DNA of 64,000 nt from Paenibacillus sp. IHBB 10380 (lineage in GTDB: Bacteria; Bacillota; Bacilli; Paenibacillales; Paenibacillaceae), in the NCBI RefSeq assembly GCF_000949425.1, contig NZ_CP010976.1, forward strand, positions 2,604,001 to 2,668,000. Direction: 5' to 3'. Position 1 is the first letter of the stretch; each line of letters opens with the position of its first letter. Made by a program: the position numbers and the translations under genes. The notes beneath the pieces were generated by a model that was given only the letters and a program-made list of their open reading frames with translations, did not search any database and was not told the origin of the DNA. This document shows positions 1 to 64,000 of the stretch, piece by piece.

Positions 1-1078
1 TTGCCAGCACCTCATCGCTTCCCGATTCATCCGCCCATGCGAGCTTCAGAATTGGAATATTCTTAATCGGAAAACTCTCTTCCGTATAGGTGATAGTACT
101 CCCGCTGATCTCTGTCGTATGGGAACCAGCCCCCACGACGGTTGCTCGGATGGTTTCGGCCGCTCTTGCCACCGTCATTTGCTGTGTCAATGAGGAGGTA
201 GCAATCGCTCTTCCCAACAAAATCCCGATGTCTCCAAACTTGAATACATCGTCCGCCGCTTCTTGGTAAATGTAGTCGGCCACCCCTCCAGAGAAGGAAA
301 TGCACGGAATGGTTCGATCCAGCTTCAACCCTTTGTTCGTGACGATGATGTCGAAGAAATCGCCTGGCGGCCGGAGGCCGACGCTTTCTTCGAGCAGCTT
401 GACCATTTCCTGAATGATCGGCTCAAGTTCGGTCGGCGTTACCCGCTGCCCGAGTGCCAACTGAATTCCTCTTCGCGCTATAAGCTGTTTGATTTTGGGC
501 GCGATATAGGTAATCTCTCGTGTCACCTGGTCTACCTTGATCAGACGACCTCCAATGTCCAGACATCCCGTATCCAGCAGCTCGCCGCTGGAGAACAGCG
601 CCAAATTGCTGGTGCCGCCCCCAATGTCGATGTTGACAATGGAAGTGGAATGTTCCTTGGAGTACGTATGGGCTCCGGCGCCTTTGGCAGCAATGATGCT
701 TTCCAGGTCCGGCCCGGCCGTGGCGACCACAAAGTCCCCGGCAAATCCGCTTAACGATAGCAACACTTCATTGGCGTTTTCTTTTCTAGCCGTCTCGCCA
801 GTAATAATGACGGCGCCTGTTTGAATCTCTTCTTTGCGAATGCCGGCTTTTCGGTACTGCTCTTGTACGAATGTCTGGATTTCTCCAACATCAATCCGGT
901 TATCCTCAAGCACAGGTGTGAAGCAAATATCGCTTCGATAGACCACTTCTTTGTCCGTAATGACCAGACGGGGTACAGAAAAGGCAGATCCTAGATTCTG
1001 GATATACAACTTGGACAGCACGAGCTGGGTCGTGGATGTTCCCATATCAATACCTACACTTAACAGTTCTTCGTTCAT
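1..1078 (-). CDS. eutA: EutA, ethanolamine ammonia-lyase reactivating factor (partial, C-terminus off window)
   Basis: EutA is an actin/Hsp70-fold ATPase that exchanges damaged cobalamin on ethanolamine ammonia-lyase (EutBC). The start at 1078 gives MNEELLSVGIDMGTSTTQ, with the phosphate-1 loop D-x-G-T-S-T-T. Farther on, NIDIGGGTSNLALF matches the family's second phosphate loop and ISFSGGVADYIY the adenosine region. About 359 residues are present, so the frame is open to the window edge and the C-terminus is missing. An AGGTGAGAG ribosome site lies just upstream. It follows eutW, separated by an ANTAR hairpin plus terminator, so its transcription is probably conditional on EutV. Confidence 0.93.
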   Translation of the reverse strand, partial: MNEELLSVGIDMGTSTTQLVLSKLYIQNLGSAFSVPRLVITDKEVVYRSDICFTPVLEDNRIDVGEIQTFVQEQYRKAGIRKEEIQTGAVIITGETARKENANEVLLSLSGFAGDFVVATAGPDLESIIAAKGAGAHTYSKEHSTSIVNIDIGGGTSNLALFSSGELLDTGCLDIGGRLIKVDQVTREITYIAPKIKQLIARRGIQLALGQRVTPTELEPIIQEMVKLLEESVGLRPPGDFFDIIVTNKGLKLDRTIPCISFSGGVADYIYQEAADDVFKFGDIGILLGRAIATSSLTQQMTVARAAETIRATVVGAGSHTTEISGSTITYTEESFPIKNIPILKLAWADESGSDEVLA

Positions 1079-1120
1079 TTCTCTCACCTCTATGAATACA
1101 TAAATTTCTTATATGCAAAC

Positions 1121-1208
1121 AAAAAGGCCTAAAGTTATAATAAACTCCTGATTCGCAGGAATTTATAACCTTAAGCCTCATTGCTTGCAAGACTACACCA
1201 TTGTAGTC
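1121..1208 (-). promoter_or_regulatory. ANTAR antitermination leader before eutA
   Basis: On the minus strand a hairpin GACTAC-AATGGT-GTAGTC (1191-1208) has a six-base loop with A1 and G4, the signature bound by ANTAR domains. It is followed by a long hairpin ending in a U-run (1121-1182), a factor-independent terminator. EutV, encoded two genes upstream, is the expected binder. The site also overlaps the end of eutW. Confidence 0.8.
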
Positions 1209-1215
1209 CGAATAT

Positions 1216-2640
1216 TTATTTTTTGAAGGTAAACGTAACCGTTGTACCCTTTGGATTGGACGTAATCGCAAGCTTCCCTTTCAACTTGTCCTTCACATAG
1301 CTGCGGACAATGGATAACCCCAAGCTTTTGCGCGAACATTCTTTGACGGGAAATCCCATTCCGTCATCCGTCACTTCTACAGTGACCAATCCGCCTTCAA
1401 GAAGCGCATGTACCGTAATATTACCATCTGAGCAGTCACCGAAGGCATGCTCATAACCATTTTGTAAGAGTTCGTTAACAATCAGCGCAATCGCAACAGT
1501 GCGATCGCTATCGAGACAAATGCTTTGTGCTGCTTTCATTTCTATATTAATATTTTTACAATCGACAAAACATCGTTGAATATTAGAAGCAATCAATCGA
1601 ATGACATCCAGCAAATCCACATGTGCTTCGATCTCCGTCGACAGCAACTCATGGGTGGCCGCGATGGCCAGCACCCGACTCACACTTTCGTTCAAACATT
1701 TTTTGGCTTCCGGGCTTTCACTTTGCCGCCCCTGGATACGAAGCAGTGACGCCACCGTCTGCAAATTGTTTTTCACCCTGTGGTGGATTTCGCGAATAGC
1801 CACCGACTTGGAGACAATCTCCGCTTCCTTGTCCTTGATTTCCGTCACATCATGCAAGATGACGCCTACGCGAAAATCCCGTTCTGTAATAAACAACCGT
1901 TTCACCTGATAATAGTAGCCGGCTACCTTCACATCTGTCGTCAATGAACAGGAAGGGGACGAAGAGTACTCCTTTATCACGCCGGAGAAGGTCGTCTGAT
2001 CCAGCGACAGGTTGTCATAGTGCAGCCCCTGGATATCCTCCAAATAACCTAGCTGCCGGTAGTACACGTCTGCCTTCTTGTTCTTCAGCTTTACGAGTCC
2101 ATACTTGTCGAAAATAAGGACGGCATCCTCCAACTGATTGATGATGGTATCATTGAACCGCAGCATAGCGGTCAACGTAGAAGATATTTCGCCGTCTTCA
2201 TATTGTGTGCCGGTCACATCGAAATGGGCTTGAATATTGTCGCTCACATCTTTTTCATAGATGATAACCGCAATGACACCCTCTTGATTTTTGATCGGAT
2301 ACACGGTTTGCCTGACCAGATGGTTTTCTTGCGTATTGGCGACGAGTCCCTGTGACATGATTCCCGTCTCCAACGTTCTTAGCACGCCGGGTTCGTTCTC
2401 GCGCAGCGCCCTCTCCCCCGAGACTGACCGCCGATAAAGCGACTTGCCCGAGCTCGGACGATAGTGGTACACCACAATCGCCTCATTGGCCACACTGGAT
2501 AGAACATCGATGAACACATCATCCTGCCCGTTAGACATTTCAAATGACTCGGCAATTTCGGTAAGTCGCACGATATCCGCATCAGCCAACCCCGTATGCA
2601 GGTTGCACAAACGCGCAATCCGTTCTTTGAAATCAATCAT
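1216..2640 (-). CDS. eutW: EutW sensor histidine kinase (ethanolamine responsive)
   Basis: 474 residues, the usual length for EutW/PdtaS-type kinases. The N-terminal half resembles GAF/PAS sensor domains. A HisKA_2 phospho-acceptor region follows (REIHHRVKNNLQTVASLLRIQ, about residues 285-305), then an HATPase domain with N box VNELLQNGYEHAF and G box DDGMGFP near the C-terminus. In the Gram-positive eut system this kinase senses ethanolamine and phosphorylates EutV. The start overlaps the end of eutV by 8 bp, so the two are translationally coupled. The call rests on the HisKA_2 motif plus locus context. Confidence 0.93.
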   Translation of the reverse strand: MIDFKERIARLCNLHTGLADADIVRLTEIAESFEMSNGQDDVFIDVLSSVANEAIVVYHYRPSSGKSLYRRSVSGERALRENEPGVLRTLETGIMSQGLVANTQENHLVRQTVYPIKNQEGVIAVIIYEKDVSDNIQAHFDVTGTQYEDGEISSTLTAMLRFNDTIINQLEDAVLIFDKYGLVKLKNKKADVYYRQLGYLEDIQGLHYDNLSLDQTTFSGVIKEYSSSPSCSLTTDVKVAGYYYQVKRLFITERDFRVGVILHDVTEIKDKEAEIVSKSVAIREIHHRVKNNLQTVASLLRIQGRQSESPEAKKCLNESVSRVLAIAATHELLSTEIEAHVDLLDVIRLIASNIQRCFVDCKNINIEMKAAQSICLDSDRTVAIALIVNELLQNGYEHAFGDCSDGNITVHALLEGGLVTVEVTDDGMGFPVKECSRKSLGLSIVRSYVKDKLKGKLAITSNPKGTTVTFTFKK

Positions 2641-3205
2641 AGGACATGACGATTGTTGTTGCGATTTCCATCATCGGACATCGTCGATCCATGCTAAGTT
2701 TGCGCAGGGTTTGATAGGCCTCCTCTTCGGTACAGCCGTTCTCCTTCATCAAAATCCCTTTCGCTTTCTCAACCGCTTTTCGCTCTTCCATCTTTTGAGA
2801 TAGCTTCGATAAATCTTGTTCCAACTTGCGTATTTCCTTGCCTTTGGCAATCGTCACTTCCATCATAGGTATCAACGATTTTTCGTCGAGCGGTTTCACC
2901 AGATAACCAATCGCACCGATAGAGGATGCTTTTTCAATTGTCTGTTTGTCACTGAAGGCGGTTAAGAGAATAACTCCGCCGGCCAGTTGCTCTGAAATGA
3001 TTCGTTTGCCCGCCTTTAGCCCATCCAAAATAGGCATTTGAATATCCATAATAACCAGGTCGGGCAGATGCTTCTTACATAACTCGATGGCCTCAAAACC
3101 ATCAGAAGCTTCCCCTACTACTTTGTAGTCCGCTTCTTCAAGCATCTCACGAATATCCATTCTTGTAATAGGTTCGTCGTCGACTACTACAATTTTTCCA
3201 TTCAT
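2633..3205 (-). CDS. eutV: EutV response regulator with ANTAR RNA-binding domain
   Basis: 190 residues: an N-terminal receiver domain (acidic pocket VVDDEP, phospho-Asp in LVIMDIQMP, conserved Lys in LVKPL) and a C-terminal ANTAR domain (AVEKAKGILMKENGCTEEEAYQTLRKLS). ANTAR proteins dimerise after phosphorylation and bind paired hexaloop RNA hairpins, blocking terminators. Such hairpins lie before eutA, eutS and the alcohol dehydrogenase here and in the riboswitch RNA. It directly precedes eutW. Confidence 0.96.
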   Translation of the reverse strand: MNGKIVVVDDEPITRMDIREMLEEADYKVVGEASDGFEAIELCKKHLPDLVIMDIQMPILDGLKAGKRIISEQLAGGVILLTAFSDKQTIEKASSIGAIGYLVKPLDEKSLIPMMEVTIAKGKEIRKLEQDLSKLSQKMEERKAVEKAKGILMKENGCTEEEAYQTLRKLSMDRRCPMMEIATTIVMSYD

Positions 3206-3276
3206 GTGTCATGCACCTCATTGTCTGCCGATATTTGCTTGTATCTTGTGAAAACTCAACCAAATGGCGTGTTCGT

Positions 3277-3708
3277 CTATCCTTCCAAATATCCCTGTAG
3301 CTCTGCCAGTCCCACATTTTCCATGGAGGAAACCTCAAAAATGCGTTCTACGCCAGCTGCTTGCAGATATTCTCTCGCTTGCGCGATGTCCTCATCCACT
3401 TGGGCCAGCTCAACCTTGGTTATTATTCCGATAACCGGTTTGGCGAACATCGTCGCAAAAGCCGGCGGAAAATAACTCTCTTCCTTTGTGCAATCTTGCA
3501 CAAGCCCGATGACATCTGCTTCAACGCTAGTGACCATCAGCATCTTGTATAAATAACGGTTCTCGATGCATTCGCCAGGTGTATCAATGGCTTGATCAAA
3601 AGTCTCGATGGCTTGCGTCTTCTTGTAGGCAATCTCCTGACCGTGCAGCCTTTGGCACAGCGTAGTCTTGCCCGAGCCAGTGCTTCCGGCAAATATTATT
3701 TTTTTCAT
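3277..3708 (-). CDS. eutP: EutP/PduV-family GTPase-like protein
   Basis: 143 residues with a Walker A loop GSTGSGKTTLC at residues 9-19 and a G-domain NKxD-like segment (ITKVELAQ). EutP/PduV proteins accompany bacterial microcompartments; acetate kinase activity has been reported for one EutP. It lies 11 bp after eutS and before eutV, the usual Firmicute order. A GGGGAAGA ribosome site sits before ATG. Confidence 0.92.
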   Translation of the reverse strand: MKKIIFAGSTGSGKTTLCQRLHGQEIAYKKTQAIETFDQAIDTPGECIENRYLYKMLMVTSVEADVIGLVQDCTKEESYFPPAFATMFAKPVIGIITKVELAQVDEDIAQAREYLQAAGVERIFEVSSMENVGLAELQGYLEG

Positions 3709-3719
3709 AGCATCTTCCC

Positions 3720-4073
3720 CTATGTTCTCGTAATCTTCGCAGCTGAAAATCCGAGAATGTTCTGCAAGCCAAGCAGCACTTCACTAATGGCGGCTTCCAC
3801 GGATGATACATCCCCCGTAACAACGAGGGAGCCGCTGAAGCGATCGACAAAGCCGATCTGTACGCCGGCCGCCTTAGTCGCGATATCTGCCCCAATAATG
3901 GAGGCTTCGCTTGGCGTTATGGTCATAATGCCAATGGCATCTTTTGCATCGGATCCCAGTCCCAGCTTCTTGTAAATATCCTGGTTGGGGTTCGCAATAA
4001 TATGAGCTAGCGTTACCTGTTTCCCAGGTACATACTCTTGAATGACGCGTTGTTTTTCGTTTTGTTGGTCCAT
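3720..4073 (-). CDS. eutS: EutS bacterial microcompartment shell protein
   Basis: BMC-domain shell subunit: [10 protein letters not shown] and the [34 protein letters not shown] stretch are characteristic of EutS/PduU hexamers that form edges of the ethanolamine microcompartment. The frame is open to 4103, but family members begin close to MDQQNEKQ, so I take ATG at 4073 (117 residues, normal length). First gene of the eutS-P-V-W unit, preceded by its own ANTAR leader and terminator. Confidence 0.93.
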
Positions 4074-4112
4074 ACCATCATCCCATCTCTTTGAAAGAAA
4101 CACGTAAAATAG

Positions 4113-4204
4113 CTAAAAAAAATATATAAAGGCCCCTTAAAATTTCACGTGGAATTTTTAAGAAGCCTCTTCGCTTTAACTATTAATTAACACGTCGTTG
4201 TGTT
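4113..4204 (-). promoter_or_regulatory. ANTAR antitermination leader before eutS
   Basis: Minus-strand hairpin AACAC-AACGAC-GTGTT (4189-4204) has the A1/G4 hexaloop of ANTAR targets. A long terminator hairpin with a U-run follows (about 4113-4180; arms around GGCTTCTTAAAAATT and AATTTTAAGGGGCC). Expected to be read through only when phosphorylated EutV binds. Confidence 0.8.
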
Positions 4205-4244
4205 GTTTTCATTATATTTATAGATGCAAGCGTTGTCAATACGG

Positions 4245-5390
4245 TTAGCCTAATTGAAACATTTTGTTCAATATTTCGATGACATCCGCTTCTGTCGGAA
4301 CACGCGGATTGGTAGCCGTACAACCATCATGCAGAGCACCCTCGGCAATTGCCTCTCTCATCTCTTCTAAAGTGTTCTGATCTACACCACAGTCCCGAAG
4401 CGTTTGCGGCATGTGTAATTGTTTCTGAAGCTGCTTGATTACCTGTACTAGACTTCGCACGCCGCTGCGCGCATTGGAAGTCGGTAGCCCCAGGTTCTTG
4501 GCAATTTCGGCATATCTTGCAGCCGTCGCATTACTTGCCTCTTTACCGTATCCCGGCTTGTAGTCCGCATTGAATTCTATCACATGTGGCAATAGCAGCG
4601 AGTTCATGCGCCCGTGGGCAATCTTGAATTTGGCTCCAGCCACATGCGCAATGCCATGGTTAAGTCCGAGCGAAGTGATGTTGAACGCCATTCCTGCCAT
4701 GCACGAAGCACTATGCATTTTTTCACGCGCTTCAAGGTCGCCCCCATCCTTGTAGGCTCTTGGCAAATAAGCGAACACCAATTTGATCGCCTTCTCCGCC
4801 AAGGCGTCGGAGATATCGTTCGCTTTGGTCGACACATACGCTTCAAGCGCGTGGGTTAACACGTCCATTCCCGTATCGGCGGTAATGAAATCCGGGACGC
4901 TCTTGACCAGTTCAGGGTCTAGAATCGCTTCCTCCGGAAGCATGTCATCGGATACAAGCGGGTATTTGATGTTTTTCTTCTTGTCGCTGATGACGGAAAA
5001 AGACGTCACTTCCGAGCCGGTTCCGCTGGTTGTCGGAATCGCCACGAACGGAATATCGCGCTGATCCAAGATTTTTTTAGCGAAAATTTTCATCGCCTTG
5101 GCCGCATCGATCGCGGAGCCTCCGCCAATAGCAATGATCAGGTCGGCCCGAAACGTCCCAAGCGCCTCCACCCCCTCTGTCACGACTTCTACTGGAGGAT
5201 CGGGTACAATGTTACTGAAAATGTACTGTTCATTGCTTTCATGCAGCCTTTCGAATAACAGGTTGATCATCCCCGATTTCACCATGAACGGATCCGTGAC
5301 GATGAAGATCCGCTTGTTCCGCCATTCTGCTAAGCGATTCAGCGCTCCTTGTCCCATATAAATGTCGGTTTTAAAAGAAATTTTGTCCAT
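4245..5390 (-). CDS. eutG: Iron-containing alcohol dehydrogenase (EutG/PduQ-like)
   Basis: 381-residue group III metal-dependent alcohol dehydrogenase that would reduce acetaldehyde to ethanol with NADH recycling. Visible: the NAD-binding GGGSAIDAAKAM loop, AIPTTSGTGSEVTSF, and metal ligands in the DVLTHALEAYVS and NHGIAHVAGAKFKIAHGRMNS segments. Preceded by GGAGG and by an ANTAR hairpin and terminator, so it is its own controlled unit at the head of the eut genes. The symbol is by context; PduQ-type enzymes are close relatives. Confidence 0.9.
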   Translation of the reverse strand: MDKISFKTDIYMGQGALNRLAEWRNKRIFIVTDPFMVKSGMINLLFERLHESNEQYIFSNIVPDPPVEVVTEGVEALGTFRADLIIAIGGGSAIDAAKAMKIFAKKILDQRDIPFVAIPTTSGTGSEVTSFSVISDKKKNIKYPLVSDDMLPEEAILDPELVKSVPDFITADTGMDVLTHALEAYVSTKANDISDALAEKAIKLVFAYLPRAYKDGGDLEAREKMHSASCMAGMAFNITSLGLNHGIAHVAGAKFKIAHGRMNSLLLPHVIEFNADYKPGYGKEASNATAARYAEIAKNLGLPTSNARSGVRSLVQVIKQLQKQLHMPQTLRDCGVDQNTLEEMREAIAEGALHDGCTATNPRVPTEADVIEILNKMFQLG

Positions 5391-5412
5391 GTGGGCACCT
5401 CCAAGAAATAGT

Positions 5413-5493
5413 TGGCAACAAAAAAAGAGACCTTTAAAAGAACGAATTCCTTTAAAAGCCTCTTTGCTCGTTATATGTACACGCCATTGTGTA
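5413..5493 (-). promoter_or_regulatory. ANTAR antitermination leader before the alcohol dehydrogenase
   Basis: Minus-strand hairpin TACAC-AATGGC-GTGTA (5478-5493) with A1/G4 hexaloop, followed by a terminator: 17-bp imperfect stem beginning AAAGAGGC and closing with CTCTTTTTTT (about 5415-5463). Same architecture as before eutS and eutA. Confidence 0.8.
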
Positions 5494-5702
5494 ACTAGTA
5501 ATCATACAGTTGTCTACCACCACTGTACACCTTAATCCTGATAATCGTCAACCGCATTTTGTATAAAAAAGATACACATCGTTGTGTATCATATTCTTCG
5601 ACATTGAAGAACCTACCCGTTACCTAATGTACATCCTTGTACTTGTTTGGCACCATCGCCAGGCCCTCCCGACATCAGCGTCGGTACCACCTTTATCCAT
5701 AC

Positions 5703-5763
5703 AAAAAAAGCCTAGAAGGCGAAAATCGTCACACTAGACTTGTAAACCAGCCACTTTCGCCTC
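5703..5763 (-). terminator. Riboswitch expression-platform terminator
   Basis: Minus strand: stem GGCGAAAG...ATTTTCGCC followed by a seven-U run, directly after the aptamer. Ligand-dependent formation would shorten the RNA before the ANTAR hairpins. Confidence 0.75.
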
Positions 5764-5778
5764 GAAATGGTTGGTTTT

Positions 5779-5890
5779 TCAAAGTTTCCAGGAAAATGAC
5801 CTGACTTAAGACTGAACATCCAGTCTATCACAGTGGCGGGACCGCGTTGGATTTGCACCAAACTTCCATTACCTGAAACTTTTGTATTGT
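5779..5890 (-). promoter_or_regulatory. Cobalamin (AdoCbl) riboswitch aptamer
   Basis: The minus strand shows the B12-box features: TGGTGCAAATCC, then GCGGTCCCGCCACTGTGA, with closing helix AAAGTTTC (5' end GTTTCAGG). No protein gene follows immediately, supporting control of a small RNA instead of an mRNA. Confidence 0.92.
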
Positions 5891-5915
5891 GGTATGACGT
5901 GAATGGGTACCATTC

Positions 5916-6187
5916 GAAATCATTATAGCATATAGAAATGGGATGGCAATATATAAATTTTGTAACGTTCGTGTCCCCCCTTAAATTAGCTAGTGTACGC
6001 CAGCAGTTATGCTAGTTTCGAAGATAACAAAATAGACCGATTTCGAAGGAGATCTATCTATATAGGGCATACGCGAGAAGCTCAGTTATGGCTTATTATG
6101 AAGGGCAACAGTTTATGCTACAAGAAAGGAGCTACCCTCATCTTCGCCATTGGCAGCAATAACTTTGTCAGCCACTTCCTTGATCGT
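5916..6187. other. Junction between eut locus and cassette array; no intact gene
   Basis: No convincing reading frame. On the minus strand a short open stretch near 6120-6185 reads like the tail of a protein (ADKVIAANGEDEGSS then stop), possibly a remnant of a gene truncated when the array end formed. No repeat core is recognisable here. Confidence 0.4.
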
Positions 6188-6676
6188 CTATCCTTTTCGG
6201 ATGAATAATCTCTGTTTCACCACTTGGTACAGCAGCCATATAAATAGTGATAGACTTACAATCAATAAATATGTATTAAAATTGAAGTATTGATTATTTA
6301 TATGAATTGACAGTCCCGTTGTAATTGAATTAATGTATTGCCAATCTATATAACCAAATTTCTCTTCGTATACTTGAGCCAAAAAAATTCGGTATTTCTG
6401 ATAGCTAGTTAATTGATAGTATACCCCTACAATGTAATGACTCACGATCACTAAAAATATGATAACTATTGTTTTAAAAAGTATCTTCTTGTCCTTAAAC
6501 ATATAGACCCACTGAAATACCAGTATTACAAATAAAATGATCAATGGAACAAACAATAAAATTGCAGGATTTCCATTACCAGAACTACTTCCAGGCGTTG
6601 TCGTCATTGAGTTCCCAAAAGTAAATAGCAGTAAGATCACTGCTAGATTAATAAATAAACTTAATTTTGTTTTCAT
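6188..6676 (-). CDS. Small membrane protein, unknown function
   Basis: 162 residues with hydrophobic segments near residues 7-24, 40-60, 68-88 and 136-152, so probably four membrane spans. No family recognised. An AGGAGGAG ribosome site precedes ATG. It is the leftmost gene of the array; the degenerate repeat lies upstream of it and no repeat is seen downstream, as expected at the distal end. Confidence 0.7.
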   Translation of the reverse strand: MKTKLSLFINLAVILLLFTFGNSMTTTPGSSSGNGNPAILLFVPLIILFVILVFQWVYMFKDKKILFKTIVIIFLVIVSHYIVGVYYQLTSYQKYRIFLAQVYEEKFGYIDWQYINSITTGLSIHINNQYFNFNTYLLIVSLSLFIWLLYQVVKQRLFIRKG

Positions 6677-6718
6677 ATCTCCTCCTCGATTTAATTAAAG
6701 AACATAATGCAGTTGTCT

Positions 6719-6853
6719 TAGCTAACCTTTTTATTCACGAATCCCCACCATCTTAGATAGCTTATCTTAGTGGATGCGGTTGTCTGCTGATTCATCTTCT
6801 CCGAAATTCCCCGGCAGACCAGGAGCTTTAGATGCGTGAATATAGTGTTGTCT
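6719..6853 (-). repeat. attC-like site 1 (class B, degenerate)
   Basis: Opens TTAGCTAACC (mutated from TAACG) and closes GTGTTGTCTA (mutated from GTTA). The internal arm CTTAGATAGC...CTTAG and the TTCACGAA/GCGTGAATA outer stem are still clear. Confidence 0.8.
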
Positions 6854-6995
6854 ACTGTCGATTAGTATTGTTACTATATTAAGAACTATAGGGAAGTTTT
6901 TCAATATTTACCAAACTATTAAAATTATTATTAATGGGAGTATGTTTAAAGCACTTACTACTATGTAAATCCAATCTCATTGAGAAAAGAAAGTC
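6854..6995. other. Spacer after DUF3626 gene, nothing recognised
   Basis: AT-rich, no frame or hairpin of note. It is the 3' untranslated part of the DUF3626 cassette. Confidence 0.4.
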
Positions 6996-8093
6996 TTATA
7001 GTTTAAAATTTCGAAGTGGCTTTCCATATTTCACTAAAACATGCCACAATAGTTTTAATTCCTGAAGTACTTCCTTATAGCATCCACGATCACTCCAAGA
7101 AATTGGATCGCGTTTCAAGTCCATTGCAGCAGATCCAATCATGCTCACATCGATAAAATCATTTCTTGCAATGCGTTTGGCCAAGGAAGGCATCGATGGA
7201 CCTCTAAAATCCGCAGGAACCTCGTCTACCCAAAGCGCAAAGCCCATGTGCCAATAGAGATCTATTGAATACTTTAGACATATTTTCTCTAAGGTCCTGC
7301 CTATATGAGTGTCCTTGAATGAAGGATCTGCAACAAGCACTTTGACGTCTTCTTTAAGAGAAATATCACCATGAACCTGAGCTTCAATATAGTGGTTAAG
7401 ATTGCGGTTTGGATCTTTGTTTGTAGGATCCGAGAATGGTCTCTCTAGATTAACCAGGACATGATCGATTAATTTTCGTAGCGTCATATTTTTTTCACCG
7501 ATAGCGAAATTTCTAAAGAATGCCTCCTTCATGAGGGCCGCCAAAATGATATTGAACTCCTCATAAGTACCCTTTTCCTTCGGATCTTGATGCGAATCCA
7601 AATAAGTGTATGTGCTACGATATGAGACCTCCGGGGATAGAATGAAATAGCATGATCCAAAGCGTGGAGCTGGTCCATCTGGATGTAACATCAAATCTAG
7701 TGCGCCATACTTGGGTCGTTGGCTATTGGTTGAGTCCTTTAGGTGATATGCTCCTCCAAAAATCTTCTTCTCCCAAAGGTCTCGTTCACCGCCAGGGTAA
7801 GCCGATACGCTGCCATTAGATAATAATGTCTCAAACTGACTTTTATAAATTCCCTGCTCAAGCAGTGCTTCAGCAACGCTTTTCATATTCGTCGGATCTG
7901 GTCTATCTGGATGAAAATGTAGGGCAATCTTTGCGTGCGCCTTTAACTTAACGACGGCGTCTTCAAATGTTTTATACGCGATATTAGAAATTTGAAGGAT
8001 TTCCTTAATTACTCGCTCATCTTCATTTTTTTGGCTTCTTGCGTACTTTGTAAGATGCTCTAAAGCCAATAATTGTGACCTTGATAATTTCAT
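6996..8093 (-). CDS. DUF3626 family protein
   Basis: The stretch HFHPDRPDPTNMKSVAEALL, then GIYKSQFETLLSNGSVSAYPGG and RPKYGALDLMLHPDGPAPRFGS, is characteristic of DUF3626, whose function is unknown. I choose ATG at 8093 (MKLSRSQLLALEHL), which fits the family N-terminus and has GGAGAG upstream; the frame is open to a TTG at 8177 without a ribosome site. It shares a cassette with the broken aac(3) gene upstream, with no repeat between them, so a repeat was probably lost here. Confidence 0.85.
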   Translation of the reverse strand: MKLSRSQLLALEHLTKYARSQKNEDERVIKEILQISNIAYKTFEDAVVKLKAHAKIALHFHPDRPDPTNMKSVAEALLEQGIYKSQFETLLSNGSVSAYPGGERDLWEKKIFGGAYHLKDSTNSQRPKYGALDLMLHPDGPAPRFGSCYFILSPEVSYRSTYTYLDSHQDPKEKGTYEEFNIILAALMKEAFFRNFAIGEKNMTLRKLIDHVLVNLERPFSDPTNKDPNRNLNHYIEAQVHGDISLKEDVKVLVADPSFKDTHIGRTLEKICLKYSIDLYWHMGFALWVDEVPADFRGPSMPSLAKRIARNDFIDVSMIGSAAMDLKRDPISWSDRGCYKEVLQELKLLWHVLVKYGKPLRNFKL

Positions 8094-8248
8094 GGGCAGA
8101 TGGGTCTCTCCTTTTGTACCGAAATTCGAATTTGCACCCTCTTTTGTTTTTACCTTAGAAATGATAGTTGAAGACAAAAGGGAATTTATAAAAAAACATT
8201 ATCCTAATCGGAAACGATAGTTGAATTTCTTGAAATTATTTTTTCAAT

Positions 8249-9045
8249 CTATCTTCTATTCTGGTTCATCCATCCTAAGGCGTAATCGATCATTTTTTTC
8301 TGTGGTATTAAGTAACTCACGACCTCTCCCACCAGTCCCTCTTTAACCAAATTAGTTTTGGATTTGAAATCATAAAAAATCTTGTCAAAATCATCAGATT
8401 CATTATTAATATCATCATATGTAGCCCATTGTTCTTTTCCATCCAGCATTTTTACTTCCCATGCTTTAGGTTTAATGAAAGTGTTCTGTTCTCCTGTCTG
8501 TACTCAGCCAGATGTAATGAACTATTAGTATTAGTTGGAGCTCCAAGTAATAGAATAAATCCCTCTAATTCATAGATCTTTCCCAAGGGAGAATCCTCAC
8601 TTAATGCATAATCTAGTCTATGATTTTCAGTTATTCTTATAGCATCTTTACCCCACGCAGCAAATGAAGCATGCGGGTGTGAACTTCTAAACACACCATT
8701 TTGTTTTCTGAATGTTTCAGGAATGAATCCCATATACGAAGTTGGTGTTACATCAGGGTAATATATAGGCATATTCTCTCTTATTATTTTTATTTCTTCT
8801 CCGGTCAGGCCATCATTATATTCTGTCGGTTCACAAAGATGTTCAGATTGAGTCGGCATAACGATATTTCCAGTAATCCCAACTGCCTCTTCCAATGCTA
8901 ATATTACAGTAACAGGCCCCCCTACAACTTTTCCTAGAGATTTCAAAGAGGAATGGACGATCAAAGTCATTCCTTCTTTTACACCCAGTCGTTGTAAATC
9001 CTCAACAATTGTCTTTCTCGTTTGTAAAGTACTGGATATCCCCAT
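8249..9045 (-). pseudogene. Aminoglycoside N(3)-acetyltransferase, frameshifted
   Basis: AAC(3) enzymes use acetyl-CoA to acetylate aminoglycosides. The first part (8452-9045) has MTLIVHSSLKSLGKVVGG, MPTQSEHL, RSSHPHASFAAWGKDA and LLLGAPTNTNSSLHLAE, all AAC(3) motifs; the C-terminal 66 residues (8249-8449, ending DYALGWMNQNRR) continue in another frame. A frameshift near 8450 therefore splits the gene. The upstream frame extension to 9234 is translation of the adjoining repeat and not real; ATG at 9045 fits the family. Confidence 0.85.
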
Positions 9046-9091
9046 TTTTATCACCTGATACAATTTATTTGTTAAATGTAATGCGAGGATT

Positions 9092-9258
9092 TCTGATAAT
9101 GTTGCGGATTCCTGACGTCCGAACGGCTTAAAGACCGTAGGTGTCCGGGTGGCTCTGCCCCTAGCCGATTGGATGTGTCGCCTGAATTCACTTCTTAGAG
9201 ATTCCTCTTGGTGACTGAGGAGCGTCAGCGACAATGTAGGAATGTAATGTTAGATGAT
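9092..9258 (-). repeat. attC-like site 2 (class A)
   Basis: TTCTGATAATG to GTTAGATGATG. Full arms; closing core pairs with the opening core of site 3 (TCATCTAAC) across the GNAT gene. Confidence 0.9.
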
Positions 9259-9287
9259 GGACATGCCTTCTCTAAAATGCAGAATAT

Positions 9288-9728
9288 TCACTTAATTCTC
9301 TTATGTAAAAATATTAATCTTTCTATTTCATCAAATCCGTTTTTCTTGTAAAATTCCTCAGCTGGAATCTTCCTATTAGTCAAAAGTGTTATATTCTCGA
9401 TCCCTGCGCGTATTAAATCACCTTCTAAGTAGTTAATCAGCTTTGTTCCGATTCCACTTCGTTGTTCATCAACTTGGACACACATTTCATTAACAAAGAA
9501 TTCATCGCCTTCCCACCATCTCTTGCGAAACCCAAAAATAAAACCTCTTATTTCACTCCCTTCTTCAGCAATGAAACCTCTAAACCCAGGTGTCTGTATG
9601 TAGTCAACCAAGTATTGTTTAGCACCTTCTATCGACCAATTATCATTCCATGGTTCTTGATTAAACACATTAACTAAGAGAGTAGTACATTTCATAAGAT
9701 CATTACTCTCGAAAGGCCTTATAATCAT
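9288..9728 (-). CDS. GNAT-family N-acetyltransferase
   Basis: Acetyl-CoA dependent acyltransferase of unknown substrate. Motif A is EQRSGIGTKLINYLEGDL (Q/R-x-x-G-x-G/A), preceded by FVNEMCVQVDE; motif B is FYKKNGFDEIERLIFLHKR. The frame starts at 9746, but GGAAGAG sits nine bases before ATG 9728, giving MIIRPFESNDL, the typical GNAT beginning. A single-gene cassette between sites 2 and 3. Confidence 0.9.
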   Translation of the reverse strand: MIIRPFESNDLMKCTTLLVNVFNQEPWNDNWSIEGAKQYLVDYIQTPGFRGFIAEEGSEIRGFIFGFRKRWWEGDEFFVNEMCVQVDEQRSGIGTKLINYLEGDLIRAGIENITLLTNRKIPAEEFYKKNGFDEIERLIFLHKRIK

Positions 9729-9777
9729 TAATTTCAACTCTTCCATTTGTTTTTTGGTATTAATATTATTTGTACGT

Positions 9778-9818
9778 CTTTCATCTAACGTTTTATGTAT
9801 TCACGAACCCGAGATTAC
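9778..9818 (-). repeat. attC-like site 3 (truncated)
   Basis: Only the opening TTTCATCTAACG and the first outer-stem arm remain (TATTCACGAACCCGAGA). The rest is deleted, joining the GNAT and Nudix cassettes. Confidence 0.8.
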
Positions 9819-9854
9819 TTTCAACTCGATCTTAATTTACTTCAATTTGTTTAC

Positions 9855-10277
9855 TTAGAACTCAATATAAAATGGCTGCATTTCAGGTCTCAAACAATAA
9901 GCTATTCGATCTCTAAAGTTCTTCCAAGTTACTTTGTTTAATGCCTCTTCTATTGAATAATATCCGAGTTCTAATGCTTCTTCCGTTACTGTTAATTCTC
10001 CTCCAATTGGTCTTGCCAGAAACAAAGTATTACATATGCTTCCGTTTACATTCTGAAATACTCCACAGAATTTAATTATTTCAATATCAATTCCCGATTC
10101 CTCTTTAGTTTCTCTAATAGCCGCTTGTGAAAGAGATTCGCCTAGTTCTACCTGTCCTCCAGGCATTTCCCAGCCCCTTCTAGGGCCCTTTATCAGCAGT
10201 ATTTCATTTCTACTATTTACAACAACCGCAGCTGCGGAAAGAATATGTTTAGGCGGGATCAATCTCAAAACCTCCAT
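9855..10277 (-). CDS. Nudix hydrolase
   Basis: Hydrolyses nucleoside-diphosphate-linked substrates. The Nudix box is complete: GGQVELGESLSQAAIRETKEESGI (G-x5-E-x7-REUxEExGU) at residues 40-63. The annotated ATG (10277) lies inside the repeat core GTTAGATGGAGG; the GGAGG there sits eight bases before a TTG at residue 6, which may be the true start. If so, the ribosome site is supplied by the cassette's first bases. Confidence 0.9.
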   Translation of the reverse strand: MEVLRLIPPKHILSAAAVVVNSRNEILLIKGPRRGWEMPGGQVELGESLSQAAIRETKEESGIDIEIIKFCGVFQNVNGSICNTLFLARPIGGELTVTEEALELGYYSIEEALNKVTWKNFRDRIAYCLRPEMQPFYIEF

Positions 10278-10440
10278 CTAACGTATTTATATTCCTGACG
10301 CCTTACCAACTTAAAGCCCGTTAGGGCTGGCCGCAATGCGGTTGTCGGTGCAGGTGTGTCTTCTGAATACACTTCCTTAAAATTCCTCTTGCAGACCAAA
10401 GGGCGTATGCCCCGCTGCAGGAACATTGTGTTAGCTGAAG
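10274..10440 (-). repeat. attC-like site 4 (class D)
   Basis: CCATCTAACG to GTTAGCTGAAG; outer stem TATTCCTGA/AGGAACA, arm with AGCCCGTTAGGGCT. Closing core pairs with site 5 opening TTCAGCTAAC. Confidence 0.92.
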
Positions 10441-11075
10441 TTCCTGGCTTCTTCGAGTTTACTGAATACATCCCACTCCATAAAGAGTCTTCTTAGTCCC
10501 AATGCAGTTGTATTAATAAATCCTTCTAGCTTATACATTGTTAAGATACTTGAGTCACTTAAAGGTTCATTTTCAAGGTTCTTTATGAATCGAATCTTCT
10601 CTTCTCTATATTGGTAAACCTCTTGTTCCAATAATCCGCCTAACTCAAATGCCTTACCTGCTTCAAGCTTACTAAGTAACTCTCTAGTCTCTGGCTTATT
10701 ACGTAATATCAAAAATTCAAATTTAGTTACATCTTGCGTATAAATACTCCTACCATTTGGATGTAATTCATACTCTGGATAAATATCAAATGTCCACTCT
10801 CTATCCGCATAAACATGGGCGATGTACCCACACAGATATTGCATAAATCTCGAATTACTAAATGCCAAATGCTTGTTGTATTCAAAGAAACTCTTAAGAT
10901 CTTCGTCTGTTGCGAACTTGCCTTCCTCAAGCATTAAATGTGTTTTTGCCTTTTCTATTCTCTCATTAGTCCTTACATGAATTGAATCGGGAGCAAGGCT
11001 CCCTAGTAAGAACTCTGAGGAAGGATTAGATAGCAATCGGGTTGCAACTGAAAAATGAACCATTGGCCAAGGCAT
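10431..11075 (-). CDS. Zinc-dependent phospholipase C-like hydrolase
   Basis: The N-terminus PWPMVHFSVATRLL and EFLLGSLAPDSIH match the zinc-dependent phospholipase C superfamily (PF00882), with possible metal ligands His and Asp in those motifs and a later GYIAHVYADREW. ATG 11075 has GGAG eight bases upstream; the frame is open three codons farther. The stop codon TAA is the TAA of the attC core (AGCTAAC), so the gene end is formed by the recombination site. Substrate unknown. Confidence 0.75.
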   Translation of the reverse strand: MPWPMVHFSVATRLLSNPSSEFLLGSLAPDSIHVRTNERIEKAKTHLMLEEGKFATDEDLKSFFEYNKHLAFSNSRFMQYLCGYIAHVYADREWTFDIYPEYELHPNGRSIYTQDVTKFEFLILRNKPETRELLSKLEAGKAFELGGLLEQEVYQYREEKIRFIKNLENEPLSDSSILTMYKLEGFINTTALGLRRLFMEWDVFSKLEEARNFS

Positions 11076-11109
11076 CAATGTCACTCCGTTCTTTATTATC
11101 TTTCAGGAA

Positions 11110-11269
11110 TTTCAGCTAACGTACCCGCATTCCTGACTTCCTAGCGGCTTAAGTGACCAAAGGAAACGACTTAGCCGGTTGAATATGTCGCCTAAATACA
11201 CTTCTCCAATATCCCTCTTGGCGACCAAGGAGCGTCAGCGACGATGTAGGAATGTAATGTTAACTGATG
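11110..11269 (-). repeat. attC-like site 5 (class A)
   Basis: TTTCAGCTAACG to GTTAACTGATG; arms GCGGCTTAAG/CTTAGCCGG and GTCGCC/GGCGAC. Confidence 0.93.
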
Positions 11270-11277
11270 TTCATGAC

Positions 11278-11525
11278 TTCGAAGCATTACTCTCAAATTA
11301 CGTATTTAGAATTTTGCTATATATTCTTGTGAATTCTCCGTTCGTTTTGGGAGACAACTCATAGAATATCCATCCAAACTTCTCGTAAAATCCTTTATGA
11401 TCGGTATAAATATAAGTCCTTGTATTCTAATCTCTTTGCTTCCTCAATTACATGGTTCTGTAGTAATGTTCCAATTTCCTTGTTCCGCATTTTTTCTATA
11501 ACAAACAAACTTGCCATTAGGGAAA
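11278..11525 (-). pseudogene. GNAT acetyltransferase C-terminal remnant
   Basis: The minus strand reads ASLFVIEKMRNKEIGTLLQ, then EEAKRLEYKDLYLY and, after a frame change, DHKGFYEKFGWIFYEL: GNAT motif A and motif B without the N-terminal half. It abuts truncated repeat 6, so N-terminus and repeat opening were removed together. Confidence 0.75.
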
Positions 11526-11612
11526 TCAATGTGTCGCCTGAATCCTCTTCCTCGAAACGCCTCTCGCGACCAAGGGGCGAATGCCCCGCCGTAGGAATGT
11601 GATTTTGCTGTC
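11525..11612 (-). repeat. attC-like site 6 (class A, 3' half only, decayed)
   Basis: Starts inside the GTGTCGCCTGA arm and ends GGAATGTGATTTTGCTG in place of GTTA. Opening core missing. Confidence 0.8.
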
Positions 11613-11631
11613 ATCATGAAGAATCTTTCAA

Positions 11632-12030
11632 CTATGTATTTTTGTATTCTAAAACATCTCTTAATAATGGAGTTATAAAGAAACAATCTTCTAACTCTTC
11701 ATCCACTAATGCCCAATAAAAAATAGTATTTTGATGTATTGTAAAGTCTTTTATAAGATAGTGTTTTATTTTATTCCATACTTCATCTGATGCATTCCCC
11801 TTTGAAAGAGAGTCATCATATGAAGAAACAATTAAAGCCATTAGTCCAAACTTTTCATCTTTATTGAGTAATTGTATTTCGTAATATGTAATGAATTCTA
11901 GTAGTTTTGATGAATCAGCACTCTCATGTTCCCAATCTTGTGAATATGCACCTAAAACAGGTAAATTTAATTCTTTAGTAAGTCTCTTTATTGCTTTCTT
12001 TGTTAGATACTTGGGGCTTGTATCTTCCAT
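11632..12030 (-). CDS. Hypothetical protein, cassette-encoded
   Basis: 132 residues, acidic, no signal peptide or membrane span; not recognised. AAAGGAGAGG lies upstream of ATG. Alone in its cassette. The mix of charged helices would suit a small immunity or regulatory protein, but nothing specific supports that. Confidence 0.7.
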   Translation of the reverse strand: MEDTSPKYLTKKAIKRLTKELNLPVLGAYSQDWEHESADSSKLLEFITYYEIQLLNKDEKFGLMALIVSSYDDSLSKGNASDEVWNKIKHYLIKDFTIHQNTIFYWALVDEELEDCFFITPLLRDVLEYKNT

Positions 12031-12098
12031 TTTACAGATTTCCCCTCTCCTTTAAGTATCTTAATATTAAACGATAACTACTTTCTTGATCTCAGCAA

Positions 12099-12264
12099 TT
12101 TCAGATAACGTTGCGCATTCCTGACGTCCAATCGGCTTAACGCACGGAGTGCCTGGTCGTCAGGCTTAGCCGATTGAATGTGTCGCCTGATTCCACTTCT
12201 CCAAAAATCCTCTTGGCGACCAAGGAGCCTTAGCGACGCAGCAGGAATGTTCTGTCAGATGATG
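12099..12264 (-). repeat. attC-like site 7 (class A)
   Basis: TTTCAGATAACG to GTCAGATGATG (one base off GTTAGATGA). Closely similar to site 54, which follows the paralogous DinB gene. Confidence 0.9.
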
Positions 12265-12298
12265 CCAGTACCTTCTTCGAATCGCCTTCAAAGTGATC

Positions 12299-12772
12299 TT
12301 AAATTTGTTGTTTAGACTTTAGATAATCTTGGATTTGTTCCTTATGGTATTGGTCATGAGATATAAAAAATTCTGTTAAATAAGACTTTTTAGTGAATCC
12401 CCGATCTCCCGAATAAACAACCAAAAATTTATTATCTTCCAACTCACTTACCTTAGAAACCATTATCTGACGATTTCTTACTGCTTCTGCAATAATTTCT
12501 TTCTTGGTTTTTCCCTTTCCATAGCTAATAGATTGTTCATTAAATCCTAAATAATCAGGATGTTCCATTAATTCAGGAAATTTACTCTGGGACAGTGTTG
12601 GGAATGTGACGTTATTAAAATAATCATCCCATTTCATGATATGTACAACAATATCATGAATCCTCCATTTCCCTTCACTTATAGGAGAAAACCATACTTC
12701 ATCCTTTAAGTATTCTAAAGATCCTACGAATGTTAGAAACTCATTCAAATCAGAAATTAATTGTTGTTTCAT
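12299..12772 (-). CDS. DinB-like (ClbS/DfsB-type) four-helix protein, copy 1
   Basis: 157 residues. WRIHDIVVHIMKWDDYF near residue 35 and EFFISHDQYHKEQIQDYL near the C-terminus contain the His residues typical of DinB metal-binding four-helix bundles, often thiol-dependent detoxification enzymes. GGGGGAAG precedes ATG. An almost identical but frameshifted copy lies at 52597-53065. Function of this member unknown. Confidence 0.82.
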   Translation of the reverse strand: MKQQLISDLNEFLTFVGSLEYLKDEVWFSPISEGKWRIHDIVVHIMKWDDYFNNVTFPTLSQSKFPELMEHPDYLGFNEQSISYGKGKTKKEIIAEAVRNRQIMVSKVSELEDNKFLVVYSGDRGFTKKSYLTEFFISHDQYHKEQIQDYLKSKQQI

Positions 12773-12870
12773 GTTCTTCCCCCTGGAGAATTAGTCAGGG
12801 AAATTATATCACAACACTAGGAATGTATGTTCCATTCCATATACTTGTTCTTATACATTTACTTGCACTG

Positions 12871-13025
12871 GTTTCATCTAACGTATGTGCATTCACGAAA
12901 TGCCCCAGCCTTAGATAGCTCTTATCTTAGACCGGATCGTGTGTTGTCTGAACCATCTTCCTCGATTATACATCTGACAACCAAGTGGCGTAAGCCCAGC
13001 AGTGTGAATACGTTGTTATGTGACG
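12871..13025 (-). repeat. attC-like site 8 (class B)
   Basis: GTTTCATCTAACG to GTTATGTGACG; arm CCCAGCCTTAGATAGC/CTTATCTTAGACC, outer stem GCATTCACG/GTGTGAAT. Confidence 0.92.
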
Positions 13026-13460
13026 TTATCGCTTCCTCGAATAGGCTGCCAAACATTCTTTCCTATTTCCTTCTCCAAACACCACCCGAGCAAGGGGTAA
13101 CCCACATTTCTCATAAAATTCATTATGTTTGTCTTGAAATATTACTGTTATTATGGATATTCCCTGTTTTTCAGCTTCTTGCATCAAGATCTTAACCAAT
13201 TCCTTTCCTATTTCTTTTCCTTGATAATGCGAATGAATAATTACATCTTCTAAATATCCATGTTCAATACCAGGTCCCGTTATGTAACCGAAAGCAATTA
13301 ATTTCCCATCTTCATTCCTTAAACTTCCCCAGAACAAACATCTTTCAAATTGTAAGGGATAGTCACCATTTCTTCTATCCTAGCCGATTGACTCTCGTAA
13401 ATTTGGTACTTCGTGTTCCAAAATTTTATTATTGATCTCAATGTCAAGTATGGGCTTCAT
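13026..13460 (-). pseudogene. GNAT acetyltransferase with an in-frame amber codon
   Basis: From ATG 13460 the frame reads MKPILDIEIN...LRESIG, then TAG (13380-13382), then DRRNGDYPLQFERC and on to the GNAT motif A HYQGKEIGKELVKILMQEA. The stop sits where YkkB-like GNATs have Trp (IGW), so a TGG-to-TAG change is likely. Residues after the stop are otherwise intact to 13026 (144 codons). An internal start gives only a 103-residue frame. Confidence 0.82.
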
Positions 13461-13494
13461 TGAATTCCTGCTTTCATATAAGGTTTTCGGTAAT

Positions 13495-13665
13495 TCCACA
13501 TAACGTTTGGCATTACCGACGTCCAGACGGCATAAGGACCGTAGGTCCGGGTGACTCTGCTACTTAGCCGGTTGGATGTGTTACCTGAATCGACTTCAAC
13601 GAAACTTCCTCTTGGTGACCCAAGCGAGCGTAGCGACCGCTGTGGTAATGCAATGTTATGTGATG
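13495..13665 (-). repeat. attC-like site 9 (class A1)
   Basis: TCCACATAACG to GTTATGTGATG; GCATTACC/GGTAATGC outer stem, GGACCGTAGGTCC inner hairpin, GTTACC/GGTGAC arm. Confidence 0.94.
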
Positions 13666-14189
13666 TCATTGCCATCTTGAATTACCTTCAAATTATCTTG
13701 TACATGTTTTATTACATCTCTTGAAGTTTTCATCTCGAATCTCTTATAAGAATATTCATTTGTGATATCCAATACTTCTTTCAGATTGTATCCGTAGTTC
13801 CATTTAATCAACATCTTTATTAAATTATTGAAAGACTGCTTGTAATTCCACTGCTCTATTCCTGTTCTTGACCTAATAAATCTCCTAATAATTCTGTAAT
13901 CCCTTATATAAACATTAGGATTTAAAATATAAATAATATCTGCCTTTATAAAACTTTCGTTCGTCCAATTGTATTGAACTCCCTCAATAATCCATGATTC
14001 TGATCTAACTATTCTATTGAATTCTGCATCTCTTATAGCCTCAGGAAATCTTAAATTTTCTATACTTCTGTCCCAAATCATATTATCAAGTTCATAATTG
14101 GTTATCCCTAACATTTTAGAAATTTCCTTACCTAGATATGATTTTCCACTCCCACAGGAACCAATAATACGTATCTTAATTTTCTTCAT
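13656..14189 (-). CDS. P-loop kinase (adenylate kinase-like/FlaR family), copy 1
   Basis: 177 residues. Walker A GSCGSGKSYLGKEIS at residues 10-24, then an ELDNMIWD core and a lid-like arginine-rich RDYRIIRRFIRSRTGIEQW; these are features of the 'topology modulation' P-loop kinases. Substrate unknown. The TAA stop is supplied by the attC core ACATAAC. A paralogue is encoded at 41931-42464. Confidence 0.85.
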   Translation of the reverse strand: MKKIKIRIIGSCGSGKSYLGKEISKMLGITNYELDNMIWDRSIENLRFPEAIRDAEFNRIVRSESWIIEGVQYNWTNESFIKADIIYILNPNVYIRDYRIIRRFIRSRTGIEQWNYKQSFNNLIKMLIKWNYGYNLKEVLDITNEYSYKRFEMKTSRDVIKHVQDNLKVIQDGNDIT

Positions 14190-14230
14190 CTCCTTGAGAT
14201 GGCTTTCATTATCTTTTTATATTGCAATGA

Positions 14231-14396
14231 TTTCAGATAACGTTTGGCATTCTTGACGTTCAAGCGGCTTAAGGACCGTAGGCCTGGGTCGTCAGACTTA
14301 GCCGATTAGATGTGTCGCCTGACTTCACTTCTTAGAATATCCCCTTGGCGACCAAGGCGCATCAGTGACGCAGAAAGAATGCATTGTTATATGATG
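14231..14396 (-). repeat. attC-like site 10 (class A)
   Basis: TTTCAGATAACG to GTTATATGATG; GTCGCC/GGCGAC arm, outer stem GCATTCTTGA/AAGAATGC. Confidence 0.92.
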
Positions 14397-14409
14397 TCAT
14401 AGCCTTCTC

Positions 14410-14815
14410 CGAAAATACTCCATTTTTTAATATCTCCTTCAATCTAGCTACAGATCGTCCTTTACAATTATAATTGATTCTCCTAAATGTTTCTAATAAT
14501 CTACATCCTCCTTACGAGGGGGTATATTTCCTTACCAGATATTATCATATCTCCTCTTAAAAATATGAGTTCTTTAAGATCTTCAAAGATCATAATTTCT
14601 TTACCATAATATTGAGCTGATTCCTCAATTGTCATCACAGCCCTACAATAGGGACTTGAAATAAATGTATCTATCTCTTCAGCCTTCAATAGTTCAGTTA
14701 TTCTGTGGGAATTAAGCTTTCCCTCATCTGTTAATCCTCGCGTTCTTTCATTGCCTTCTGTTTTAGGTGATTCACCATGCCTAACCAAGTATATATATAT
14801 GTATTCATTATTACC
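14410..14815 (-). pseudogene. Histidine phosphatase (phosphoglycerate mutase-like), frameshifted remnant
   Basis: The catalytic LVRHGESPKTEGNERTRGLT motif (RHG) and FISSPYCRAVMTIEE are clear in 14501-14788. The likely start ATG (about 14808, MNTYIY) is two bases out of frame across an alternating AT tract, so one extra AT unit disrupts the 5' end. The C-terminal half is also scrambled by frame changes down to about 14410. The intact relative is at 25133-25720. Confidence 0.75.
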
Positions 14816-14853
14816 TCCCCGAAAAGCTTACACATAATTTCTTATTGCTGTGA

Positions 14854-15023
14854 TTTTATATAACGTATTTATGTTCTTGACGCCTTACTAACTTAAAGCC
14901 CGTTAGGGCTGGCCGAGATGCGGTTAGTCGGTACAGGTGTGTCTGCTGAATTCACTTCCTTGAAATCCCTCCTGCAGACCAAGAGGCGTGAGCCTCGCAG
15001 CAGGAACATGGTGTTATCGGATG
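14854..15023 (-). repeat. attC-like site 11 (class D)
   Basis: TTTATATAACG to GTTATCGGATG; near twin of site 4, with AGCCCGTTAGGGCT and CAGGTGTGTC. Confidence 0.92.
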
Positions 15024-15034
15024 CCCTGCCTTCT

Positions 15035-15232
15035 TCGAATTTACTTATAAAAATTATAGCTACAATACCTAGGTTTATTTGTTTCAAGCCTTCTATTCTG
15101 TCTCCTCTATTAATTACTTCTTCTAATAGCTTTTTAGCAATTCCTTTGCCTTAGTATTCCGGGGATACATAAACTTCCCAAATCATTCCTTTATGGTTAA
15201 TTTTAATTCCTTGTTCTCTTCTAAATGTTGAG
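15035..15232 (-). pseudogene. GNAT acetyltransferase remnant
   Basis: The minus strand reads FRREQGIKINHKGMIWEVYVSPEY, stop, GKGIAKKLLEEVI: a GNAT core with TAA in place of the Arg/Gln of the acetyl-CoA motif. The N-terminus ends abruptly at about 15232, where unrelated DNA begins. Confidence 0.7.
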
Positions 15233-15337
15233 TGATAAAAAAGTTGGGAGCCAGTAAAGAAAGTCTGGAACCGCTAAAGTCAGTCCCGATGATGTTTATG
15301 ATATCAACGGCACTTTTTCTATATATAGGGGGTCGCT

Positions 15338-15454
15338 ATGTCAACTATTGGAGATAGAATTAAAAAGGTTAGAAAAAGTCATGTTTTGAGTCAGGTCGAG
15401 TTCTCAAATATGATTGGTGTGTCCCAAGGAATCAGGATGGTCTTGCAGCATTAA
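15338..15454 (+). pseudogene. XRE/Cro-type repressor N-terminal fragment
   Basis: MSTIGDRIKKVRKSHVLSQV and EFSNMIGVSQ form the first helices of a helix-turn-helix repressor, with GGGGG upstream of ATG. After Ser-Gln the sequence jumps into an unrelated gene, so a deletion removed the rest. Confidence 0.75.
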
Positions 15455-15777
15455 CTGAAGGTTCTGGAGGTAGTTTGGCAAATGAACTTGCAAAACGCTT
15501 TGTTGGAAATAACATTGATTTAGGTATTGAGGAGATAACTATTTCAAGAAACTCATTTCTCGAACCTTATGAATTGAATTGGGACTTTTCTAAGGTACAG
15601 TTAAACGAAGTGGATTTCCACCGCTGGATAGTTGCATTGACCACAAAGCCAGTGGATTCTAAGGTTAAGAAAGATAGTGAATGGAAACTGGAGCTTCTTG
15701 TTGAAGGGAAGGAACCAGTGACTAAGAGGAAAAAGTCTTATAACGTTTCTGAGGGTCAGATGGTATTTAATTTCTAA
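15449..15777 (+). pseudogene. Hypothetical protein, N-terminally truncated (phage-like)
   Basis: The open frame beginning at the repressor junction reads DGLAALTEGSGGSLANELA, then about 90 residues ending GQMVFNF. The family is not recognised. It lacks a proper start because the deletion fused it to the repressor fragment. Confidence 0.5.
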
Positions 15778-15805
15778 TCTCGGGTACAAAATGATTATAT
15801 AAGTC

Positions 15806-15952
15806 ATGTTGAAAAGAGAAAGCACCGGGAATAGTGAGCTAGGTGATTTGTATGAGGGTGTTTTTGCGCGGTTAAAGAAGACGGATCTCCTGATCGAGCA
15901 ATGTCGTGGGGATTACTACGTCAATCTATGGCGGTATCAAAAATACCTTTGA
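15806..15952 (+). CDS. Small hypothetical protein or fragment
   Basis: 48 codons starting MLKRESTGNSELGDLYEG on the plus strand, following the truncated gene by 28 bp. It may itself be a remnant: downstream sequence to 16140 shows open stretches in other frames. No function can be suggested. Confidence 0.35.
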   Translation: MLKRESTGNSELGDLYEGVFARLKKTDLLIEQCRGDYYVNLWRYQKYL

Positions 15953-16163
15953 ACAAACGTTACTAACGGATAGAAAAAGTGTAAAGCTGACATTGGATTT
16001 TGAAACATCATCTTCTCAAGAGAAAGTCTATACCTTGCTGAAATATGAACTTTCTGAAGATGATCGTAACATACAGCGTCCATTCCTCCTTTCAGAGATA
16101 GAGGTCCACTGTCTTTTTATTGAATCTTTCATCGTACGTTTTTCTCATTTCGCCCATAAAAAA

Positions 16164-16222
16164 ATCCCCTCCATAGTAGATAGATTAATCGGCTTGCTTT
16201 TTTCTGTCTACTATAGGGGATC
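16164..16222. terminator. Bidirectional terminator-like hairpin
   Basis: Arms ATCCCCTCCATAGTAGATAGA and TCTGTCTACTATAGGGGAT, flanked by an A-run on the left. Lies between the plus-strand fragments and the peptidase gene, suited to stop transcription from both sides. Confidence 0.65.
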
Positions 16223-16277
16223 ATATCAATAGGTGCGCTATACTCTTTTTTTGATAAGGCGACTCTGTCTGTATATT

Positions 16278-17453
16278 TTATTGTCTATATGAAGTGAACT
16301 GGAAGAAATTTTTATTTGCTACCCAATTGTAATATTTGGAATTGGTGTAATCACTACTAGGGTCCTTAACGCCAAGCTGGAAGACACCATTGCTTGTTCT
16401 GTATCCATTGCCTGTCTGCCAATGCCATGTCACGCTTGGGTCAAGCCAGGGGAAGATTCCCAATGTATCCCACATCACCAGCGGAGGTCTTGAACTGACG
16501 ATACGATCCTGAAATTTATCCATAGCTCCGGAGTCATCAGCGTTGATATTTGTTGCCGTCCAGCCGCTCATGTGCATATTCAGCAACTGAGGCGTCAAAT
16601 ACGACATATTTCCTGCTGAAGTACCAAAAATACCTGTGCCCAGAAAATTATACATTCCATTAATCATTTCACTTTGTGAATTATTAAAGTAAGTTTGCAT
16701 ATCATGAACCGGCAATCCCAAACTATGTAGATATTGGACTGCCATCGACAGTGAAGTAGGGCCACAGGCGCTCTTGGGATGATTAACTCCGGTTTGATAC
16801 TGATTCATGGAAGGGACGGCCAAATAGTAGGCAGCCGGGTAGGCCATTAAAGAAACAGCATCCGATGCCAGATTCTCTTGCCACAATTGGGGAGAGTTGG
16901 GGTCCCCGTTCAGATTCAAATCTTTAAGCACATTTGATAAAGTCAGTGTTGAATCATCCGATATGTTCTTTTGCTGCTGTACTTTTTCATTAAATGTATT
17001 TACGCCCAATTCAATTTGAGCTATGAGTTCATTGGCATTGGCTGCTGTGGCTTGATTCTCACCTCCAAAATAATAAAACTTCTTGCCTGCTTCCGGTGAC
17101 TCCAAGGATTCTTTGGCGGGTGCACTGCTATACTCCAATATGGGGGTTATATCATATCTTGCTCCGGAAATATAATATCCAACACTCAGTCCGTCATCCA
17201 GAAGATGGAAGTAGTAACCCATAATATTGTCATGAATATCATACAAGTCTGCACGATGAACAACCTGTACATGATCCCATAGACCATAGAATTCGTGCTC
17301 AGGAGTTAAGGATTTGATATCGCTTTCAATAACTTGTATGACAGTATCAACAGGGATGATTTCACTGTTGGCACTTGCCGGGGGTGGGATCAACACAGCA
17401 GAACCAAATAAAACGAATACGAGAAACATGAATATCGCCTTTTTAACAAACAT
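16278..17453 (-). CDS. Secreted C39-like cysteine peptidase
   Basis: 391 residues. A signal peptide (hydrophobic core FMFLVFVLFGSAVLI, cleavage near ASANS) is followed by a propeptide-like region with GYYFHLLDDG and GYYISGARY. The catalytic domain has Cys in HPKSACGPTSLSMAVQYL (about residue 226) and His in TWHWQTGNGY (about residue 346), matching peptidase_C39_2. Probably exported and active on peptides outside the cell. A GGAGATG ribosome site precedes ATG. It lies in the non-cassette insertion and has its own terminator region. Confidence 0.85.
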   Translation of the reverse strand: MFVKKAIFMFLVFVLFGSAVLIPPPASANSEIIPVDTVIQVIESDIKSLTPEHEFYGLWDHVQVVHRADLYDIHDNIMGYYFHLLDDGLSVGYYISGARYDITPILEYSSAPAKESLESPEAGKKFYYFGGENQATAANANELIAQIELGVNTFNEKVQQQKNISDDSTLTLSNVLKDLNLNGDPNSPQLWQENLASDAVSLMAYPAAYYLAVPSMNQYQTGVNHPKSACGPTSLSMAVQYLHSLGLPVHDMQTYFNNSQSEMINGMYNFLGTGIFGTSAGNMSYLTPQLLNMHMSGWTATNINADDSGAMDKFQDRIVSSRPPLVMWDTLGIFPWLDPSVTWHWQTGNGYRTSNGVFQLGVKDPSSDYTNSKYYNWVANKNFFQFTSYRQ

Positions 17454-17580
17454 TCTATCATCTCCTTAATTTTGGTTAAATGATCTTATTAGTCTAGTTT
17501 CCTCCTTTAATTACATATTATATAATAAAGTTGAGAACAGGGCGGTGACCATTTTAACTAATTATGGGATTTTAATAAGA

Positions 17581-17623
17581 AAAAGCAAGGAATCATCTGA
17601 ATGAGGATGATTCCTTGCTTTTT
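17581..17623. terminator. Strong bidirectional terminator
   Basis: 17-bp perfect arms AAAAGCAAGGAATCATC and GATGATTCCTTGCTTTT around TGAATGAG, with A and T runs on the outer sides. Confidence 0.85.
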
Positions 17624-17642
17624 CTAAATAATATGAGTGAAG

Positions 17643-17969
17643 CTACTTTCTCCCGGCATTACGTCTCTCAACTTCATATTTATAAAGATCATGAATTTTC
17701 TTGTTTTCAATATCTTGACCTACATAAAAATACAGGGTGGGATCACTCACTGGGTATGCATGAGAATTGTAAGTGCGGTGAATAAAATCAAACTCCATCT
17801 TGTTCAGCTTGAAATCGATTTGATATTTATCTTCTAAATAGACTTCAAATTGCTTTTTTAAAGCCATGGACTTCCACGGAAGCCCAAAGAATATAAAGTA
17901 TATTCCCATAAGGAGTATCAAAAAAATTAAAAAAAAGAGCGATTTTTTGCTGAGAATGGTATGTTTCAT
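17643..17969 (-). CDS. Membrane-anchored hypothetical protein (YfjL-like)
   Basis: 108 residues: one N-terminal membrane span (SLFFLIFLILLMGIYFIFFG) then a soluble domain with KYQIDFKLNKMEFDFIHRTY that recalls Bacillus YfjL-like proteins. AGGAGGG lies upstream. Ends just before the strong terminator. Function unknown. Confidence 0.65.
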   Translation of the reverse strand: MKHTILSKKSLFFLIFLILLMGIYFIFFGLPWKSMALKKQFEVYLEDKYQIDFKLNKMEFDFIHRTYNSHAYPVSDPTLYFYVGQDIENKKIHDLYKYEVERRNAGRK

Positions 17970-18354
17970 TATTCATAACCCTCCTTGTGATTTAGTTGTA
18001 AACCTTTACTTTTTAGAATTATACATTCTATATATATATGACAAATGATTTCTAATTAGGCAAAATCGGTTGAAGTAGCCGGTAATTTCTATTCCTTCAT
18101 GTCATTTTGAACACTTGTTGTCTTACATTGTTCATCTCCAAATCGAATAAGCAGTCTTTTTTCCCGCTTATAGTATTTCAGTCCAGCGGATGTAGGGAAC
18201 AGGAGAACCTGAAACAGTGTAAGAGATGAGGACGATCAAAAATTATCCGTATAATTTTCTTATATAATGCAGTTCAGATAATCTTCAACTTATTTTGTAA
18301 CTCCAAATCATTAAATTCCATAGAGTAATTCTAATAACAATCATCCGTCCTCTA
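17970..18354. other. Intergenic region, no gene seen
   Basis: AT-rich sequence without a convincing frame. The right edge of the insertion must lie within it, since a repeat core appears at 18367. Confidence 0.4.
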
Positions 18355-18377
18355 GACAAATGTGTTGTTATACGCAT
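18355..18377 (-). repeat. attC-like site 12 (remnant, closing core only)
   Basis: AAATGTGTTGTTATACGCA: only the last outer-stem bases and GTTATACGC survive. It pairs perfectly with GCGTATAAC at site 13, marking the cassette of the 172-residue protein. Confidence 0.75.
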
Positions 18378-18423
18378 TTCAACGCCCATAGCTTAGAAGA
18401 TTCCAAAAAAAGTGGCTCTTAAA

Positions 18424-18942
18424 TCACCAAAACTTCCACCATGGTTTCTTTTTCATCTGATATTCAAAGAAACCATTCATATTGAAAATTAATCGCCCAG
18501 TACCATCATCAACTGCAACTACACTATGTCCTATACAGCTAATTAACTTTCTTATTGAATCAATTCCTCCAAATGGATACGCAAAGGGGTTAAATTCTAA
18601 TCTATATGTTGAATTACTTATTTTTCTTATTCCAATTAGCTCATATTCACCATCTTTTATTGCCTCGAACATAGAATATATATCCCAATCTTCTTGCTTA
18701 TTATCATTGATAGAAACAACTTTTATATAGACATTTCCTAGATTTTTTCTGGTCTCCTCGTATTCCTGTTCATTGGGCCACCAAAACTCATCCAACTCTG
18801 TATCAGAGAATAATTTAATCCATTTTCCATCAGTATCCTGTACTTCGTTATTTTTGTCTTCCTTAATTACTTCAAAAATAAGTTTTAATCTATTTAACTT
18901 CTCCTCATTTTTTACTTTAAACTCAACATAACAATATTCCAT
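18424..18942 (-). CDS. Hypothetical protein, cassette-encoded
   Basis: 172 residues, soluble, acidic, not recognised; begins MEYCYVEFKVKNEEKLNRLK and contains a two-part alpha/beta pattern with NPFAYPFGGIDSIRKLISCIGH near the C-terminus. AGGTGG ribosome site before ATG. Intact and flanked by complementary cores. Confidence 0.75.
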   Translation of the reverse strand: MEYCYVEFKVKNEEKLNRLKLIFEVIKEDKNNEVQDTDGKWIKLFSDTELDEFWWPNEQEYEETRKNLGNVYIKVVSINDNKQEDWDIYSMFEAIKDGEYELIGIRKISNSTYRLEFNPFAYPFGGIDSIRKLISCIGHSVVAVDDGTGRLIFNMNGFFEYQMKKKPWWKFW

Positions 18943-19111
18943 TTTACCACCTCAAAGTAAATATTCATGAAAATAACGTCATTTGAAGAGGGATACATTT
19001 AATTCCGAACAAGAACGTGCTATTTATTTGCAATCTATTTGAGATCATTAAATTTAGTACATTGTTTGCCTTGAAAGTACCCTATCTTGTTAAATCTATT
19101 CTTAGGTCATT

Positions 19112-19281
19112 GCGTATAACGTTTCGGCATTACCGACGTCCAAGCTGCTTAAGGACCGTAGGTCTGGGTGGCTCTGCCACTTAGCCGGTTGGATGTGTCA
19201 CCTGAATTAACTTCTTCGAAACTTCCTTCTGGTGACCAAGGGAGCGTAGCGACCGCTGTGGTAATGCAATGTTAGGGGATG
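19112..19281 (-). repeat. attC-like site 13 (class A1)
   Basis: GCGTATAACG to GTTAGGGGATG; GCATTACC/GGTAATGC outer stem and GGTGGCTCTGCCAC inner hairpin. Confidence 0.94.
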
Positions 19282-19339
19282 TATTCGTCTCCCTCGAATT
19301 ATCCTTCTTAAAATCCCTGAATCTATAGGTTCTTATATA

Positions 19340-19440
19340 CGAATTCTCAGTACTTGATGTATCCATTCTTCTCGTAAAAATTCTTAGCAATACCATTGTT
19401 AGACCAATAATCTAATGACCTATTGGTATTACTTTCTCCA
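19340..19440 (-). pseudogene. GNAT acetyltransferase C-terminal fragment
   Basis: The minus strand reads SNNGIAKNFYEKNGYIKY then stop, the terminal GNAT motif. Everything before it is lost and the fragment joins the membrane-protein gene without a repeat. Confidence 0.65.
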
Positions 19441-19860
19441 TATGTTTTCATTGATTTCATTAGAGGCATTGAACTTAAATGATATGAAAAATGAAATCCA
19501 ATAGTGTATAAGACCAGCTAACGAGGTTAATGAAATTGTTGCTATTCTAATATTGATGCTCCAGATATCTTTGAAAACAAAATACAAAGCCAAAAATGTT
19601 AAACAATATAATGTGATACCGACTACAAATCTATAAACAGTCTTGTTTATCAGCAGTTTATTGATCAGAAGTGTCAATAAAGAGAAGAATAATATAAAAA
19701 ATGAAGGAAGAAATATTAGAACCATCACAACATCAGAAAACAACGGGAATTCATTATCAACATAATTAGGCCAAAAATTAATTACACCTATTAACGGAAA
19801 TATAAGAGATATTACAATCCATATTCTGTATAAAGTCGTCAAATTATTAATCACCCTCAA
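19429..19860 (-). CDS. Four-span membrane protein, unknown
   Basis: 143 residues with hydrophobic segments near 12-28, 41-66, 76-95 and 107-130. Function not recognised. The listed start is TTG; GAGGGTG at the very start could instead serve a TTG at residue 7. Shares a cassette with the GNAT fragment, a sign of cassette fusion by loss of a repeat. Confidence 0.65.
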   Translation of the reverse strand: MRVINNLTTLYRIWIVISLIFPLIGVINFWPNYVDNEFPLFSDVVMVLIFLPSFFILFFSLLTLLINKLLINKTVYRFVVGITLYCLTFLALYFVFKDIWSINIRIATISLTSLAGLIHYWISFFISFKFNASNEINENIWRK

Positions 19861-20008
19861 AAATATTTAGGTTACATTGTGGCATGAATATTCTGTACTT
19901 CTTGATTGAGTTAATTTTTAAGTTCGTGATCTTTAGTTTGTTTTATTTGCATACCACTGCCCCTGTCAGCCGGCTATGATTGTTTATATATAATGTTTCT
20001 TACGAATA

Positions 20009-20153
20009 TTTCACCTAACGTTTCCGTATCTATGACGCGACCCAGCCTTAAATAGCTCTTATCTTAGGCTGGGTCGTTTGTTGTCTGAGCTTCCTCCATG
20101 ATTATACATCTGACAACCGAAGGGCGTAAGCCCTGATGCCGTGTTGTCAGATG
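20009..20153 (-). repeat. attC-like site 14 (class B)
   Basis: TTTCACCTAACG to GTTGTCAGATG (core one base off). Arm GACCCAGCCTTAAATAGC/CTTATCTTAGGCTGGGTC. Confidence 0.9.
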
Positions 20154-20187
20154 TCAATGCCTTCTATGTAAATTCTATCAAATACTC

Positions 20188-20592
20188 TTAGAGATTTTTT
20201 GTCAGTATTACTTCAAGAGGTTGAGTCTCCAATAGTAAACATCCAGCATCACGATATCCAATCTTCCTATAAAAATGTTGTGCTTCTTCATTAGATTGCG
20301 TTGACGTCATTATTAGTTTAAATCCTCTTTGACGCATAATTTCTTCCCAATACAGTACAATTTTCTTACCGATTCCTTGTCCTCTATATTCTTCATCAAT
20401 CCATATCATGTTCATAAAAGGAATGTTATCCCAAAAATATCCATATCTCATCCAACCAATTTCTTTCTCTGAATCTTTAAGCATAAAGATCTCCTTTTCT
20501 TTAATCTTCGTTCTTACAAGTGTCTCAGGAATATGTCTATCTCTTTCAACAATGTACTTATAATCTTTTTCTGTTGCAAATTCTATCTTCAT
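20188..20592 (-). CDS. GNAT-family N-acetyltransferase
   Basis: 134 residues from ATG 20592 (GGGGG upstream); the longer frame to 20685 runs into the repeat. Motif A is DEEYRGQGIGKKIVLYWEEI, motif B FYRKIGYRDAGCLLLE. Begins MKIEFATEKDYKYIVERDRH, typical of GNATs. Substrate unknown. Confidence 0.9.
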   Translation of the reverse strand: MKIEFATEKDYKYIVERDRHIPETLVRTKIKEKEIFMLKDSEKEIGWMRYGYFWDNIPFMNMIWIDEEYRGQGIGKKIVLYWEEIMRQRGFKLIMTSTQSNEEAQHFYRKIGYRDAGCLLLETQPLEVILTKNL

Positions 20593-20651
20593 TGCAAATC
20601 CCCCAATATACTCTACTTCGTAGATTTTTCGTCGTATATACTCCGCACTGA

Positions 20652-20828
20652 TTTCTGATAACGTTTGTGCATTCACGACGTTCAAGCGGCTTAAGGACCG
20701 TAGGTCTAGGTGGCTCTACCACTTAGCTGGTTGAATGTGTCCGGTGATTCTGCTCCATCGAAATGCCTCTTCCGGACCAAAGGCCGGGCTAGCCCGGCCT
20801 GCAGCGTTGAATGCGATGTTAACTGATG
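20652..20828 (-). repeat. attC-like site 15 (class D)
   Basis: TTTCTGATAACG to GTTAACTGATG; has TGTCCGGTGA/CCGGACC arm and a strong GGCCGGGCTAGCCCGGCC terminal hairpin. Confidence 0.93.
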
Positions 20829-21745
20829 CTTCTGCCTTCCCCGAACTCCCCGTCAAAATCTTTAATCGACATATAAAACATTTCTAAATCAACTTTATCT
20901 GGTAGACCAGATACTTGACCATCTCCAACTTCTATTACACACCACTTATCATGTTCAGTCTTAGCAATATCCATTGTAAAAAAGGTACTATTGATCCCTC
21001 TTGCTAGATCAATAAACTCATCAAGATTTGGTTGATCTTCAGTATCATAGATTGCTTCATCCCAGTATTCAAAGTTATGCAAAAGCTTATTGTGTAAGAA
21101 AAATATTCGATATTCCTTAGCTAATGGCATTCCACTAATCGGATGAACAGCAATCTTCTTTAGTGGGATAAACTCTCGAAATACTAATCCACCACTTAAG
21201 TCTTCCCCTTGTCTATTTATGAAATTTTCAATTATTCTTTTTGCATTAGTTTTATTTGAGACATCAGGGATATAACATGCATCTTCCCACTCATGCTTAC
21301 GGGATTTCACATAATCTTTAATAATTATTGCCTTATCTTCAAAATCATTTAGAATATTTAGGATTTCGCTTTCTCGAACATTATTAATATCCAGCCAAAA
21401 ACTCCTCGGGGTGTGATTTTTAATGATCTTATATGAATTTGGAAAGTAATGACAAGCAACATATTCCTCGGGAGAATTAATTAACTTTATATTCTTTTCA
21501 AGTAGCCCCTTGTATAACAACTCATAATATGGAGGCTTCATCATCCATCCTCTATATAGTGCAACTTCTAAACTACCTATTGATTCGACAAGTCTTATAG
21601 CTTTTCTGACATTGCCAGAAAACAAATCTTCTAAGGATATAAGTGCGACGGAAAAACCCAGTTTCTTAGCAGTAAGATACTCATTTTCATAATCAATATC
21701 AACAGCTTTTTCATTAAGTGGATCATTACAAAAAAGAATGATCAT
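20819..21745 (-). CDS. ATP-grasp domain protein (DUF4343-like), 308 residues
   Basis: Likely carboxylate-amine ligase. IIIKDYVKSRKHEWEDACYI, LSGGLVFREFIPLKKIA, LAKEYRIFFLHNKLL and FFTMDIAKTEHDKWCVIEVGDGQVSGLP match the nucleotide-binding and metal-binding parts of ATP-grasp proteins. AAGGAGTG before ATG. The TAA stop falls in the attC core (AGTTAAC). A shorter relative sits at 28327-29067. Acceptor substrate unknown. Confidence 0.85.
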   Translation of the reverse strand: MIILFCNDPLNEKAVDIDYENEYLTAKKLGFSVALISLEDLFSGNVRKAIRLVESIGSLEVALYRGWMMKPPYYELLYKGLLEKNIKLINSPEEYVACHYFPNSYKIIKNHTPRSFWLDINNVRESEILNILNDFEDKAIIIKDYVKSRKHEWEDACYIPDVSNKTNAKRIIENFINRQGEDLSGGLVFREFIPLKKIAVHPISGMPLAKEYRIFFLHNKLLHNFEYWDEAIYDTEDQPNLDEFIDLARGINSTFFTMDIAKTEHDKWCVIEVGDGQVSGLPDKVDLEMFYMSIKDFDGEFGEGRSIS

Positions 21746-21782
21746 TGGTTGGTTTCACTCCTTATTTAATATCTTGCAGAAG

Positions 21783-21950
21783 TTTCAACTAACGTTTCCA
21801 TGTTCACGACGTCTCATCACCCTAAGGACCTTTAGGTCCTGCCGCGATGCGGTTGGATGGTGCGGATGTGTCGCCTGATACACCTCTTTGAAATTCCCCT
21901 GGCGACCGAGGGGCGAATGCTCCGATGCGTGAACATATTGTTATACGCTG
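21783..21950 (-). repeat. attC-like site 16 (class D)
   Basis: TTTCAACTAACG to GTTATACGCTG; outer stem CATGTTCACG/GCGTGAACAT, arm AGGACCTTTAGGTCCT. Confidence 0.93.
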
Positions 21951-21975
21951 TTACTCGACTTCCTTGAAATACTTA

Positions 21976-22764
21976 CTAACCTCTCTGAAATCCACCTTCT
22001 GAGTGGATAATTTGTCCATTTATCCACTCAGCTTCGTCACTTACCAGAAAAGTAATTAATCGTGCTGCATCGTGAGGCAGTCCAATTCTACCCATTGGGG
22101 ATTTAGTCAAAATGTAATCTTTTACGCCATCATCCATCCATCCCGTATCAGTTGGTCCTGGATTCACCGCATTTACTGTAATTCCTTTCGAGGCTACTTC
22201 AGCCGATAAGGTTATAGTGAATGTATCAATGGCACCTTTAGTAGTAGCATACGCTATATTACCAGCCATCGGTCCTAGCGATTGACCAGAAGTTAAATTA
22301 ATAATTCTCCCACCTCTTGAATTGCTAAACCGACTTGCAAACTCTGCACTTAATAACATTGTTCCACGAATATTTACCTGGTAATGTTTATCAAGTACTT
22401 CAGCAGTTAATGTATCGTATCCTACATCAACGGAATAGGTCGCATTGTTGATTAAAATTGATGGCGTTCCTAATTTTTCTTCCACTGCATCTAATAACTT
22501 AGCAGGTGCTAATGTATCAGATATATCTAATTCCAGTTTCTCACAACGCACACCATATTCTATGATTTTATCTTGTAACAATTGAGGTTCATTTGAATGA
22601 ATTCCCCAAGGCATTTCTTTATCATAGGTAGTCCAATATGTAAAGAATACATCAACTCCTTTACTCGCCAGTGCTGTACATATTGCTGCCCCAATGCCGT
22701 TAAGGCGAGAAGCACCAGTAACTATGGCTATTCTTCTATTTAAAGATAAATCTCTCTCCTGCAT
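21976..22764 (-). CDS. Short-chain dehydrogenase/reductase (SDR)
   Basis: 262 residues, classical SDR length. The NAD(P) loop is VTGASRLNGIGAAI (a variant TGxxxGIG with extra residues, as in FabG-like resistance SDRs), LINNATY is the NNAG-like motif, and YATTKGA holds catalytic Tyr-x3-Lys. NPGPTDTGWM follows. Substrate unknown. GGAG before ATG; sole gene of its cassette. Confidence 0.92.
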   Translation of the reverse strand: MQERDLSLNRRIAIVTGASRLNGIGAAICTALASKGVDVFFTYWTTYDKEMPWGIHSNEPQLLQDKIIEYGVRCEKLELDISDTLAPAKLLDAVEEKLGTPSILINNATYSVDVGYDTLTAEVLDKHYQVNIRGTMLLSAEFASRFSNSRGGRIINLTSGQSLGPMAGNIAYATTKGAIDTFTITLSAEVASKGITVNAVNPGPTDTGWMDDGVKDYILTKSPMGRIGLPHDAARLITFLVSDEAEWINGQIIHSEGGFQRG

Positions 22765-22798
22765 GATTTATTTCTCCTTTTTATGGGTTCGAGTAATT

Positions 22799-22965
22799 GC
22801 GTATAACGTTGCATATTTCTGACGTCCAAACAGCTTAAGGACCGTAGGTCCCGGTGGCTCTGCCACTTAGCCGGTTGGATGTGTCGCCTGATTCCACTAC
22901 TCAGAAAATTCCTCTTAGCGACCAAGGAGCGTCAGCGACGATGCTGAAAAAAATTGTTATACGCT
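22799..22965 (-). repeat. attC-like site 17 (class A)
   Basis: GCGTATAACG to GTTATACGCTA; opening core exactly pairs with site 16 closing core across the SDR gene. Confidence 0.92.
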
Positions 22966-23306
22966 ACCCCTTCCCCTCCGATTCCACATCCACATGTCTT
23001 GTGTATTTTATGTATTTAATATGTCTTTATCTTTATGTATTTTGGTACTATCAAATTCGTTTCCGTATAGGAAAGTCACCCCTTCTACTATTCATTTTTC
23101 CCCTTCTTTTCAACTCATCTTCGTAAATGCAACCATATCCATTAAAATGATTTATTCTTTTTTCTTCCTGTCATTAATCATTTGTCTAATTTATCTTTCA
23201 CTTTCATTTATAATTTATTGGTCTTATTAGTTTGACTATGATAAATTTTAATGTTAATTTTTGAATTTTATAAGAAACATCTTTAGTTCTAATAGTATAA
23301 TCAAGT
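22966..23306. other. Long 3' region of the small-membrane-protein cassette
   Basis: Very T-rich on the plus strand; frames on either strand lack ribosome sites and look accidental. Nothing else recognised. Confidence 0.4.
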
Positions 23307-23477
23307 CTATTTATTGATGAAATAAACACAAATGTAATAAACAACCCAGAAAAATAATGGGATGCCCATAATAAGGTAACGTGTCTCATCAGGAAGAATA
23401 AAAAAACAGATAACTGCAATCAATACGAATGGTATAAGTAATCCAAAATACAATTTTTTATGAATTGGAGTAAACAT
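23307..23477 (-). CDS. Small two-span membrane protein
   Basis: 56 residues from ATG 23477, which has GGAGG seven bases upstream; the frame continues to 23513 without a site. Two hydrophobic helices (LYFGLLIPFVLIAVICFFIL and YLIMGIPLFFWVVYYICVYF). Function unknown. Confidence 0.7.
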   Translation of the reverse strand: MFTPIHKKLYFGLLIPFVLIAVICFFILPDETRYLIMGIPLFFWVVYYICVYFINK

Positions 23478-23611
23478 TTCATTCCTCCTTCTAAAATCTT
23501 TTTGTCTAAACATTTATCTTATAACTAAATTCAAGAACAAATGTCCATAAAATTCAAATATCAACAATGAATATTAACATATTCATTAGTTTAATAATTC
23601 TCAAAGTGGTT

Positions 23612-23782
23612 GCGTATAACGTTGCGCATTACCGACGTCCAAACAGCTTAACGACCGTAGGTCCCGGTGGCTGCTCTGCCACTTAGCTGGTTGGATATGT
23701 CACCTGACTCACTTCAACGAAACTTCCGCTTGGTGAGCAAGGGAGCGTAGCGACCGCTGTGGTAATGCAATGTTATCAGATG
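23612..23782 (-). repeat. attC-like site 18 (class A1)
   Basis: GCGTATAACG to GTTATCAGATG; opening core pairs with site 17 closing core. Confidence 0.94.
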
Positions 23783-23823
23783 TCATTGCCTTCTTCGAAA
23801 TACCTGAAAAACTCCTTCTATCT

Positions 23824-24156
23824 TTATCCCCAGAATATTCCTAGATCATCGTTATCAACGGTTTTCAATTGTTTTTCAAAGTCTTTCTCCGGTGTAATGT
23901 CTTCAACAAAATGCCATTTATTCTTACTGTCTCTCCAATATACTTTCCATTTGTTTTGTTCTAATCGGAATTGAGCAACGGGCAATTGTACCCATTGATC
24001 ACTCTTAAATGCAATTCTTTCTTCAATTAGAGTGACGCTATCACCTCTGAACTTAAAATTTAGTTTCACTTGGTTTCTTATGTGTTTTGGCACGTTCTCT
24101 TCAATGTAATCAGACATTATCTTATCAATTCTCTTTTTAGTGAATTCATCCAGCAT
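23824..24156 (-). CDS. DUF3024 family protein
   Basis: 110 residues. VPKHIRNQVKLNFKFRGDSVTL followed by PVAQFRLEQNKWKVYWRDSKNKWHF is the DUF3024 pattern, a short conserved bacterial domain of unknown role. Complete length. Alone in its cassette. Confidence 0.88.
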   Translation of the reverse strand: MLDEFTKKRIDKIMSDYIEENVPKHIRNQVKLNFKFRGDSVTLIEERIAFKSDQWVQLPVAQFRLEQNKWKVYWRDSKNKWHFVEDITPEKDFEKQLKTVDNDDLGIFWG

Positions 24157-24199
24157 ATGTACACCTCGATGGTTTTATGGTTTTAACATTCTGCAATGA

Positions 24200-24363
24200 T
24201 TTCCGATAACGTTTGGTATTCATGAACCCGAGAGACTTAAGGAGCTTCAGCTCCGGGTCCATATACTTCGCCTTGCAGGGTTGTCTGCCTAATCGGCCTC
24301 CTTGAAATATTTCACACAGACTAAGGACGTCAGTCCGAAACATGAATACCGTGTTATAGGATG
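24200..24363 (-). repeat. attC-like site 19 (class C)
   Basis: TTTCCGATAACG to GTTATAGGATG; GGTATTCATGA/CATGAATACC outer stem, GGAGCTTCAGCTCC hairpin. Confidence 0.92.
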
Positions 24364-24403
24364 TCAGCGGCTTCAATGAGTAACTCACAAATTTATTCAT
24401 ACT

Positions 24404-24943
24404 TTATTCTGTTTGTCTCCATTCCCGTTCAAGGACTGAGTAAATTGATTCATTACACCATTTATTATTACAATATCTAACCTCTCTGAGTATGCCGTCC
24501 TTTATCATTCCAGCTCTAATCATCAATTTTTCGGACAATTCATTTTCAGTGTTTGCGTATGCAACAACTCGATGTGCATTGAGATCGCTGAATGCATATC
24601 CTATCATAAGTTCAGCTGCCTCTGTTGCATAACCTTTTTTCCAAAAATTCGAATGTAATGCCCAACCGATCTCCCATTCTCTAATTTCAGACCAATTTAA
24701 TTTAATACTTATACGACCAATAGGTTTCCTATCATCCTTCAAGCATATTGCGAGTTTGTACTTTTCACGTGGATTGTTATTTGAATCTGAAAGCACTGTT
24801 TGAAAATCATTTTGTATTTCAATTGTATCTGGTGCACTACTTTCATACTTATGTGTTATTGGATTTTGCTCCAATTCATTGTAAAAAGAGAAATCTCCTT
24901 CTATAAAATTTCTCAATAAAATTCGTTTCCCTATGATATTCAT
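24404..24943 (-). CDS. GNAT acetyltransferase, RimJ/RimL-like, copy 1
   Basis: 179 residues. MNIIGKRILLRNFIEGDFSFYNEL is the typical acetyltransf_3 start; WEIGWALHSNFWKKGYATEAAELMIGYAF is motif A and AYANTENELSEKLMIRAGM motif B. GGAGAGATAAGG upstream. About 90 percent identical over its length to 46377-46916, though the downstream repeats of the two cassettes differ. Confidence 0.92.
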   Translation of the reverse strand: MNIIGKRILLRNFIEGDFSFYNELEQNPITHKYESSAPDTIEIQNDFQTVLSDSNNNPREKYKLAICLKDDRKPIGRISIKLNWSEIREWEIGWALHSNFWKKGYATEAAELMIGYAFSDLNAHRVVAYANTENELSEKLMIRAGMIKDGILREVRYCNNKWCNESIYSVLEREWRQTE

Positions 24944-25013
24944 TCCTTATCTCTCCTCGGTTATAAATGATCTGATTACTTCTGATTTTTGATCTTTTGT
25001 GTTTTTGCACTGA

Positions 25014-25142
25014 TTTCCTATAACGTTTGGCATTCCTGACCACTTAGCGGGTTGGATTTGTCGCCTGAAATCACTTCTCCGAAAACCCTCTTGGCGATCG
25101 AGGAGCGAATGCGACGATGTAGGAATCATTTGTTAGCTGATG
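25014..25142 (-). repeat. attC-like site 20 (class A, short form)
   Basis: TTTCCTATAACG to GTTAGCTGATG, 129 bp; the first arm is reduced to GACCACTTAGCGGGTTGG. Confidence 0.9.
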
Positions 25143-25720
25143 CCATTACCTTCTTCGAGTGAGCTTCCCCATAATCTTATGGTACTTATTAATCTTTTCT
25201 CTTCAAATCTTAGTTTATAAATGTCTGGCATCGATGTGGACTCCCAAAAATCAAATCCATATTGTTTATCAAAGTGATTCATCATTAACGTCATAATATC
25301 TCCATGAGTTCCAATTACGATCTTCTTACCTTCGTATGTTTCTAATATGTCTTCCATAACTTTCACAGATCTTTTCTGTGCTTTTAAGTTAGATTCCCCT
25401 TGTGGAAATGCATAATGAATGTCTTCATATACTTGGCACTTAGCTTCTTTGAAAGATATTGACGAGAATTCACCAATGTTTCTTTCTCTTAAATCTTCTT
25501 CAATTTTGATATCTTTCAAATACTCAATTGCCATTGGACGAATGGTTTCTATTGATCTTTCATAAGGACTTGATATGAAATAATCAATTTCTTCTGTTTT
25601 TAATATGTCCTTGATGGCTAATGCATCAGCCATTCCTTTTTCTGATAAGCTTCTACTTCTTTCCGTACCTTCAACATAAATAGACTCAGCATGCCTTACA
25701 AAGTAAATAAAGGTTGTCAC
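25133..25720 (-). CDS. Histidine phosphatase family protein
   Basis: 195 residues. Catalytic RHAES motif (FVRHAESIYVEGTERSRSLSEKG), ISSPYERSIETIRP, and GTHGDIMTLMM with the second His. Phosphoglycerate-mutase superfamily phosphatase; substrate unknown. Start is GTG with GGTGATATAGAG before it. The stop TAA lies in the attC core AGCTAAC. The frameshifted relative is at 14410-14815. Confidence 0.92.
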   Translation of the reverse strand: MTTFIYFVRHAESIYVEGTERSRSLSEKGMADALAIKDILKTEEIDYFISSPYERSIETIRPMAIEYLKDIKIEEDLRERNIGEFSSISFKEAKCQVYEDIHYAFPQGESNLKAQKRSVKVMEDILETYEGKKIVIGTHGDIMTLMMNHFDKQYGFDFWESTSMPDIYKLRFEEKRLISTIRLWGSSLEEGNGIS

Positions 25721-25758
25721 CTCTATATCACCGCTTTCTTATTTCATTACTGCAATGG

Positions 25759-25905
25759 TTTCAGCTAACGTTCGCGCGGCTTAAGGTGCGTAGCACCGGG
25801 TCGTCAGACTTAGCCGGTTGAATGTTCGCCTGAATCCGCTTCTCAGATATCGCTCTTGCGACCAAGGAGCGTCAGCGACGCCGTAGAAATACAATGTTAT
25901 ATGCT
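25759..25905 (-). repeat. attC-like site 21 (class A, outer stem shortened)
   Basis: TTTCAGCTAACG to GTTATATGCTG; GCGGCTTAAG/CTTAGCCGG present, but the GACGTCC bases are missing. Confidence 0.9.
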
Positions 25906-25954
25906 GTCAGGTTCTTCTTTGAAATACTATTCTCACTTCTTCCTGCCATGCTTA

Positions 25955-26320
25955 CTAATAAATCATGATTCCTTCAATTTCTCGGATCCTTAAAATTTCC
26001 TTTCGATCTATTGTCTTAATATATCCTTGATTTTCATGTGCTATGGATACTAACCATTCTTCTTTATTTTTGAAGAAGCACAAATCTTCTAATAATTTAG
26101 GCTGCATCCATTGATATAATCGGTCTGCTTTACTTATTAATAACTTCTTTTGTTCTTGCTTACAATCAAAATAATAAACATCTGCGAAAATCGTGTTCCT
26201 GGCCATTCATCTTGTTTTTTGATCTCTTTTAACTAATATGAACTCATCACATATGTTAAATGCCAATGATATTAATTGCTTGTACGTATTCCCTATTGGT
26301 TCTTCTAGTATTTTTATCAT
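25955..26320 (-). pseudogene. Hypothetical gene with in-frame opal codon
   Basis: ATG 26320 (AAAGGAGAA upstream) opens MIKILEEPIGNTYKQLISLA...RDQKTR, then TGA (26207-26209), and the very next codon ATG continues in the same frame MARNTIFADVYYF to 25955. The whole reads as one 121-residue protein interrupted once. Either the downstream part is re-initiated or the gene is inactive. Family not recognised. Confidence 0.7.
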
Positions 26321-26371
26321 TGGTTCTCCTTTGAAATGGCGTTTTTATGATCTTACATCTCTAGCCTGATT

Positions 26372-26541
26372 GCATATAACGTTCCCGCATTACCGACGTC
26401 CAAACGACTTAAGGACCATAGGTCCGGGTGGCTCTGCCACTTAGCCGGTTGAATGTATCACCTGATTTAACTTCTTCGAAACTTCCTACTGGTGACCAAG
26501 GGAGCGTAGCGACCGCTGTGGTATTGCAATGTTATCCGATG
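26372..26541 (-). repeat. attC-like site 22 (class A1)
   Basis: GCATATAACG to GTTATCCGATG; opening pairs with site 21 closing core. Confidence 0.94.
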
Positions 26542-26645
26542 TTGGTGGCTTCTCTGTATCAACCCATCCAAGTCTCTTTATGCTTCTTATTTACTTTGGA
26601 TTATTAGTCTTTGTATTATTTTTTGCACTTTATAATTCCTGCGTT

Positions 26646-26891
26646 CTATTTATTACTCTTTGGAAATCCGTAAGCTAATAAAAGAAATCCTAAGAAAAAA
26701 AAGAACCAAACAAAAAAATTATCAAAAAATCCTGAATAATAAGATGTTCTATCGGTACCTGTTCCTTGAGATGCATAGCCTGCTGCAACTATTGAAGCCG
26801 ATAATTCCTCCATGATTCTTTCAGTAGTATATAATACCCCGCTGACTATCATAAATATGGTCCCTAAAATCTTATACAGGTTGTTTCCCAA
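26646..26891 (-). CDS. Small two-span membrane protein
   Basis: 81 residues, start TTG with GGAGGGAG upstream. Spans near residues 5-22 and 53-75, separated by a polar loop rich in Ser/Thr. Function unknown. Confidence 0.65.
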   Translation of the reverse strand: MGNNLYKILGTIFMIVSGVLYTTERIMEELSASIVAAGYASQGTGTDRTSYYSGFFDNFFVWFFFFLGFLLLAYGFPKSNK

Positions 26892-26951
26892 GAAAAAAAC
26901 TCCCTCCGCTTGTTAATCATGTTTTAGTATTTCAATATGTCTTTACACCAA

Positions 26952-27000
26952 TTTCGGATAACGTTCCCGTGTTCACGACGTCCATTCACCTTAAGCTGCC
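26952..27000 (-). repeat. attC-like site 23 (truncated)
   Basis: TTTCGGATAACG, GTTCACGACGTCC and the first arm up to CTTAAG remain, then unrelated sequence with a plus-strand gene. Confidence 0.8.
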
Positions 27001-27153
27001 ACGAAGCTATTTCGCAAATATCAGCAGTAGCATTAACAGTACCCATGTAAAAATGCCTTAGAAATGTAAAAGACATACCCGTTTTCTTTAATAATTAGAT
27101 GATATAGTTAATGAATAATATATTTTTATAACATTGAAAGGGATCTTTCAAAC

Positions 27154-27495
27154 ATGACAAAAAAAGTAAAACGGCAGTTGAATGATGGTCCTAAAATTCG
27201 AAGAGAACAAGAACTTGTTTCAAAAATGATTCGTATATATTGTAAGAAAAAACATCATCAAAAAGTGTTCTGCGAGGAATGTCAGGACTTAAATGATTAT
27301 GCTAGAAATAGACTATCCCTCTGTCAATTCGGTGAAAAGAAAACGGCTTGTGCAAAGTGCCCTATCCATTGTTACAAACGGGATTATCGTCAAAAAATTA
27401 AGGGTATTATGCGTTTCTCAGGTCCATGGATGCTACTATATCATCCAATTGAGTCCATTAGGCATATCCCATTACCAGATAAGTTAAGAAAATAA
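27154..27495 (+). CDS. Nitrous oxide-stimulated promoter family protein (YgbA-like)
   Basis: 113 residues on the plus strand. Cys pairs CEECQDLNDYARNRLSLCQFGEKKTACAKCPIHCYKRDYR and IMRFSGPWMLLYHPIESIRH are diagnostic of the YgbA_NO family (PF11756), linked to nitrosative stress regulons. AAAGGGATC upstream of ATG. Opposite strand to the cassettes and beside a truncated repeat, so probably inserted or joined by a deletion instead of captured as a cassette. Confidence 0.9.
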   Translation: MTKKVKRQLNDGPKIRREQELVSKMIRIYCKKKHHQKVFCEECQDLNDYARNRLSLCQFGEKKTACAKCPIHCYKRDYRQKIKGIMRFSGPWMLLYHPIESIRHIPLPDKLRK

Positions 27496-27665
27496 CCATT
27501 TTTAAAAAAGTGGATTCCCTTTCCTACATATGGTTCATCCTCAAATCTAGGAATAACATGTTGGTGTAAATGAAAAATATGCTGATCTGCTAACTGACTC
27601 ATAATTCCAGTCAAATTATAACCATTCAGTTTATTATTTGATACTGTTTCCCTATGGCTTCTTAG
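27493..27665 (-). pseudogene. HIT-family hydrolase C-terminal fragment
   Basis: The minus strand reads LTGIMSQLADQHIFHLHQHVIPRF then YVGKGIHFF: the histidine triad H-x-H-x-H of HIT nucleotide hydrolases. No start, and it ends against the YgbA-like gene. Confidence 0.75.
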
Positions 27666-27687
27666 GTTTTAGTAAGTTTTGCGAATA

Positions 27688-27758
27688 TTTCGTATAACGT
27701 TCTGGTATTCACGAACCCTCACTGGCTTAAGGCAGCGTAGCTGCATTATTATATGACG
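27688..27758 (-). repeat. attC-like site 24 (class C, miniature)
   Basis: TTTCGTATAACG to ATTATATGACG, only about 70 bp: outer and middle arms removed, a GCAGCGTAGCTGC hairpin left. Confidence 0.82.
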
Positions 27759-27794
27759 CGGTCCTTCTTCGAATATACCCTCGTCGTTTAATAG

Positions 27795-28010
27795 TCTTTA
27801 ATTATCAGGTGTATATTCAATTATATCTGATAGTTTACACTCAAATGTATCGCACAGTTTAAATAATGTTTCTAATTTTGTCGTCTCAATATTTATTTCT
27901 TTATACAGTTTGTTAATCTAATTTCTACTCAGTCCTGATCTGGTCATTAACTCTGTTACATCATCTATTCGGTGCTCAGCCATTAGAACTCTAATTATAC
28001 TCACAATCAG
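27795..28010 (-). pseudogene. XRE-type regulator with in-frame amber codon
   Basis: The minus strand reads MAEHRIDDVTELMTRSGLSRN, TAG, INKLYKEINIETTKLETLFKLCDTFECKLSDIIEY. The intact relative at 35668-35892 has Ser at the stop. Helix-turn-helix of the Cro/CI type. Confidence 0.82.
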
Positions 28011-28155
28011 ACCTTGAACAATTTTCTTCTGAATGTCAGCAGTATCTAAAACTAATTCGAGAATCGCTTCCCGATAACCTTCAACACCCTATTTCTCTAT
28101 GAAGACGCCCAAATTTCATTACAACCAGTTTTGAAAAGTATAATATACTGACCCT

Positions 28156-28279
28156 GTCGTATAACGTTTTCGCATCAGCGAAAAGCTGTGGGTACGCATA
28201 CTTCTTGATAATCCCGCATAGCCCTTCTTCATGCTCTTTCCATCCGTGCCCCTTGCGCTAGATGCATTGTTATGTAAAG
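28156..28279 (-). repeat. attC-like site 25 (divergent)
   Basis: GTCGTATAACG to GTTATGTAAAG, but with an atypical interior (CGCATCAGCG...CGCTAGATGC). Confidence 0.75.
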
Positions 28280-28326
28280 TCGCGTCTTTGTAGCTCAGAG
28301 GCGGATAGGACGTCCCGCTCCTTAAA

Positions 28327-29067
28327 CTATAAGTTTCTTAAATAGTCTGTAGTCCCTGTTAATTCTGACCATCTAGCTGAAAGAAATTTCGCATAGTTCA
28401 AAGGACTGATTCCATAAGTTCCTAGAGAATGACCATCGTTTATCTCTACCAACTTCATATTTCCTTCTTGATCAATTCCAAAATCCATACCATATGCAAC
28501 TGGCGCATCAATAAAATCCCTAACAGCACTTTTTATAATACTTAAATCTAATTTTGAATCCCAAGCACCTTTATAATACCTGATATCAAGTATTTGTCCG
28601 TATCGTATAAAACAACGCCATTCTGTTGTAAAATCAACAATTTCTGAACACCAAATATTCGTATCCTCATTTTCTTCACTTAATCCTATAAAATCTTTAT
28701 ATTCTTTAACAATTTTTCCAACAAACTTTTTTGTTATGTCTTTGGGTTTTATAAAAACATTCCAATTCTGTTTATTTTCAAAAAGTTCTTGAATAGTTGT
28801 AGTCCATATTTTTCTTCCAAAATAATTAGATAAGGAAGTTGGATAATCTATTTCTCCTTGACTTCTTTCTAGTCCCAATATTTCAAGACGCTTTCTCACG
28901 TTACCAATTCCGCCAACTACTAAATCTTCTGGATTATTTTCTTTAATTTCTTTTATGTCATAAAACTTAATTGTCTCCCACCCTAATGAAGTGAAACCTT
29001 CATTAGCAATAAATGCATTTACATTGTAGAAGTCTCCATTCTTATCTGCCTGTATATATGCTTTCAT
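28327..29067 (-). CDS. ATP-grasp domain protein (DUF4343-like), 246 residues
   Basis: VFIKPKDITKKFVGKIV, TEWRCFIRYGQILDIRYYKG and YGMDFGIDQEGNMKLVEINDGHSLGTYG match ATP-grasp ligases, with the terminal E-x-N metal site. ATG 29067 follows GGAGAGG. Distant relative of the 20819-21745 product; acceptor unknown. Confidence 0.85.
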   Translation of the reverse strand: MKAYIQADKNGDFYNVNAFIANEGFTSLGWETIKFYDIKEIKENNPEDLVVGGIGNVRKRLEILGLERSQGEIDYPTSLSNYFGRKIWTTTIQELFENKQNWNVFIKPKDITKKFVGKIVKEYKDFIGLSEENEDTNIWCSEIVDFTTEWRCFIRYGQILDIRYYKGAWDSKLDLSIIKSAVRDFIDAPVAYGMDFGIDQEGNMKLVEINDGHSLGTYGISPLNYAKFLSARWSELTGTTDYLRNL

Positions 29068-29168
29068 CAATTATACCTCTCCTTTTCTCCATAAAACTAA
29101 TTTAATCAATCTTACAAGACCCTACCCTAAAACCCGACACAGGACGTGTCGGTCTGCGTGCGATGCGA

Positions 29169-29344
29169 TTTTATATAACGTTTTTGTATTCACGACGTCC
29201 TAACGACTTAAGGCTTCGTCAGAAGACGGCTGCCGCTCGCAGCAGTTAGGCGGTGGGTTGTGTCTGCCTGATTCACTCCCCTGCAATGCCTCGGGCAGAC
29301 CAAGGAACGAAATCGACGCAGCGCAGATACGTTGTTATCCGATG
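29169..29344 (-). repeat. attC-like site 26 (class D)
   Basis: TTTTATATAACG to GTTATCCGATG; hairpin CTGCCGCTCGCAGCAG and TGTCTGCCTGA/GGGCAGACC arm. Confidence 0.92.
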
Positions 29345-29377
29345 TCTCTGCCTTCTTGGTATACAAACAAGTCCATA

Positions 29378-29845
29378 TTACCAGACAGAGAGTCTAGTTC
29401 TCATGTCGTTTTCATCTGTAATATACTCTAGATTTATGTATCCTTGGTTATATGCATTCAAGTATAGTTCTTCTAGTTTCTCTTTACTCTTGCAATAGAC
29501 TGTAATATACGAACTATCAACAACTAAAAGTACAAGTTGACAATCACTGCCCATAAATTCTTCATATGTCCTTACATCTATTGTATTCTTCCCTTTTGGA
29601 TAAGCCTTTAGATCTTGAAAAATTAAATAATATTCACTATCTTCTATAATACTTTTAAGAGTTTCTCCATCCATACAATTAATTTGTTCTGGAAAAAGGG
29701 AACTGTCTAGTTTATTGTTATTTATTAAATATGACTCTTCACCGCCAACACGCCAATTGTACTGATTTGTATCAAAAGGCATTAGTATGTCACCAAGAAA
29801 TCTTCCGTTTTCATTTGGAATCTCAAATATAATTCCTCTCTTCAT
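29378..29845 (-). CDS. DUF2691 family protein
   Basis: 155 residues beginning MKRGIIFEIPNENGRFLGDIL with YNWRVGGEESYL near residue 30: the DUF2691 signature found in Bacilli. Role unknown. Alone in the cassette, matching cores TTTCGGATAAC/GTTATCCGA. Confidence 0.87.
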   Translation of the reverse strand: MKRGIIFEIPNENGRFLGDILMPFDTNQYNWRVGGEESYLINNNKLDSSLFPEQINCMDGETLKSIIEDSEYYLIFQDLKAYPKGKNTIDVRTYEEFMGSDCQLVLLVVDSSYITVYCKSKEKLEELYLNAYNQGYINLEYITDENDMRTRLSVW

Positions 29846-29889
29846 TTACGATCTACCTTTCTAACTTCTATAATTAAATACTGCAGAGA

Positions 29890-30055
29890 TTTCGGATAAC
29901 GTTATTGTATTCACGAAACCGAGAGGCTTAAGGCGACGGAGCCGCCGGGTGGCTATGCCACTTAGCCTCGCAGGGTTGTCTGCTGATCCGCTTCTCCGAA
30001 AAACCTCCTGCAGACCAAGGGACCGTCAGGTCTCGCAGCGTGAATACGTTCTGTG
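29890..30055 (-). repeat. attC-like site 27 (class C, closing core lost)
   Basis: TTTCGGATAACG, arms GAGAGGCTTAAGG and CTGCAGACC intact; ends GTTCTGTGCCATC where GTTA plus a few bases are missing. Confidence 0.87.
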
Positions 30056-30086
30056 CCATCCCTGAAAATGCCATCAAAGAATAAGT

Positions 30087-30536
30087 CTATAAAGTCTTTT
30101 CAAAAATGTATAGGTCATCTTCTTCTCTAACTTTGGTGAATCCGCACTTTGTATAGAAGTGATGATTCTTGACACTCCAGCCAGGAGTATCAAGCCACCA
30201 TTTATTGCTATCCGGAAAAATCCTTTCAATTTCTTTCATTACTTTCATACCGATTCCATGATTCTGAAAGTTCGGATCAATAAAAATTCTTCCTAGATTA
30301 TGTACTTGACTGCTTTCTATAAATATCAAAGCCCCCCCTATTATTTCTCCATTAAAGAGTACCTTGAAATATTTACAATTTTGCATCATCTCTTCTTGCC
30401 AACTTATGGAATCATATCCTAGTGGAACACCCATTTCGTTATTATTGAAATGTTTTGATTCTTCATCAAAGCTGGCCTTTTGTATTTCAGCAAGTTTTTG
30501 AGCATCATTTGTTATTGCTCGTTCTAGTTTCAACAT
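30087..30536 (-). CDS. GNAT-family N-acetyltransferase
   Basis: 149 residues from ATG 30536, which has GGAGGT eight bases before it. Motif A: DPNFQNHGIGMKVMKEIERI; motif B: HHFYTKCGFTKVREEDDLYIFEK. Starts MLKLERAITNDAQKLAEIQKASF. Unknown acceptor. Confidence 0.9.
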   Translation of the reverse strand: MLKLERAITNDAQKLAEIQKASFDEESKHFNNNEMGVPLGYDSISWQEEMMQNCKYFKVLFNGEIIGGALIFIESSQVHNLGRIFIDPNFQNHGIGMKVMKEIERIFPDSNKWWLDTPGWSVKNHHFYTKCGFTKVREEDDLYIFEKTL

Positions 30537-30608
30537 TAGATACACCTCCATTAATGTGAATAATATTAAATTATCTTTTTTTATTATTGATTATTATATC
30601 TTGCACAG

Positions 30609-30720
30609 GCTTCGTCTAACGTTACGTATTTCCGACGTCTAACCGGCTTAAAGACCCTAGGTGTGGGTGGCTTCGCCACTTAGCCGGTTGGATGTGTCGT
30701 CTGATTCCACTTCTCCGAAA
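30609..30720 (-). repeat. attC-like site 28 (class A, 3' part deleted)
   Basis: CTTCGTCTAACG through CTTAGCCGGTTG and GTGTCGTCTGA, then cut; closing core absent. Confidence 0.85.
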
Positions 30721-30896
30721 ACCAGAATAGAGTAAATAAATGATAATAATCCAACCATAATACACGTCCCAAAAATAATCTGTAATTTTAATTGGGAGCA
30801 ACTTATTACCAGCATACAAAAAAATATCATTAAAACGATTAAACCTAGTATTGACTTAATTGCAGATTTAATCGCAAATACTCTATTATTTTTCAT
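30657..30896 (-). CDS. Two-span membrane protein, C-terminus fused into repeat
   Basis: From ATG 30896 the product is MKNNRVFAIKSAIKSILGLI... with spans near residues 11-34 and 38-62. The last ~18 residues (VESDDTSNRLSGEATHT) are encoded by the truncated repeat, so the native end was deleted. Start uncertain. Confidence 0.5.
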   Translation of the reverse strand: MKNNRVFAIKSAIKSILGLIVLMIFFCMLVISCSQLKLQIIFGTCIMVGLLSFIYSILVFGEVESDDTSNRLSGEATHT

Positions 30897-30949
30897 CTTC
30901 TCCTGCAAAGTCACGAACAACTTTCCTTTGAATTAAATCTTTGCGAATG

Positions 30950-31113
30950 TTTCAGATAACGTTGTGCATTCCTGACGTTCAAACAGCTTAAGGACCGTAG
31001 TCCGGGTCTTCAGACTTAGCTGGTTGAATGTATCGCCTGAATAATCCCCTTTGGAAATCCTTCTTAGCAATCAAGGGCGAATGCCCGCAGTAGGAATGCC
31101 GTGTTATCTGATA
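30950..31113 (-). repeat. attC-like site 29 (class A)
   Basis: TTTCAGATAACG to GTTATCTGATA; TATCGCC/GCAATCA arm, GGGCGAATGCCC hairpin. Confidence 0.92.
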
Positions 31114-31157
31114 GATTGGCCCCACTTCTTCGAATAGAGACAAGACGTCGACCCACA

Positions 31158-31943
31158 CTATTTCTTTAATCTTATTTGTAATTTATCTTTAATCTCTTGC
31201 CTGTATTCGCCTTGCATCTCATCAATTCGTGCTGCTAAAGTTGGTATCATCCATCGTTCAAGGAATCCGTCATTCATATCAGTCAGCTTAATATACTCAG
31301 TTAAATATTCCTTGTTAAAAAACTCTCGAAATTCTCTGTGAATTAACCAACTTGGAGCATTAGGCGGTAGCGAATCTGATTGAATCATCATTGAAGTTCT
31401 AGTTACATCAGCTTCTCGGTTACCTACTAATAGATTCAACCAATCAATTATTATTGGACCATTAGGTGAAATAATAATATTATCTGGATGAAAATCATAA
31501 TGACATATCATATTTCCATCAGGTAATGAATTCAACATATCTATAATAATTTGCTTCTCATGATTTGATATCTCTTGTTAATCATTAACTTTATTAGTTA
31601 TTTCTGGTTTAAGATTTGGAAGCATCTTATTCTCAACATTGTGAATCTCATATTGCAGATTTGCCATCAGCTTTGCGTTATAAGATATGCTCCGTTCTGT
31701 TGGTTCGATATGCCACAACATCGTGGGGCCATCAATTTTCTCATAAACGATACCAATCTTGCCTTCATATTCTACTGGTCCAGAATAATTAGGTGATCTC
31801 AACTTTAAGTTATTTATTATTTCTGCATTTTTCGCTTCATTCATCGCAGAACTTTGATCATAAAATATCTTTATTACTTCAGTCTTTCCCCATCGATAAA
31901 CTCCTGCAGTGTTGCCAATACCAATTAATTCACCAATTTTCAT
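31158..31943 (-). pseudogene. Aminoglycoside phosphotransferase-like kinase with in-frame ochre codon
   Basis: From ATG 31943 the N-lobe reads MKIGELIGIGNTAGVYRWGKTEVIKIF (glycine loop and Lys). TAA at 31578-31580 interrupts, then the same frame continues QEISNHEKQ...MICHYDFHPDNIIIS (catalytic HxDxxxxN) and IIIDWLN (metal Asp). One codon change would restore a 261-residue APH/choline-kinase-fold enzyme. Confidence 0.85.
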
Positions 31944-32009
31944 AGTTTGTTCCTCTCTTCAAGCAACTGGACGTTGCGGATGGGCTACTCATAAGTGTGT
32001 TTGGGAATC

Positions 32010-32179
32010 TTTCAGATAACGTTCTGTATTCACGAACCCGAGAGCCCTAAGTGAGTGCAGCGAACGGGTCGAAGACTTGGGCTCGCAGAGGTTGATCACC
32101 TGATTCCGCTTCCTGGCTTCTTACCTTCTGGCGATTCAAGGGCCGAATGGCCCGATGCTGAATATGTTGTTAGCTGATG
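32010..32179 (-). repeat. attC-like site 30 (class C)
   Basis: TTTCAGATAACG to GTTAGCTGATG; opening pairs with site 29 closing core GTTATCTGA; GGGCCGAATGGCCC hairpin. Confidence 0.92.
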
Positions 32180-32197
32180 TTTCCTACTTCATTGAGT

Positions 32198-32908
32198 TTA
32201 CTCAAGATCCAAATTATAGATTTCATTGTTTAAAAGCCATGATATAGGATAATCTAAGTCAAGTTCTTCAAAAAACAAGTTAGTAAGATTAATAGATGAA
32301 TTTATACCCCATTTAATAAAATCATAACTTAAACACTTATCCGGAAAAAATGGATCTGCTGAATTAGCAAATGGGTTTAAACTAAATTTATTTTTTAGTT
32401 TCTTCTGTAATGCCTGCTCGGTTATTTTTTCTGGAAATTCAGAATCAGTTGTAACCCATTCTGGTTCATAGTGAGTAATTGCATTTCTAACTTGAATCAA
32501 TAAATAGATATCTTGATAAGGGCTAACTCCCTTTTTAAATAAGTTTTTATCAGCTAATGTAAGAGCAATTTGATATTTATCCAAAATACTATATTTAGCT
32601 GTTCTTGGTATTCCCAGTTCCCACATAGAGTTAATTAATTCTCTCTTCTTTGGTTTTAAGCTCTTAGCATTTTTATAATTTTCATCTTTTATGTTTGAGA
32701 AAAGTTCATTAATTGTAGCTTCTAAAAAACCTACTGTACATAATAATGCACCAGTGATATAAGATTCATATTGAATTCGAGCTACTATATAATTATCGTT
32801 ATCTTTATTCTTCTCTACTTGTAAAGCATTCCTTGCAAAAAGTACTGCAGCTTGAATATGGTTAAAAGAAAAATTCGTTTTTAGAGTAATTTCATAATTA
32901 TCAATCAT
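32198..32908 (-). CDS. Hypothetical protein with HEPN-like motif
   Basis: 236 residues, mostly helical. LIQVRNAITHYEPEW contains R-x4-H as in HEPN ribonuclease domains. AAGGAG before ATG. Sole gene of the cassette, so no partner antitoxin is evident. Assignment to HEPN rests on a short motif. Confidence 0.6.
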   Translation of the reverse strand: MIDNYEITLKTNFSFNHIQAAVLFARNALQVEKNKDNDNYIVARIQYESYITGALLCTVGFLEATINELFSNIKDENYKNAKSLKPKKRELINSMWELGIPRTAKYSILDKYQIALTLADKNLFKKGVSPYQDIYLLIQVRNAITHYEPEWVTTDSEFPEKITEQALQKKLKNKFSLNPFANSADPFFPDKCLSYDFIKWGINSSINLTNLFFEELDLDYPISWLLNNEIYNLDLE

Positions 32909-32953
32909 TGTTTTCTCCTTGTTAAAAAATATTCTTTAATGATATTTAGGCAA

Positions 32954-33122
32954 TTTCAGCTAACGTTCGTGCATTCCTGACGTTCAAGCGGCTTATGTAA
33001 CCAAAAGGAACGAGTCGTCAGACTTAGCCGGTTGAATGTGTCGCCTGAATCCACTTCTCCGATATCCCTCTTGGCGACCAAGGAGCGTCAGCGACGACGT
33101 AGGAATGTAATGTTATCTGAAG
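32954..33122 (-). repeat. attC-like site 31 (class A)
   Basis: TTTCAGCTAACG to GTTATCTGAAG; pairs with site 30 closing core GTTAGCTGA. Confidence 0.93.
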
Positions 33123-33147
33123 GATTGGCCTACTCTGAGAAACTCAC

Positions 33148-33683
33148 AAATATTACGATTCTAATATGCTTTTTATAAAGTCAGTTTTTGCCACTGTATA
33201 AGCTTCTCTGTTTTCTTCCGCTAACTGTCTTTTTAGTTCGCGTATTGCTCAGCCAAATTAGACTGTTCACGAAGTTTATCTCTGAATTTAATTTGTTTTT
33301 CCCAATGTTCTTCATCCTCTAACATCAAATGAAGGTGACAATCTCTTCTATCATTCTTAACTTTGACAAAGAATCTTCTCCACTCATGTCCATCCAACTC
33401 AGGCGGAACATAATTCCAATTATCAGTTTTCAAACTTTCAATGATCTCTTCTAAATCATTGAAGGTCTTTATTTTTTCCATTATATCAATAATTAGTTTG
33501 GCTGGGAGATTGGAATCGACGTACTACCAACATGTTCTATCTCACTTACTCCGAAAGGAGAAAGATTTTCTCTTAAACTATTAACTTCTTGTGTCCCCTT
33601 CTCTAACAAGCAGGATCAGGAATCTTAATCTCAACTGGTTCTGTGGCCCAAACCGGCCAGTTATTTTTATGATTTCCTCCCAT
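33148..33683 (-). pseudogene. GrpB/Dephospho-CoA kinase-associated (UPF0157) protein, multiply disrupted
   Basis: Pieces in several frames read WPVWATEPVEIKIPDP, IEHVGSTSIP, MEKIKTFNDLEEIIES, WRRFFVKVKNDRRDCHLHLM, and LKRQLAEENREAYTVAKTDF: together a GrpB-family protein (nucleotidyltransferase fold). A stop after PDPA and at least two frameshifts inactivate it; 33233-33481 is only its middle portion. Confidence 0.8.
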
Positions 33684-33713
33684 TTAAAACCCTCCTAAAT
33701 ATAAATGCCAATC

Positions 33714-33915
33714 TTTCAGATAACGTTGTTGTATTCACGAACCCTCACTGCCTTAAACGACCGAAGGGAGTGACCGCGACGCGGTTAGGCAGTGCAGGGT
33801 TGTCCGGCTGACTTTGCTTCCCTGTTACTGAATCATCTTCTTCAAAACTACTTCTTACAACTTCGGCCGGACCAAGGAGCGATAGCGACGCAGCGCGAAT
33901 ACGGTGTTATAAGAT
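33714..33915 (-). repeat. attC-like site 32 (class C, long)
   Basis: TTTCAGATAACG to GTTATAAGATG, 202 bp, the longest copy; the third arm is lengthened between CGGCTGA and GGCCGGACC. Confidence 0.92.
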
Positions 33916-34029
33916 GTCGGGGGCTTCCTGAATTCACTTTCAAAATATGCTCTTCTATATGTTCTAATTTTAATTATTCATTGCACTATATATCTGTTAA
34001 AAACTAATGCTTTTCAGTTTAGAATTCTT

Positions 34030-34212
34030 CTAAGAAAAGAAAATTAAGATGCCTCCAAATAATAAAATACAAATAAATACTACAATAAATGCAACTATAA
34101 AGTTTAACCATGCTGGACGTTCGCCAATCAGCTCTTTATTCAATTGAGTAATTTTGATTTCAATATTTTCTAGTCTTTCATTGATCTTTTTTAATTCATT
34201 TTCAATCTCCAT
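34030..34212 (-). CDS. Small coiled-coil, single-span membrane protein
   Basis: 60 residues from ATG 34212 with GGAGG upstream. Coiled-coil heptads (ELKKINERLENIEIKITQLN) then a C-terminal membrane helix (FIVAFIVVFICILLFGGILI), resembling tail-anchored or hemolysin-XhlA-type small proteins. Unknown role. Confidence 0.65.
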   Translation of the reverse strand: MEIENELKKINERLENIEIKITQLNKELIGERPAWLNFIVAFIVVFICILLFGGILIFFS

Positions 34213-34253
34213 TGAAAATCCTCCAAATAATATCAAGTATAGTCTTTCCCCGA

Positions 34254-34379
34254 TTTCTTATAACGTTCCTGTATTCATGAACCCCGTCAGGGGTTGTCTG
34301 CTGAAATTCCTCTTCGAAATCCATTCCGCAGACCCAGGCTCCGATAGGAGCCTCAGCTTGAATATTATGTTATACGACG
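34254..34379 (-). repeat. attC-like site 33 (class C, short form)
   Basis: TTTCTTATAACG to GTTATACGACG, 126 bp; CCCCGTCAGGGGTTGTCTGC arm. Opening pairs with site 32 closing core GTTATAAGA. Confidence 0.92.
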
Positions 34380-34404
34380 GAGTTATTTCTTGAGTTTACT
34401 CACA

Positions 34405-34525
34405 CTATTGATCTTCTCCTGGTAAATATTCAATTAGATCAGATAACTTACAATAATTGAATGTATCACATAATTCAAATAAGGTTCCCAATTTTGTCGT
34501 TCTTATTTTACCTATTTAAGGCATA
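34405..34525 (-). pseudogene. XRE-type regulator C-terminal remnant
   Basis: The minus strand reads TTKLGTLFELCDTFNYCKLSDLIEYLPG in outline, homologous to the last half of the 35668-35892 regulator. N-terminal half lost. Confidence 0.65.
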
Positions 34526-34568
34526 GAACTTGCGATGTAACATCAGAGTGATTTCGATAGAGGGCCTC

Positions 34569-35462
34569 TTATACTTTGCTTGCAAAGGATTCGTCATCTA
34601 GTTTTATGGCTTCTGTTATGCCATTAATCCGTCTTTGCTTATCAACTGTATTTATGTATTTCTCAACATCGATTTTTACAGTTTTATTAAAAACTTCATT
34701 TGTCTTCCCATTTAACTTTTCAACAATTATTATATCAATAGTTTCACTTTCGTATTCTGAATCAATCTTATGATTTGCTAAATATAATTCAATTTCATAA
34801 AAGCCATCTTTTAATTTTGGAGTTATTTTATAATTTTTATATTGAAAGAATTCACTATTATTAATGCTATTTATCATTTCTGATTTAAATGGGGAATAGT
34901 ACAGCTTGTTATTATAGATTCTGATGCTTTTTTGCATGTTGAGAAATCCATAAGGAAGATTGTATTTGTTAATATATTTATAATAATATCCCTCAGCTTT
35001 AATAAACGTACTGATCATGGATGAGAATGTGTTTTCAGAAAAATCAATACCAGTAATACTTCTGATTTCATTATAAAGTACAACCGGATAATACTTAATT
35101 AATGTAACAATTTCATTACGCTTATTCTTACTTCTATGCTTTGAACTTCCACCAAATTTCGACGGATTGCCCAGAGGGCATTCGTCATATGCTTCTTGAC
35201 TATACTCAGCTAAATTAGTAACGCTATACTTGCAATGCTTTGCATGTATAGGCATTTTATTCTTATTCTCATCTAAGGTTTTATCAACATAAAGATTAAC
35301 AATAATAATAGGGTTCTTACAAGCAGGACAAACTGCATAATACTTCATTTCTTTATTTACTTCGACATAAAAAGGATTCGTCTTTCTAGTATTGTATTCA
35401 TAATTTTTTACAGTGAGTTCTATTGGTCTGTCGTCCTGCTGATTTATTTGAAATAAGTCCAT
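34569..35462 (-). CDS. Hypothetical protein with zinc-ribbon-like N-terminus
   Basis: 297 residues from ATG 35462, preceded by GAGGAG. CPACKNPIIIV, then HAKHCKYSV and DECPLG, suggest a Cys/His metal site near residues 45-105; the rest is not recognised. The intact gene sits between two decayed regulator copies, sharing a cassette with one fragment. Confidence 0.7.
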   Translation of the reverse strand: MDLFQINQQDDRPIELTVKNYEYNTRKTNPFYVEVNKEMKYYAVCPACKNPIIIVNLYVDKTLDENKNKMPIHAKHCKYSVTNLAEYSQEAYDECPLGNPSKFGGSSKHRSKNKRNEIVTLIKYYPVVLYNEIRSITGIDFSENTFSSMISTFIKAEGYYYKYINKYNLPYGFLNMQKSIRIYNNKLYYSPFKSEMINSINNSEFFQYKNYKITPKLKDGFYEIELYLANHKIDSEYESETIDIIIVEKLNGKTNEVFNKTVKIDVEKYINTVDKQRRINGITEAIKLDDESFASKV

Positions 35463-35526
35463 TATTTGGGCTCCTCTCAAAAAACATAGTATATTTAAGT
35501 TTGTCATGTATTACTTCGAAAATTCC

Positions 35527-35643
35527 GTGTACGTTAATGTATTCATTCCCCCTAGGGTGGCTCCTGACATGCCTCAACAAAATCCATCATGCAGACCCAG
35601 GCTCCGTTAGGAGCCGCAACTTGAATATTATGTTATATGACGG
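35527..35643 (-). repeat. attC-like site 34 (class C, opening degenerate)
   Basis: Opening core decayed (GTGTACGTTAATG); closing half matches site 33 (CAGACCCAGGCTCCGTTAGGAGCC...GTTATATGACG). Confidence 0.8.
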
Positions 35644-35667
35644 AGTCGCTTCTTTAATCTGCCCTCA

Positions 35668-35892
35668 CTATTGATTTTCTCCAGATGTATATTCAATTAA
35701 ATCAGATAATTTGCAGTTGAATGTATCACAAAGCTTGAATAAGGTTTCAAGCTTTGTTGTTTCTATATTCGTTTCCCTATACAGCTTATTGATTGAATTC
35801 CGACTCAATCCCGATTTCAACATCAATTCAGTTATATCATCTATTCGATGTTCTGCCATGAGTTCTCTTATATTGCACTTGATTACAGTCAT
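35668..35892 (-). CDS. XRE/Cro-type transcriptional regulator, 74 residues
   Basis: Single-domain helix-turn-helix: IRELMAEHRIDDITELMLKSGLSRNSINKLYRE, then LETLFKLCDTFNCKLSDLIEY. GGAGGCG upstream. Compact regulator typical of toxin-antitoxin or phage modules. Two decayed relatives lie at 27795-28010 and 34405-34525. Confidence 0.85.
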   Translation of the reverse strand: MTVIKCNIRELMAEHRIDDITELMLKSGLSRNSINKLYRETNIETTKLETLFKLCDTFNCKLSDLIEYTSGENQ

Positions 35893-36045
35893 ATCTTCGC
35901 CTCCATGATACTATCTTATCTCTCATATCGAGAATCATCAACGAAAAGCGAACAATTAACTCTACAAAGTCAAATATCCACTTTACAATCAACCTTTAAA
36001 GGTTATATAATAACTCCATAGGGTTAATAGAGGGAGGAATAACAT

Positions 36046-36333
36046 ATGGTTAATACACTGGAATCATTGGCGGATCCACTTATTCGTATACGCTTAGAGT
36101 TACTCTACAGCGAACTTTTAGAAAAGCACACGGAATATAGTCAGCTTTCTTCAGAGACAGACCAATATTTCAAATCGCTCCGCGAAGCTCTGCCAGATCA
36201 ACTTCAACATACGGTGTTTCTGTATGAGGATGCTCAAATTTCTCTTCAGACCATCTTAGAAAGAAGTATTTACATACAAGGTTTCAAAGACGCTCTTCAA
36301 CTTTTCAGTGAATTGCATTACTCAAGCATTTAG
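36046..36333 (+). CDS. Hypothetical helical protein, plus strand
   Basis: 95 residues with GGGAGG before ATG, opposite to most cassette genes. Mostly helical (LIRIRLELLYSELLEKHTEY); similar in size and style to small phage-associated proteins. It diverges from the XRE regulator (160 bp between), which may control it. Function not recognised. Confidence 0.65.
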   Translation: MVNTLESLADPLIRIRLELLYSELLEKHTEYSQLSSETDQYFKSLREALPDQLQHTVFLYEDAQISLQTILERSIYIQGFKDALQLFSELHYSSI

Positions 36334-36427
36334 AGGGTCATATGATCCTCTTTTTTTGTTACTTAGCGATTCAGTACAGAAGAACGTTGAAATCGTATAA
36401 ATCAAATACATAGCTTATCAAAAAACA

Positions 36428-36459
36428 TAACCGCCCTTAAATTACCGAAGGGCGGTTAA
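36428..36459. terminator. Bidirectional terminator
   Basis: Arms TAACCGCCCTT and AAGGGCGGTTA around AAATTACCG, placed between the convergent 95-residue and Cys-peptide genes. Confidence 0.8.
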
Positions 36460-36472
36460 TGTTTTCGCGCTT

Positions 36473-36622
36473 TTAATTCTTACAACCATTTTTATTGCAA
36501 GTAACACTGGAGCTAGTGTTTACCCAATGATCAGAATGTTCATTGGTGTTAGTCCCACAACCAGTTGTCCCACCTTTACTTCCATTGTGCACGATATTTG
36601 TTGGAATATGTTTAATCGCCAT
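36473..36622 (-). CDS. Short Ser/Thr/Cys/His-rich peptide, 49 residues
   Basis: MAIKHIPTNIVHNGSKGGTT then GCGTNTNEHSDHWVNTSSSV and TCNKNGCKN: three Cys and many Ser/Thr/His/Asn, no signal peptide. A strong GGAGGTGAG lies before ATG and a terminator directly follows, so it looks like a real, well-expressed gene. It could be a small modified peptide or metal-binding peptide; no maturation enzymes are nearby. Confidence 0.75.
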   Translation of the reverse strand: MAIKHIPTNIVHNGSKGGTTGCGTNTNEHSDHWVNTSSSVTCNKNGCKN

Positions 36623-36728
36623 GAAAACTCACCTCCATAGTATGTGACAATTTGATTTCAAATATATTCTAACACCCAGCACAAAATAGAACAAGCGTTC
36701 TTTTGGGGGTTATTCATTTTTTGACTCT

Positions 36729-36890
36729 GTCGTATAACGTTGCGTATTTCTGACGTCCAAACGACTTAAGGATCGAAGGTCCGGGTGGCTATGCCACTAG
36801 TCTGTTGAATGTGTCGCCTGATTCTACTTTTCCGAAAATCCCTCTTGGCGACCAAGGAGCGTCAGCGCGATGCTGAAATACATTGTTACC
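36729..36890 (-). repeat. attC-like site 35 (class A)
   Basis: GTCGTATAACG to GTTACCTTCTG; opening pairs with site 34 closing (GTTATATGAC, one mismatch). Confidence 0.9.
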
Positions 36891-37181
36891 TTCTGACTCC
36901 TCCGAGTTGACTTTCAAATTCCTTATATCATTTAATATTATTTGATTTCTTTCATATCTTTCATGTTCTTCATGCCTTAGATGTCCTTGATGTCACTTGG
37001 CTTTGATTTATTTCTTCTTTATGTATTTCTATTTCTTCTTCAAAATGCCTCTATGCTTCTTTTAAATCTGTTTTCCTTATGTCTTTGACTTCTGTTCAAT
37101 AGCTTTACCTTTTTTTCATTATACTTCTTGAATTTCACTATCACTGATTCTGTAATGCCCTACATGTTCTTATCCCAGATA
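36891..37181 (-). other. Cassette without an obvious gene
   Basis: 290 bp between complementary cores (GTTACCT.. and ..AGGTAAC) with no credible frame on either strand. It is a run of imperfect T-rich segments around TTTCATATCTTTCATGTTCTT. The last 60 bp resemble 39245-39308 upstream of the DUF262 gene. Could hold a promoter or small RNA. Confidence 0.6.
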
Positions 37182-37340
37182 TTTCAGGTAACGTTGTGCA
37201 TTTACGACGAGACGTGACCCGACCTTAGATAGCGCTGATCTTAGGTCGGGTCATGTGTTGTCTGACTATACTTCTATGAAGATACTTCGGACTATCAAGG
37301 GGCGAATGCCAGTAGCATAGATGCATTGTTATCCCAGATG
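37182..37340 (-). repeat. attC-like site 36 (class B)
   Basis: TTTCAGGTAACG to GTTATCCCAGATG; arm CGTGACCCGACCTTAGATAGC/CTTAGGTCGGGTCATG. Confidence 0.92.
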
Positions 37341-37422
37341 GGTCAATTCTCTATAAAGTCATTAAGTAGCATTATATTATCTCATAATTGATTCATACAT
37401 TTAATTAATACAACAGCTGTTT

Positions 37423-38082
37423 CTATGATGTTTTTTCCTCGAGTTCTTCATTTAGATATCTTTTTTTTATAAATCCATCGACCATTGTATCAGATAGTTT
37501 ATCCATACATACTATTACTGTATCACTTAACTCGAGGACCAATTCATCATCTACGCTCAAACTATTTTCTCCATGCGCTATATCATTTCTATACTTCAAT
37601 AATTTATTTAATCGATATTCAAATTCACTTTTAGGGAATCTATCTAAATTAAATCGTTCAAGTATACTATTGATTGTGTTAAATTTTACATTGGATTTTG
37701 TTGGGATTTTCCCAGAAATAATTATATTAGTTGTAAAGTAATTCTTTAATTCCAGTGTAAATTGAATTTGTTTATTTCCATTTACTCTCCCGTCTTTTAA
37801 ACCCTGCTTAATATCTAAGTCATGTGTGAGAATACTTGGATGTATTTGATTAATATTTAAATTTAATTCATTCAGCTTTTTTGTATACAATTCAAAACTC
37901 TTTACAACAAAACCTTCCCAGAGTGCATAAAGCGCAGGAATTAAATATTTCTTTAAAACTTGCCTATGTTCCCCAGTCATTCTATACAAGTGGGGAATTG
38001 TCTTAATCATAGATATTTCATCAATTCTCCATTGTTCTTCTAACGTCAATTCTTGTAAAAGTTCAGATTCTAAAATATCCAT
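37423..38082 (-). CDS. MAE_28990/MAE_18760-type HEPN nuclease-like protein
   Basis: 219 residues. LIPALYALWEGFVVKSFELY and the C-terminal LKYRNDIAHGENSLSVDD (R-x4-H) are typical of this HEPN family, proposed RNases. It starts two bases after the DUF262 gene ends, so they are one operon. Such pairs occur in defence islands; RNA cleavage is an inference. Confidence 0.85.
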   Translation of the reverse strand: MDILESELLQELTLEEQWRIDEISMIKTIPHLYRMTGEHRQVLKKYLIPALYALWEGFVVKSFELYTKKLNELNLNINQIHPSILTHDLDIKQGLKDGRVNGNKQIQFTLELKNYFTTNIIISGKIPTKSNVKFNTINSILERFNLDRFPKSEFEYRLNKLLKYRNDIAHGENSLSVDDELVLELSDTVIVCMDKLSDTMVDGFIKKRYLNEELEEKTS

Positions 38083-38084
38083 GT

Positions 38085-39164
38085 CTAATACTCCGAAAAT
38101 AAATCTTTTGCTCTATCCATTCGCTTAATAACTCGGCTCTTACTACTTGCCGCTGATCCAGTATAACTCCTGAAAATTGAGTCTTCCTTTAAAGATTCTA
38201 TTTTGCTCATTAGATCTACACTATCAACACTTTCATAATGTTCAATATTCATCGCAATACCTATAAATATTGCATCAACTAAACTTGTTGATAATTGATT
38301 ATTACTAAATCTAAATATTCCAGAACCTAAAGGATGTAGCACATCAATTGTTTTATATACTAGTTTTTCAAAATCATTATCGAATCCTTCTGTTACAGCC
38401 TCTTCCATAAATTTTGTCATAAATTTGGACATGTTTTTAGTACTAACATTATTCCAGTCATAATTAAATAATGAAGTTATTCTAAGAACAAGTTCTTGTA
38501 AATAACCCTCTGATTCTTTTTGTCCACTTGCGTTTATAAGTTCAACAAATTTTGGATATTTAGATACCCGATCCAAATAATCGTTGAACTCGCTTGAAAT
38601 CCCTCTAAATATACAGTTTCTAATTTCTTGTTCTGTTAATGAAGCACCACCTGTATTTAATCTATTAAATAATTCATATCTCATATCTAATTTACTATCC
38701 CATTTTAATATTTCAACCCTACAGTATGTTCTTTTAATATTCCTTTGGAATTTTAGTGGTAATTCTTTATATGTAAATCCTTCAAAATTCTTAATTAAAC
38801 TACCTTCATCTAATATCCAATTATTTTTATCTATATCTTTTTTTAGTTCACCAAAAAAAGATAGTATTGTAGATATTCTTTGGAGGCCATCAACTAACTC
38901 CCATCTTCCTTCAGTATCCTCAGCAACAAATATTGGAGGGGTTGGAATACCTAATAATATTGATTCGACAAACCTAGTCTTTTGAAAATCAGACCAACGA
39001 AAAAGCCTCTGAAACTCAGGACTTATAATGATTTCACCTCTTTCATACATACTCATAATTTCTCCATATGACATGTCAAGTCTATCAGTTGTTAGATTGT
39101 TTCTAGCGTCTGTTATTTCATCTTCTAATGATAATTGCTTTAACTCTAATTCTCTTACTTTCAT
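38085..39164 (-). CDS. DUF262 (GmrS/ParB-like) protein
   Basis: 359 residues. ISPEFQRLFRWSDFQKTRFVES, LLGIPTPPIFV and WELVDGLQRISTI carry the FQR and DGxQR motifs of DUF262, a ParB/Srx-fold NTPase-nuclease domain used in type IV restriction (GmrSD) and other antiphage systems. The HNH (DUF1524) half of GmrSD is absent; the HEPN gene directly downstream is the probable effector. GGAGAAGG before ATG. Confidence 0.9.
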   Translation of the reverse strand: MKVRELELKQLSLEDEITDARNNLTTDRLDMSYGEIMSMYERGEIIISPEFQRLFRWSDFQKTRFVESILLGIPTPPIFVAEDTEGRWELVDGLQRISTILSFFGELKKDIDKNNWILDEGSLIKNFEGFTYKELPLKFQRNIKRTYCRVEILKWDSKLDMRYELFNRLNTGGASLTEQEIRNCIFRGISSEFNDYLDRVSKYPKFVELINASGQKESEGYLQELVLRITSLFNYDWNNVSTKNMSKFMTKFMEEAVTEGFDNDFEKLVYKTIDVLHPLGSGIFRFSNNQLSTSLVDAIFIGIAMNIEHYESVDSVDLMSKIESLKEDSIFRSYTGSAASSKSRVIKRMDRAKDLFSEY

Positions 39165-39308
39165 ATTCCTTCTCCTATCTTTGATTTAATACGATGTATT
39201 AATTATAACTCATTAAAAATTGCTCGGTACTCTTTTTGTTCATTATTTCTTCCTGAATTTCACTATCATTGATTCTCTGATGCCCTTCATATGTCACTAT
39301 CCCAGATA

Positions 39309-39479
39309 TTTCTTCTAACGTTTCCGCATTTCTGACGTTCAAGCGGCTTAAGTGACCATAGGGAACGGATTGTCAGATTTATCCGGTTGAATGTGTCGCC
39401 TGATTCTACTTTTCCGAAAATCCCTCTTGGCGACCAAGGAGCGTCAACGACGATGCAGAAATGTAATGTTATAAGATGT
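39309..39479 (-). repeat. attC-like site 37 (class A)
   Basis: TTTCTTCTAACG to GTTATAAGATG; GTCGCC/GGCGAC arm. Confidence 0.93.
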
Positions 39480-39498
39480 CCCCGCCTGCTTCGATAAT

Positions 39499-40155
39499 CT
39501 ATACAAGAGTCCTTGCAATAAATCCATATTCCTTTGTTTTCAGGTTAATTATCCTTGTTCTTAAATCGTTCTTAGCAATGAAAATTGGCTCTCCAACTCT
39601 ATCAATACAATAAGCTATTGGTATTGAAATACCGCAGTTTCTATATGAGCCATCTGCATGACTTGTACCCAGTATCATCGTATTATATTTAACTGCGATT
39701 CTCTTGGCCTCAGAAATCCACTCATCAAATTGTTCTTCACTGAACATTCCTACACCTATCGGATGTGCAATATAAGTTAAACTTGTATCATATTCTTCTA
39801 ATCCAAGTAATCCTTGCAATAATTCTACACATAACAAATAGCCGATCTTAGATCCATTAACCTCAACTGCAGAAGGAGTATATAAACGAACATTCATGGG
39901 TGACTTTGCACGTTCTAAAATGATCTCGCCATACTGATTAATTATTAATGCTCTATCCTTGTTGTTATCTCTATAGCCTGTAATTATCATTTTCTTATAT
40001 TTATTTGCTAACGCACATGCTCTAACTACATTATCTTTATCTGTGATGTAACCCTCAGGAAATAACACTGTATCAAAATTATAATCTAAAGCTAGTTCAG
40101 TTTGGAGTTGTTCAAGATTTCCTTCATGGTTTGGCTGAGAGATAAGGATCTTCAT
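39499..40155 (-). CDS. Carbon-nitrogen hydrolase (nitrilase)-like protein
   Basis: 218 residues from ATG 40155 (MKILISQPNHEGNLEQLQTEL); frame upstream is repeat sequence. FDTVLFPEGYITD holds the nitrilase Glu, ERAKSPMNVRLYTPSAVEVNGSKIGYLLCVELLQG the region of the catalytic Cys (LLCVE). Lys motif not obvious, so activity is uncertain. Shorter than canonical nitrilases (about 270). Confidence 0.78.
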   Translation of the reverse strand: MKILISQPNHEGNLEQLQTELALDYNFDTVLFPEGYITDKDNVVRACALANKYKKMIITGYRDNNKDRALIINQYGEIILERAKSPMNVRLYTPSAVEVNGSKIGYLLCVELLQGLLGLEEYDTSLTYIAHPIGVGMFSEEQFDEWISEAKRIAVKYNTMILGTSHADGSYRNCGISIPIAYCIDRVGEPIFIAKNDLRTRIINLKTKEYGFIARTLV

Positions 40156-40191
40156 AAATTGTTCCCTCTTTCCAATAAATTTTTGCGGGGA

Positions 40192-40355
40192 TTTCTTATA
40201 ACGTTTGGCATTCCTGACGTTCAAGCAGCTTATCTGACCAAAGGGAACGGGTCGTCAGGCTTAGTTGATTGAGTGTATCGCCTGAATAACCCCATGAAAA
40301 TCCTTCTTGGCGATCAAGGGCAATGCCCGCAGTAGGAATGTGGTGTTAAGCGAAG
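40192..40355 (-). repeat. attC-like site 38 (class A)
   Basis: TTTCTTATAACG to GTTAAGCGAAG; opening pairs with site 37 closing GTTATAAGA. Confidence 0.93.
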
Positions 40356-40415
40356 TTCTTGGCTTCATGAAATACATAACAATAATGTTTCACGATATTC
40401 TTTTACATTTTATTA

Positions 40416-40619
40416 TTACAATTTCTTTTGAGTTTTTCTGTTAATAATCCTTCTAGTCAAATAAAATGAAAGTCCTATTGATATCAAAAGTGTTAGCAGG
40501 CTCTTTAAATAGACATCTGAAATCATTGATGAAATTACCGCGCTAACAAACACTTGAATAATAATTAATAAAACAATAAAAACCGCTACAGGATAGAGAA
40601 TTTTCTTGATGTTCAACAT
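40416..40619 (-). CDS. Small two-span membrane protein
   Basis: 67 residues with GAGGAGG upstream. Spans near 9-30 and 35-55 and a basic tail RRIINRKTQKKL. Unknown. Confidence 0.7.
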   Translation of the reverse strand: MLNIKKILYPVAVFIVLLIIIQVFVSAVISSMISDVYLKSLLTLLISIGLSFYLTRRIINRKTQKKL

Positions 40620-40732
40620 ACTAATTTTTCCTCCTCAAAAAATCCCTCAAATTGATTAGATTTAAAATAATTCTTTAATAATTAAGCATTAATAAATAAT
40701 GTCCTTAGAGATGATCCATTGTACTTTCAAGA

Positions 40733-40880
40733 ATTTCGCTTAACGTTTCCGCATTCACGACGTTCAAGCGGCTTAAGGCACGTAGTGCCGGGTGGCTCTG
40801 CCACTTAGCCGGTTGAATGTGTCCGATGAACCTGCCTCCCCGAAATGCCTCTTCCGGCCAAGGGCCGAGTTGGTCCCGAC
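40733..40880 (-). repeat. attC-like site 39 (class D, closing core deleted)
   Basis: TTTCGCTTAACG, which pairs with GTTAAGCGAA of site 38; ends in GGCCGAGTTGGTCCCGACC without GTTA. Confidence 0.88.
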
Positions 40881-40914
40881 CTTCTTTGAATTACTTATAA
40901 ATAGCATTAGCTCA

Positions 40915-41445
40915 TTAACTTCCATTATTACAAAGTATACAACCATGACATGACAAGTAAATATCATGTTTCTCGCATTTGGGGTATCCTATTGGTATTG
41001 TTGACCTATCATCATCTTCTTCGATTTCCGACCATTCTAAGTAAATATTTAAGTCAATACTTTCTTTATCAAAGGCATTTATCATTAACCGAAATTGATT
41101 TAAACATTCAATTATTCGTTCTTTATGTGGTTCATAGCTTAATCGTTCCCATCCTAAGCCATCCATTGCTCCAGAAATAGTTCTCATCATAAATTTTCTT
41201 TCTCTATCAAAAGTATCTAATGTCCATGGCATATCATCTATTTGGAAACCAACTGTTCCTATGCCTACTACAGATTGATCCCGTTGTGCTAACCATATTA
41301 TTATTTCTTTTTCTCGATTTGTATTAGCTAAAATTGATCCACTCATAGCTAGGACTTCAATAAAAACCGAAGTTAACCCATTAGACATGTGTAATGCTTC
41401 AACTAAATGATCTGAATCATTTGGCATTGAAATCTGGTTTCCCAT
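40915..41445 (-). CDS. Hypothetical protein with C-terminal Cys/His cluster
   Basis: 176 residues from ATG 41445 (AAAGGA upstream); the longer frame enters the repeat. C-terminal CEKHDIYLSCHGCILC suggests a small metal-binding site. Central part WLAQRDQSVVGIGTVGFQIDD not recognised. Confidence 0.68.
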   Translation of the reverse strand: MGNQISMPNDSDHLVEALHMSNGLTSVFIEVLAMSGSILANTNREKEIIIWLAQRDQSVVGIGTVGFQIDDMPWTLDTFDRERKFMMRTISGAMDGLGWERLSYEPHKERIIECLNQFRLMINAFDKESIDLNIYLEWSEIEEDDDRSTIPIGYPKCEKHDIYLSCHGCILCNNGS

Positions 41446-41479
41446 ATTTTTGTTCCTTTCATTTTTGTATAATCGGTAA

Positions 41480-41616
41480 TTTCCTCTAACGTTGTCGTGT
41501 TCACAACGCCTCACCACCTTAAGGCACGTAGGGATGGCCGCGATGCGGTTAGGTCGTAAAGGTGTGTCCCGGCGATCACTTCCTCGAATCTACTTCCGGG
41601 ACTGAGGGGGCTTGTC
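41480..41616 (-). repeat. attC-like site 40 (class D, interrupted)
   Basis: TTTCCTCTAACG, arms GGCCGCGATGCGGTTAGG and CCCGGCGATC/TTCCGGGAC, then GGGGGCTTGTCCCC; at that point foreign sequence begins and the closing stem is missing. Confidence 0.85.
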
Positions 41617-41663
41617 CCCCGAGCCAGTCGGGTATTCTCAGTTCATACCCGACTGGCTCGGGG
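41617..41663. repeat. Perfect 19-bp inverted repeat
   Basis: Arms CCCCGAGCCAGTCGGGTAT (41617-41635) and ATACCCGACTGGCTCGGGG (41645-41663) around nine bases. It begins exactly where site 40 breaks off. Confidence 0.95.
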
Positions 41664-41925
41664 ATGGACTTTTTCTTTATACTGGAGAAAACACTGGGCT
41701 GAAAAACGCATGCATTGTTGGGACCTAGATTCCGTCGCATAAAGTGTTATATGCCCTCGCCTTTTGTTCATACCCCGATTCAGCTGGTTGGGTCTCTGAA
41801 CCCGTATCACGGTGCCAACCTGTGGAGATCAAAATATAAAACTCACTCTCATGGGTTAGTTTATTTGAGTGCGTCTATCTTTTTCCTATTAAAATATTAT
41901 TATTGATGGGATTGACTTTGATTAG
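41664..41925. other. Insertion of unknown origin, no gene
   Basis: 262 bp unlike the cassettes, with a core-like GTTATATGCC at 41746. A 63-codon plus-strand frame (41715) has no family or ribosome site. It may be a fragment of a mobile element that carried the inverted repeat. Confidence 0.4.
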
Positions 41926-41930
41926 CTGGT

Positions 41931-42464
41931 TTATGTGATGCCATTGCCATCTTGAATTACCTTCAAATTATCTTGTATATGATTTATTACATCTCTTGAA
42001 GTTTTCATTTCCAATCTCTTATAAGTATACTCATTTGTGATGTCCAATACCTCTTTCTGATTGTATCCGTGGTTCCATTTAATCAACATCTTTATTAAAT
42101 TCTTGAAAGACTGCTTGTAATTCCACTGCTCTATGCCTATTCTTGACTTAATAAATCTCCTAATAATTCTGTAATCCCTTATATATACATTAGGATTTAA
42201 AATATATATGAAATCTGCCTTTATAAAACTTTCGTTTGTCCATTTGTATTGAACTCCCTCAATAATCCATGACTCAGAGTTAACTATTCTATTAAATTCT
42301 ACATCTCTTATAGCCTCAGGAAATCTTAGATTTTCTATAGTTCTGTCCCAAATCATATTATCAAGTTCATAATATGGTATCCCAAACATCTTAGAAATTT
42401 CCTTACCTAAATATGACTTTCCACTTCCACAGGAACCAATAATACGTATCTTAATATTCTTCAT
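41931..42464 (-). CDS. P-loop kinase (FlaR-like), copy 2
   Basis: 177 residues from ATG 42464 (GGGAGATG context). About 90 percent identical to the 13656-14189 product, with the same Walker A GSCGSGKSYLGKE and arginine-rich lid. Its 3' end reads into GTTTATGTGATG, one base longer than the usual core, and no repeat body follows, so this copy lost its own attC-like site. Confidence 0.85.
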   Translation of the reverse strand: MKNIKIRIIGSCGSGKSYLGKEISKMFGIPYYELDNMIWDRTIENLRFPEAIRDVEFNRIVNSESWIIEGVQYKWTNESFIKADFIYILNPNVYIRDYRIIRRFIKSRIGIEQWNYKQSFKNLIKMLIKWNHGYNQKEVLDITNEYTYKRLEMKTSRDVINHIQDNLKVIQDGNGIT

Positions 42465-42506
42465 CTCCCTGAGATGGGTTTCATTATCTTTTTTATCTTG
42501 CAATGA

Positions 42507-42674
42507 TTTCACATAACGTTCGCACACTCCTGACGTTCAAGCGGCTTAAGTGACCACAGGGAACGAGTCGTCAAACTTAGCCGGTTGGATGTGTCGCCTA
42601 ATTCCACTTCTCTGAATTCCGTCTTTGGCGACCAAGGGCGAATGCCCGATGCAGGAATGTAATGTTAGAAGATG
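42507..42674 (-). repeat. attC-like site 41 (class A)
   Basis: TTTCACATAACG to GTTAGAAGATG; GTCGCC/GGCGAC arm. Confidence 0.93.
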
Positions 42675-42696
42675 TCGTCGACTTCCTGAGTTACTT

Positions 42697-43218
42697 TCAA
42701 ATATGTCTCTTCTCTTCTAGTCTTTCTATTAATTCATTTACCTGTTTTCTTGTTTTTACAATAATTACTTGTTGATGTTCTTTTATCTGATCAAGTTTCT
42801 TTATTGTGTTCATTCGACTTCTTCTTCTATAATTCCAAACCCATTTAATAAATTCCCAATCTAATTTTTCTGGACATTCTTCATTCATATCAGGTCTAGT
42901 TTTCTTATGATACATAATTCGCCGTTTAATAATTCGATAAATACACAGAAATCTTGGCATGTCCAAAAAAATGATTAAATCCGCTTTCTTAATCCTGATA
43001 TCCATAGTCCTTGAATAGTTACCATCAATTATCCAATGATCTTCGTTAGTAAATTGTTCAACGATCTTATCCCACTCTTCATTTGTTTTAGGAACCCAAT
43101 TGGGATTCCAAAAATAAGTATCCAAATGTATGACTGGAATATCTAGTATGTTACTAAGCCTTTGAGATAAGGTAGATTTGCCCGATCCACCTGACCCAAT
43201 AACCAATATTCGCTTCAT
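42697..43218 (-). CDS. P-loop kinase ('topology modulation'/FlaR-like)
   Basis: 173 residues from ATG 43218. Walker A GSGGSGKSTLSQRL, VIHLDTYFWNPNW, HWIIDGNYSRTMDIRIKKADLIIFLD and a basic lid IIKRRIMYHKKTRPDM: the adenylate kinase-like FlaR family. Distantly related to the two kinases above. Substrate unknown. Confidence 0.9.
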   Translation of the reverse strand: MKRILVIGSGGSGKSTLSQRLSNILDIPVIHLDTYFWNPNWVPKTNEEWDKIVEQFTNEDHWIIDGNYSRTMDIRIKKADLIIFLDMPRFLCIYRIIKRRIMYHKKTRPDMNEECPEKLDWEFIKWVWNYRRRSRMNTIKKLDQIKEHQQVIIVKTRKQVNELIERLEEKRHI

Positions 43219-43248
43219 ATTTTTTCCTTTCATTATGTTCTACGACGA

Positions 43249-43403
43249 TTTCACCTAACGTTGTCGTATTCGCGACGTCCATTCCCCCTAGATAGCTCTT
43301 ATCTTAGGGGAATGGATGTGTCTGCCCGATGAATCCTCTTTGAAATGCTCCTGGCAGACCAAGGGCAGAATGACCCGCAGCACGAATATTGTGTTATGTA
43401 AAG
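43249..43403 (-). repeat. attC-like site 42 (class B)
   Basis: TTTCACCTAACG to GTTATGTAAAG; arm CCATTCCCCCTAGATAGC/CTTAGGGGAATGG, GTATTCGCG/CACGAATA outer stem. Confidence 0.93.
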
Positions 43404-43849
43404 TTATTGGCCCTCTATAAATTTCTTACAAATCCTGTTTAGTTCTAACGTTTTGTCGCCTTAACCATGCTTTTAACGTATTTCTATGAGTCTCTTTTTC
43501 TTTGCCTTTGAAATCAAATCTTATTATTCGTTGAGACCAGCGTTTCTTATTGGTTTCAACGAATAATAAGATTTATTTATTTTAGTGGATTTTATTTCAT
43601 TAACATCGAGAGGTAAACCATCAATTAACAAATTATTTTCTCCGATAATTATTATACGTTTCTTCCTTATTTCTTTAATCATAAATATTCCAACTGCAAT
43701 GATTATTACTATAACGAAATACACTTCTTTCGTCCTAAATCATTAATCAATATTGAAAGAATCATCATCAAACTAAAAAATGACGAGTATTTGGCACCCA
43801 AATACGGTAGGCTAATTTGATATTCATTGTCACTTATATTTTCTTCCAT
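43404..43849 (-). pseudogene. Membrane protein disrupted by a quasi-palindrome
   Basis: GGGAGGAAG and ATG 43849 open MEENISDNEYQISLPYLGAK with one span, stopping at 43709; a second frame (43524-43724, YFVIVIIIAVGIFMIK...LIDGLPLDVNEIKS) continues the protein, and a third reads RWSQRIIRFDFKGKEKETHR to about 43430. A 23-bp inverted repeat (43516-43574) sits at the last break. The original would be a two-span protein with a PH-like domain. Confidence 0.65.
43516..43574. repeat. 23-bp inverted repeat inside a gene
   Basis: Arms 43516-43538 and 43552-43574 match at 22 of 23 bases (core CTTATTATTCGTTGA and TCAACGAATAATAAG) around 13 bases. Confidence 0.95.
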
Positions 43850-43868
43850 ATTCTTCCTCCCTCAATAA

Positions 43869-43990
43869 TTTCACATAACGTTGTTGGATTCACGAACCCA
43901 AGGGTTGTCTACCAGCTCTCGCTTCCTCGCTTTAGCGTCTGGTAGACTCAGGAGCGTTAGGACGCTGCGTGAATCCGGTGTTATGCGAGG
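43869..43990 (-). repeat. attC-like site 43 (class C, short form)
   Basis: TTTCACATAACG to GTTATGCGAGG, 122 bp; GGATTCACG/CGTGAATCC outer stem, GTCTACCAGC/GTCTGGTAGAC arm. Confidence 0.93.
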
Positions 43991-44013
43991 GAACTTGACT
44001 TCTGCTTAAACGA

Positions 44014-44742
44014 TCAAAGTTCATTTAGAATTTTAATCACTTGATTTAACGTTTCGTCCCATAGTTTTTCCCCTAGTTCTTTAGATGCCTTTGTCGGATC
44101 TCCAATAACACCAGTCTTGGAGTAACCTGTAAAATCCAATAAAGGATCATTCCAATCCGGTTCGCTACTCATTGGATTAGAGATCAATTCAGGTTTTATA
44201 CTGTCTGGTCTTTTATATAATCCAATCGAAGTAGTAAAGCTATCCGCATGTCCGCCGGGAAATTCAGGATCCTCAAACTTACACCACACGTTATAAAAGG
44301 GATGTCCCGGATTAAAAATCTGAATAGAACTATTAGAAGTTTCGTTCATTTCAGTAATCAGGTGATCCATATTGTGACCCCCGCAGCCTCTCCAAATCAC
44401 AAATTTTTTAAATCCCTGTTCGATCATAGAATTTAAAATGGACTTAATCACTCCTTCAAAAATGTTTTGTGGTAGATTTATGTATCCTGCTCCATAATTC
44501 TTATGTTCCGGCGTGGGCCCGAAGGGTAAGGTAGGAAGCACCAATGCTTTAAAATTAGATAGACGATATGCCTCTTGCGCTGCTTCAACCATTAATGTTT
44601 CAGCAAACCATGTATCAAAATCAACAGTTGTATGCGGTCCTTGCTGTTCTGTGCATCCCGTTGGTATGATAATCGTATATTCTTGTTCTGCCTTTTCTTT
44701 GATTTCCAGGTAGGTTAAATGACCATAACGAACTTCCATCAT
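44014..44742 (-). CDS. Creatininase family amidohydrolase
   Basis: 242 residues. IIIPTGCTEQQGPHTTVDFDTWFAE, PFGPTPEHKNYGAGYINLP, VIWRGCGGHNMDHL and FPGGHADSFTTSIGLY give the His, Asp and Glu metal ligands of creatininase/mycofactocin MftE-like zinc amidohydrolases. AAAGGAG upstream. Substrate unknown. Confidence 0.9.
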   Translation of the reverse strand: MMEVRYGHLTYLEIKEKAEQEYTIIIPTGCTEQQGPHTTVDFDTWFAETLMVEAAQEAYRLSNFKALVLPTLPFGPTPEHKNYGAGYINLPQNIFEGVIKSILNSMIEQGFKKFVIWRGCGGHNMDHLITEMNETSNSSIQIFNPGHPFYNVWCKFEDPEFPGGHADSFTTSIGLYKRPDSIKPELISNPMSSEPDWNDPLLDFTGYSKTGVIGDPTKASKELGEKLWDETLNQVIKILNEL

Positions 44743-44784
44743 CTCTTTAATACACTCCTTTTAATTGATATACGTCTTAAGTTC

Positions 44785-44959
44785 TTTCTCATAACGTTTC
44801 CGTGTTCACGACCTCCCACCGACTTAAGGCTCCGTTAAGAGCCGGCCGCGGATGTAGTTAGTCGGTGCGGATGTGTCCGCTGAATCTTCTTCTCTGCCAA
44901 TTACTTCTCGCGGACAGAGGGCCGTAAGGCCCGAAGCGTGAATATGATGTTATATGATG
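44785..44959 (-). repeat. attC-like site 44 (class D)
   Basis: TTTCTCATAACG to GTTATATGATG; GTGTCCGCTGA/GCGGACAGA arm, GGGCCGTAAGGCCC hairpin. Confidence 0.93.
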
Positions 44960-44991
44960 GATGTGTCCTCGTCGAATTACAGTAATCTTTC

Positions 44992-45438
44992 TTAATCCTT
45001 TACATTAAAAAACGTGTCATTAGTTATTTTAATTAATTTATCCGTAGCCTCCTTACTTGTTGGATCCTGAACTAGAACAAAAAATATTTCTCTCAACTCA
45101 TCTATTCGTGATAAGACTTTGTCTTTCGATCTCTCTTCTCTCAAAGAAATATATAGATTGTTTAAAGTAATATCTAAATTATCGTTATTATCTTCAAAAG
45201 AAGTTAGCTCAGATAAAGAAGCTACATTGGATACACTTGCTAATATTGATCTATAGGTATAATCGTTTACTTTCATACTTAAGCTGCTGAGAACATTACT
45301 TAATTGATACTTGAATGTATTATCTATATTATCCTGTAAATTCTGTGTCGCTCTATTGGACTCATAAGATTTGTAACCAGTTATTAATAGAAGCAGAATT
45401 AGTAGTAGTGTCAAATACTTGCTTATACTTATCTTCAT
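44992..45438 (-). CDS. Membrane-anchored or secreted hypothetical protein
   Basis: 148 residues from ATG 45438 (GGGAG upstream). N-terminal span ISKYLTLLLILLLLITGY then a soluble helical domain with NLQDNIDNTFKYQLSNVL. Unknown role. Confidence 0.72.
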   Translation of the reverse strand: MKISISKYLTLLLILLLLITGYKSYESNRATQNLQDNIDNTFKYQLSNVLSSLSMKVNDYTYRSILASVSNVASLSELTSFEDNNDNLDITLNNLYISLREERSKDKVLSRIDELREIFFVLVQDPTSKEATDKLIKITNDTFFNVKD

Positions 45439-45469
45439 TTTTTGACTCCCTATTTGTTGTTTACACATC

Positions 45470-45628
45470 TTTCATATAAGGTTTGGCATTCCTGACGTTC
45501 AAACAGCTTAAGTGACCAGGAACGGGTCGTCAGACTTAGCTGGTTGAATGTATCGCCTGAATTCACTTCTCTGATATCCCTCCCGATCAGGGCGAATGCC
45601 CGCAGTAGGAATGCTGTGTTATATGATG
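45470..45628 (-). repeat. attC-like site 45 (class A)
   Basis: TTTCATATAAGG (core C changed to G) to GTTATATGATG; the third arm is shortened (CCCTCCCGATCAGGGCG). Confidence 0.9.
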
Positions 45629-45659
45629 TATCTGCCTTCTTGAACTGCTGTCATAATGT

Positions 45660-46133
45660 CTATATACTGTTATAATAAATGTTTTTTATGTATTTTTGAT
45701 TCCCATAACGGATCTCTTTTGGATAATCTTCGCTGCTGATCTCCGACTTCAGTAAATCATCATAACTCTCTTTTGTTTTACTTTTAATCTCTGCCCTAGA
45801 GTGAATATTATATAGTATATTCCTTATCTGCTTATCATATTTAATTTCACAACGGACTCCTAATTTCACCATGTTATGCTGATCGGTAAAGTCGTTAAAC
45901 AAATCTATTAATATAAAACTATCCTTATCATCTTTCTTAAAAAATACAAAAACATCTCCCTTTCCTGCTCTAAATGGTCCTTCGGCATATGATAAATATT
46001 GGTTATATAATTCCATCATATTAAAACTTATATTTAGTTGTCTCATTAATTCTTCTAAATTCAATACCTCGTCCGAATCATCTATCAAATCAAAAAACGG
46101 TAGATAAAAAGAAAACTCAATATATCTCTTCAT
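45660..46133 (-). CDS. Hypothetical acidic protein
   Basis: 157 residues, begins MKRYIEFSFYLPFFDLIDD; no span or known motif. AAAGGA upstream. Could be an immunity-type protein but nothing proves it. Confidence 0.7.
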   Translation of the reverse strand: MKRYIEFSFYLPFFDLIDDSDEVLNLEELMRQLNISFNMMELYNQYLSYAEGPFRAGKGDVFVFFKKDDKDSFILIDLFNDFTDQHNMVKLGVRCEIKYDKQIRNILYNIHSRAEIKSKTKESYDDLLKSEISSEDYPKEIRYGNQKYIKNIYYNSI

Positions 46134-46178
46134 TCTTAATTCCTTTCATTATTACATAAAGTCAATTATTGCAGATAT

Positions 46179-46335
46179 GTCATATAACGTTTCCGCATTC
46201 CTGACGTTCAAGCGGCAAAGGGAACGGGTCGTTAGACTTAGCCGGTTGAATGTGTCGCCTGAATTTACTTCTTCGATATCCCTCTTGGCGACCAAGGAGC
46301 GCCAGCGACGATGTAGGAATGTAATGTTATAGGAT
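46179..46335 (-). repeat. attC-like site 46 (class A)
   Basis: GTCATATAACG to GTTATAGGATG; CTTAAG segment deleted from arm 2 (GCGGCAAAGGGAACGGG). Confidence 0.92.
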
Positions 46336-46376
46336 GTCAGTTCCTTCTTTAAGTATCTTACAAACTCATGAATCCT

Positions 46377-46916
46377 TTATTTTATTTGTACCCATTCCCG
46401 TTCAAGCACTGAGTAGATTGATTCATTACACCATTTATTATTGCAATATCTAACCTCTCTGAGTATACCGTCCTTTATCATTCCAGCTCTTATCATTAAT
46501 TTTTCCGATAAAACATTTTCAGTATTTGCGTATGCAACAACCCTATGTGCATTGAGTTCGCTGAATGCATATCCTATCATAAGTTTAGTAGCTTCGGTTT
46601 CATATCCTTTTCCCCAAAAATTAGGATGTAATGCCCAACCAATTTCCCATTCTCTAATTTCAGACCAATTCAACTTGATACTTAATCGACCAAATGGTTT
46701 CCTATCCTGCTTCAAGCAAATTGCGAGTTGGTACTTTTCACGTGGATTGTTCTTTGAATCTGAAAGCACTGTTTGAAAATCATTTTGTATTTCAATAGTA
46801 TCTGGTGCACTACTTTCAAACTTGTGTGTTATTGGGTTTTCTTCCAATTCATTATAAAAAGAGAAATCACCTTCTATAAAATTTCTCAATATAATTCGTT
46901 CCCCTATGATATTCAC
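46377..46916 (-). CDS. GNAT acetyltransferase, RimJ/RimL-like, copy 2
   Basis: 179 residues, same domains as copy 1 at 24404-24943: MNIIGERIILRNFIEGDFSF start and WEIGWALHPNFWGKGYETEA motif A. Both cassettes share the TTTCCTATAAC opening and GTTATAGGATG closing core, yet the repeat bodies are of different classes. Confidence 0.92.
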   Translation of the reverse strand: MNIIGERIILRNFIEGDFSFYNELEENPITHKFESSAPDTIEIQNDFQTVLSDSKNNPREKYQLAICLKQDRKPFGRLSIKLNWSEIREWEIGWALHPNFWGKGYETEATKLMIGYAFSELNAHRVVAYANTENVLSEKLMIRAGMIKDGILREVRYCNNKWCNESIYSVLEREWVQIK

Positions 46917-46984
46917 TCCTTATCTCCTCGGTTATAATTTGGTCTGAGTACTTCTAACTTTTGACCTTTTGTATTTTTCGCTGA

Positions 46985-47155
46985 TTTCCTATAACGTTCG
47001 CGCATTACCGACGTCCTGACGGCCTAAGGACCGAAGGTCCGGGTGGCTCTGCCACTTAGCCGGTTGGATGTGTCACCTGAATTAACTTCTACGAAACTTC
47101 TTCCTGGTGACCAAGGGAGCGTAGCGACCGCTGTGGTAATGCAATGTTAGGCGAT
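46985..47155 (-). repeat. attC-like site 47 (class A1)
   Basis: TTTCCTATAACG to GTTAGGCGATG. Nearly identical to site 58 from AACG onward. Confidence 0.95.
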
Positions 47156-47172
47156 GTATCTGCCTTCTTCGA

Positions 47173-47650
47173 TTAGACTGTCATTACAATTACTCCTTCT
47201 TGATAATCTTCTATCTTATCAATGTTTAACCATAGAGTTTCTTCATCCCTTAATCTATGAAACCGTACGATTGTATCATCATCATGAAAAGTTAAAATTA
47301 CATTGAATTTATAATGAGGAAAATCAAGTTTAAGTTTAGTTGCCCACATCTCCATTAACTTCTTAGCAAATCGTAGTCCTTCTAACGGGTACTTTCTAAA
47401 AGTCTTCGAAATATCAATCATATGTACATGACTTTCACTTGCTTCAAAACCAGTTTGATCCCCAAATTGTTTAATAATATGATCAAATTTGATCTCAGTA
47501 TTTTTTTCTGAATTCTTTTTGAATTAGAATACACTCTTCTACTTCAACAAATTTAGGCCAAAAAACATCAATTAATTCAGATTGATCATGATACTTATTA
47601 ACATATTTGTTTTCGATTGTTTCAAACATCTTCTTGTTTCTAATCTCCAT
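47173..47650 (-). pseudogene. Hypothetical gene, copy 1, frameshifted
   Basis: ATG 47650 reads MEIRNKKMFETIENKYVNKY...ILIQKEFRKKY then stops; the remainder (MIDISKTFRKYPLEGLRFAK... to 47173) is in another frame. Compared with copy 2 (56761-57237), a run of four T (plus strand near 47516) has become five. The intact copy shows what was lost. Confidence 0.85.
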
Positions 47651-47688
47651 TGAATCAGCCCCTGATGTCTTTTTATTCCTTGCAGATA

Positions 47689-47855
47689 TTTCACCTAACG
47701 TTTCAGCATTCACGAACCCTCACTGGCTTCAGCGCGTAGCGCGGGTCGTCAGACTTAGCCGGTGCAGGGTTGTCCGCTTGAATCCGCTTCCTACGAAATT
47801 GCCTCTTGCGGCCCGAGGGCGTCAGTCCGATGCATGAATGCGGTGTTATAGGATG
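47689..47855 (-). repeat. attC-like site 48 (class C)
   Basis: TTTCACCTAACG to GTTATAGGATG; CTCACTGGCTTCAGCGCG/CTTAGCCGGTGCAGGG. Confidence 0.93.
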
Positions 47856-47897
47856 TCAGCGCCTTCTTCGAAATACTTACACTATTCAACTCCCTCG

Positions 47898-48689
47898 TCA
47901 CCCATTAGTTAATGATTTTTCCTGCTTTATTTCACCTATCATGAAGTCAACGAAATCTGATAGCTGGTGGGGATCCAATTCGCTTTTATCTATATCACCG
48001 TTGTATTCTTTTAAACATTCATTTACTAGTCCCTGGTATTTTAGAGGTAATTCCTTTGCTCCCCACTCTCCACCCTCGCGCTTAGAAGATACAATTCCCT
48101 CTTTTATAAAGTACAGGACTCTGCAAAGATTTAAGGTAAGGTACATGGGTGTAAGGTACACTGGGGGATTGATTTTTATATCACGCGAAGCTCCTTCTAC
48201 ATCATTTAGAATTGAAGCAAGGTAAAATTGTTTATCGATTGGTTCACAAATTTCACTTAATGGCTTTCCATACAACGTTATCCCACGCTGATAGGCAACA
48301 ACCATTTGTGAAGCTAAATCTTCATCTTCAAATCCTCCACAAAGATAATTCTCATCTGCACGATATTTATCCCGATGATAATCCGAATAATGAAATTCAA
48401 AGGGTGTGGGATAAACAAAAGGGGTCAGATAAGTTTCAAGTATGATGCTGAACTCTACTCCACGATCATTAGGCATTTCATCATGCAAAGATAGAGCGAT
48501 ATTTGCAATTCGATTATTATTTACTGGTGTCAGCTTTTCTCTTACTATAACTAAAAAGTCGATATCACTTCTTTTGGGATTAAAGCATCCCATCGCTAAA
48601 GACCCATGTAAATAAATACCTAACAAATTTTCCTTAAGTTCTTCTTTAAATGATGTAACGATTTTGTCTAAGTACACCTGAGTATTCAA
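47898..48689 (-). CDS. Aminoglycoside nucleotidyltransferase (AadA/ANT(9)-like)
   Basis: 263 residues, the AadA length. GIYLHGSLAMGCFNPKRSDIDFLVIV is the nucleotidyltransferase GS-x10-DxD motif, and the DUF4111 C-terminal half (LNLCRVLYFIKEGIVSSKREGGEWG) follows. These enzymes adenylate streptomycin/spectinomycin; the true substrate here is unproven. TTG start with AAAGGTGG upstream. The same family is common in mobile integron cassettes. Confidence 0.9.
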   Translation of the reverse strand: MNTQVYLDKIVTSFKEELKENLLGIYLHGSLAMGCFNPKRSDIDFLVIVREKLTPVNNNRIANIALSLHDEMPNDRGVEFSIILETYLTPFVYPTPFEFHYSDYHRDKYRADENYLCGGFEDEDLASQMVVAYQRGITLYGKPLSEICEPIDKQFYLASILNDVEGASRDIKINPPVYLTPMYLTLNLCRVLYFIKEGIVSSKREGGEWGAKELPLKYQGLVNECLKEYNGDIDKSELDPHQLSDFVDFMIGEIKQEKSLTNG

Positions 48690-48770
48690 ATTTTTTAAAC
48701 CACCTTTCCACTTCCCGTTAGTTTAAACTACTAAGAATGAATTGCCTTTGATTTTCCGTTTTACGCTGAA

Positions 48771-48782
48771 TTCCTATAACGG
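48771..48782 (-). repeat. attC-like site 49 (remnant, opening core only)
   Basis: ATTCCTATAACGG pairs with GTTATAGGA of site 48; the rest of the repeat has been replaced by unrelated sequence. Confidence 0.75.
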
Positions 48783-48877
48783 TTGGGTAGTTTTTTTGGT
48801 ACATAATATAAGAACCATAATAATTTCATTTTCGAACACGTGACTTTCTGGAATAAGTCGCTTAAACTATATGTGCT

Positions 48878-49231
48878 TTATCCCACTATTGTAAAGTTTT
48901 CCTCACCCTCACTAATAGGTAGTTCAGTTATAGTCATTTTCTTTACAGATGCCCGTTTCAATGACTGCATGCAATTGACCAAAAAATAAATTTGCGACTC
49001 TTCCCCTTGAAGTTCTGCTTCCACACTTCCATCTTTTAAATTTTTCACCCATCCCGTTAATTTCATTCTTTGAGAAATACAATATATTTCCAAGCGGAAT
49101 CCTACTTTTTGTACCCTTCCAGAAAAAGTAACTTTTTTTCTGACTATAGTGCTTGATATAAATTTTGGAAACCTAATACGATTTGCATGCGAAATTACAT
49201 ATTCATCTCTTAATTTCTTGAAAACACTCAT
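48878..49231 (-). CDS. Acylphosphatase-like protein
   Basis: 117 residues. VTFSGRVQKVGFRLEIYCISQ carries the GRVQxVGFR phosphate cradle with catalytic Arg, and LTGWVKNLKDGSVEAELQGE the catalytic Asn. N-terminal 30 residues (KKLRDEYVISHANRIRFPKF) are an extension. AAGGAG before ATG. Fused by loss of site 49 with the nucleotidyltransferase cassette. Confidence 0.9.
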   Translation of the reverse strand: MSVFKKLRDEYVISHANRIRFPKFISSTIVRKKVTFSGRVQKVGFRLEIYCISQRMKLTGWVKNLKDGSVEAELQGEESQIYFLVNCMQSLKRASVKKMTITELPISEGEENFTIVG

Positions 49232-49374
49232 TCTATGTACTCCTTTTTATGACTGTTTTATTATTTCGGATTGTTGAACACAAGTAAATAGCACTCTTCA
49301 ACTAAGCTACTCCGTTAGTTTAATTCAACAATGAATTTAAATAGACTTTGATTTTTTTATATTTCTTGCGCTGA

Positions 49375-49547
49375 TTTCCTATAACGTTTCCGTGTTTACG
49401 AACCCTCACCGACTTAAGGGGCAAAGGCCTCGACGCGGTTAGTCGGTGCAGGGTTGTCCGCCTGACACAGCTCCTCTTCCGAACTCCTCTGGCAGACCAA
49501 AGAACGGCATCAGCCGGACCGCTGCGTGAATACAATGTTATAGGATG
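49375..49547 (-). repeat. attC-like site 50 (class C)
   Basis: TTTCCTATAACG to GTTATAGGATG; GTGTTTACG/CGTGAATAC outer stem. Confidence 0.93.
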
Positions 49548-49588
49548 TCGGTGCCTTCAATGAGAAGCTTTCAAATTCTTTCATTCGA

Positions 49589-50386
49589 TTAGTACCACCA
49601 GTCATTAAAATGCTGTTCAAGGAATTTAACCTCATTCACGTAATGAGCTAAATGACCTTCTTCAACTAGCCTTATAAACGCAGTGTCACCAGTTGCAGCA
49701 CGGTCGGATAGTGTAGTACACATAAAATTAATACGTGAAATTACCCACTGCTTAAGATCACTTGGCACTTGGATGCCGTAAGAATTGAAAAATATCTCAA
49801 TACGTCTCCTTCGCGTAGCCGCATGACTCTCTTTATTGTAATCAACAACTACTCTATCATCTTCTCCTGGAGAAAACGTTGTAAGTGGAACACATGTATA
49901 CAATGTGTAAACAATATCCCAAATACGCGGCCCTGGCCCCGCCATATCAAAATCAATAATGCCTACAGGATGTTGTTCTTTAAACACAACGTTATACAAT
50001 GCAACATCGTTATGACAGATAACCTCATGTAATGACGGCTCTGGATACTCATTTATTGACTGTGTAGATGTTTTAAATCCTACAGTTGCATCGTGATAGC
50101 TTCTTAAGAGTTTAGCCAGCTCGGCTAAGACCTCGTCTGACCACATATATCTATCAATTTCAGGGTAATCGTTTCCTGAAACTACGCCTTCTAGGTAAGA
50201 AAGGATTTCTCTCCCCTTCTCATCTATGCCCATGTATCTAGGAGAGTAGGGGTAGCCAACTTTTTCAAGGTGTTTAAGCAATTTATGTACAAAAGGATTT
50301 GGCTTAGCATTACGTCGGACTGTCTCTCCTACCTTAACTACGTTATTAATATTTCCTCCAGAAAGGACTTCCTCGTGTTCCGTCAA
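49589..50386 (-). CDS. Aminoglycoside/choline-kinase-fold phosphotransferase
   Basis: 265 residues from a TTG start with GGAGGAAGG upstream. ICHNDVALYNVVF (H-N-D-x5-N catalytic loop) and VGIIDFDMAGPGPRIWDIVYTLY (metal Asp, IDFD) are the APH signature. Intact. Substrate unknown; kanamycin-type, macrolide or homoserine/choline targets all possible. Confidence 0.9.
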   Translation of the reverse strand: MTEHEEVLSGGNINNVVKVGETVRRNAKPNPFVHKLLKHLEKVGYPYSPRYMGIDEKGREILSYLEGVVSGNDYPEIDRYMWSDEVLAELAKLLRSYHDATVGFKTSTQSINEYPEPSLHEVICHNDVALYNVVFKEQHPVGIIDFDMAGPGPRIWDIVYTLYTCVPLTTFSPGEDDRVVVDYNKESHAATRRRRIEIFFNSYGIQVPSDLKQWVISRINFMCTTLSDRAATGDTAFIRLVEEGHLAHYVNEVKFLEQHFNDWWY

Positions 50387-50427
50387 TTTCCTTCCTCCTC
50401 TTGAACCAACAATATATTTCGCACTGA

Positions 50428-50594
50428 TTTCCTCTAACGTTTGTGCATTCCTGACGTTCGAGCGGCTTAAGTGACCAAAGGGAACGGGTCGATAGACTTA
50501 GCCGATTGAATGTATCGCCTGATTCCGCTTCTTCGAGATTCTTCTTAGCGATCAAGGGCGTATGCCCGCAGTAGGAATGCGATGTTATCGGATG
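50428..50594 (-). repeat. attC-like site 51 (class A)
   Basis: TTTCCTCTAACG to GTTATCGGATG; GTATCGCC/AGCGATC arm. Confidence 0.93.
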
Positions 50595-50644
50595 TTCTGG
50601 CCCTCTTCTAAACTTCTTTCACTTAATCTTTAGACTCTAACCAT

Positions 50645-51025
50645 TTACTGTTTCTTACCGACAGCAATCCATCTTCTATCTATATCTTCAAATACAAATT
50701 CCTTATTGTTATAATCTGTTGTTGATAGAGGTCTTATGATCTTAACCACTAGCTTCTTAAAATCTTTCTCCATCTCCTCTTGATTATCTGTTATAAAATA
50801 GGCATCATATCCGTATCCATGTATCTCTCGATTAGGTACTATATATTCTTTATTTGATCTTGTTAAAACTATCTCTATTTGATCCCTATAAAGACAAATA
50901 TGTGGTTCAAATGATTCAAGATAACTTACTGCTCTAAAGCCAATATGTTCATAGAATTCTGCTGTCTTGCTCATATCTGAGCTTGGGAAAATCTGAAGCA
51001 AATTAGTAAACCCTCTAGTAACCAT
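50645..51025 (-). CDS. VOC / bleomycin-resistance-like protein
   Basis: 126 residues from ATG 51025. LLQIFPSSDMSKTAEFYEHIGFRAVSYLE and ICLYRDQIEIVLTRS, then YGYDAYFITDNQEEM, show paired beta-alpha-beta modules of the vicinal oxygen chelate fold. Probable binding or sequestering protein. Confidence 0.87.
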   Translation of the reverse strand: MVTRGFTNLLQIFPSSDMSKTAEFYEHIGFRAVSYLESFEPHICLYRDQIEIVLTRSNKEYIVPNREIHGYGYDAYFITDNQEEMEKDFKKLVVKIIRPLSTTDYNNKEFVFEDIDRRWIAVGKKQ

Positions 51026-51120
51026 ATATCTCATCATCTCTTCTTGTAAGGTTTCAATTCTAAATAGTCATCCAAGTTAAAGAATGACTTTATAATGGGG
51101 TTGTTATTACTTTGCCTGAA

Positions 51121-51273
51121 TTTCCGATAATGTGTGTGTGTTCCCGACGCCTACCGCCAAGTCCTCTTTCGGACTTGGGCGGTGCAGGTGTTTCTGCCTG
51201 ATTCTTCTCCTAAATGCCTCGGGCAGACTCAGGATCGGTTGCGATCCGCAGTGGGAAAACGGTGTTATATGAT
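51121..51273 (-). repeat. attC-like site 52 (class D)
   Basis: TTTCCGATAATG to GTTATATGATG; opening pairs with GTTATCGGA of site 51; arm CCGCCAAGTCC...GGACTTGGGCGG is a perfect hairpin. Confidence 0.92.
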
Positions 51274-51297
51274 GGGCATGCCTTCTTCGAACAACAT

Positions 51298-51726
51298 TCA
51301 AACTCTTCCTTCATTAAAATATGTTATTTCTATATCTCTTTTTACGATTTCACTTAAACCTTCCTTATAATATGGCATTAAGTCTTCCGCTTTTTTTAAA
51401 TCTATCCAGTCAATTTCCATAATTTCTTCTGGTCTAACAACTTCTTCTTGTCCACCAATGATTTCAGCTCTGAAAGTAAAAAGTAAAGCATGTTCATTTA
51501 CTCTCTGAATGAAAGCTTCATTAACAGCAACAATTCCATAAACTGCAACATCCAATCCCGTTTCTTCTTTTGCTTCTCTAATTGCGGCTATTTCTAAAGT
51601 TTCATTTGCTTCAACAGCACCACCAGGAAGAGTCCAACATCCATTATCTTTATTCTTTACCATTAGAATTTTTGATTTTGTACTGTCAGTTATTAATGAG
51701 TAAACAACATCTATTCTTTTCATCAT
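51298..51726 (-). CDS. Nudix hydrolase
   Basis: 142 residues; Nudix box GGAVEANETLEIAAIREAKEETGL at residues 36-59, complete. AAGAAGG upstream of tandem ATG codons (either may start). Distinct from the 9855-10277 Nudix. Confidence 0.93.
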   Translation of the reverse strand: MMKRIDVVYSLITDSTKSKILMVKNKDNGCWTLPGGAVEANETLEIAAIREAKEETGLDVAVYGIVAVNEAFIQRVNEHALLFTFRAEIIGGQEEVVRPEEIMEIDWIDLKKAEDLMPYYKEGLSEIVKRDIEITYFNEGRV

Positions 51727-51756
51727 TTACCTTCTTTTTAAGTTTTTTTGCATGCC

Positions 51757-51913
51757 TTTCATATAACGTTTGGGTATTCGCGACATCCTACCGCCTAACT
51801 GCCGCTTGCGGCAGTTAGGCGGTAGGATGTGTCCGGTGAATCTACTTCCTCGAAATGCCCTCCCGGACCAAGGGCGCTTGCGCCCGCCACGTTGAATACG
51901 ATGTTAGGTGATG
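51757..51913 (-). repeat. attC-like site 53 (class D)
   Basis: TTTCATATAACG to GTTAGGTGATG; arm CTACCGCCTAACTGCCGC/GCGGCAGTTAGGCGGTAG is a perfect 18-bp palindrome. Confidence 0.94.
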
Positions 51914-51952
51914 TCCGGTACCTTCTAAGAGTTACTTTTAAATTCAATTATT

Positions 51953-52336
51953 CTAAATTGTAATTTCTATTAAATTGCCTTCTGGATTAAGAATACTACT
52001 CTCAAAATATCCATCACCAGTAAGTCTTGGTTCACTGTAAATTACATATCCATCATGTCGTAATATTTCTGTTAATTCAATAACTTCTTCTTTACTCCCT
52101 ACTGAAAATGCAAAATGAACAAATCCATACGTAGCTAATTTAGCTTCATTTTCATTTAATTCCGGTTTCCTCATCAGTTCGATTCTTGTATCACCTTCAA
52201 ATTTTAAAAAATATGACTCGAATTGTTTAAACTTATTTTCATATTTTTCATTAACAATTCCTTTAAAGTATTTCATATAGAATATCTTCATTTGTTCAAG
52301 ATCATTTGTCCAAAGGGCAATATGTTCGATTTTCAT
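51953..52336 (-). CDS. VOC family protein (glyoxalase/fosfomycin-resistance fold)
   Basis: 127 residues: MKIEHIALWTNDLEQMKIFY with metal His at residue 5, YGFVHFAFSVGSKEEV with second His, and a C-terminal NPEGNLIEITI Glu. Full three-ligand metal set as in glyoxalase-type VOC enzymes. Substrate unknown. Confidence 0.92.
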   Translation of the reverse strand: MKIEHIALWTNDLEQMKIFYMKYFKGIVNEKYENKFKQFESYFLKFEGDTRIELMRKPELNENEAKLATYGFVHFAFSVGSKEEVIELTEILRHDGYVIYSEPRLTGDGYFESSILNPEGNLIEITI

Positions 52337-52389
52337 TTAACTACCTTCTTTTTTAGTTTTTATATTATTTTACTATGTCTTTGCACCGA

Positions 52390-52556
52390 TTTCCCTAACG
52401 TTGCGCATTCCTGACGTCCAATCGGCTTAAGGCACGGAGTGCCGGGTCGTCAGACTTAGCCAATTGAATGTGTCGCCTGTTTCCACTTCTCAGATAGACC
52501 TCTTGGCGACCACGGAGCCCTAGCGACGCAGCAGGAATGTTCAATGTTAGATGATG
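52390..52556 (-). repeat. attC-like site 54 (class A)
   Basis: TTTCCCTAACG to GTTAGATGATG; twin of site 7. Confidence 0.93.
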
Positions 52557-52596
52557 CCAGTGCCTTCTTCGAATCGCCTTCAAAGTGATCTTAAAT

Positions 52597-53065
52597 TTAT
52601 TGTTTAAACTTTAAATAATCTTGGATTTGTTCCATATGGTATTTGTCATGAGATATAAAAAATTCTGTTAAATAAGACTTTATAGTGAATCCCCGATTTC
52701 CCGAATAAACAACCAAAAATTTATTATCTTCCAACTCACTTACCTTAGAAACCATTATCTGACGATTTCTTATTGCTTCTACAATAATTTCTTTCTTGGT
52801 TTTTCCCTTTCCATAGCTTATGGATTGTTCATTAAATCCTAAATAATCAGGATGTTCCATTAATTCAGGAAATTTACTCTGGGACAATGTTAGGAAATGT
52901 GACGTTATTAAAATAATCATCCCATTTCATGATATGTACAACAATATCATGAATCCTCCATTTCCCTTCACTTAGAGGAGAAAACCATACTTCATCCTTT
53001 AAGTATTCTAAAGATCCTACGAATGTTAGAAACTCATTCAAATCAGAAATCAATTGTTGTTTCAT
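52597..53065 (-). pseudogene. DinB-like gene, copy 2, frameshifted
   Basis: Reads MKQQLISDLNEFLTFVGSLE to FNNVTFPNIVPE (52874-53065), then continues in another frame LSQSKFPELMEHPDYLGF to 52597. Relative to copy 1 (12299-12772), one base has been added near 52890. Both flanking cores match copy 1. Confidence 0.87.
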
Positions 53066-53170
53066 GTTCTTCCCCCTGGAGAATTAGTCAGGGAAATTAT
53101 ACCACAATAATAGGAATGTATGTTCCATTCCATATACTTGTTCTTCTACAATTACTTGTACTTGCACTGG

Positions 53171-53322
53171 TTTCATCTAACGTTCTGGTATTCACGAAAC
53201 GCCCCAGCCTTAGATAGCTCTTATCTTGGCTAGGTCGTTGTTGACTGAGCTTGTTCCATGATCATACATTTGTCAACCAAAGGGCGATAGTCCTGCAGGG
53301 TGAGCACGGTGTTTATCGGATG
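53171..53322 (-). repeat. attC-like site 55 (class B)
   Basis: TTTCATCTAACG to GTTTATCGGATG (one extra T in the core); arm GCCCCAGCCTTAGATAGC/CTTATCTTGGC. Confidence 0.9.
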
Positions 53323-53352
53323 TCAGCGCCTTACTTTTCGTCTCTAATTTTT

Positions 53353-54849
53353 TTATAGACTTCTTCTAATTATTACTATTTTTTTAATATTAATTATAAT
53401 CGATAAAATACAATTGATAGCAGCAAGACCCATCCAAATATATACTGAATACGACATCCACACCCCTATCCTATAATAATTAAAATTTAATAGATAAGGC
53501 CAGATAAATACCAATGCCAAAAACATAATTCTTAAGATAAGTCCGATACTACTTCCAATTATTTTCCTGACTCTTGTCTTTTCATCTTTAATGTTTAGTT
53601 TTATCCCTCTAACTAGTTTAATTACCTTGAGACATAAGTTAACGACTGCTATTATTACTAAGAATGAAAATATCAAATCAATTAATACATAAACGTCATC
53701 ATAATTAAATTTATTCATAGGATTGCCATTCATATTCTCATATATATTATTAGCAATTAGCGATGGTGCAGTTGAATTCATATTAGCCAGTACAAATATG
53801 GCCTGCTGCTTTTCTAAATTAATAATAACCTGCGAGGAATAATTAGGATTAGCTCCAATATGACTAACAACTCTATTTTTCGTATCAATACTCCATCCGA
53901 ATGAATAGTATTGATTTTCATCTTCATATCCAGCTGTTTTTATGTCGACTTGATGAGATTGTTGTATAGCATTCATTAGATTATCTGGTATATCGCCTAT
54001 CCCCATTTGGGCATTAATCCAGCGTTCTAAATCCTTTAAATTAGTTACCAAATATCCTGCTGCAATATTACCATAATATCTAGGGGCATCATATTCTAAG
54101 CCCTTACCAAATAATATACGATATCCTTTGGTAAGTTTATCAGATTCCTTTTCCTGACCTGTTGAAAAATAACTGTCAGTCATTCCTAAAGGAACCAGTA
54201 TATTTTCAGTTATGTAATCCTGATAACTTTTACCTGTAACTTTTTCAATAATCATCGCTAAAATATCATAATTAACGGTTGCATAATTATGTTCTGTCCC
54301 AGGATATGTATCTAATGCAATGTCTGAAATATTATGTATGGTTTTTTCAAGCAAATCCTCCGTAGTACCTTCAGGAATTAACCGAATACTCCACGGCGGA
54401 ATTCCACTTGTATGAGCTAACAACTGATTAATAGTAATATTACCCTTCTCACCCTTAAAGGTTGGCTCAAACGAAGGAAGATAATCTGAAATAGAATCTG
54501 AGTAAGATAAGTATCCCTCATCTTCTAATAAAATCATGGCCAAAGCCGTAAACGCCTTGGTAGTCGATCCCAATTCAAACAATGATTCTTCAGTAACCAT
54601 CTTCTTGTTATTAACATCTGCATATCCGTAATTCTTATATTCTGTCTCGCCCTGCTTCGACAATACCACAGCTACTCCTGGAGTTGCTGATTTGGACATT
54701 ATGGTTTCCACCATATCATCCGCATTATCATAATTTCCTGTCCTTAACAAAGTTCCAAGTTCATCCCAACAAACAACAGTAGTAATTATCACGATAAGCA
54801 GGATGACACATGCTATTGATGAACCTGTTTTACTTAGTATTTTCTTCAT
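53353..54849 (-). CDS. Beta-lactamase-related serine hydrolase with membrane C-terminus
   Basis: 498 residues. An N-terminal span (IACVILLIVIITTVVCW) is followed by a class C/PBP4-like domain: LFELGSTTKAFTALAMIL with catalytic Ser-x-x-Lys (STTK), HNYATVNYDILAMII (Tyr-x-Asn region) and VVSHIGANPNYSS (HxG). The last 130 residues have four membrane spans. Likely a D,D-peptidase or esterase at the cell surface; resistance unproven. Largest cassette gene here. Confidence 0.88.
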   Translation of the reverse strand: MKKILSKTGSSIACVILLIVIITTVVCWDELGTLLRTGNYDNADDMVETIMSKSATPGVAVVLSKQGETEYKNYGYADVNNKKMVTEESLFELGSTTKAFTALAMILLEDEGYLSYSDSISDYLPSFEPTFKGEKGNITINQLLAHTSGIPPWSIRLIPEGTTEDLLEKTIHNISDIALDTYPGTEHNYATVNYDILAMIIEKVTGKSYQDYITENILVPLGMTDSYFSTGQEKESDKLTKGYRILFGKGLEYDAPRYYGNIAAGYLVTNLKDLERWINAQMGIGDIPDNLMNAIQQSHQVDIKTAGYEDENQYYSFGWSIDTKNRVVSHIGANPNYSSQVIINLEKQQAIFVLANMNSTAPSLIANNIYENMNGNPMNKFNYDDVYVLIDLIFSFLVIIAVVNLCLKVIKLVRGIKLNIKDEKTRVRKIIGSSIGLILRIMFLALVFIWPYLLNFNYYRIGVWMSYSVYIWMGLAAINCILSIIINIKKIVIIRRSL

Positions 54850-54922
54850 TGTAATTCTCCCTTTTGTAAGTCTTCTAAAATATTATACACCATCCATAAT
54901 TACCTGCTTGGTGCCTTTATGG

Positions 54923-55043
54923 CCTAGAAAGCGAAGTTCTTGAAGCCATTTAATTCTTTAAGATTCTCTGAGTCTATGCCGTATAATTCAGCAGCTTTCA
55001 TTAAAATATCACGATTAAAGAGAGATATAATTTCCTTATCCAT
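54923..55043 (-). pseudogene. Phosphotransferase N-terminal fragment
   Basis: The minus strand ATG 55043 reads MDKEIISLFNRDILMKAAEL, YGIDSENLKELNGFKNF, then stop: the opening of a phosphotransferase-like protein (APH N-terminus). Remainder deleted; shares the beta-lactamase cassette. Confidence 0.65.
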
Positions 55044-55096
55044 ATTATCCTCACTTGGTTCTGTAAGTTTTCAGATAATTTATTTTTTTGCGCTGA

Positions 55097-55264
55097 TTTC
55101 CGATAACGTTTCCGCATTTCTGACGTTCAAGCGGCTTAAGGCACAAAGTGCCGGGTCGTCAGACTTAGCCGATTGGATGTGTCACCTGATTCCACTTCTC
55201 TGGCATACCTCTTGGCGACCAAGGAGCGTCAGCGACGAAGCAGGAATGTAATGTTATAAGATGT
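55097..55264 (-). repeat. attC-like site 56 (class A)
   Basis: TTTCCGATAACG to GTTATAAGATG; pairs with TTATCGGA of site 55. Confidence 0.94.
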
Positions 55265-55339
55265 TGACGTCTTCTTGAGCATCTCACATAATCTTCTTCA
55301 AACAAAAAATAGCCCTAACTTTATTGCAGGGCTCTGATG

Positions 55340-55609
55340 TCATTTATATATGTCTCCTCTAGGTCCTATACGAACTACAAAAATGATTAATTCATTATTG
55401 AGAACCTCATAGATTATTCGATAATTCCCCACCCGTAATCTATAGATATTGCCTTCTTTACCTTTCATTCTCTTCGTATTCGGGTTATTAAATGGGTCAT
55501 TACATAATTGCTCAAGGGCTATAAAGATTCTTCTTGCTATAGTTCGATCTATTTTCCCTAGGACCTTTTCTGCTTCACTTGAAAATGTGGTTTTATATTT
55601 CAAGTTCAC
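55340..55609 (-). CDS. RelE/ParE-family toxin
   Basis: 89 residues: YKTTFSSEAEKVLGKIDRTIARRIFIAL, then KGKEGNIYRLRVGNYRIIYEV and VVRIGPRGDIYK, the RelE mRNA-interferase fold with Arg residues in GNYRIIY. Overlaps the antitoxin gene by 17 bp. Toxin-antitoxin cassettes are frequent in large chromosomal integrons, where they resist loss of neighbouring cassettes. Confidence 0.92.
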   Translation of the reverse strand: MNLKYKTTFSSEAEKVLGKIDRTIARRIFIALEQLCNDPFNNPNTKRMKGKEGNIYRLRVGNYRIIYEVLNNELIIFVVRIGPRGDIYK

Positions 55610-55817
55610 GTTTTAGGTCCTCCAAGGATTTAGTCTGACCATTTTGAAACTCCAGTCGCCCCTGTTCTATTGCCTGAATATCTTCTAACGTCAAACAGTC
55701 ATCGTCTTCATCAAACTGTTTCTCAAGTAACCATGATAAAAAACTCTTTGCGACAACCTTATTCTTGTCATTTAAGTTACCTAATATGTTTTCCAGTTCA
55801 TCATTCGGGACACTCAT
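55593..55817 (-). CDS. RelB-like antitoxin
   Basis: 74 residues from ATG 55817 after a long GGGGGGG ribosome site. C-terminal acidic DDCLTLEDIQAIEQGRLEF and SLEDLKRELEI resemble toxin-binding tails of RelB/Axe-type antitoxins. Precedes the toxin, the normal order. Confidence 0.82.
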   Translation of the reverse strand: MSVPNDELENILGNLNDKNKVVAKSFLSWLLEKQFDEDDDCLTLEDIQAIEQGRLEFQNGQTKSLEDLKRELEI

Positions 55818-55941
55818 CAACTGTCCCCCCCTTTTCTTTAATCAATCTTATTATACGCCAATATATAAGGATGCTCCAGACATTGCTTCTTTTATACTAC
55901 ATCGAAGTAGTAGCCTTCATAAATCCTCTCTCTCACGCCAA

Positions 55942-56110
55942 TTTCTTATAACGTATTTGTATCTACGAATCCGAAAGGCTTAAAGGAGCGTCAGCGACCG
56001 GGTCCGACGGACTTAGCCTTGCAGGGTTGTGAGCTGAAACCACTCCTTCGCTTACTGCTTCTTGCGAACCAAGGGCGTAGCCCGCAGCGTAGATACGGTG
56101 TTATGTGTTG
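55942..56110 (-). repeat. attC-like site 57 (class C)
   Basis: TTTCTTATAACG to GTTATGTGTTG; GTATCTACG/CGTAGATAC outer stem, a compensated variant. Confidence 0.93.
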
Positions 56111-56167
56111 CTCCCTTCTTCAATGATTCGTCACCCAATATGTTTCAAAATTTCTTTGTCTATATTA

Positions 56168-56353
56168 TTATTGAATCTTAAAAGCCATTTTCACCAAAGG
56201 TTTTGTAACAAAATGATAAATAATAACAGAAATAATTAGACCTACACCTAGACTACTGAAGTTATTACAAATAAGGAAAAAAACCACGAGCATCGCTACT
56301 AAATCTGTTAAATAATAAACTACTTTCTTCTTTCTATTCTTCACTATCTCCAC
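56168..56353 (-). CDS. Small two-span membrane protein
   Basis: 61 residues starting at GTG; spans LTDLVAMLVVFFLICN and LGVGLIISVIIYHFV, basic ends. GGTGGAG nearby leaves the exact start uncertain. Unknown role. Confidence 0.6.
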   Translation of the reverse strand: MEIVKNRKKKVVYYLTDLVAMLVVFFLICNNFSSLGVGLIISVIIYHFVTKPLVKMAFKIQ

Positions 56354-56573
56354 CGTCTCTCAAAATTGTTCTTTTCAATATTCAAGTTTTATTACATGAT
56401 CATTTTAATCTTTCTTTGCCTCGAGATTACTCCACCGATTATTCTACCAAACTAATCTGTTCCGACTTTTTTCAAGATAGCGATACCGATGACACTTGGA
56501 GCTAAAAAAGAAACTTATACTTCTCTTTATTATTTTAATAAAATAATTTTCTTTACATTCATGTCCTTGGGAG

Positions 56574-56744
56574 TTTCACATAACGTTCGCGCATTACCGA
56601 CGTCCTGACGGCCTAAGGACCGAAGGTCCGGGTGGCTCTGCCACTTAGCCGGTTGGATGTGTCACCTGAATCAACTTCTACGAAAATCCTCTTGGTGACC
56701 AAGGGAGCGTAGCGACCGCTGTGGTAATGCAATGTTAGGCGATG
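56574..56744 (-). repeat. attC-like site 58 (class A1)
   Basis: TTTCACATAACG to GTTAGGCGATG; twin of site 47 from AACG on. Confidence 0.95.
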
Positions 56745-56760
56745 TATCTGCCTTCTTCGA

Positions 56761-57237
56761 TTAGACTGTCATTACAATTACTCCTTCTTGATAATCTTCT
56801 ATCTTATCAATGTTTAACCATAGAGTTTCTTCATCCCTTAATCTATGAAACCGTACGATAGTATCATCATCATGAAAAGTTAAAATTACATTGAATCTAT
56901 AATGAGGAAAATCAAGTTTAAGTTTAGTTGCCCACATCTCCATTAACTTCTTAGCAAATCGTAGTCCTTCTAACGGGAACTTTCTAAAAGTCTTCGAAAT
57001 ATCAATCATATGTACATGACTTTCACTTGCTTCAAAACCAGTTCGATCCCCAAATTGTTTAATAATATGATCAAATTTGATCTCAGTATTTTTTTCTGAA
57101 TTCTTTTGAATTAGAATACACTCTTCTACTTCAACAAATTTAGGCCAAAAAACATCAATTAATTCAGATTGATCATGATACTTATTAACATATTTGTTTT
57201 CGATTGTTTCAAGCATCTTCTTGTTTCTAATCTCCAT
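56761..57237 (-). CDS. Hypothetical protein, copy 2 (intact)
   Basis: 158 residues from ATG 57237; frame upstream is leader. MEIRNKKMLETIENKYVNKY, VFWPKFVEVEECILIQK and HYRFNVILTFHDDDTIVRFH; family not recognised. Cassette nearly identical to 46993-47700, whose gene is frameshifted. Confidence 0.8.
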   Translation of the reverse strand: MEIRNKKMLETIENKYVNKYHDQSELIDVFWPKFVEVEECILIQKNSEKNTEIKFDHIIKQFGDRTGFEASESHVHMIDISKTFRKFPLEGLRFAKKLMEMWATKLKLDFPHYRFNVILTFHDDDTIVRFHRLRDEETLWLNIDKIEDYQEGVIVMTV

Positions 57238-57275
57238 TGAATCAGCCCCTGATGTCTTTTTATTCCTTGCAGATA

Positions 57276-57444
57276 TTTCACCTAACGTCTTTGTATTCAC
57301 GAACCCTCACTGGCTTAAGCGCGCAAGCGCGGGTCCGACGGACTTAGCCAGTGCAGGGTTGTCCAGCTGCCGCCACTTCCCCGAAATTCCTCGGCCGGAC
57401 CGAGGGCCGAATGGCCCGAAGCGTGAATACATTGTTATGCGCCG
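57276..57444 (-). repeat. attC-like site 59 (class C)
   Basis: TTTCACCTAACG to GTTATGCGCCG; GTATTCACG/CGTGAATAC outer stem and GCGCGCAAGCGCG hairpin. Confidence 0.94.
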
Positions 57445-57493
57445 TTACTGTCTTCGAAGCATCACCTAAAAATCTTTGATCAAGATTCCAACT

Positions 57494-58147
57494 CTATTTT
57501 TTACTTTGGTATAAAAACTCAACTTCACCATCTTGCAAATATCGATATTCAAATAATTGCATTGTTCTTTCCCTAATTCTCTCCCGTATAACCGTTCCTA
57601 GGCTTACCGATCCTTGTGATCCAAGGTAACCATTATTAATAAATGTCTTCTCTACAAATTTTGTTTCCCTTAAGTGATACTGTAACCATTCTTTTTGCGA
57701 TTCAATTAGTGCTTCTCTTGGTTCTCTATCCAACTTAGAAAGAAGCTTTTTATATATTTGATTCAACTCTTTATCCCAAATCTCTGTATATTTGCTTTCC
57801 AACGCCTCCCATCCCAATGTTGTAATAATCTCTTTGGAATTTTGAAATTCATTAAATTCCACTTCATAATCATGATCTATAGGATTTCGAAGCATTTCAT
57901 CATAAAATTCTCCTTTCAAATCATAGTTCCCAATGCTCATGGATAACACTTCATTGTTAGAAGGATCTGATCGACCTTCAGTTATTTCTTTCGATTCTGT
58001 TCCATTACCTGTACTCACTGCATCAGGAGGCAGTTCAGAATTCATTATTGATTTAGTTTCGCTGTTCAAGGTAGTCGATTGACTAATATTTTGACAAGCT
58101 GAAAACACTATCGTTATAAAAAATAATAAGAGTATCTTACCTTTCAT
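57494..58147 (-). CDS. Lipoprotein with LprI (DUF1311) domain
   Basis: 217 residues. A lipoprotein signal (LLLFFITIVFSAC, lipobox FSAC at residues 15-18) is followed by a low-complexity linker, then WDKELNQIYKKLLSKLDREP and LIESQKEWLQYHLRETKFVE, the lysozyme-inhibitor LprI/DUF1311 pattern. Cell-surface; inhibition of lysozyme is a family suggestion only. AAGGAG before ATG. Confidence 0.87.
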   Translation of the reverse strand: MKGKILLLFFITIVFSACQNISQSTTLNSETKSIMNSELPPDAVSTGNGTESKEITEGRSDPSNNEVLSMSIGNYDLKGEFYDEMLRNPIDHDYEVEFNEFQNSKEIITTLGWEALESKYTEIWDKELNQIYKKLLSKLDREPREALIESQKEWLQYHLRETKFVEKTFINNGYLGSQGSVSLGTVIRERIRERTMQLFEYRYLQDGEVEFLYQSKK

Positions 58148-58189
58148 AAATTATCTCCTTAAATATTATCTTTAATATTTACCGGTAAT

Positions 58190-58341
58190 GGCGTATAACG
58201 TTTGTGCATTCACGAAATGACCCAGCCTTAGATAGCTCTTATCTTAGGCTGGGTCATTTGTTGTCTGAGCTGCTTTCATGATTATACATCTGACAACCGA
58301 GGGCCGAATGGCCCGAAGCGTGAATATGGTGTTAGGTGATG
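58190..58341 (-). repeat. attC-like site 60 (class B)
   Basis: GGCGTATAACG to GTTAGGTGATG; arm ATGACCCAGCCTTAGATAGC/CTTAGGCTGGGTCAT is perfect over 15 bp. Confidence 0.95.
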
Positions 58342-58357
58342 TTAATGCCTTCTTGAA

Positions 58358-58879
58358 TTACCCAAAAAATGCTCTTGGATATTCCAATTCGCCTTTAATA
58401 TTCTTTAATTCATTTTCTTTCAATTCACATACCATAAATACTTCATCAGGTACTTCAAACTGTTTTAATTCTAAGCCAAATTGTCGGGCTGGTCTAAAAC
58501 CAAATTTGGGGTAGTAGGACGGATGTCCGATTAGTAATACAAGATAATAACCAAGCTCTTTACATCTATTTAATCCTTCATGAATCAATTGTTTTCCTAT
58601 ACCTTGTTTTTGATAATCAGATCTGACAGCAATAGGTGCTAATACAATTACCTCATGCCGTTTCTCGTCTTCAATTATTTTGGCTTTGCTTAGTAATAAA
58701 TGACCTATTATTTCTCCATTATCTTCAGCGATTATCGAAAGCTGTGGCACAAAATTTTGAGTTGCTCTTATCCGTTCCACTAATCTTGCTTCATCTTCTC
58801 GTTCTCCAAAAGCAATGAAATTAACATTGTGGACTTGAAAAAAATCACTTTCATTTTCAGTTCGAATGATTATAGACAT
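58358..58879 (-). CDS. GNAT-family N-acetyltransferase (YhbS-like)
   Basis: 173 residues: VLAPIAVRSDYQKQGIGKQLIHEGLNRC (motif A), YYLVLLIGHPSYYPKFGFRPA (motif B), FMVCELKENELKNIKGELEY. Whole length matches COG3153-type N-acetyltransferases. Cores TCACCTAAC and GTTAGGTGA flank it perfectly. Confidence 0.94.
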   Translation of the reverse strand: MSIIIRTENESDFFQVHNVNFIAFGEREDEARLVERIRATQNFVPQLSIIAEDNGEIIGHLLLSKAKIIEDEKRHEVIVLAPIAVRSDYQKQGIGKQLIHEGLNRCKELGYYLVLLIGHPSYYPKFGFRPARQFGLELKQFEVPDEVFMVCELKENELKNIKGELEYPRAFFG

Positions 58880-58923
58880 CGGGCACCCCTATGTTTCTTT
58901 AAATTTGTTCTGCATTGCATTAA

Positions 58924-59095
58924 TTTCACCTAACGTTCGCGCATTACCGACGTCCAAACTGCTTAAGGACCGTAGGTCCGGGTGGCTCTGCCACTTAGCT
59001 GGTTGGATGTGTCACCTGAATTATCTTCTACGACACTACCTCATGGTGACCAAGGGAACGTAGCGACCGCTGTGGTAATGCAATGTTATCAGATG
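58924..59095 (-). repeat. attC-like site 61 (class A1)
   Basis: TTTCACCTAACG to GTTATCAGATG; GCATTACC/GGTAATGC with an unpaired central spacer. Confidence 0.95.
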
Positions 59096-59118
59096 TCTTG
59101 TGCCATCTCGATTTCCTT

Positions 59119-59709
59119 TCACATCTTATCAAGCCTAAGCACTTTATAATTTCTTAATATATAGTTAAATCCTGAGTATAAAGTCAAACCTACAGCTATT
59201 AGCATAAGAATATAATCTACCTCAATGCTAGTTAGCAACTCGAATGGGTAATTGTCTAATAAAATTGCTACAATGGCAACCACTTGCATAACCATTTTCA
59301 CTTTACCAAACTTGTCCGCCGACAAGGCTATTCCTTGTCCAGATGCTATCATTCTTAGTCCTGTAATTACAAATTCTCTTCCGATTATAATAATCGCTAT
59401 CCATGCAGGAATCACATTTGACTGGACCATCATAATTAATGCAACGGATATCAATAATTTGTCGGCCAATGGATCTAATAACTTCCCTAAATTAGTAATT
59501 TGATTATACTTCCTTGCAATATAACCGTCTAACTTGTCTGTTCCCGAAGCTACAAGAAATACCACAATTGCAATGTAAATTCCGTTTTGATTAATATAAC
59601 TAAAGAATCTACTTTCGTCAGCCAGCCACTCAGGATACTTAGAATAGAACACCATAAATAAAGGTATTAAGAAAATTCTTGCAATTGTAATCTTATTCGC
59701 AAGATTCAT
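59119..59709 (-). CDS. pgsA: CDP-diacylglycerol-glycerol-3-phosphate 3-phosphatidyltransferase-like
   Basis: 196 residues, PgsA length, five to six spans. DKLDGYIARKYNQITNLGKL continuing LDPLAD matches D-x2-DG-x2-AR-x8-G-x3-D-x3-D of CDP-alcohol phosphatidyltransferases exactly. It would make phosphatidylglycerophosphate. A housekeeping function is unusual cargo; a chromosomal main copy is presumed elsewhere. AAAGGGG upstream. Confidence 0.92.
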   Translation of the reverse strand: MNLANKITIARIFLIPLFMVFYSKYPEWLADESRFFSYINQNGIYIAIVVFLVASGTDKLDGYIARKYNQITNLGKLLDPLADKLLISVALIMMVQSNVIPAWIAIIIIGREFVITGLRMIASGQGIALSADKFGKVKMVMQVVAIVAILLDNYPFELLTSIEVDYILMLIAVGLTLYSGFNYILRNYKVLRLDKM

Positions 59710-59748
59710 GCTAACTGCCCCTTTCAGATTTTAATAACGAGCACAAGA

Positions 59749-59904
59749 TTTCTGATAACGTTCTTATATTCGCGACGTCAATTCCCCTTAGATAGCTCTT
59801 ATCTTAGGGGAATTGATGTATCTGCCTGAATTCTCTTCCTCGAAATCACCTCGGGCAGATCAAGGGCTGTATGGTTCGCAGCGCGAATATGGTGTTAGGC
59901 GATG
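59749..59904 (-). repeat. attC-like site 62 (class B)
   Basis: TTTCTGATAACG to GTTAGGCGATG; ATATTCGCG/CGCGAATAT outer stem, CAATTCCCCTTAGATAGC arm. Confidence 0.95.
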
Positions 59905-59925
59905 TTCCCCACTTCTTCGACTATT

Positions 59926-60969
59926 CTATCGATTTGTTTTTAAAATTGATCTTAATCTTGTATTTAAGCTTTTCTCAAGAGAGGTAGTATTATTGAAAAA
60001 AATAATATTTTGATTTTGTACGTCGAAATGAGGGATTTCACCTTCTCTTGAAACTAATACAATTTGTTTTCCGAGTGCTCTTGCATAACCAAGCTCATAA
60101 TATACATTAGGTCTATTACCTGTAAGATCTACTATCAATAATCTAGCCTTCTTAATACAATCAATTATTTTATCATTTATCACAAAATCATCGTGAATCT
60201 CATCGACTCGTTCACATCGAAATCCCTTCTTAAGGCTCTTTACTGATCTTTTAATAGTTGAATAGGTGTCTTCTAACAATGGATTGTTTTGAAAGGACAT
60301 AGCAACAAATATGTATTTATCGTCCATTACGACAGGCTCCACTTCTTTTTGAAATGGTTTGAAGTAATCTACTTTATCAAATGGAATTTCCAAACTTACT
60401 GGTGTATTATCCAATAGTGCCGTAATTTTCTTTCTTTCCATTTGTATACAACCGACGTTGACTTTATTTGAGATTTCATTCAACTCTAATGTTGTTATGC
60501 TTTCTTTTAACAATCCCTTTAGAAAATTGTTCCCATTACAAATGCTACTTTCAATTGTAAGAAAGAAGTATGTATCGACCTCAGCCTGTCCAAGGTCCTT
60601 AGCCTCAACATTCCTTAGGCCTTCCATTAGTAACGGTCCAAGTGAATCTAATTCTCCCCTATCACATAACTCATCAAATTCATCGAATATTTGATCATTT
60701 ATAGAAAAGAAATCATTAATATTCAGCTCACGATTTCCCCAATTTCCTTTTGCTTGAAAATAAATTATTGGCCTAATAATGTCATTATGTTCAAAACTAC
60801 GTTGGTTCGCTCCTATATACTCCTCTCCAAAAAAAGCTTCTAAGGTAAATATTTGCCCCGTAGCCTCTTCAACATTCACTTCTACAAATTCTGTGTAACA
60901 ATTTTTGAGAATTGTTCGAAATTCGGATCTGATTTTCTCAGCAATCATTCTAAAATTTTGTGGTTTCAT
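59926..60969 (-). CDS. Protein with C-terminal TIR-like / nucleoside deoxyribosyltransferase-like domain
   Basis: 347 residues from ATG 60969 (GGAGG upstream; the longer frame enters repeat 63). The C-terminal third has YIFVAMSFQNN, ERVDEIHDDFVINDKIIDCIKKARLLIVDLTGNRPNVYYELGYARALGKQIVL: the I-x-D-x-T-x-NPNV-x-YELG motif of this Rossmann-like family, related to NAD-processing effectors. The N-terminal 230 residues are not recognised. A defence or nucleotide-sensing role is possible. Confidence 0.78.
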   Translation of the reverse strand: MKPQNFRMIAEKIRSEFRTILKNCYTEFVEVNVEEATGQIFTLEAFFGEEYIGANQRSFEHNDIIRPIIYFQAKGNWGNRELNINDFFSINDQIFDEFDELCDRGELDSLGPLLMEGLRNVEAKDLGQAEVDTYFFLTIESSICNGNNFLKGLLKESITTLELNEISNKVNVGCIQMERKKITALLDNTPVSLEIPFDKVDYFKPFQKEVEPVVMDDKYIFVAMSFQNNPLLEDTYSTIKRSVKSLKKGFRCERVDEIHDDFVINDKIIDCIKKARLLIVDLTGNRPNVYYELGYARALGKQIVLVSREGEIPHFDVQNQNIIFFNNTTSLEKSLNTRLRSILKTNR

Positions 60970-61000
60970 AGGTCCTCCGATTTTTAATGTCATTTGGGAA

Positions 61001-61171
61001 TTTCGCCTAACGTCTTTGTATTCACGAACCCTCACTGGCTTAAGGGGCGCCAGCCCCGGGTCCGACGGACTTAGCCAGTGCAGGATTGTCCGGCTGCTCA
61101 CACTCCCCCGAAATCCCTCTGCCGGACCGAGGGGCGAATGCCCCGATGCGTGAATATATTGTTATGTGATG
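61001..61171 (-). repeat. attC-like site 63 (class C)
   Basis: TTTCGCCTAACG to GTTATGTGATG; opening pairs with GTTAGGCGA of site 62. Confidence 0.95.
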
Positions 61172-61188
61172 TCAGCATCTTCTTCGAA

Positions 61189-61686
61189 CTACTTAAGTCG
61201 GTTCTTTGATTTCTTTGCCATGTTTTTAAACTCTTCATATTTCTCTCTTGATGCTTTAATTTTACTCTCTACTACGTTTGGGGCATCAGCTGCTAAGTTA
61301 GGTAATTTCTCATTTATATAACTGTATAACAATCTTTTCTCATTATCGGTTGGAATTATGGGGGCAACAGGTATGGGTAGTGGTTTATCTTCTGCTTCTA
61401 CTTCTTCGAGTAAACTAGGCATTCCAAAAGCGAAGAAATTATGAAAAGCTCTTTTCCTATCTGCTTCCGTTTCTTCGTAATTACCATTGGAATCTAACCG
61501 AAATCGATCAAATCCAACCGTAAGCAATTGGTGTGGCTTCCTGTCTTTATTTTTGTAATACAAAATGACTACAAGTACATCCTGATTTGCTAATTGAGGT
61601 ACAGACTTATATTTGTGATTCTTGGGTTGGGGGATCTTTATAATCTTATCTCCATTAGAAAATAATAAATATCTGCATCCTGTCAT
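61189..61686 (-). CDS. Hypothetical protein
   Basis: 165 residues: beta-rich start (MTGCRYLLFSNGDKIIKIPQ), LVVILYYKNKDRKPHQLL, then acidic helix and basic tail KKSKNRLK. No family recognised. AAAGAG upstream. Confidence 0.7.
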   Translation of the reverse strand: MTGCRYLLFSNGDKIIKIPQPKNHKYKSVPQLANQDVLVVILYYKNKDRKPHQLLTVGFDRFRLDSNGNYEETEADRKRAFHNFFAFGMPSLLEEVEAEDKPLPIPVAPIIPTDNEKRLLYSYINEKLPNLAADAPNVVESKIKASREKYEEFKNMAKKSKNRLK

Positions 61687-61720
61687 TTATACCACTCTTT
61701 CAATCTTTTATTTATGCTGA

Positions 61721-61874
61721 TTTCACATAACGTTTGTGCATTCACGAAATGACCCAGCCTTAGATAGCTCTTATCTTAGGCTGGGTCATTTGTTGTCTGT
61801 GCTTCTTTCATGATTATACATCGTGACAACCAAAGGGTGATAGCCCTACAGCTTGAATGCTATGTTATACGCAG
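61721..61874 (-). repeat. attC-like site 64 (class B)
   Basis: TTTCACATAACG to GTTATACGCAG; arm identical to site 60 (ATGACCCAGCCTTAGATAGC). Confidence 0.95.
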
Positions 61875-61986
61875 TTACTGGCTTCTTCGACATACTTACA
61901 AATCTTTTTACTGATCCCGCAGGTGCATCTTCGAATTTCATCGTATACATTTTTTTGCGCTGCATACTTCCCTGAAATTTCATCAT
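61846..61986 (-). CDS. Possible small protein (46 residues)
   Basis: MMKFQGSMQRKKMYTMKFED continuing APAGSVKRFVSMSKKPVTAY; the last residues lie in the repeat. GGAGAAATTAATTAAGA is upstream. The only candidate in this 165-bp cassette; may be accidental. Confidence 0.35.
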   Translation of the reverse strand: MMKFQGSMQRKKMYTMKFEDAPAGSVKRFVSMSKKPVTAYNIAFKL

Positions 61987-62039
61987 ATTCTTAATTAATT
62001 TCTCCAGCTTATTTCTTTCAAAAACCAATCCCAGTAATT

Positions 62040-62203
62040 GCGTATAACGTTTGGCATTCCTGACGTTCAAGCAGCTTAAGTGACTGTAGGGAACGGGTCG
62101 TTAGACTTAGCTGGTTAAATGTATCGCCTGATTAATCTCCTTGAAAATCCTTCTAAGCGATCAAGGGCGAATGCCCGCAGCAGGAATGCTGTGTTAGGCG
62201 ATT
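62040..62203 (-). repeat. attC-like site 65 (class A)
   Basis: GCGTATAACG to GTTAGGCGATT; pairs with GTTATACGC of site 64. Confidence 0.94.
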
Positions 62204-62209
62204 TAATAT

Positions 62210-62974
62210 TCACTTCTCTGATTCTGCTAAATCGATCTTCTGAATTTCTATATTATCTTTGTGCCGAATGTAGACAATTGCAATTGGCCAATTAGAAGGC
62301 TTACTTTTCCCTCCCTCCAATATCCTTAATTCTCGTGCTCCAAATACAAAATAGTTGTTATCTAATAATTCATTAATTAATTTAGTTAGTTCATATCCAT
62401 ATGTAACACGCTCACCTGATTCAAATTCGCCTAGTAAACCGCCAAGATCTTGAGCGTATTGTAAAAAACTAGATATTAATTCAACTTCTTCTTCATTCTT
62501 AGGTTCATCATGATCAAACTGATAACCAAGGGCACCATCTATAATAGCAATAAGTTCTTTACCACTATTAATCATAGGTAATACTGAAGGTATATTCTCT
62601 TTAATCCTTCTAATTCTTACAGGCTTATCTTCTTTAATGCCTTGTTGATTAAGTCTCTCTGTAACCCATTTTTCATGATTTTCTTTCATTTCTTTAAGTA
62701 TACTTTCTGTAAATGTCTCGTGTTGATCATCAACCATCTTATGGTGTATCCTGCATAATAATATTAAATTATCGTTTGAATCGATCTTCTCAATAGGATG
62801 TTCAGGTTTATATCTTGGACCATTAACTTGTCCAGATATTATGTGACACTCTTCACCAACAACTGATGGATCATCATTAGTTGTAGCTTCAACAACCATT
62901 TCGTGCTTGCAAATAGAGCATCTGTTTCCAGATCTACCCCATAATATTTTCCTTGTTTTATTTGAAATTGGCAT
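62210..62974 (-). CDS. HNH endonuclease domain protein
   Basis: 254 residues. RCSICKHEMVVEATTNDD (CxxC), GEECHIISGQVNG and NDNLILLCRIHHKMVDDQHE (second Cys and the HH of HNH) in the first 90 residues; the rest (to EIQKIDLAESEK) is unrecognised. AAAGGAG upstream. A nuclease in a single-gene cassette suggests defence or a homing-like function. Confidence 0.88.
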   Translation of the reverse strand: MPISNKTRKILWGRSGNRCSICKHEMVVEATTNDDPSVVGEECHIISGQVNGPRYKPEHPIEKIDSNDNLILLCRIHHKMVDDQHETFTESILKEMKENHEKWVTERLNQQGIKEDKPVRIRRIKENIPSVLPMINSGKELIAIIDGALGYQFDHDEPKNEEEVELISSFLQYAQDLGGLLGEFESGERVTYGYELTKLINELLDNNYFVFGARELRILEGGKSKPSNWPIAIVYIRHKDNIEIQKIDLAESEK

Positions 62975-63024
62975 GAATAAGAATTCTCCTTTCGTGAGGG
63001 TCTACACAGATCTTTTGAATATTA

Positions 63025-63179
63025 TTTCGCCTAACGTTTCCGTATTCGCGACGTCCATTCCCCTTAGATAGCTCTTATCTTAGGGGAATGGATGTATCTG
63101 CCTGACTTAACATCTTCGAAAAACTTCTGGCAGGTCAAGGGCCGTTTGGCCCGCAGCGAGAATATTGTGTTAGGTGATG
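63025..63179 (-). repeat. attC-like site 66 (class B)
   Basis: TTTCGCCTAACG to GTTAGGTGATG; arm CCATTCCCCTTAGATAGC/CTTAGGGGAATGG; opening pairs with GTTAGGCGA of site 65. Confidence 0.95.
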
Positions 63180-63188
63180 TTCAGGGCA

Positions 63189-63932
63189 TCATCGAAATTC
63201 TAACTTTTCTATATTCTTATGACTGACAATTCGTTTTTTTATTGGCAATTTAATACGCAAGTTAGCTGGAAATTGCTTATTGGCAGTACAAAAACCAAAA
63301 ATAGCTATTAAAACAAATACTAATAACATAGAATAATATACATTTACAGAATTAAAGGCGAGAGGCAAATAACCTGTTGAAATATTAAGCGAAAACAAAA
63401 ATGCTACCAATACGATTAATACAGAGCATACTTTTCTGACACCAAGTCTACCATCATAAAATTTTATATCACCGCAGAACCGACAGTTACCTCCAATAAT
63501 CTTTCCTTCAAGAGAAATAAGACCCTTTCCATGAGTTATAAGAAATAGAAAACCATCTCCTGGATCAAGATAATCAAAGTTAATATGGACTTTTTCATCA
63601 ATTAGTTCCAAGTTGAGATTATTGGCTGTATTTGGACATTTCTTTATTTGAGGTTGGTCTATAATTTGTGACTTCTTTGCAATAATTCTTAATGGTTCAC
63701 GAAGTGTAATATCACTTGCTCTAATAACTTTATTTCCCGAATTCCAAATAGCGATATATGTATTTAAAGGGTATTTTAAGTTATCATCTTCAATATAAGT
63801 CAAGCTTTGATAAGATAGCCTGCATCTTGTTGCAAAATATAAACTTATCAAAAATCCGATAGTACCTCCCAGAATTACTCCTATAAGTCCATTATTAAAA
63901 AATTGGAGTATAGTAAAATAATTTATATCCAT
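63189..63932 (-). CDS. Multi-span membrane protein, unknown
   Basis: 247 residues from ATG 63932, spaced eight bases from AAAGGA (a second ATG three codons earlier abuts the site). Spans near residues 14-34 and two near 170-215; a soluble domain between contains CRFCGDIKFYDG. No family recognised. Confidence 0.65.
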   Translation of the reverse strand: MDINYFTILQFFNNGLIGVILGGTIGFLISLYFATRCRLSYQSLTYIEDDNLKYPLNTYIAIWNSGNKVIRASDITLREPLRIIAKKSQIIDQPQIKKCPNTANNLNLELIDEKVHINFDYLDPGDGFLFLITHGKGLISLEGKIIGGNCRFCGDIKFYDGRLGVRKVCSVLIVLVAFLFSLNISTGYLPLAFNSVNVYYSMLLVFVLIAIFGFCTANKQFPANLRIKLPIKKRIVSHKNIEKLEFR

Positions 63933-63952
63933 TTTGTTCATCCTTTCCTGAA

Positions 63953-64000
63953 TTTCACCTAACGTAAATGTATTCGCGACGTCCCACCACCCTAAAAGAG
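63953..64000 (-). repeat. attC-like site 67 (cut by window end)
   Basis: TTTCACCTAACG then GTATTCGCGACGTCCCACC; pairs with GTTAGGTGA of site 66. The array continues beyond the window. Confidence 0.93.

Follow-up and report, generated by a model that had tools for sequence, protein, structure and literature searches.

The 64,000-nucleotide stretch of the Paenibacillus sp. IHBB 10380 chromosome analysed here (the window) is dominated by structured repeats that alternate with short genes, and the question is what kind of element this is and how its genes were gathered. An earlier note read it as an integron-like cassette array in a Gram-positive chromosome. That reading is supported, except that the IntI patch it would lead one to expect is missing from the recombinase family concerned. 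The locus is very probably an integron-type array of about 60 cassettes, likely moved as circles by a family of tyrosine recombinases that lack the patch and adjoin arrays of this kind in further Paenibacillaceae and in Bacteroidota. The computed basis consists of sites that all face one way, the pairing between the ends of each cassette, cassette copies with matching bounds, the patchless gene upstream of arrays, and a conserved attI-like sequence between gene and array. It is likely an overlooked kind of integron.

The array occupies 9100..64000 on the minus strand and holds 62 distinct attC-like sites (48 two-ended and 14 one-ended, 9.1-64.1 kb). The leftmost well-scored two-ended site is at 9100..9249 (minus strand), and the last one begins at the right edge (63963..64000, minus strand) and ends around 64116, beyond the window. 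A position-weight scan of the window and its flanks placed 50 left and 62 right ends on the minus strand and none on the plus strand; shuffled sequence gave one left end and no right end. About 67 repeats had been counted before, and that count includes remnants below the scoring of the scan, for instance the degenerate one at the far, leftmost end of the array (6719..6850, minus strand), which was recognized by eye and has L-box-like TATTCACGAA ... GCGTGAATA arms. A typical site (49385..49537, minus strand) reads left end TATAAC, L box, apical arms, L box and right end AACGTTA, and its crossover would be at GTTA. The two-ended sites are 109-190 nt long from R to R (median 155, n = 48), and consecutive ones are separated, end to start, by a median of 674 nt. 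Within a site the L arms match at 7.56 of 12 positions, compared with 6.13 of 12 in shuffled sites (permutation sd 0.18, maximum 6.77), and a consensus fold of 30 sites displays covariation, with changes on both sides in 14 of 23 pairs.

The largest ORF is in the sense direction in 52 of the 59 intervals, antisense in four, and absent in three, in agreement with the description of single-gene units nearly all facing left. Pfam analysis of a sample of 40 proteins confirmed the proposed GNAT, Nudix, VOC/glyoxalase and aminoglycoside-modifying cargo, while none of the toxin-antitoxin genes also proposed were seen in that sample. Aminoglycoside-related products are a 3-N-acetyltransferase family protein (PF02522, 8455..9234) and an adenylyltransferase family protein (AadA_C, 47901..48689). 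A GNAT acetyltransferase is encoded at 9291..9746, with further ones at 24407, 30090, 46380 and 58361, and NUDIX hydrolases at 9858..10277 and 51301-51726. A beta-lactamase-family protein of 498 amino acids (PF00144) is found at 53356..54849. The genes given here with both bounds, apart from the second NUDIX gene, were recorded on the minus strand.

Each cassette begins and ends with sequences that can pair with one another along about 17 bp, interrupted by fixed mismatches. An example is the cassette of the AadA_C-type adenylyltransferase (47845..49385, minus strand), where the start GTTATAGGAAATCAGCGC matches the reverse complement of the end, GTTATAGGATGTCAGCGC. In the window a cassette's own ends match at 11.07 of 15 positions (46 cassettes), compared with 5.81 of 15 for array neighbours (n = 48) and a permutation mean of 5.91 of 15 (sd 0.24, maximum 6.87 among 5000). 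Own ends also surpass array partners at 20 of 20 loci from 20 other Paenibacillaceae genomes. The 182 own pairs pooled from these genomes have a match of 0.76-0.92 at positions 4-8 and 11-16, and position 10 is A/G in 163 of them, whereas the 183 array pairs stay close to the all-by-all level. Such complementarity is as expected if the units move as circles. When folded as DNA, the bottom strand reaches -36.1 kcal/mol in the circle form, -29.2 in the array form and -28.3 with a random partner; the circle form is the more stable in 43 of 46 cassettes, and the bottom strand folds better than the top in 38 of 46.

Several cassettes have copies. The one at 33724..34264 (minus strand) recurs elsewhere in the genome, in a second array (L159 16374-16928), with 97.3% identity over 555 nt, and the ends of the copy fall 3 and 11 nt from the cassette bounds. 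A cassette with its flanking sites (46995..47845, minus strand) is duplicated at 56584-57434 (94.4% identity over 869 nt), while the one at 61731..62048 (minus strand) has a copy in another Paenibacillaceae genome (L153; 75% over 340 nt, ends 2 and 10 nt off the bounds). Judged from sequence, same-direction cassettes of one ORF and one attC thus appear to be the units, given the 52 sense intervals, the own-end pairing and the copies with matching bounds.

The ends of the units also resemble terminal inverted repeats, and the sites are long, structured and numerous, as they might be if the repeats were a mobile or regulatory element (a MITE, a REP-like sequence, a transcription terminator or an RNA) spread by transposition without any integron. 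This is extremely unlikely. All sites of the region have one orientation, with none on the opposite strand of the window and flanks, and the single copies in both orientations that the earlier note named as a warning sign do not occur in the array region; smaller clusters of attC-like sites are found elsewhere in the genome, one of them on the plus strand. Furthermore, the pairing joins the two ends of one cassette and could not be used by a terminator or RNA in the array, the copies stop at cassette bounds, and Rfam at gathering scores matched only an AdoCbl riboswitch. Orientation and own-end pairing led us to reject the transposon, MITE and terminator readings.

A recombinase gene lies just off the right edge, where the earlier note had suggested looking. 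About 0.7 kb beyond the window the array gives way to an attI-like junction, next to which is a degenerate tyrosine-recombinase gene. In the coordinates of this region (L021, window position minus 60000) a GNAT cassette ORF (4149-4709, minus strand) is followed by the junction at about 4730, with the cassette start GTTATGCG, and by the recombinase gene in three reading-frame pieces (about 4815-5784, minus strand). Both recombinase copies found in this strain are broken, and without help in trans its arrays are therefore predicted to be frozen. When 13 loci are aligned (12 of 14 near loci and the window; L144 and L151 left out), the conserved attI-like sequence ends at the GTTA of the first cassette. 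The attI survey covered 23 loci, four of which were without an intact integrase according to the script; in five of the 19 with an intact gene the best cassette start is 570-885 nt downstream, away from the attI-like place.

The relatives of the broken gene form a family in which the catalytic residues are invariant in 20 of 20 intact members. The IntI patch of about 40 residues is missing: 42 columns of the alignment are occupied in 80% or more of 12 IntI and in no more than 10% of either 18 Paenibacillaceae or 36 other relatives. The spacing from KDR to HxLRH is 63-64 in 62 of the 67 measurable relatives (78 read), 67-69 in three and 140 in one, compared with 105 in a true IntI (L099); on the 12-IntI alignment the spacing expression returned 38 for two IntI and no value for another two, and the column count was used instead. 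Three intact Paenibacillaceae proteins scored 205, 196 and 205 bits with the integron-integrase model TIGR02249, below its cut-off of 265, as did the F. enshiense relative (211), while true IntI scored 433. In a tree of 69 rows made by a quick method the patched IntI form a single group (SH-aLRT 100); with long-branch outgroups, the patchless rows group only weakly (81), with L027 outside.

The XerA model NF040815 (cut-off 220 bits) gave 225, 213 and 219 for the same three proteins and 219 for F. enshiense. The simple XerA/Xer recombinases likewise have a catalytic domain without the patch, but the family described here carries about 100 amino acids more at the N-terminus, forming an extra domain, and has a downstream cassette array. 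The near-equal XerA score and the recombinase pseudogenes of this genome would fit a fossil array, where the patchless enzyme only excises or resolves cassettes in a Xer-like manner and capture needed another enzyme. This is very unlikely, however, as relatives keep the attI-like junction and a first cassette start after the gene, and 26 of the 30 best matches fetched have open frames of at least 330 amino acids.

The array is not isolated: the system is also present in 20 other opened Paenibacillaceae genomes and in Bacteroidota. Relatives of the recombinase were matched in 148 of 394 Paenibacillaceae genomes, and in all 20 opened, a sense array lies downstream of the gene, with one left end and one right end in total as antisense matches. 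The worry that no recombinase would accompany such arrays in relatives is thereby removed. For chains of linked units 25 relatives were testable (from the best 80 of 581; each needed an intact ORF on the plus strand flanked by 2.5 kb on either side). At least three linked units were found downstream of the gene in 11 of the 25 (Bacteroidota 10 of 22), while a chain of even two was absent in 11 of 25; upstream chains of three or more were seen in none of the 25, nor in the shuffled control. This stricter test replaced de novo chains at loose settings, which were doubtful (13 units in L078, most at the minimum match; upstream units in L045 and L061).

The attC-like architecture, GTTA ends and cargo resemble those of sedentary integrons, and own-end pairing is also found in Vibrio cassettes. 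It could thus be that the array was built and is moved by a canonical, patched IntI that acts in trans or has since disappeared, with the adjacent patchless recombinase as a bystander. We consider this quite unlikely. Among the top five candidates of the listed genomes, none of the 394 Paenibacillaceae genomes had an IntI over the TIGR02249 cut-off, while three of three records with known IntI were over it; this 394-genome search is inconclusive on its own, as the control set gave no match at E 1e-60. IntI in trans was rejected on this result. In addition, a patchless recombinase is upstream of the array in every opened case, and enzyme and array also occur together in Bacteroidota.

Movement by the patchless family can be pictured as follows. 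The excised circle would bring the 3' and 5' ends of a cassette together, giving its attC an additional outer stem with a length of about 17 bp. The conserved mismatches of this stem would read as a G-T wobble and a T-T pair when the bottom strand folds, and as A-C and A-A on the top strand, and this would favour the bottom strand. The recombinase would then cut G^TTA and insert the circle at the attI-like site. The N-terminal domain may bind the hairpin and so take over the task of the patch in IntI. It has a weak fold and sequence resemblance to HARP/XPB DNA-junction domains, a comparison that also takes in the N-terminal DNA-binding domain of UvsW; with E values of 1 or less, the Pfam HARP model (PF07443) matched four of the 21 N-terminal domains, the best at 0.002, and one homologue (P0188) has a precomputed PF07443 match. 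A profile of the domain gave no significant match to PDB sequences. The HARP, XPB and UvsW domains are joined to helicases or translocases. For a full-length recombinase model with a pTM of only 0.46, the best PDB match was IntI (2a3v), followed by XerA.

The sedentary chromosomal integron of Vibrio, with its IntI and VCR sites, is alike in having a long array of cassettes, mostly with a single gene, that run one way, and in its R and L boxes, GTTA ends, own-end pairing and GNAT and VOC cargo. It differs when it comes to the recombinase, which here lacks the patch, carries the extra N-terminal domain and is encoded in the same direction as the cassettes. The sites here are also longer (median 155 nt versus the 122-nt VCR query), and the outer stem extends to position 16-17 with a fixed mismatch, while the Vibrio pairing fades by about 10. 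According to the available text of PMC9668308, intI of the Spirochaetota integrons is in reverse orientation; compared by description, the likeness is one of intI orientation, and theirs are called as IntI. The Limnochorda pilosa integron shares the Firmicutes host and is given, in the accessible part of the IntegronFinder 2.0 report, as the only complete one in Firmicutes (PMC9024848); it was found by an IntI model and is presumably patched. In the portions available, the patch is held to enable use of the folded single-stranded site and to separate IntI from other recombinases (PMC9024848, PMC9668308, PMC2426708).

Patchless systems would escape any survey keyed on the patch. Titles and abstract openings, a body of text with subscription papers largely outside it, mention no such integron from Paenibacillus, Bacillota or Bacteroidota, which leaves its absence from the literature unproven. 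We lean towards a second integron lineage that covers Bacillota and Bacteroidota at the least and has no patch; instead, a HARP-like, structure-specific DNA domain at the other end of the recombinase would read a longer hairpin with an outer stem found only in the circle, and the lineage would have gone unnoticed because integron searches are keyed on the patch. If arrays accompany the patchless family as in the 20 opened genomes, cassette capture would be common in these Gram-positives, the prevalence of integrons would be underestimated, and hairpin recombination would be achievable in another way. The circle-only stem could also explain, in a way open to testing, why integration of excised cassettes would proceed better than excision.

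The array is neighboured by the eut genes reported before, encoding a GAF histidine kinase, an ANTAR regulator, EutP, a BMC protein and an iron alcohol dehydrogenase; the AdoCbl riboswitch is confirmed as well.

The window (G000:C1:2604001-2668000, host genome 5.79 Mb) has an eut-type locus with an AdoCbl riboswitch left of ~6.7 kb, and its G+C content is 48% in the first 4 kb and 33-38% from 8 kb onward. Between 9.1 kb and a point just beyond the window end lie 62 attC-like sites, 48 two-ended and 14 one-ended; the opposite strand of the window and its flanks has none. The largest ORF of each interval is in sense in 52 of 59 cases and antisense in four, three intervals having no ORF. Left of the eut locus, two lone right-end sites are found at window positions -10491 and -12392 (L024), and the array may formerly have extended further or been interrupted.

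When it comes to the cargo, 31 of 40 proteins searched against Pfam have a family match at E <= 0.001, 27 of these above a family's cut-off. The matches in this sample comprise five GNAT, two Nudix and two glyoxalase/VOC proteins, an AAC(3)-type and an AadA-type enzyme, two partial APH proteins, a beta-lactamase-family protein, two R2K ATP-grasp proteins and others. The cassette at 31158-31943, which has a partial APH match, divides into two separate ORFs, and its gene therefore looks broken.

At its right terminus the array ends with a GNAT cassette; beyond it lies an attI-like junction, then a recombinase gene oriented as the cassettes. This gene is broken: its pieces are spread over three reading frames, and the central part of the catalytic domain is absent. 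Intact Paenibacillaceae members of its family are ~380 aa long; the first ~100 residues have no Pfam match, and a SAM-like domain and then the catalytic domain follow. The residues that we take to be catalytic are kept in all 20 proteins of the family alignment. The IntI patch is absent: the alignment has 42 columns that are occupied by most of 12 patched IntI and at which nearly all of 18 Paenibacillaceae and 36 other relatives have gaps. Three Paenibacillaceae members score 196-205 bits against the integron-integrase model TIGR02249 (cut-off 265), compared to 433 for a true IntI. One Desulfocapsa MAG (G755, the source of locus L099) has two patched-IntI matches above the cut-off.

The system probably works like an integron, but because the patch test fails it falls outside the strict definition of one. 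According to passages of the IntegronFinder 2.0 paper, the extra domain makes IntI easy to distinguish, and the sole complete integron of the Firmicutes is that of Limnochorda pilosa, other members of the phylum having a few CALIN (PMC9024848). Passages of a 2008 survey say that it retained hits showing the additional domain or patch, and point out that Firmicutes were absent (PMC2426708), and an excerpt of an archaeal survey terms the domain IntI-specific (PMC9668308). At the level of titles and abstract openings, no published description of such a cassette system with a patchless recombinase was found.

At E <= 1e-40, 148 of the 394 Paenibacillaceae genomes have a member of the recombinase family. 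At E <= 1e-60, 20 of 398 genomes sampled from the host's class have one, five of the 20 being outside Paenibacillaceae. Homologues with organism names are mostly from Paenibacillus and Saccharibacillus, and named carriers include P. polymyxa, P. amylolyticus and P. xylanexedens. In the host's own family group, genome G382 has an integrase 100% identical to that of Saccharibacillus kuerlensis (L030); together with the named homologues, this places the host in Paenibacillaceae by inference. Among the best 80 of 581 relatives from a scan of named genomes, the top one is from Paenibacillus assamensis (69% over the C-terminal piece), the others including further Paenibacillus, Saccharibacillus, an Undinarchaeales MAG and many Bacteroidota. 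The P. assamensis recombinase (L025, 9256-10366) comprises three ORFs with 4-base overlaps, a broken or split gene. The relatives in the Undinarchaeales MAG (L026, L027) show 62-63% over the C-terminal piece, and no Paenibacillus-profile sites were found in the fetched stretch; their assignment may reflect a binning error.

All 20 Paenibacillaceae genomes opened have a same-sense array downstream of the recombinase gene. The matches per 20 kb number 5-26 for left ends and 5-20 for right ends; by a script-based call, three of these genomes lack an intact recombinase gene. Downstream of the gene, 11 of 25 testable relatives (10 of the 22 Bacteroidota among them) show three or more linked cassette-like units, versus none upstream or in shuffled sequence. 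With a threshold of two linked units the numbers are 14 downstream, four upstream and one shuffled. In the eight loci measured the sites are 125-131 nt long, with 159-162 nt in 4/5 for F. enshiense, and position 10 is A/G in 31 of 34 units, chosen by end match with positions 9, 10 and 15 onward left out of the choice.

The ends of one cassette meet in a circle, while strangers meet in the array, and own-end agreement therefore tests movement as circles. The start of each cassette (GTTANNN...) was set against the reverse-complemented end of the same cassette, and also against the array neighbour. Over 46 cassettes, own ends match at 11.07 of 15 positions, compared to 5.81 for neighbours (48 sites) and 5.91 (sd 0.24) for permutations. 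In the window the agreement reaches position 16-17, interrupted by fixed mismatches at positions 9 and 10. Own pairs exceed array pairs in all 20 other Paenibacillaceae loci (182 own and 183 array pairs in total), where 163 of 182 own pairs have A/G at position 10. A Vibrio array (31 sites, 29 own pairs) also displays own-end pairing, but there it fades by ~position 10. Folding of the bottom strand with DNA parameters makes the circle form ~7 kcal/mol more stable. At position 10 the mismatched pair is A-C for the top strand and G-T for the bottom one, which may aid strand choice.

Judged from sequence comparison, cassettes have likely moved. The cassette at 33724-34264 is also present in a second array of the same genome, with 97.3% identity over 555 nt and both ends at the cassette bounds, and that at 61731-62048 matches a cassette-length stretch in another genome. 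The array also contains four duplicated blocks, at 88-94% identity. The second array (C1:2413-2428 kb, within L159, C1:2410001-2430000) has 17 left and 18 right ends and its own degenerate recombinase gene at ~C1:2428.2-2428.9 kb, the interruption differing from that of the window's gene. Small CALIN-like site clusters (L160-L163: L160, L161, L162, L163) are found at C1:1434 kb (plus strand, L161), 2022, 2485-2492 and 3050-3060 kb. Next to the plus-strand cluster, C1:1432.8-1434.4 kb contains a 92.6% copy (1633 nt) of the beta-lactamase-family cassette 53348-54979, and locus L136 holds a relative of the partial APH cassette (92% over 941 nt).
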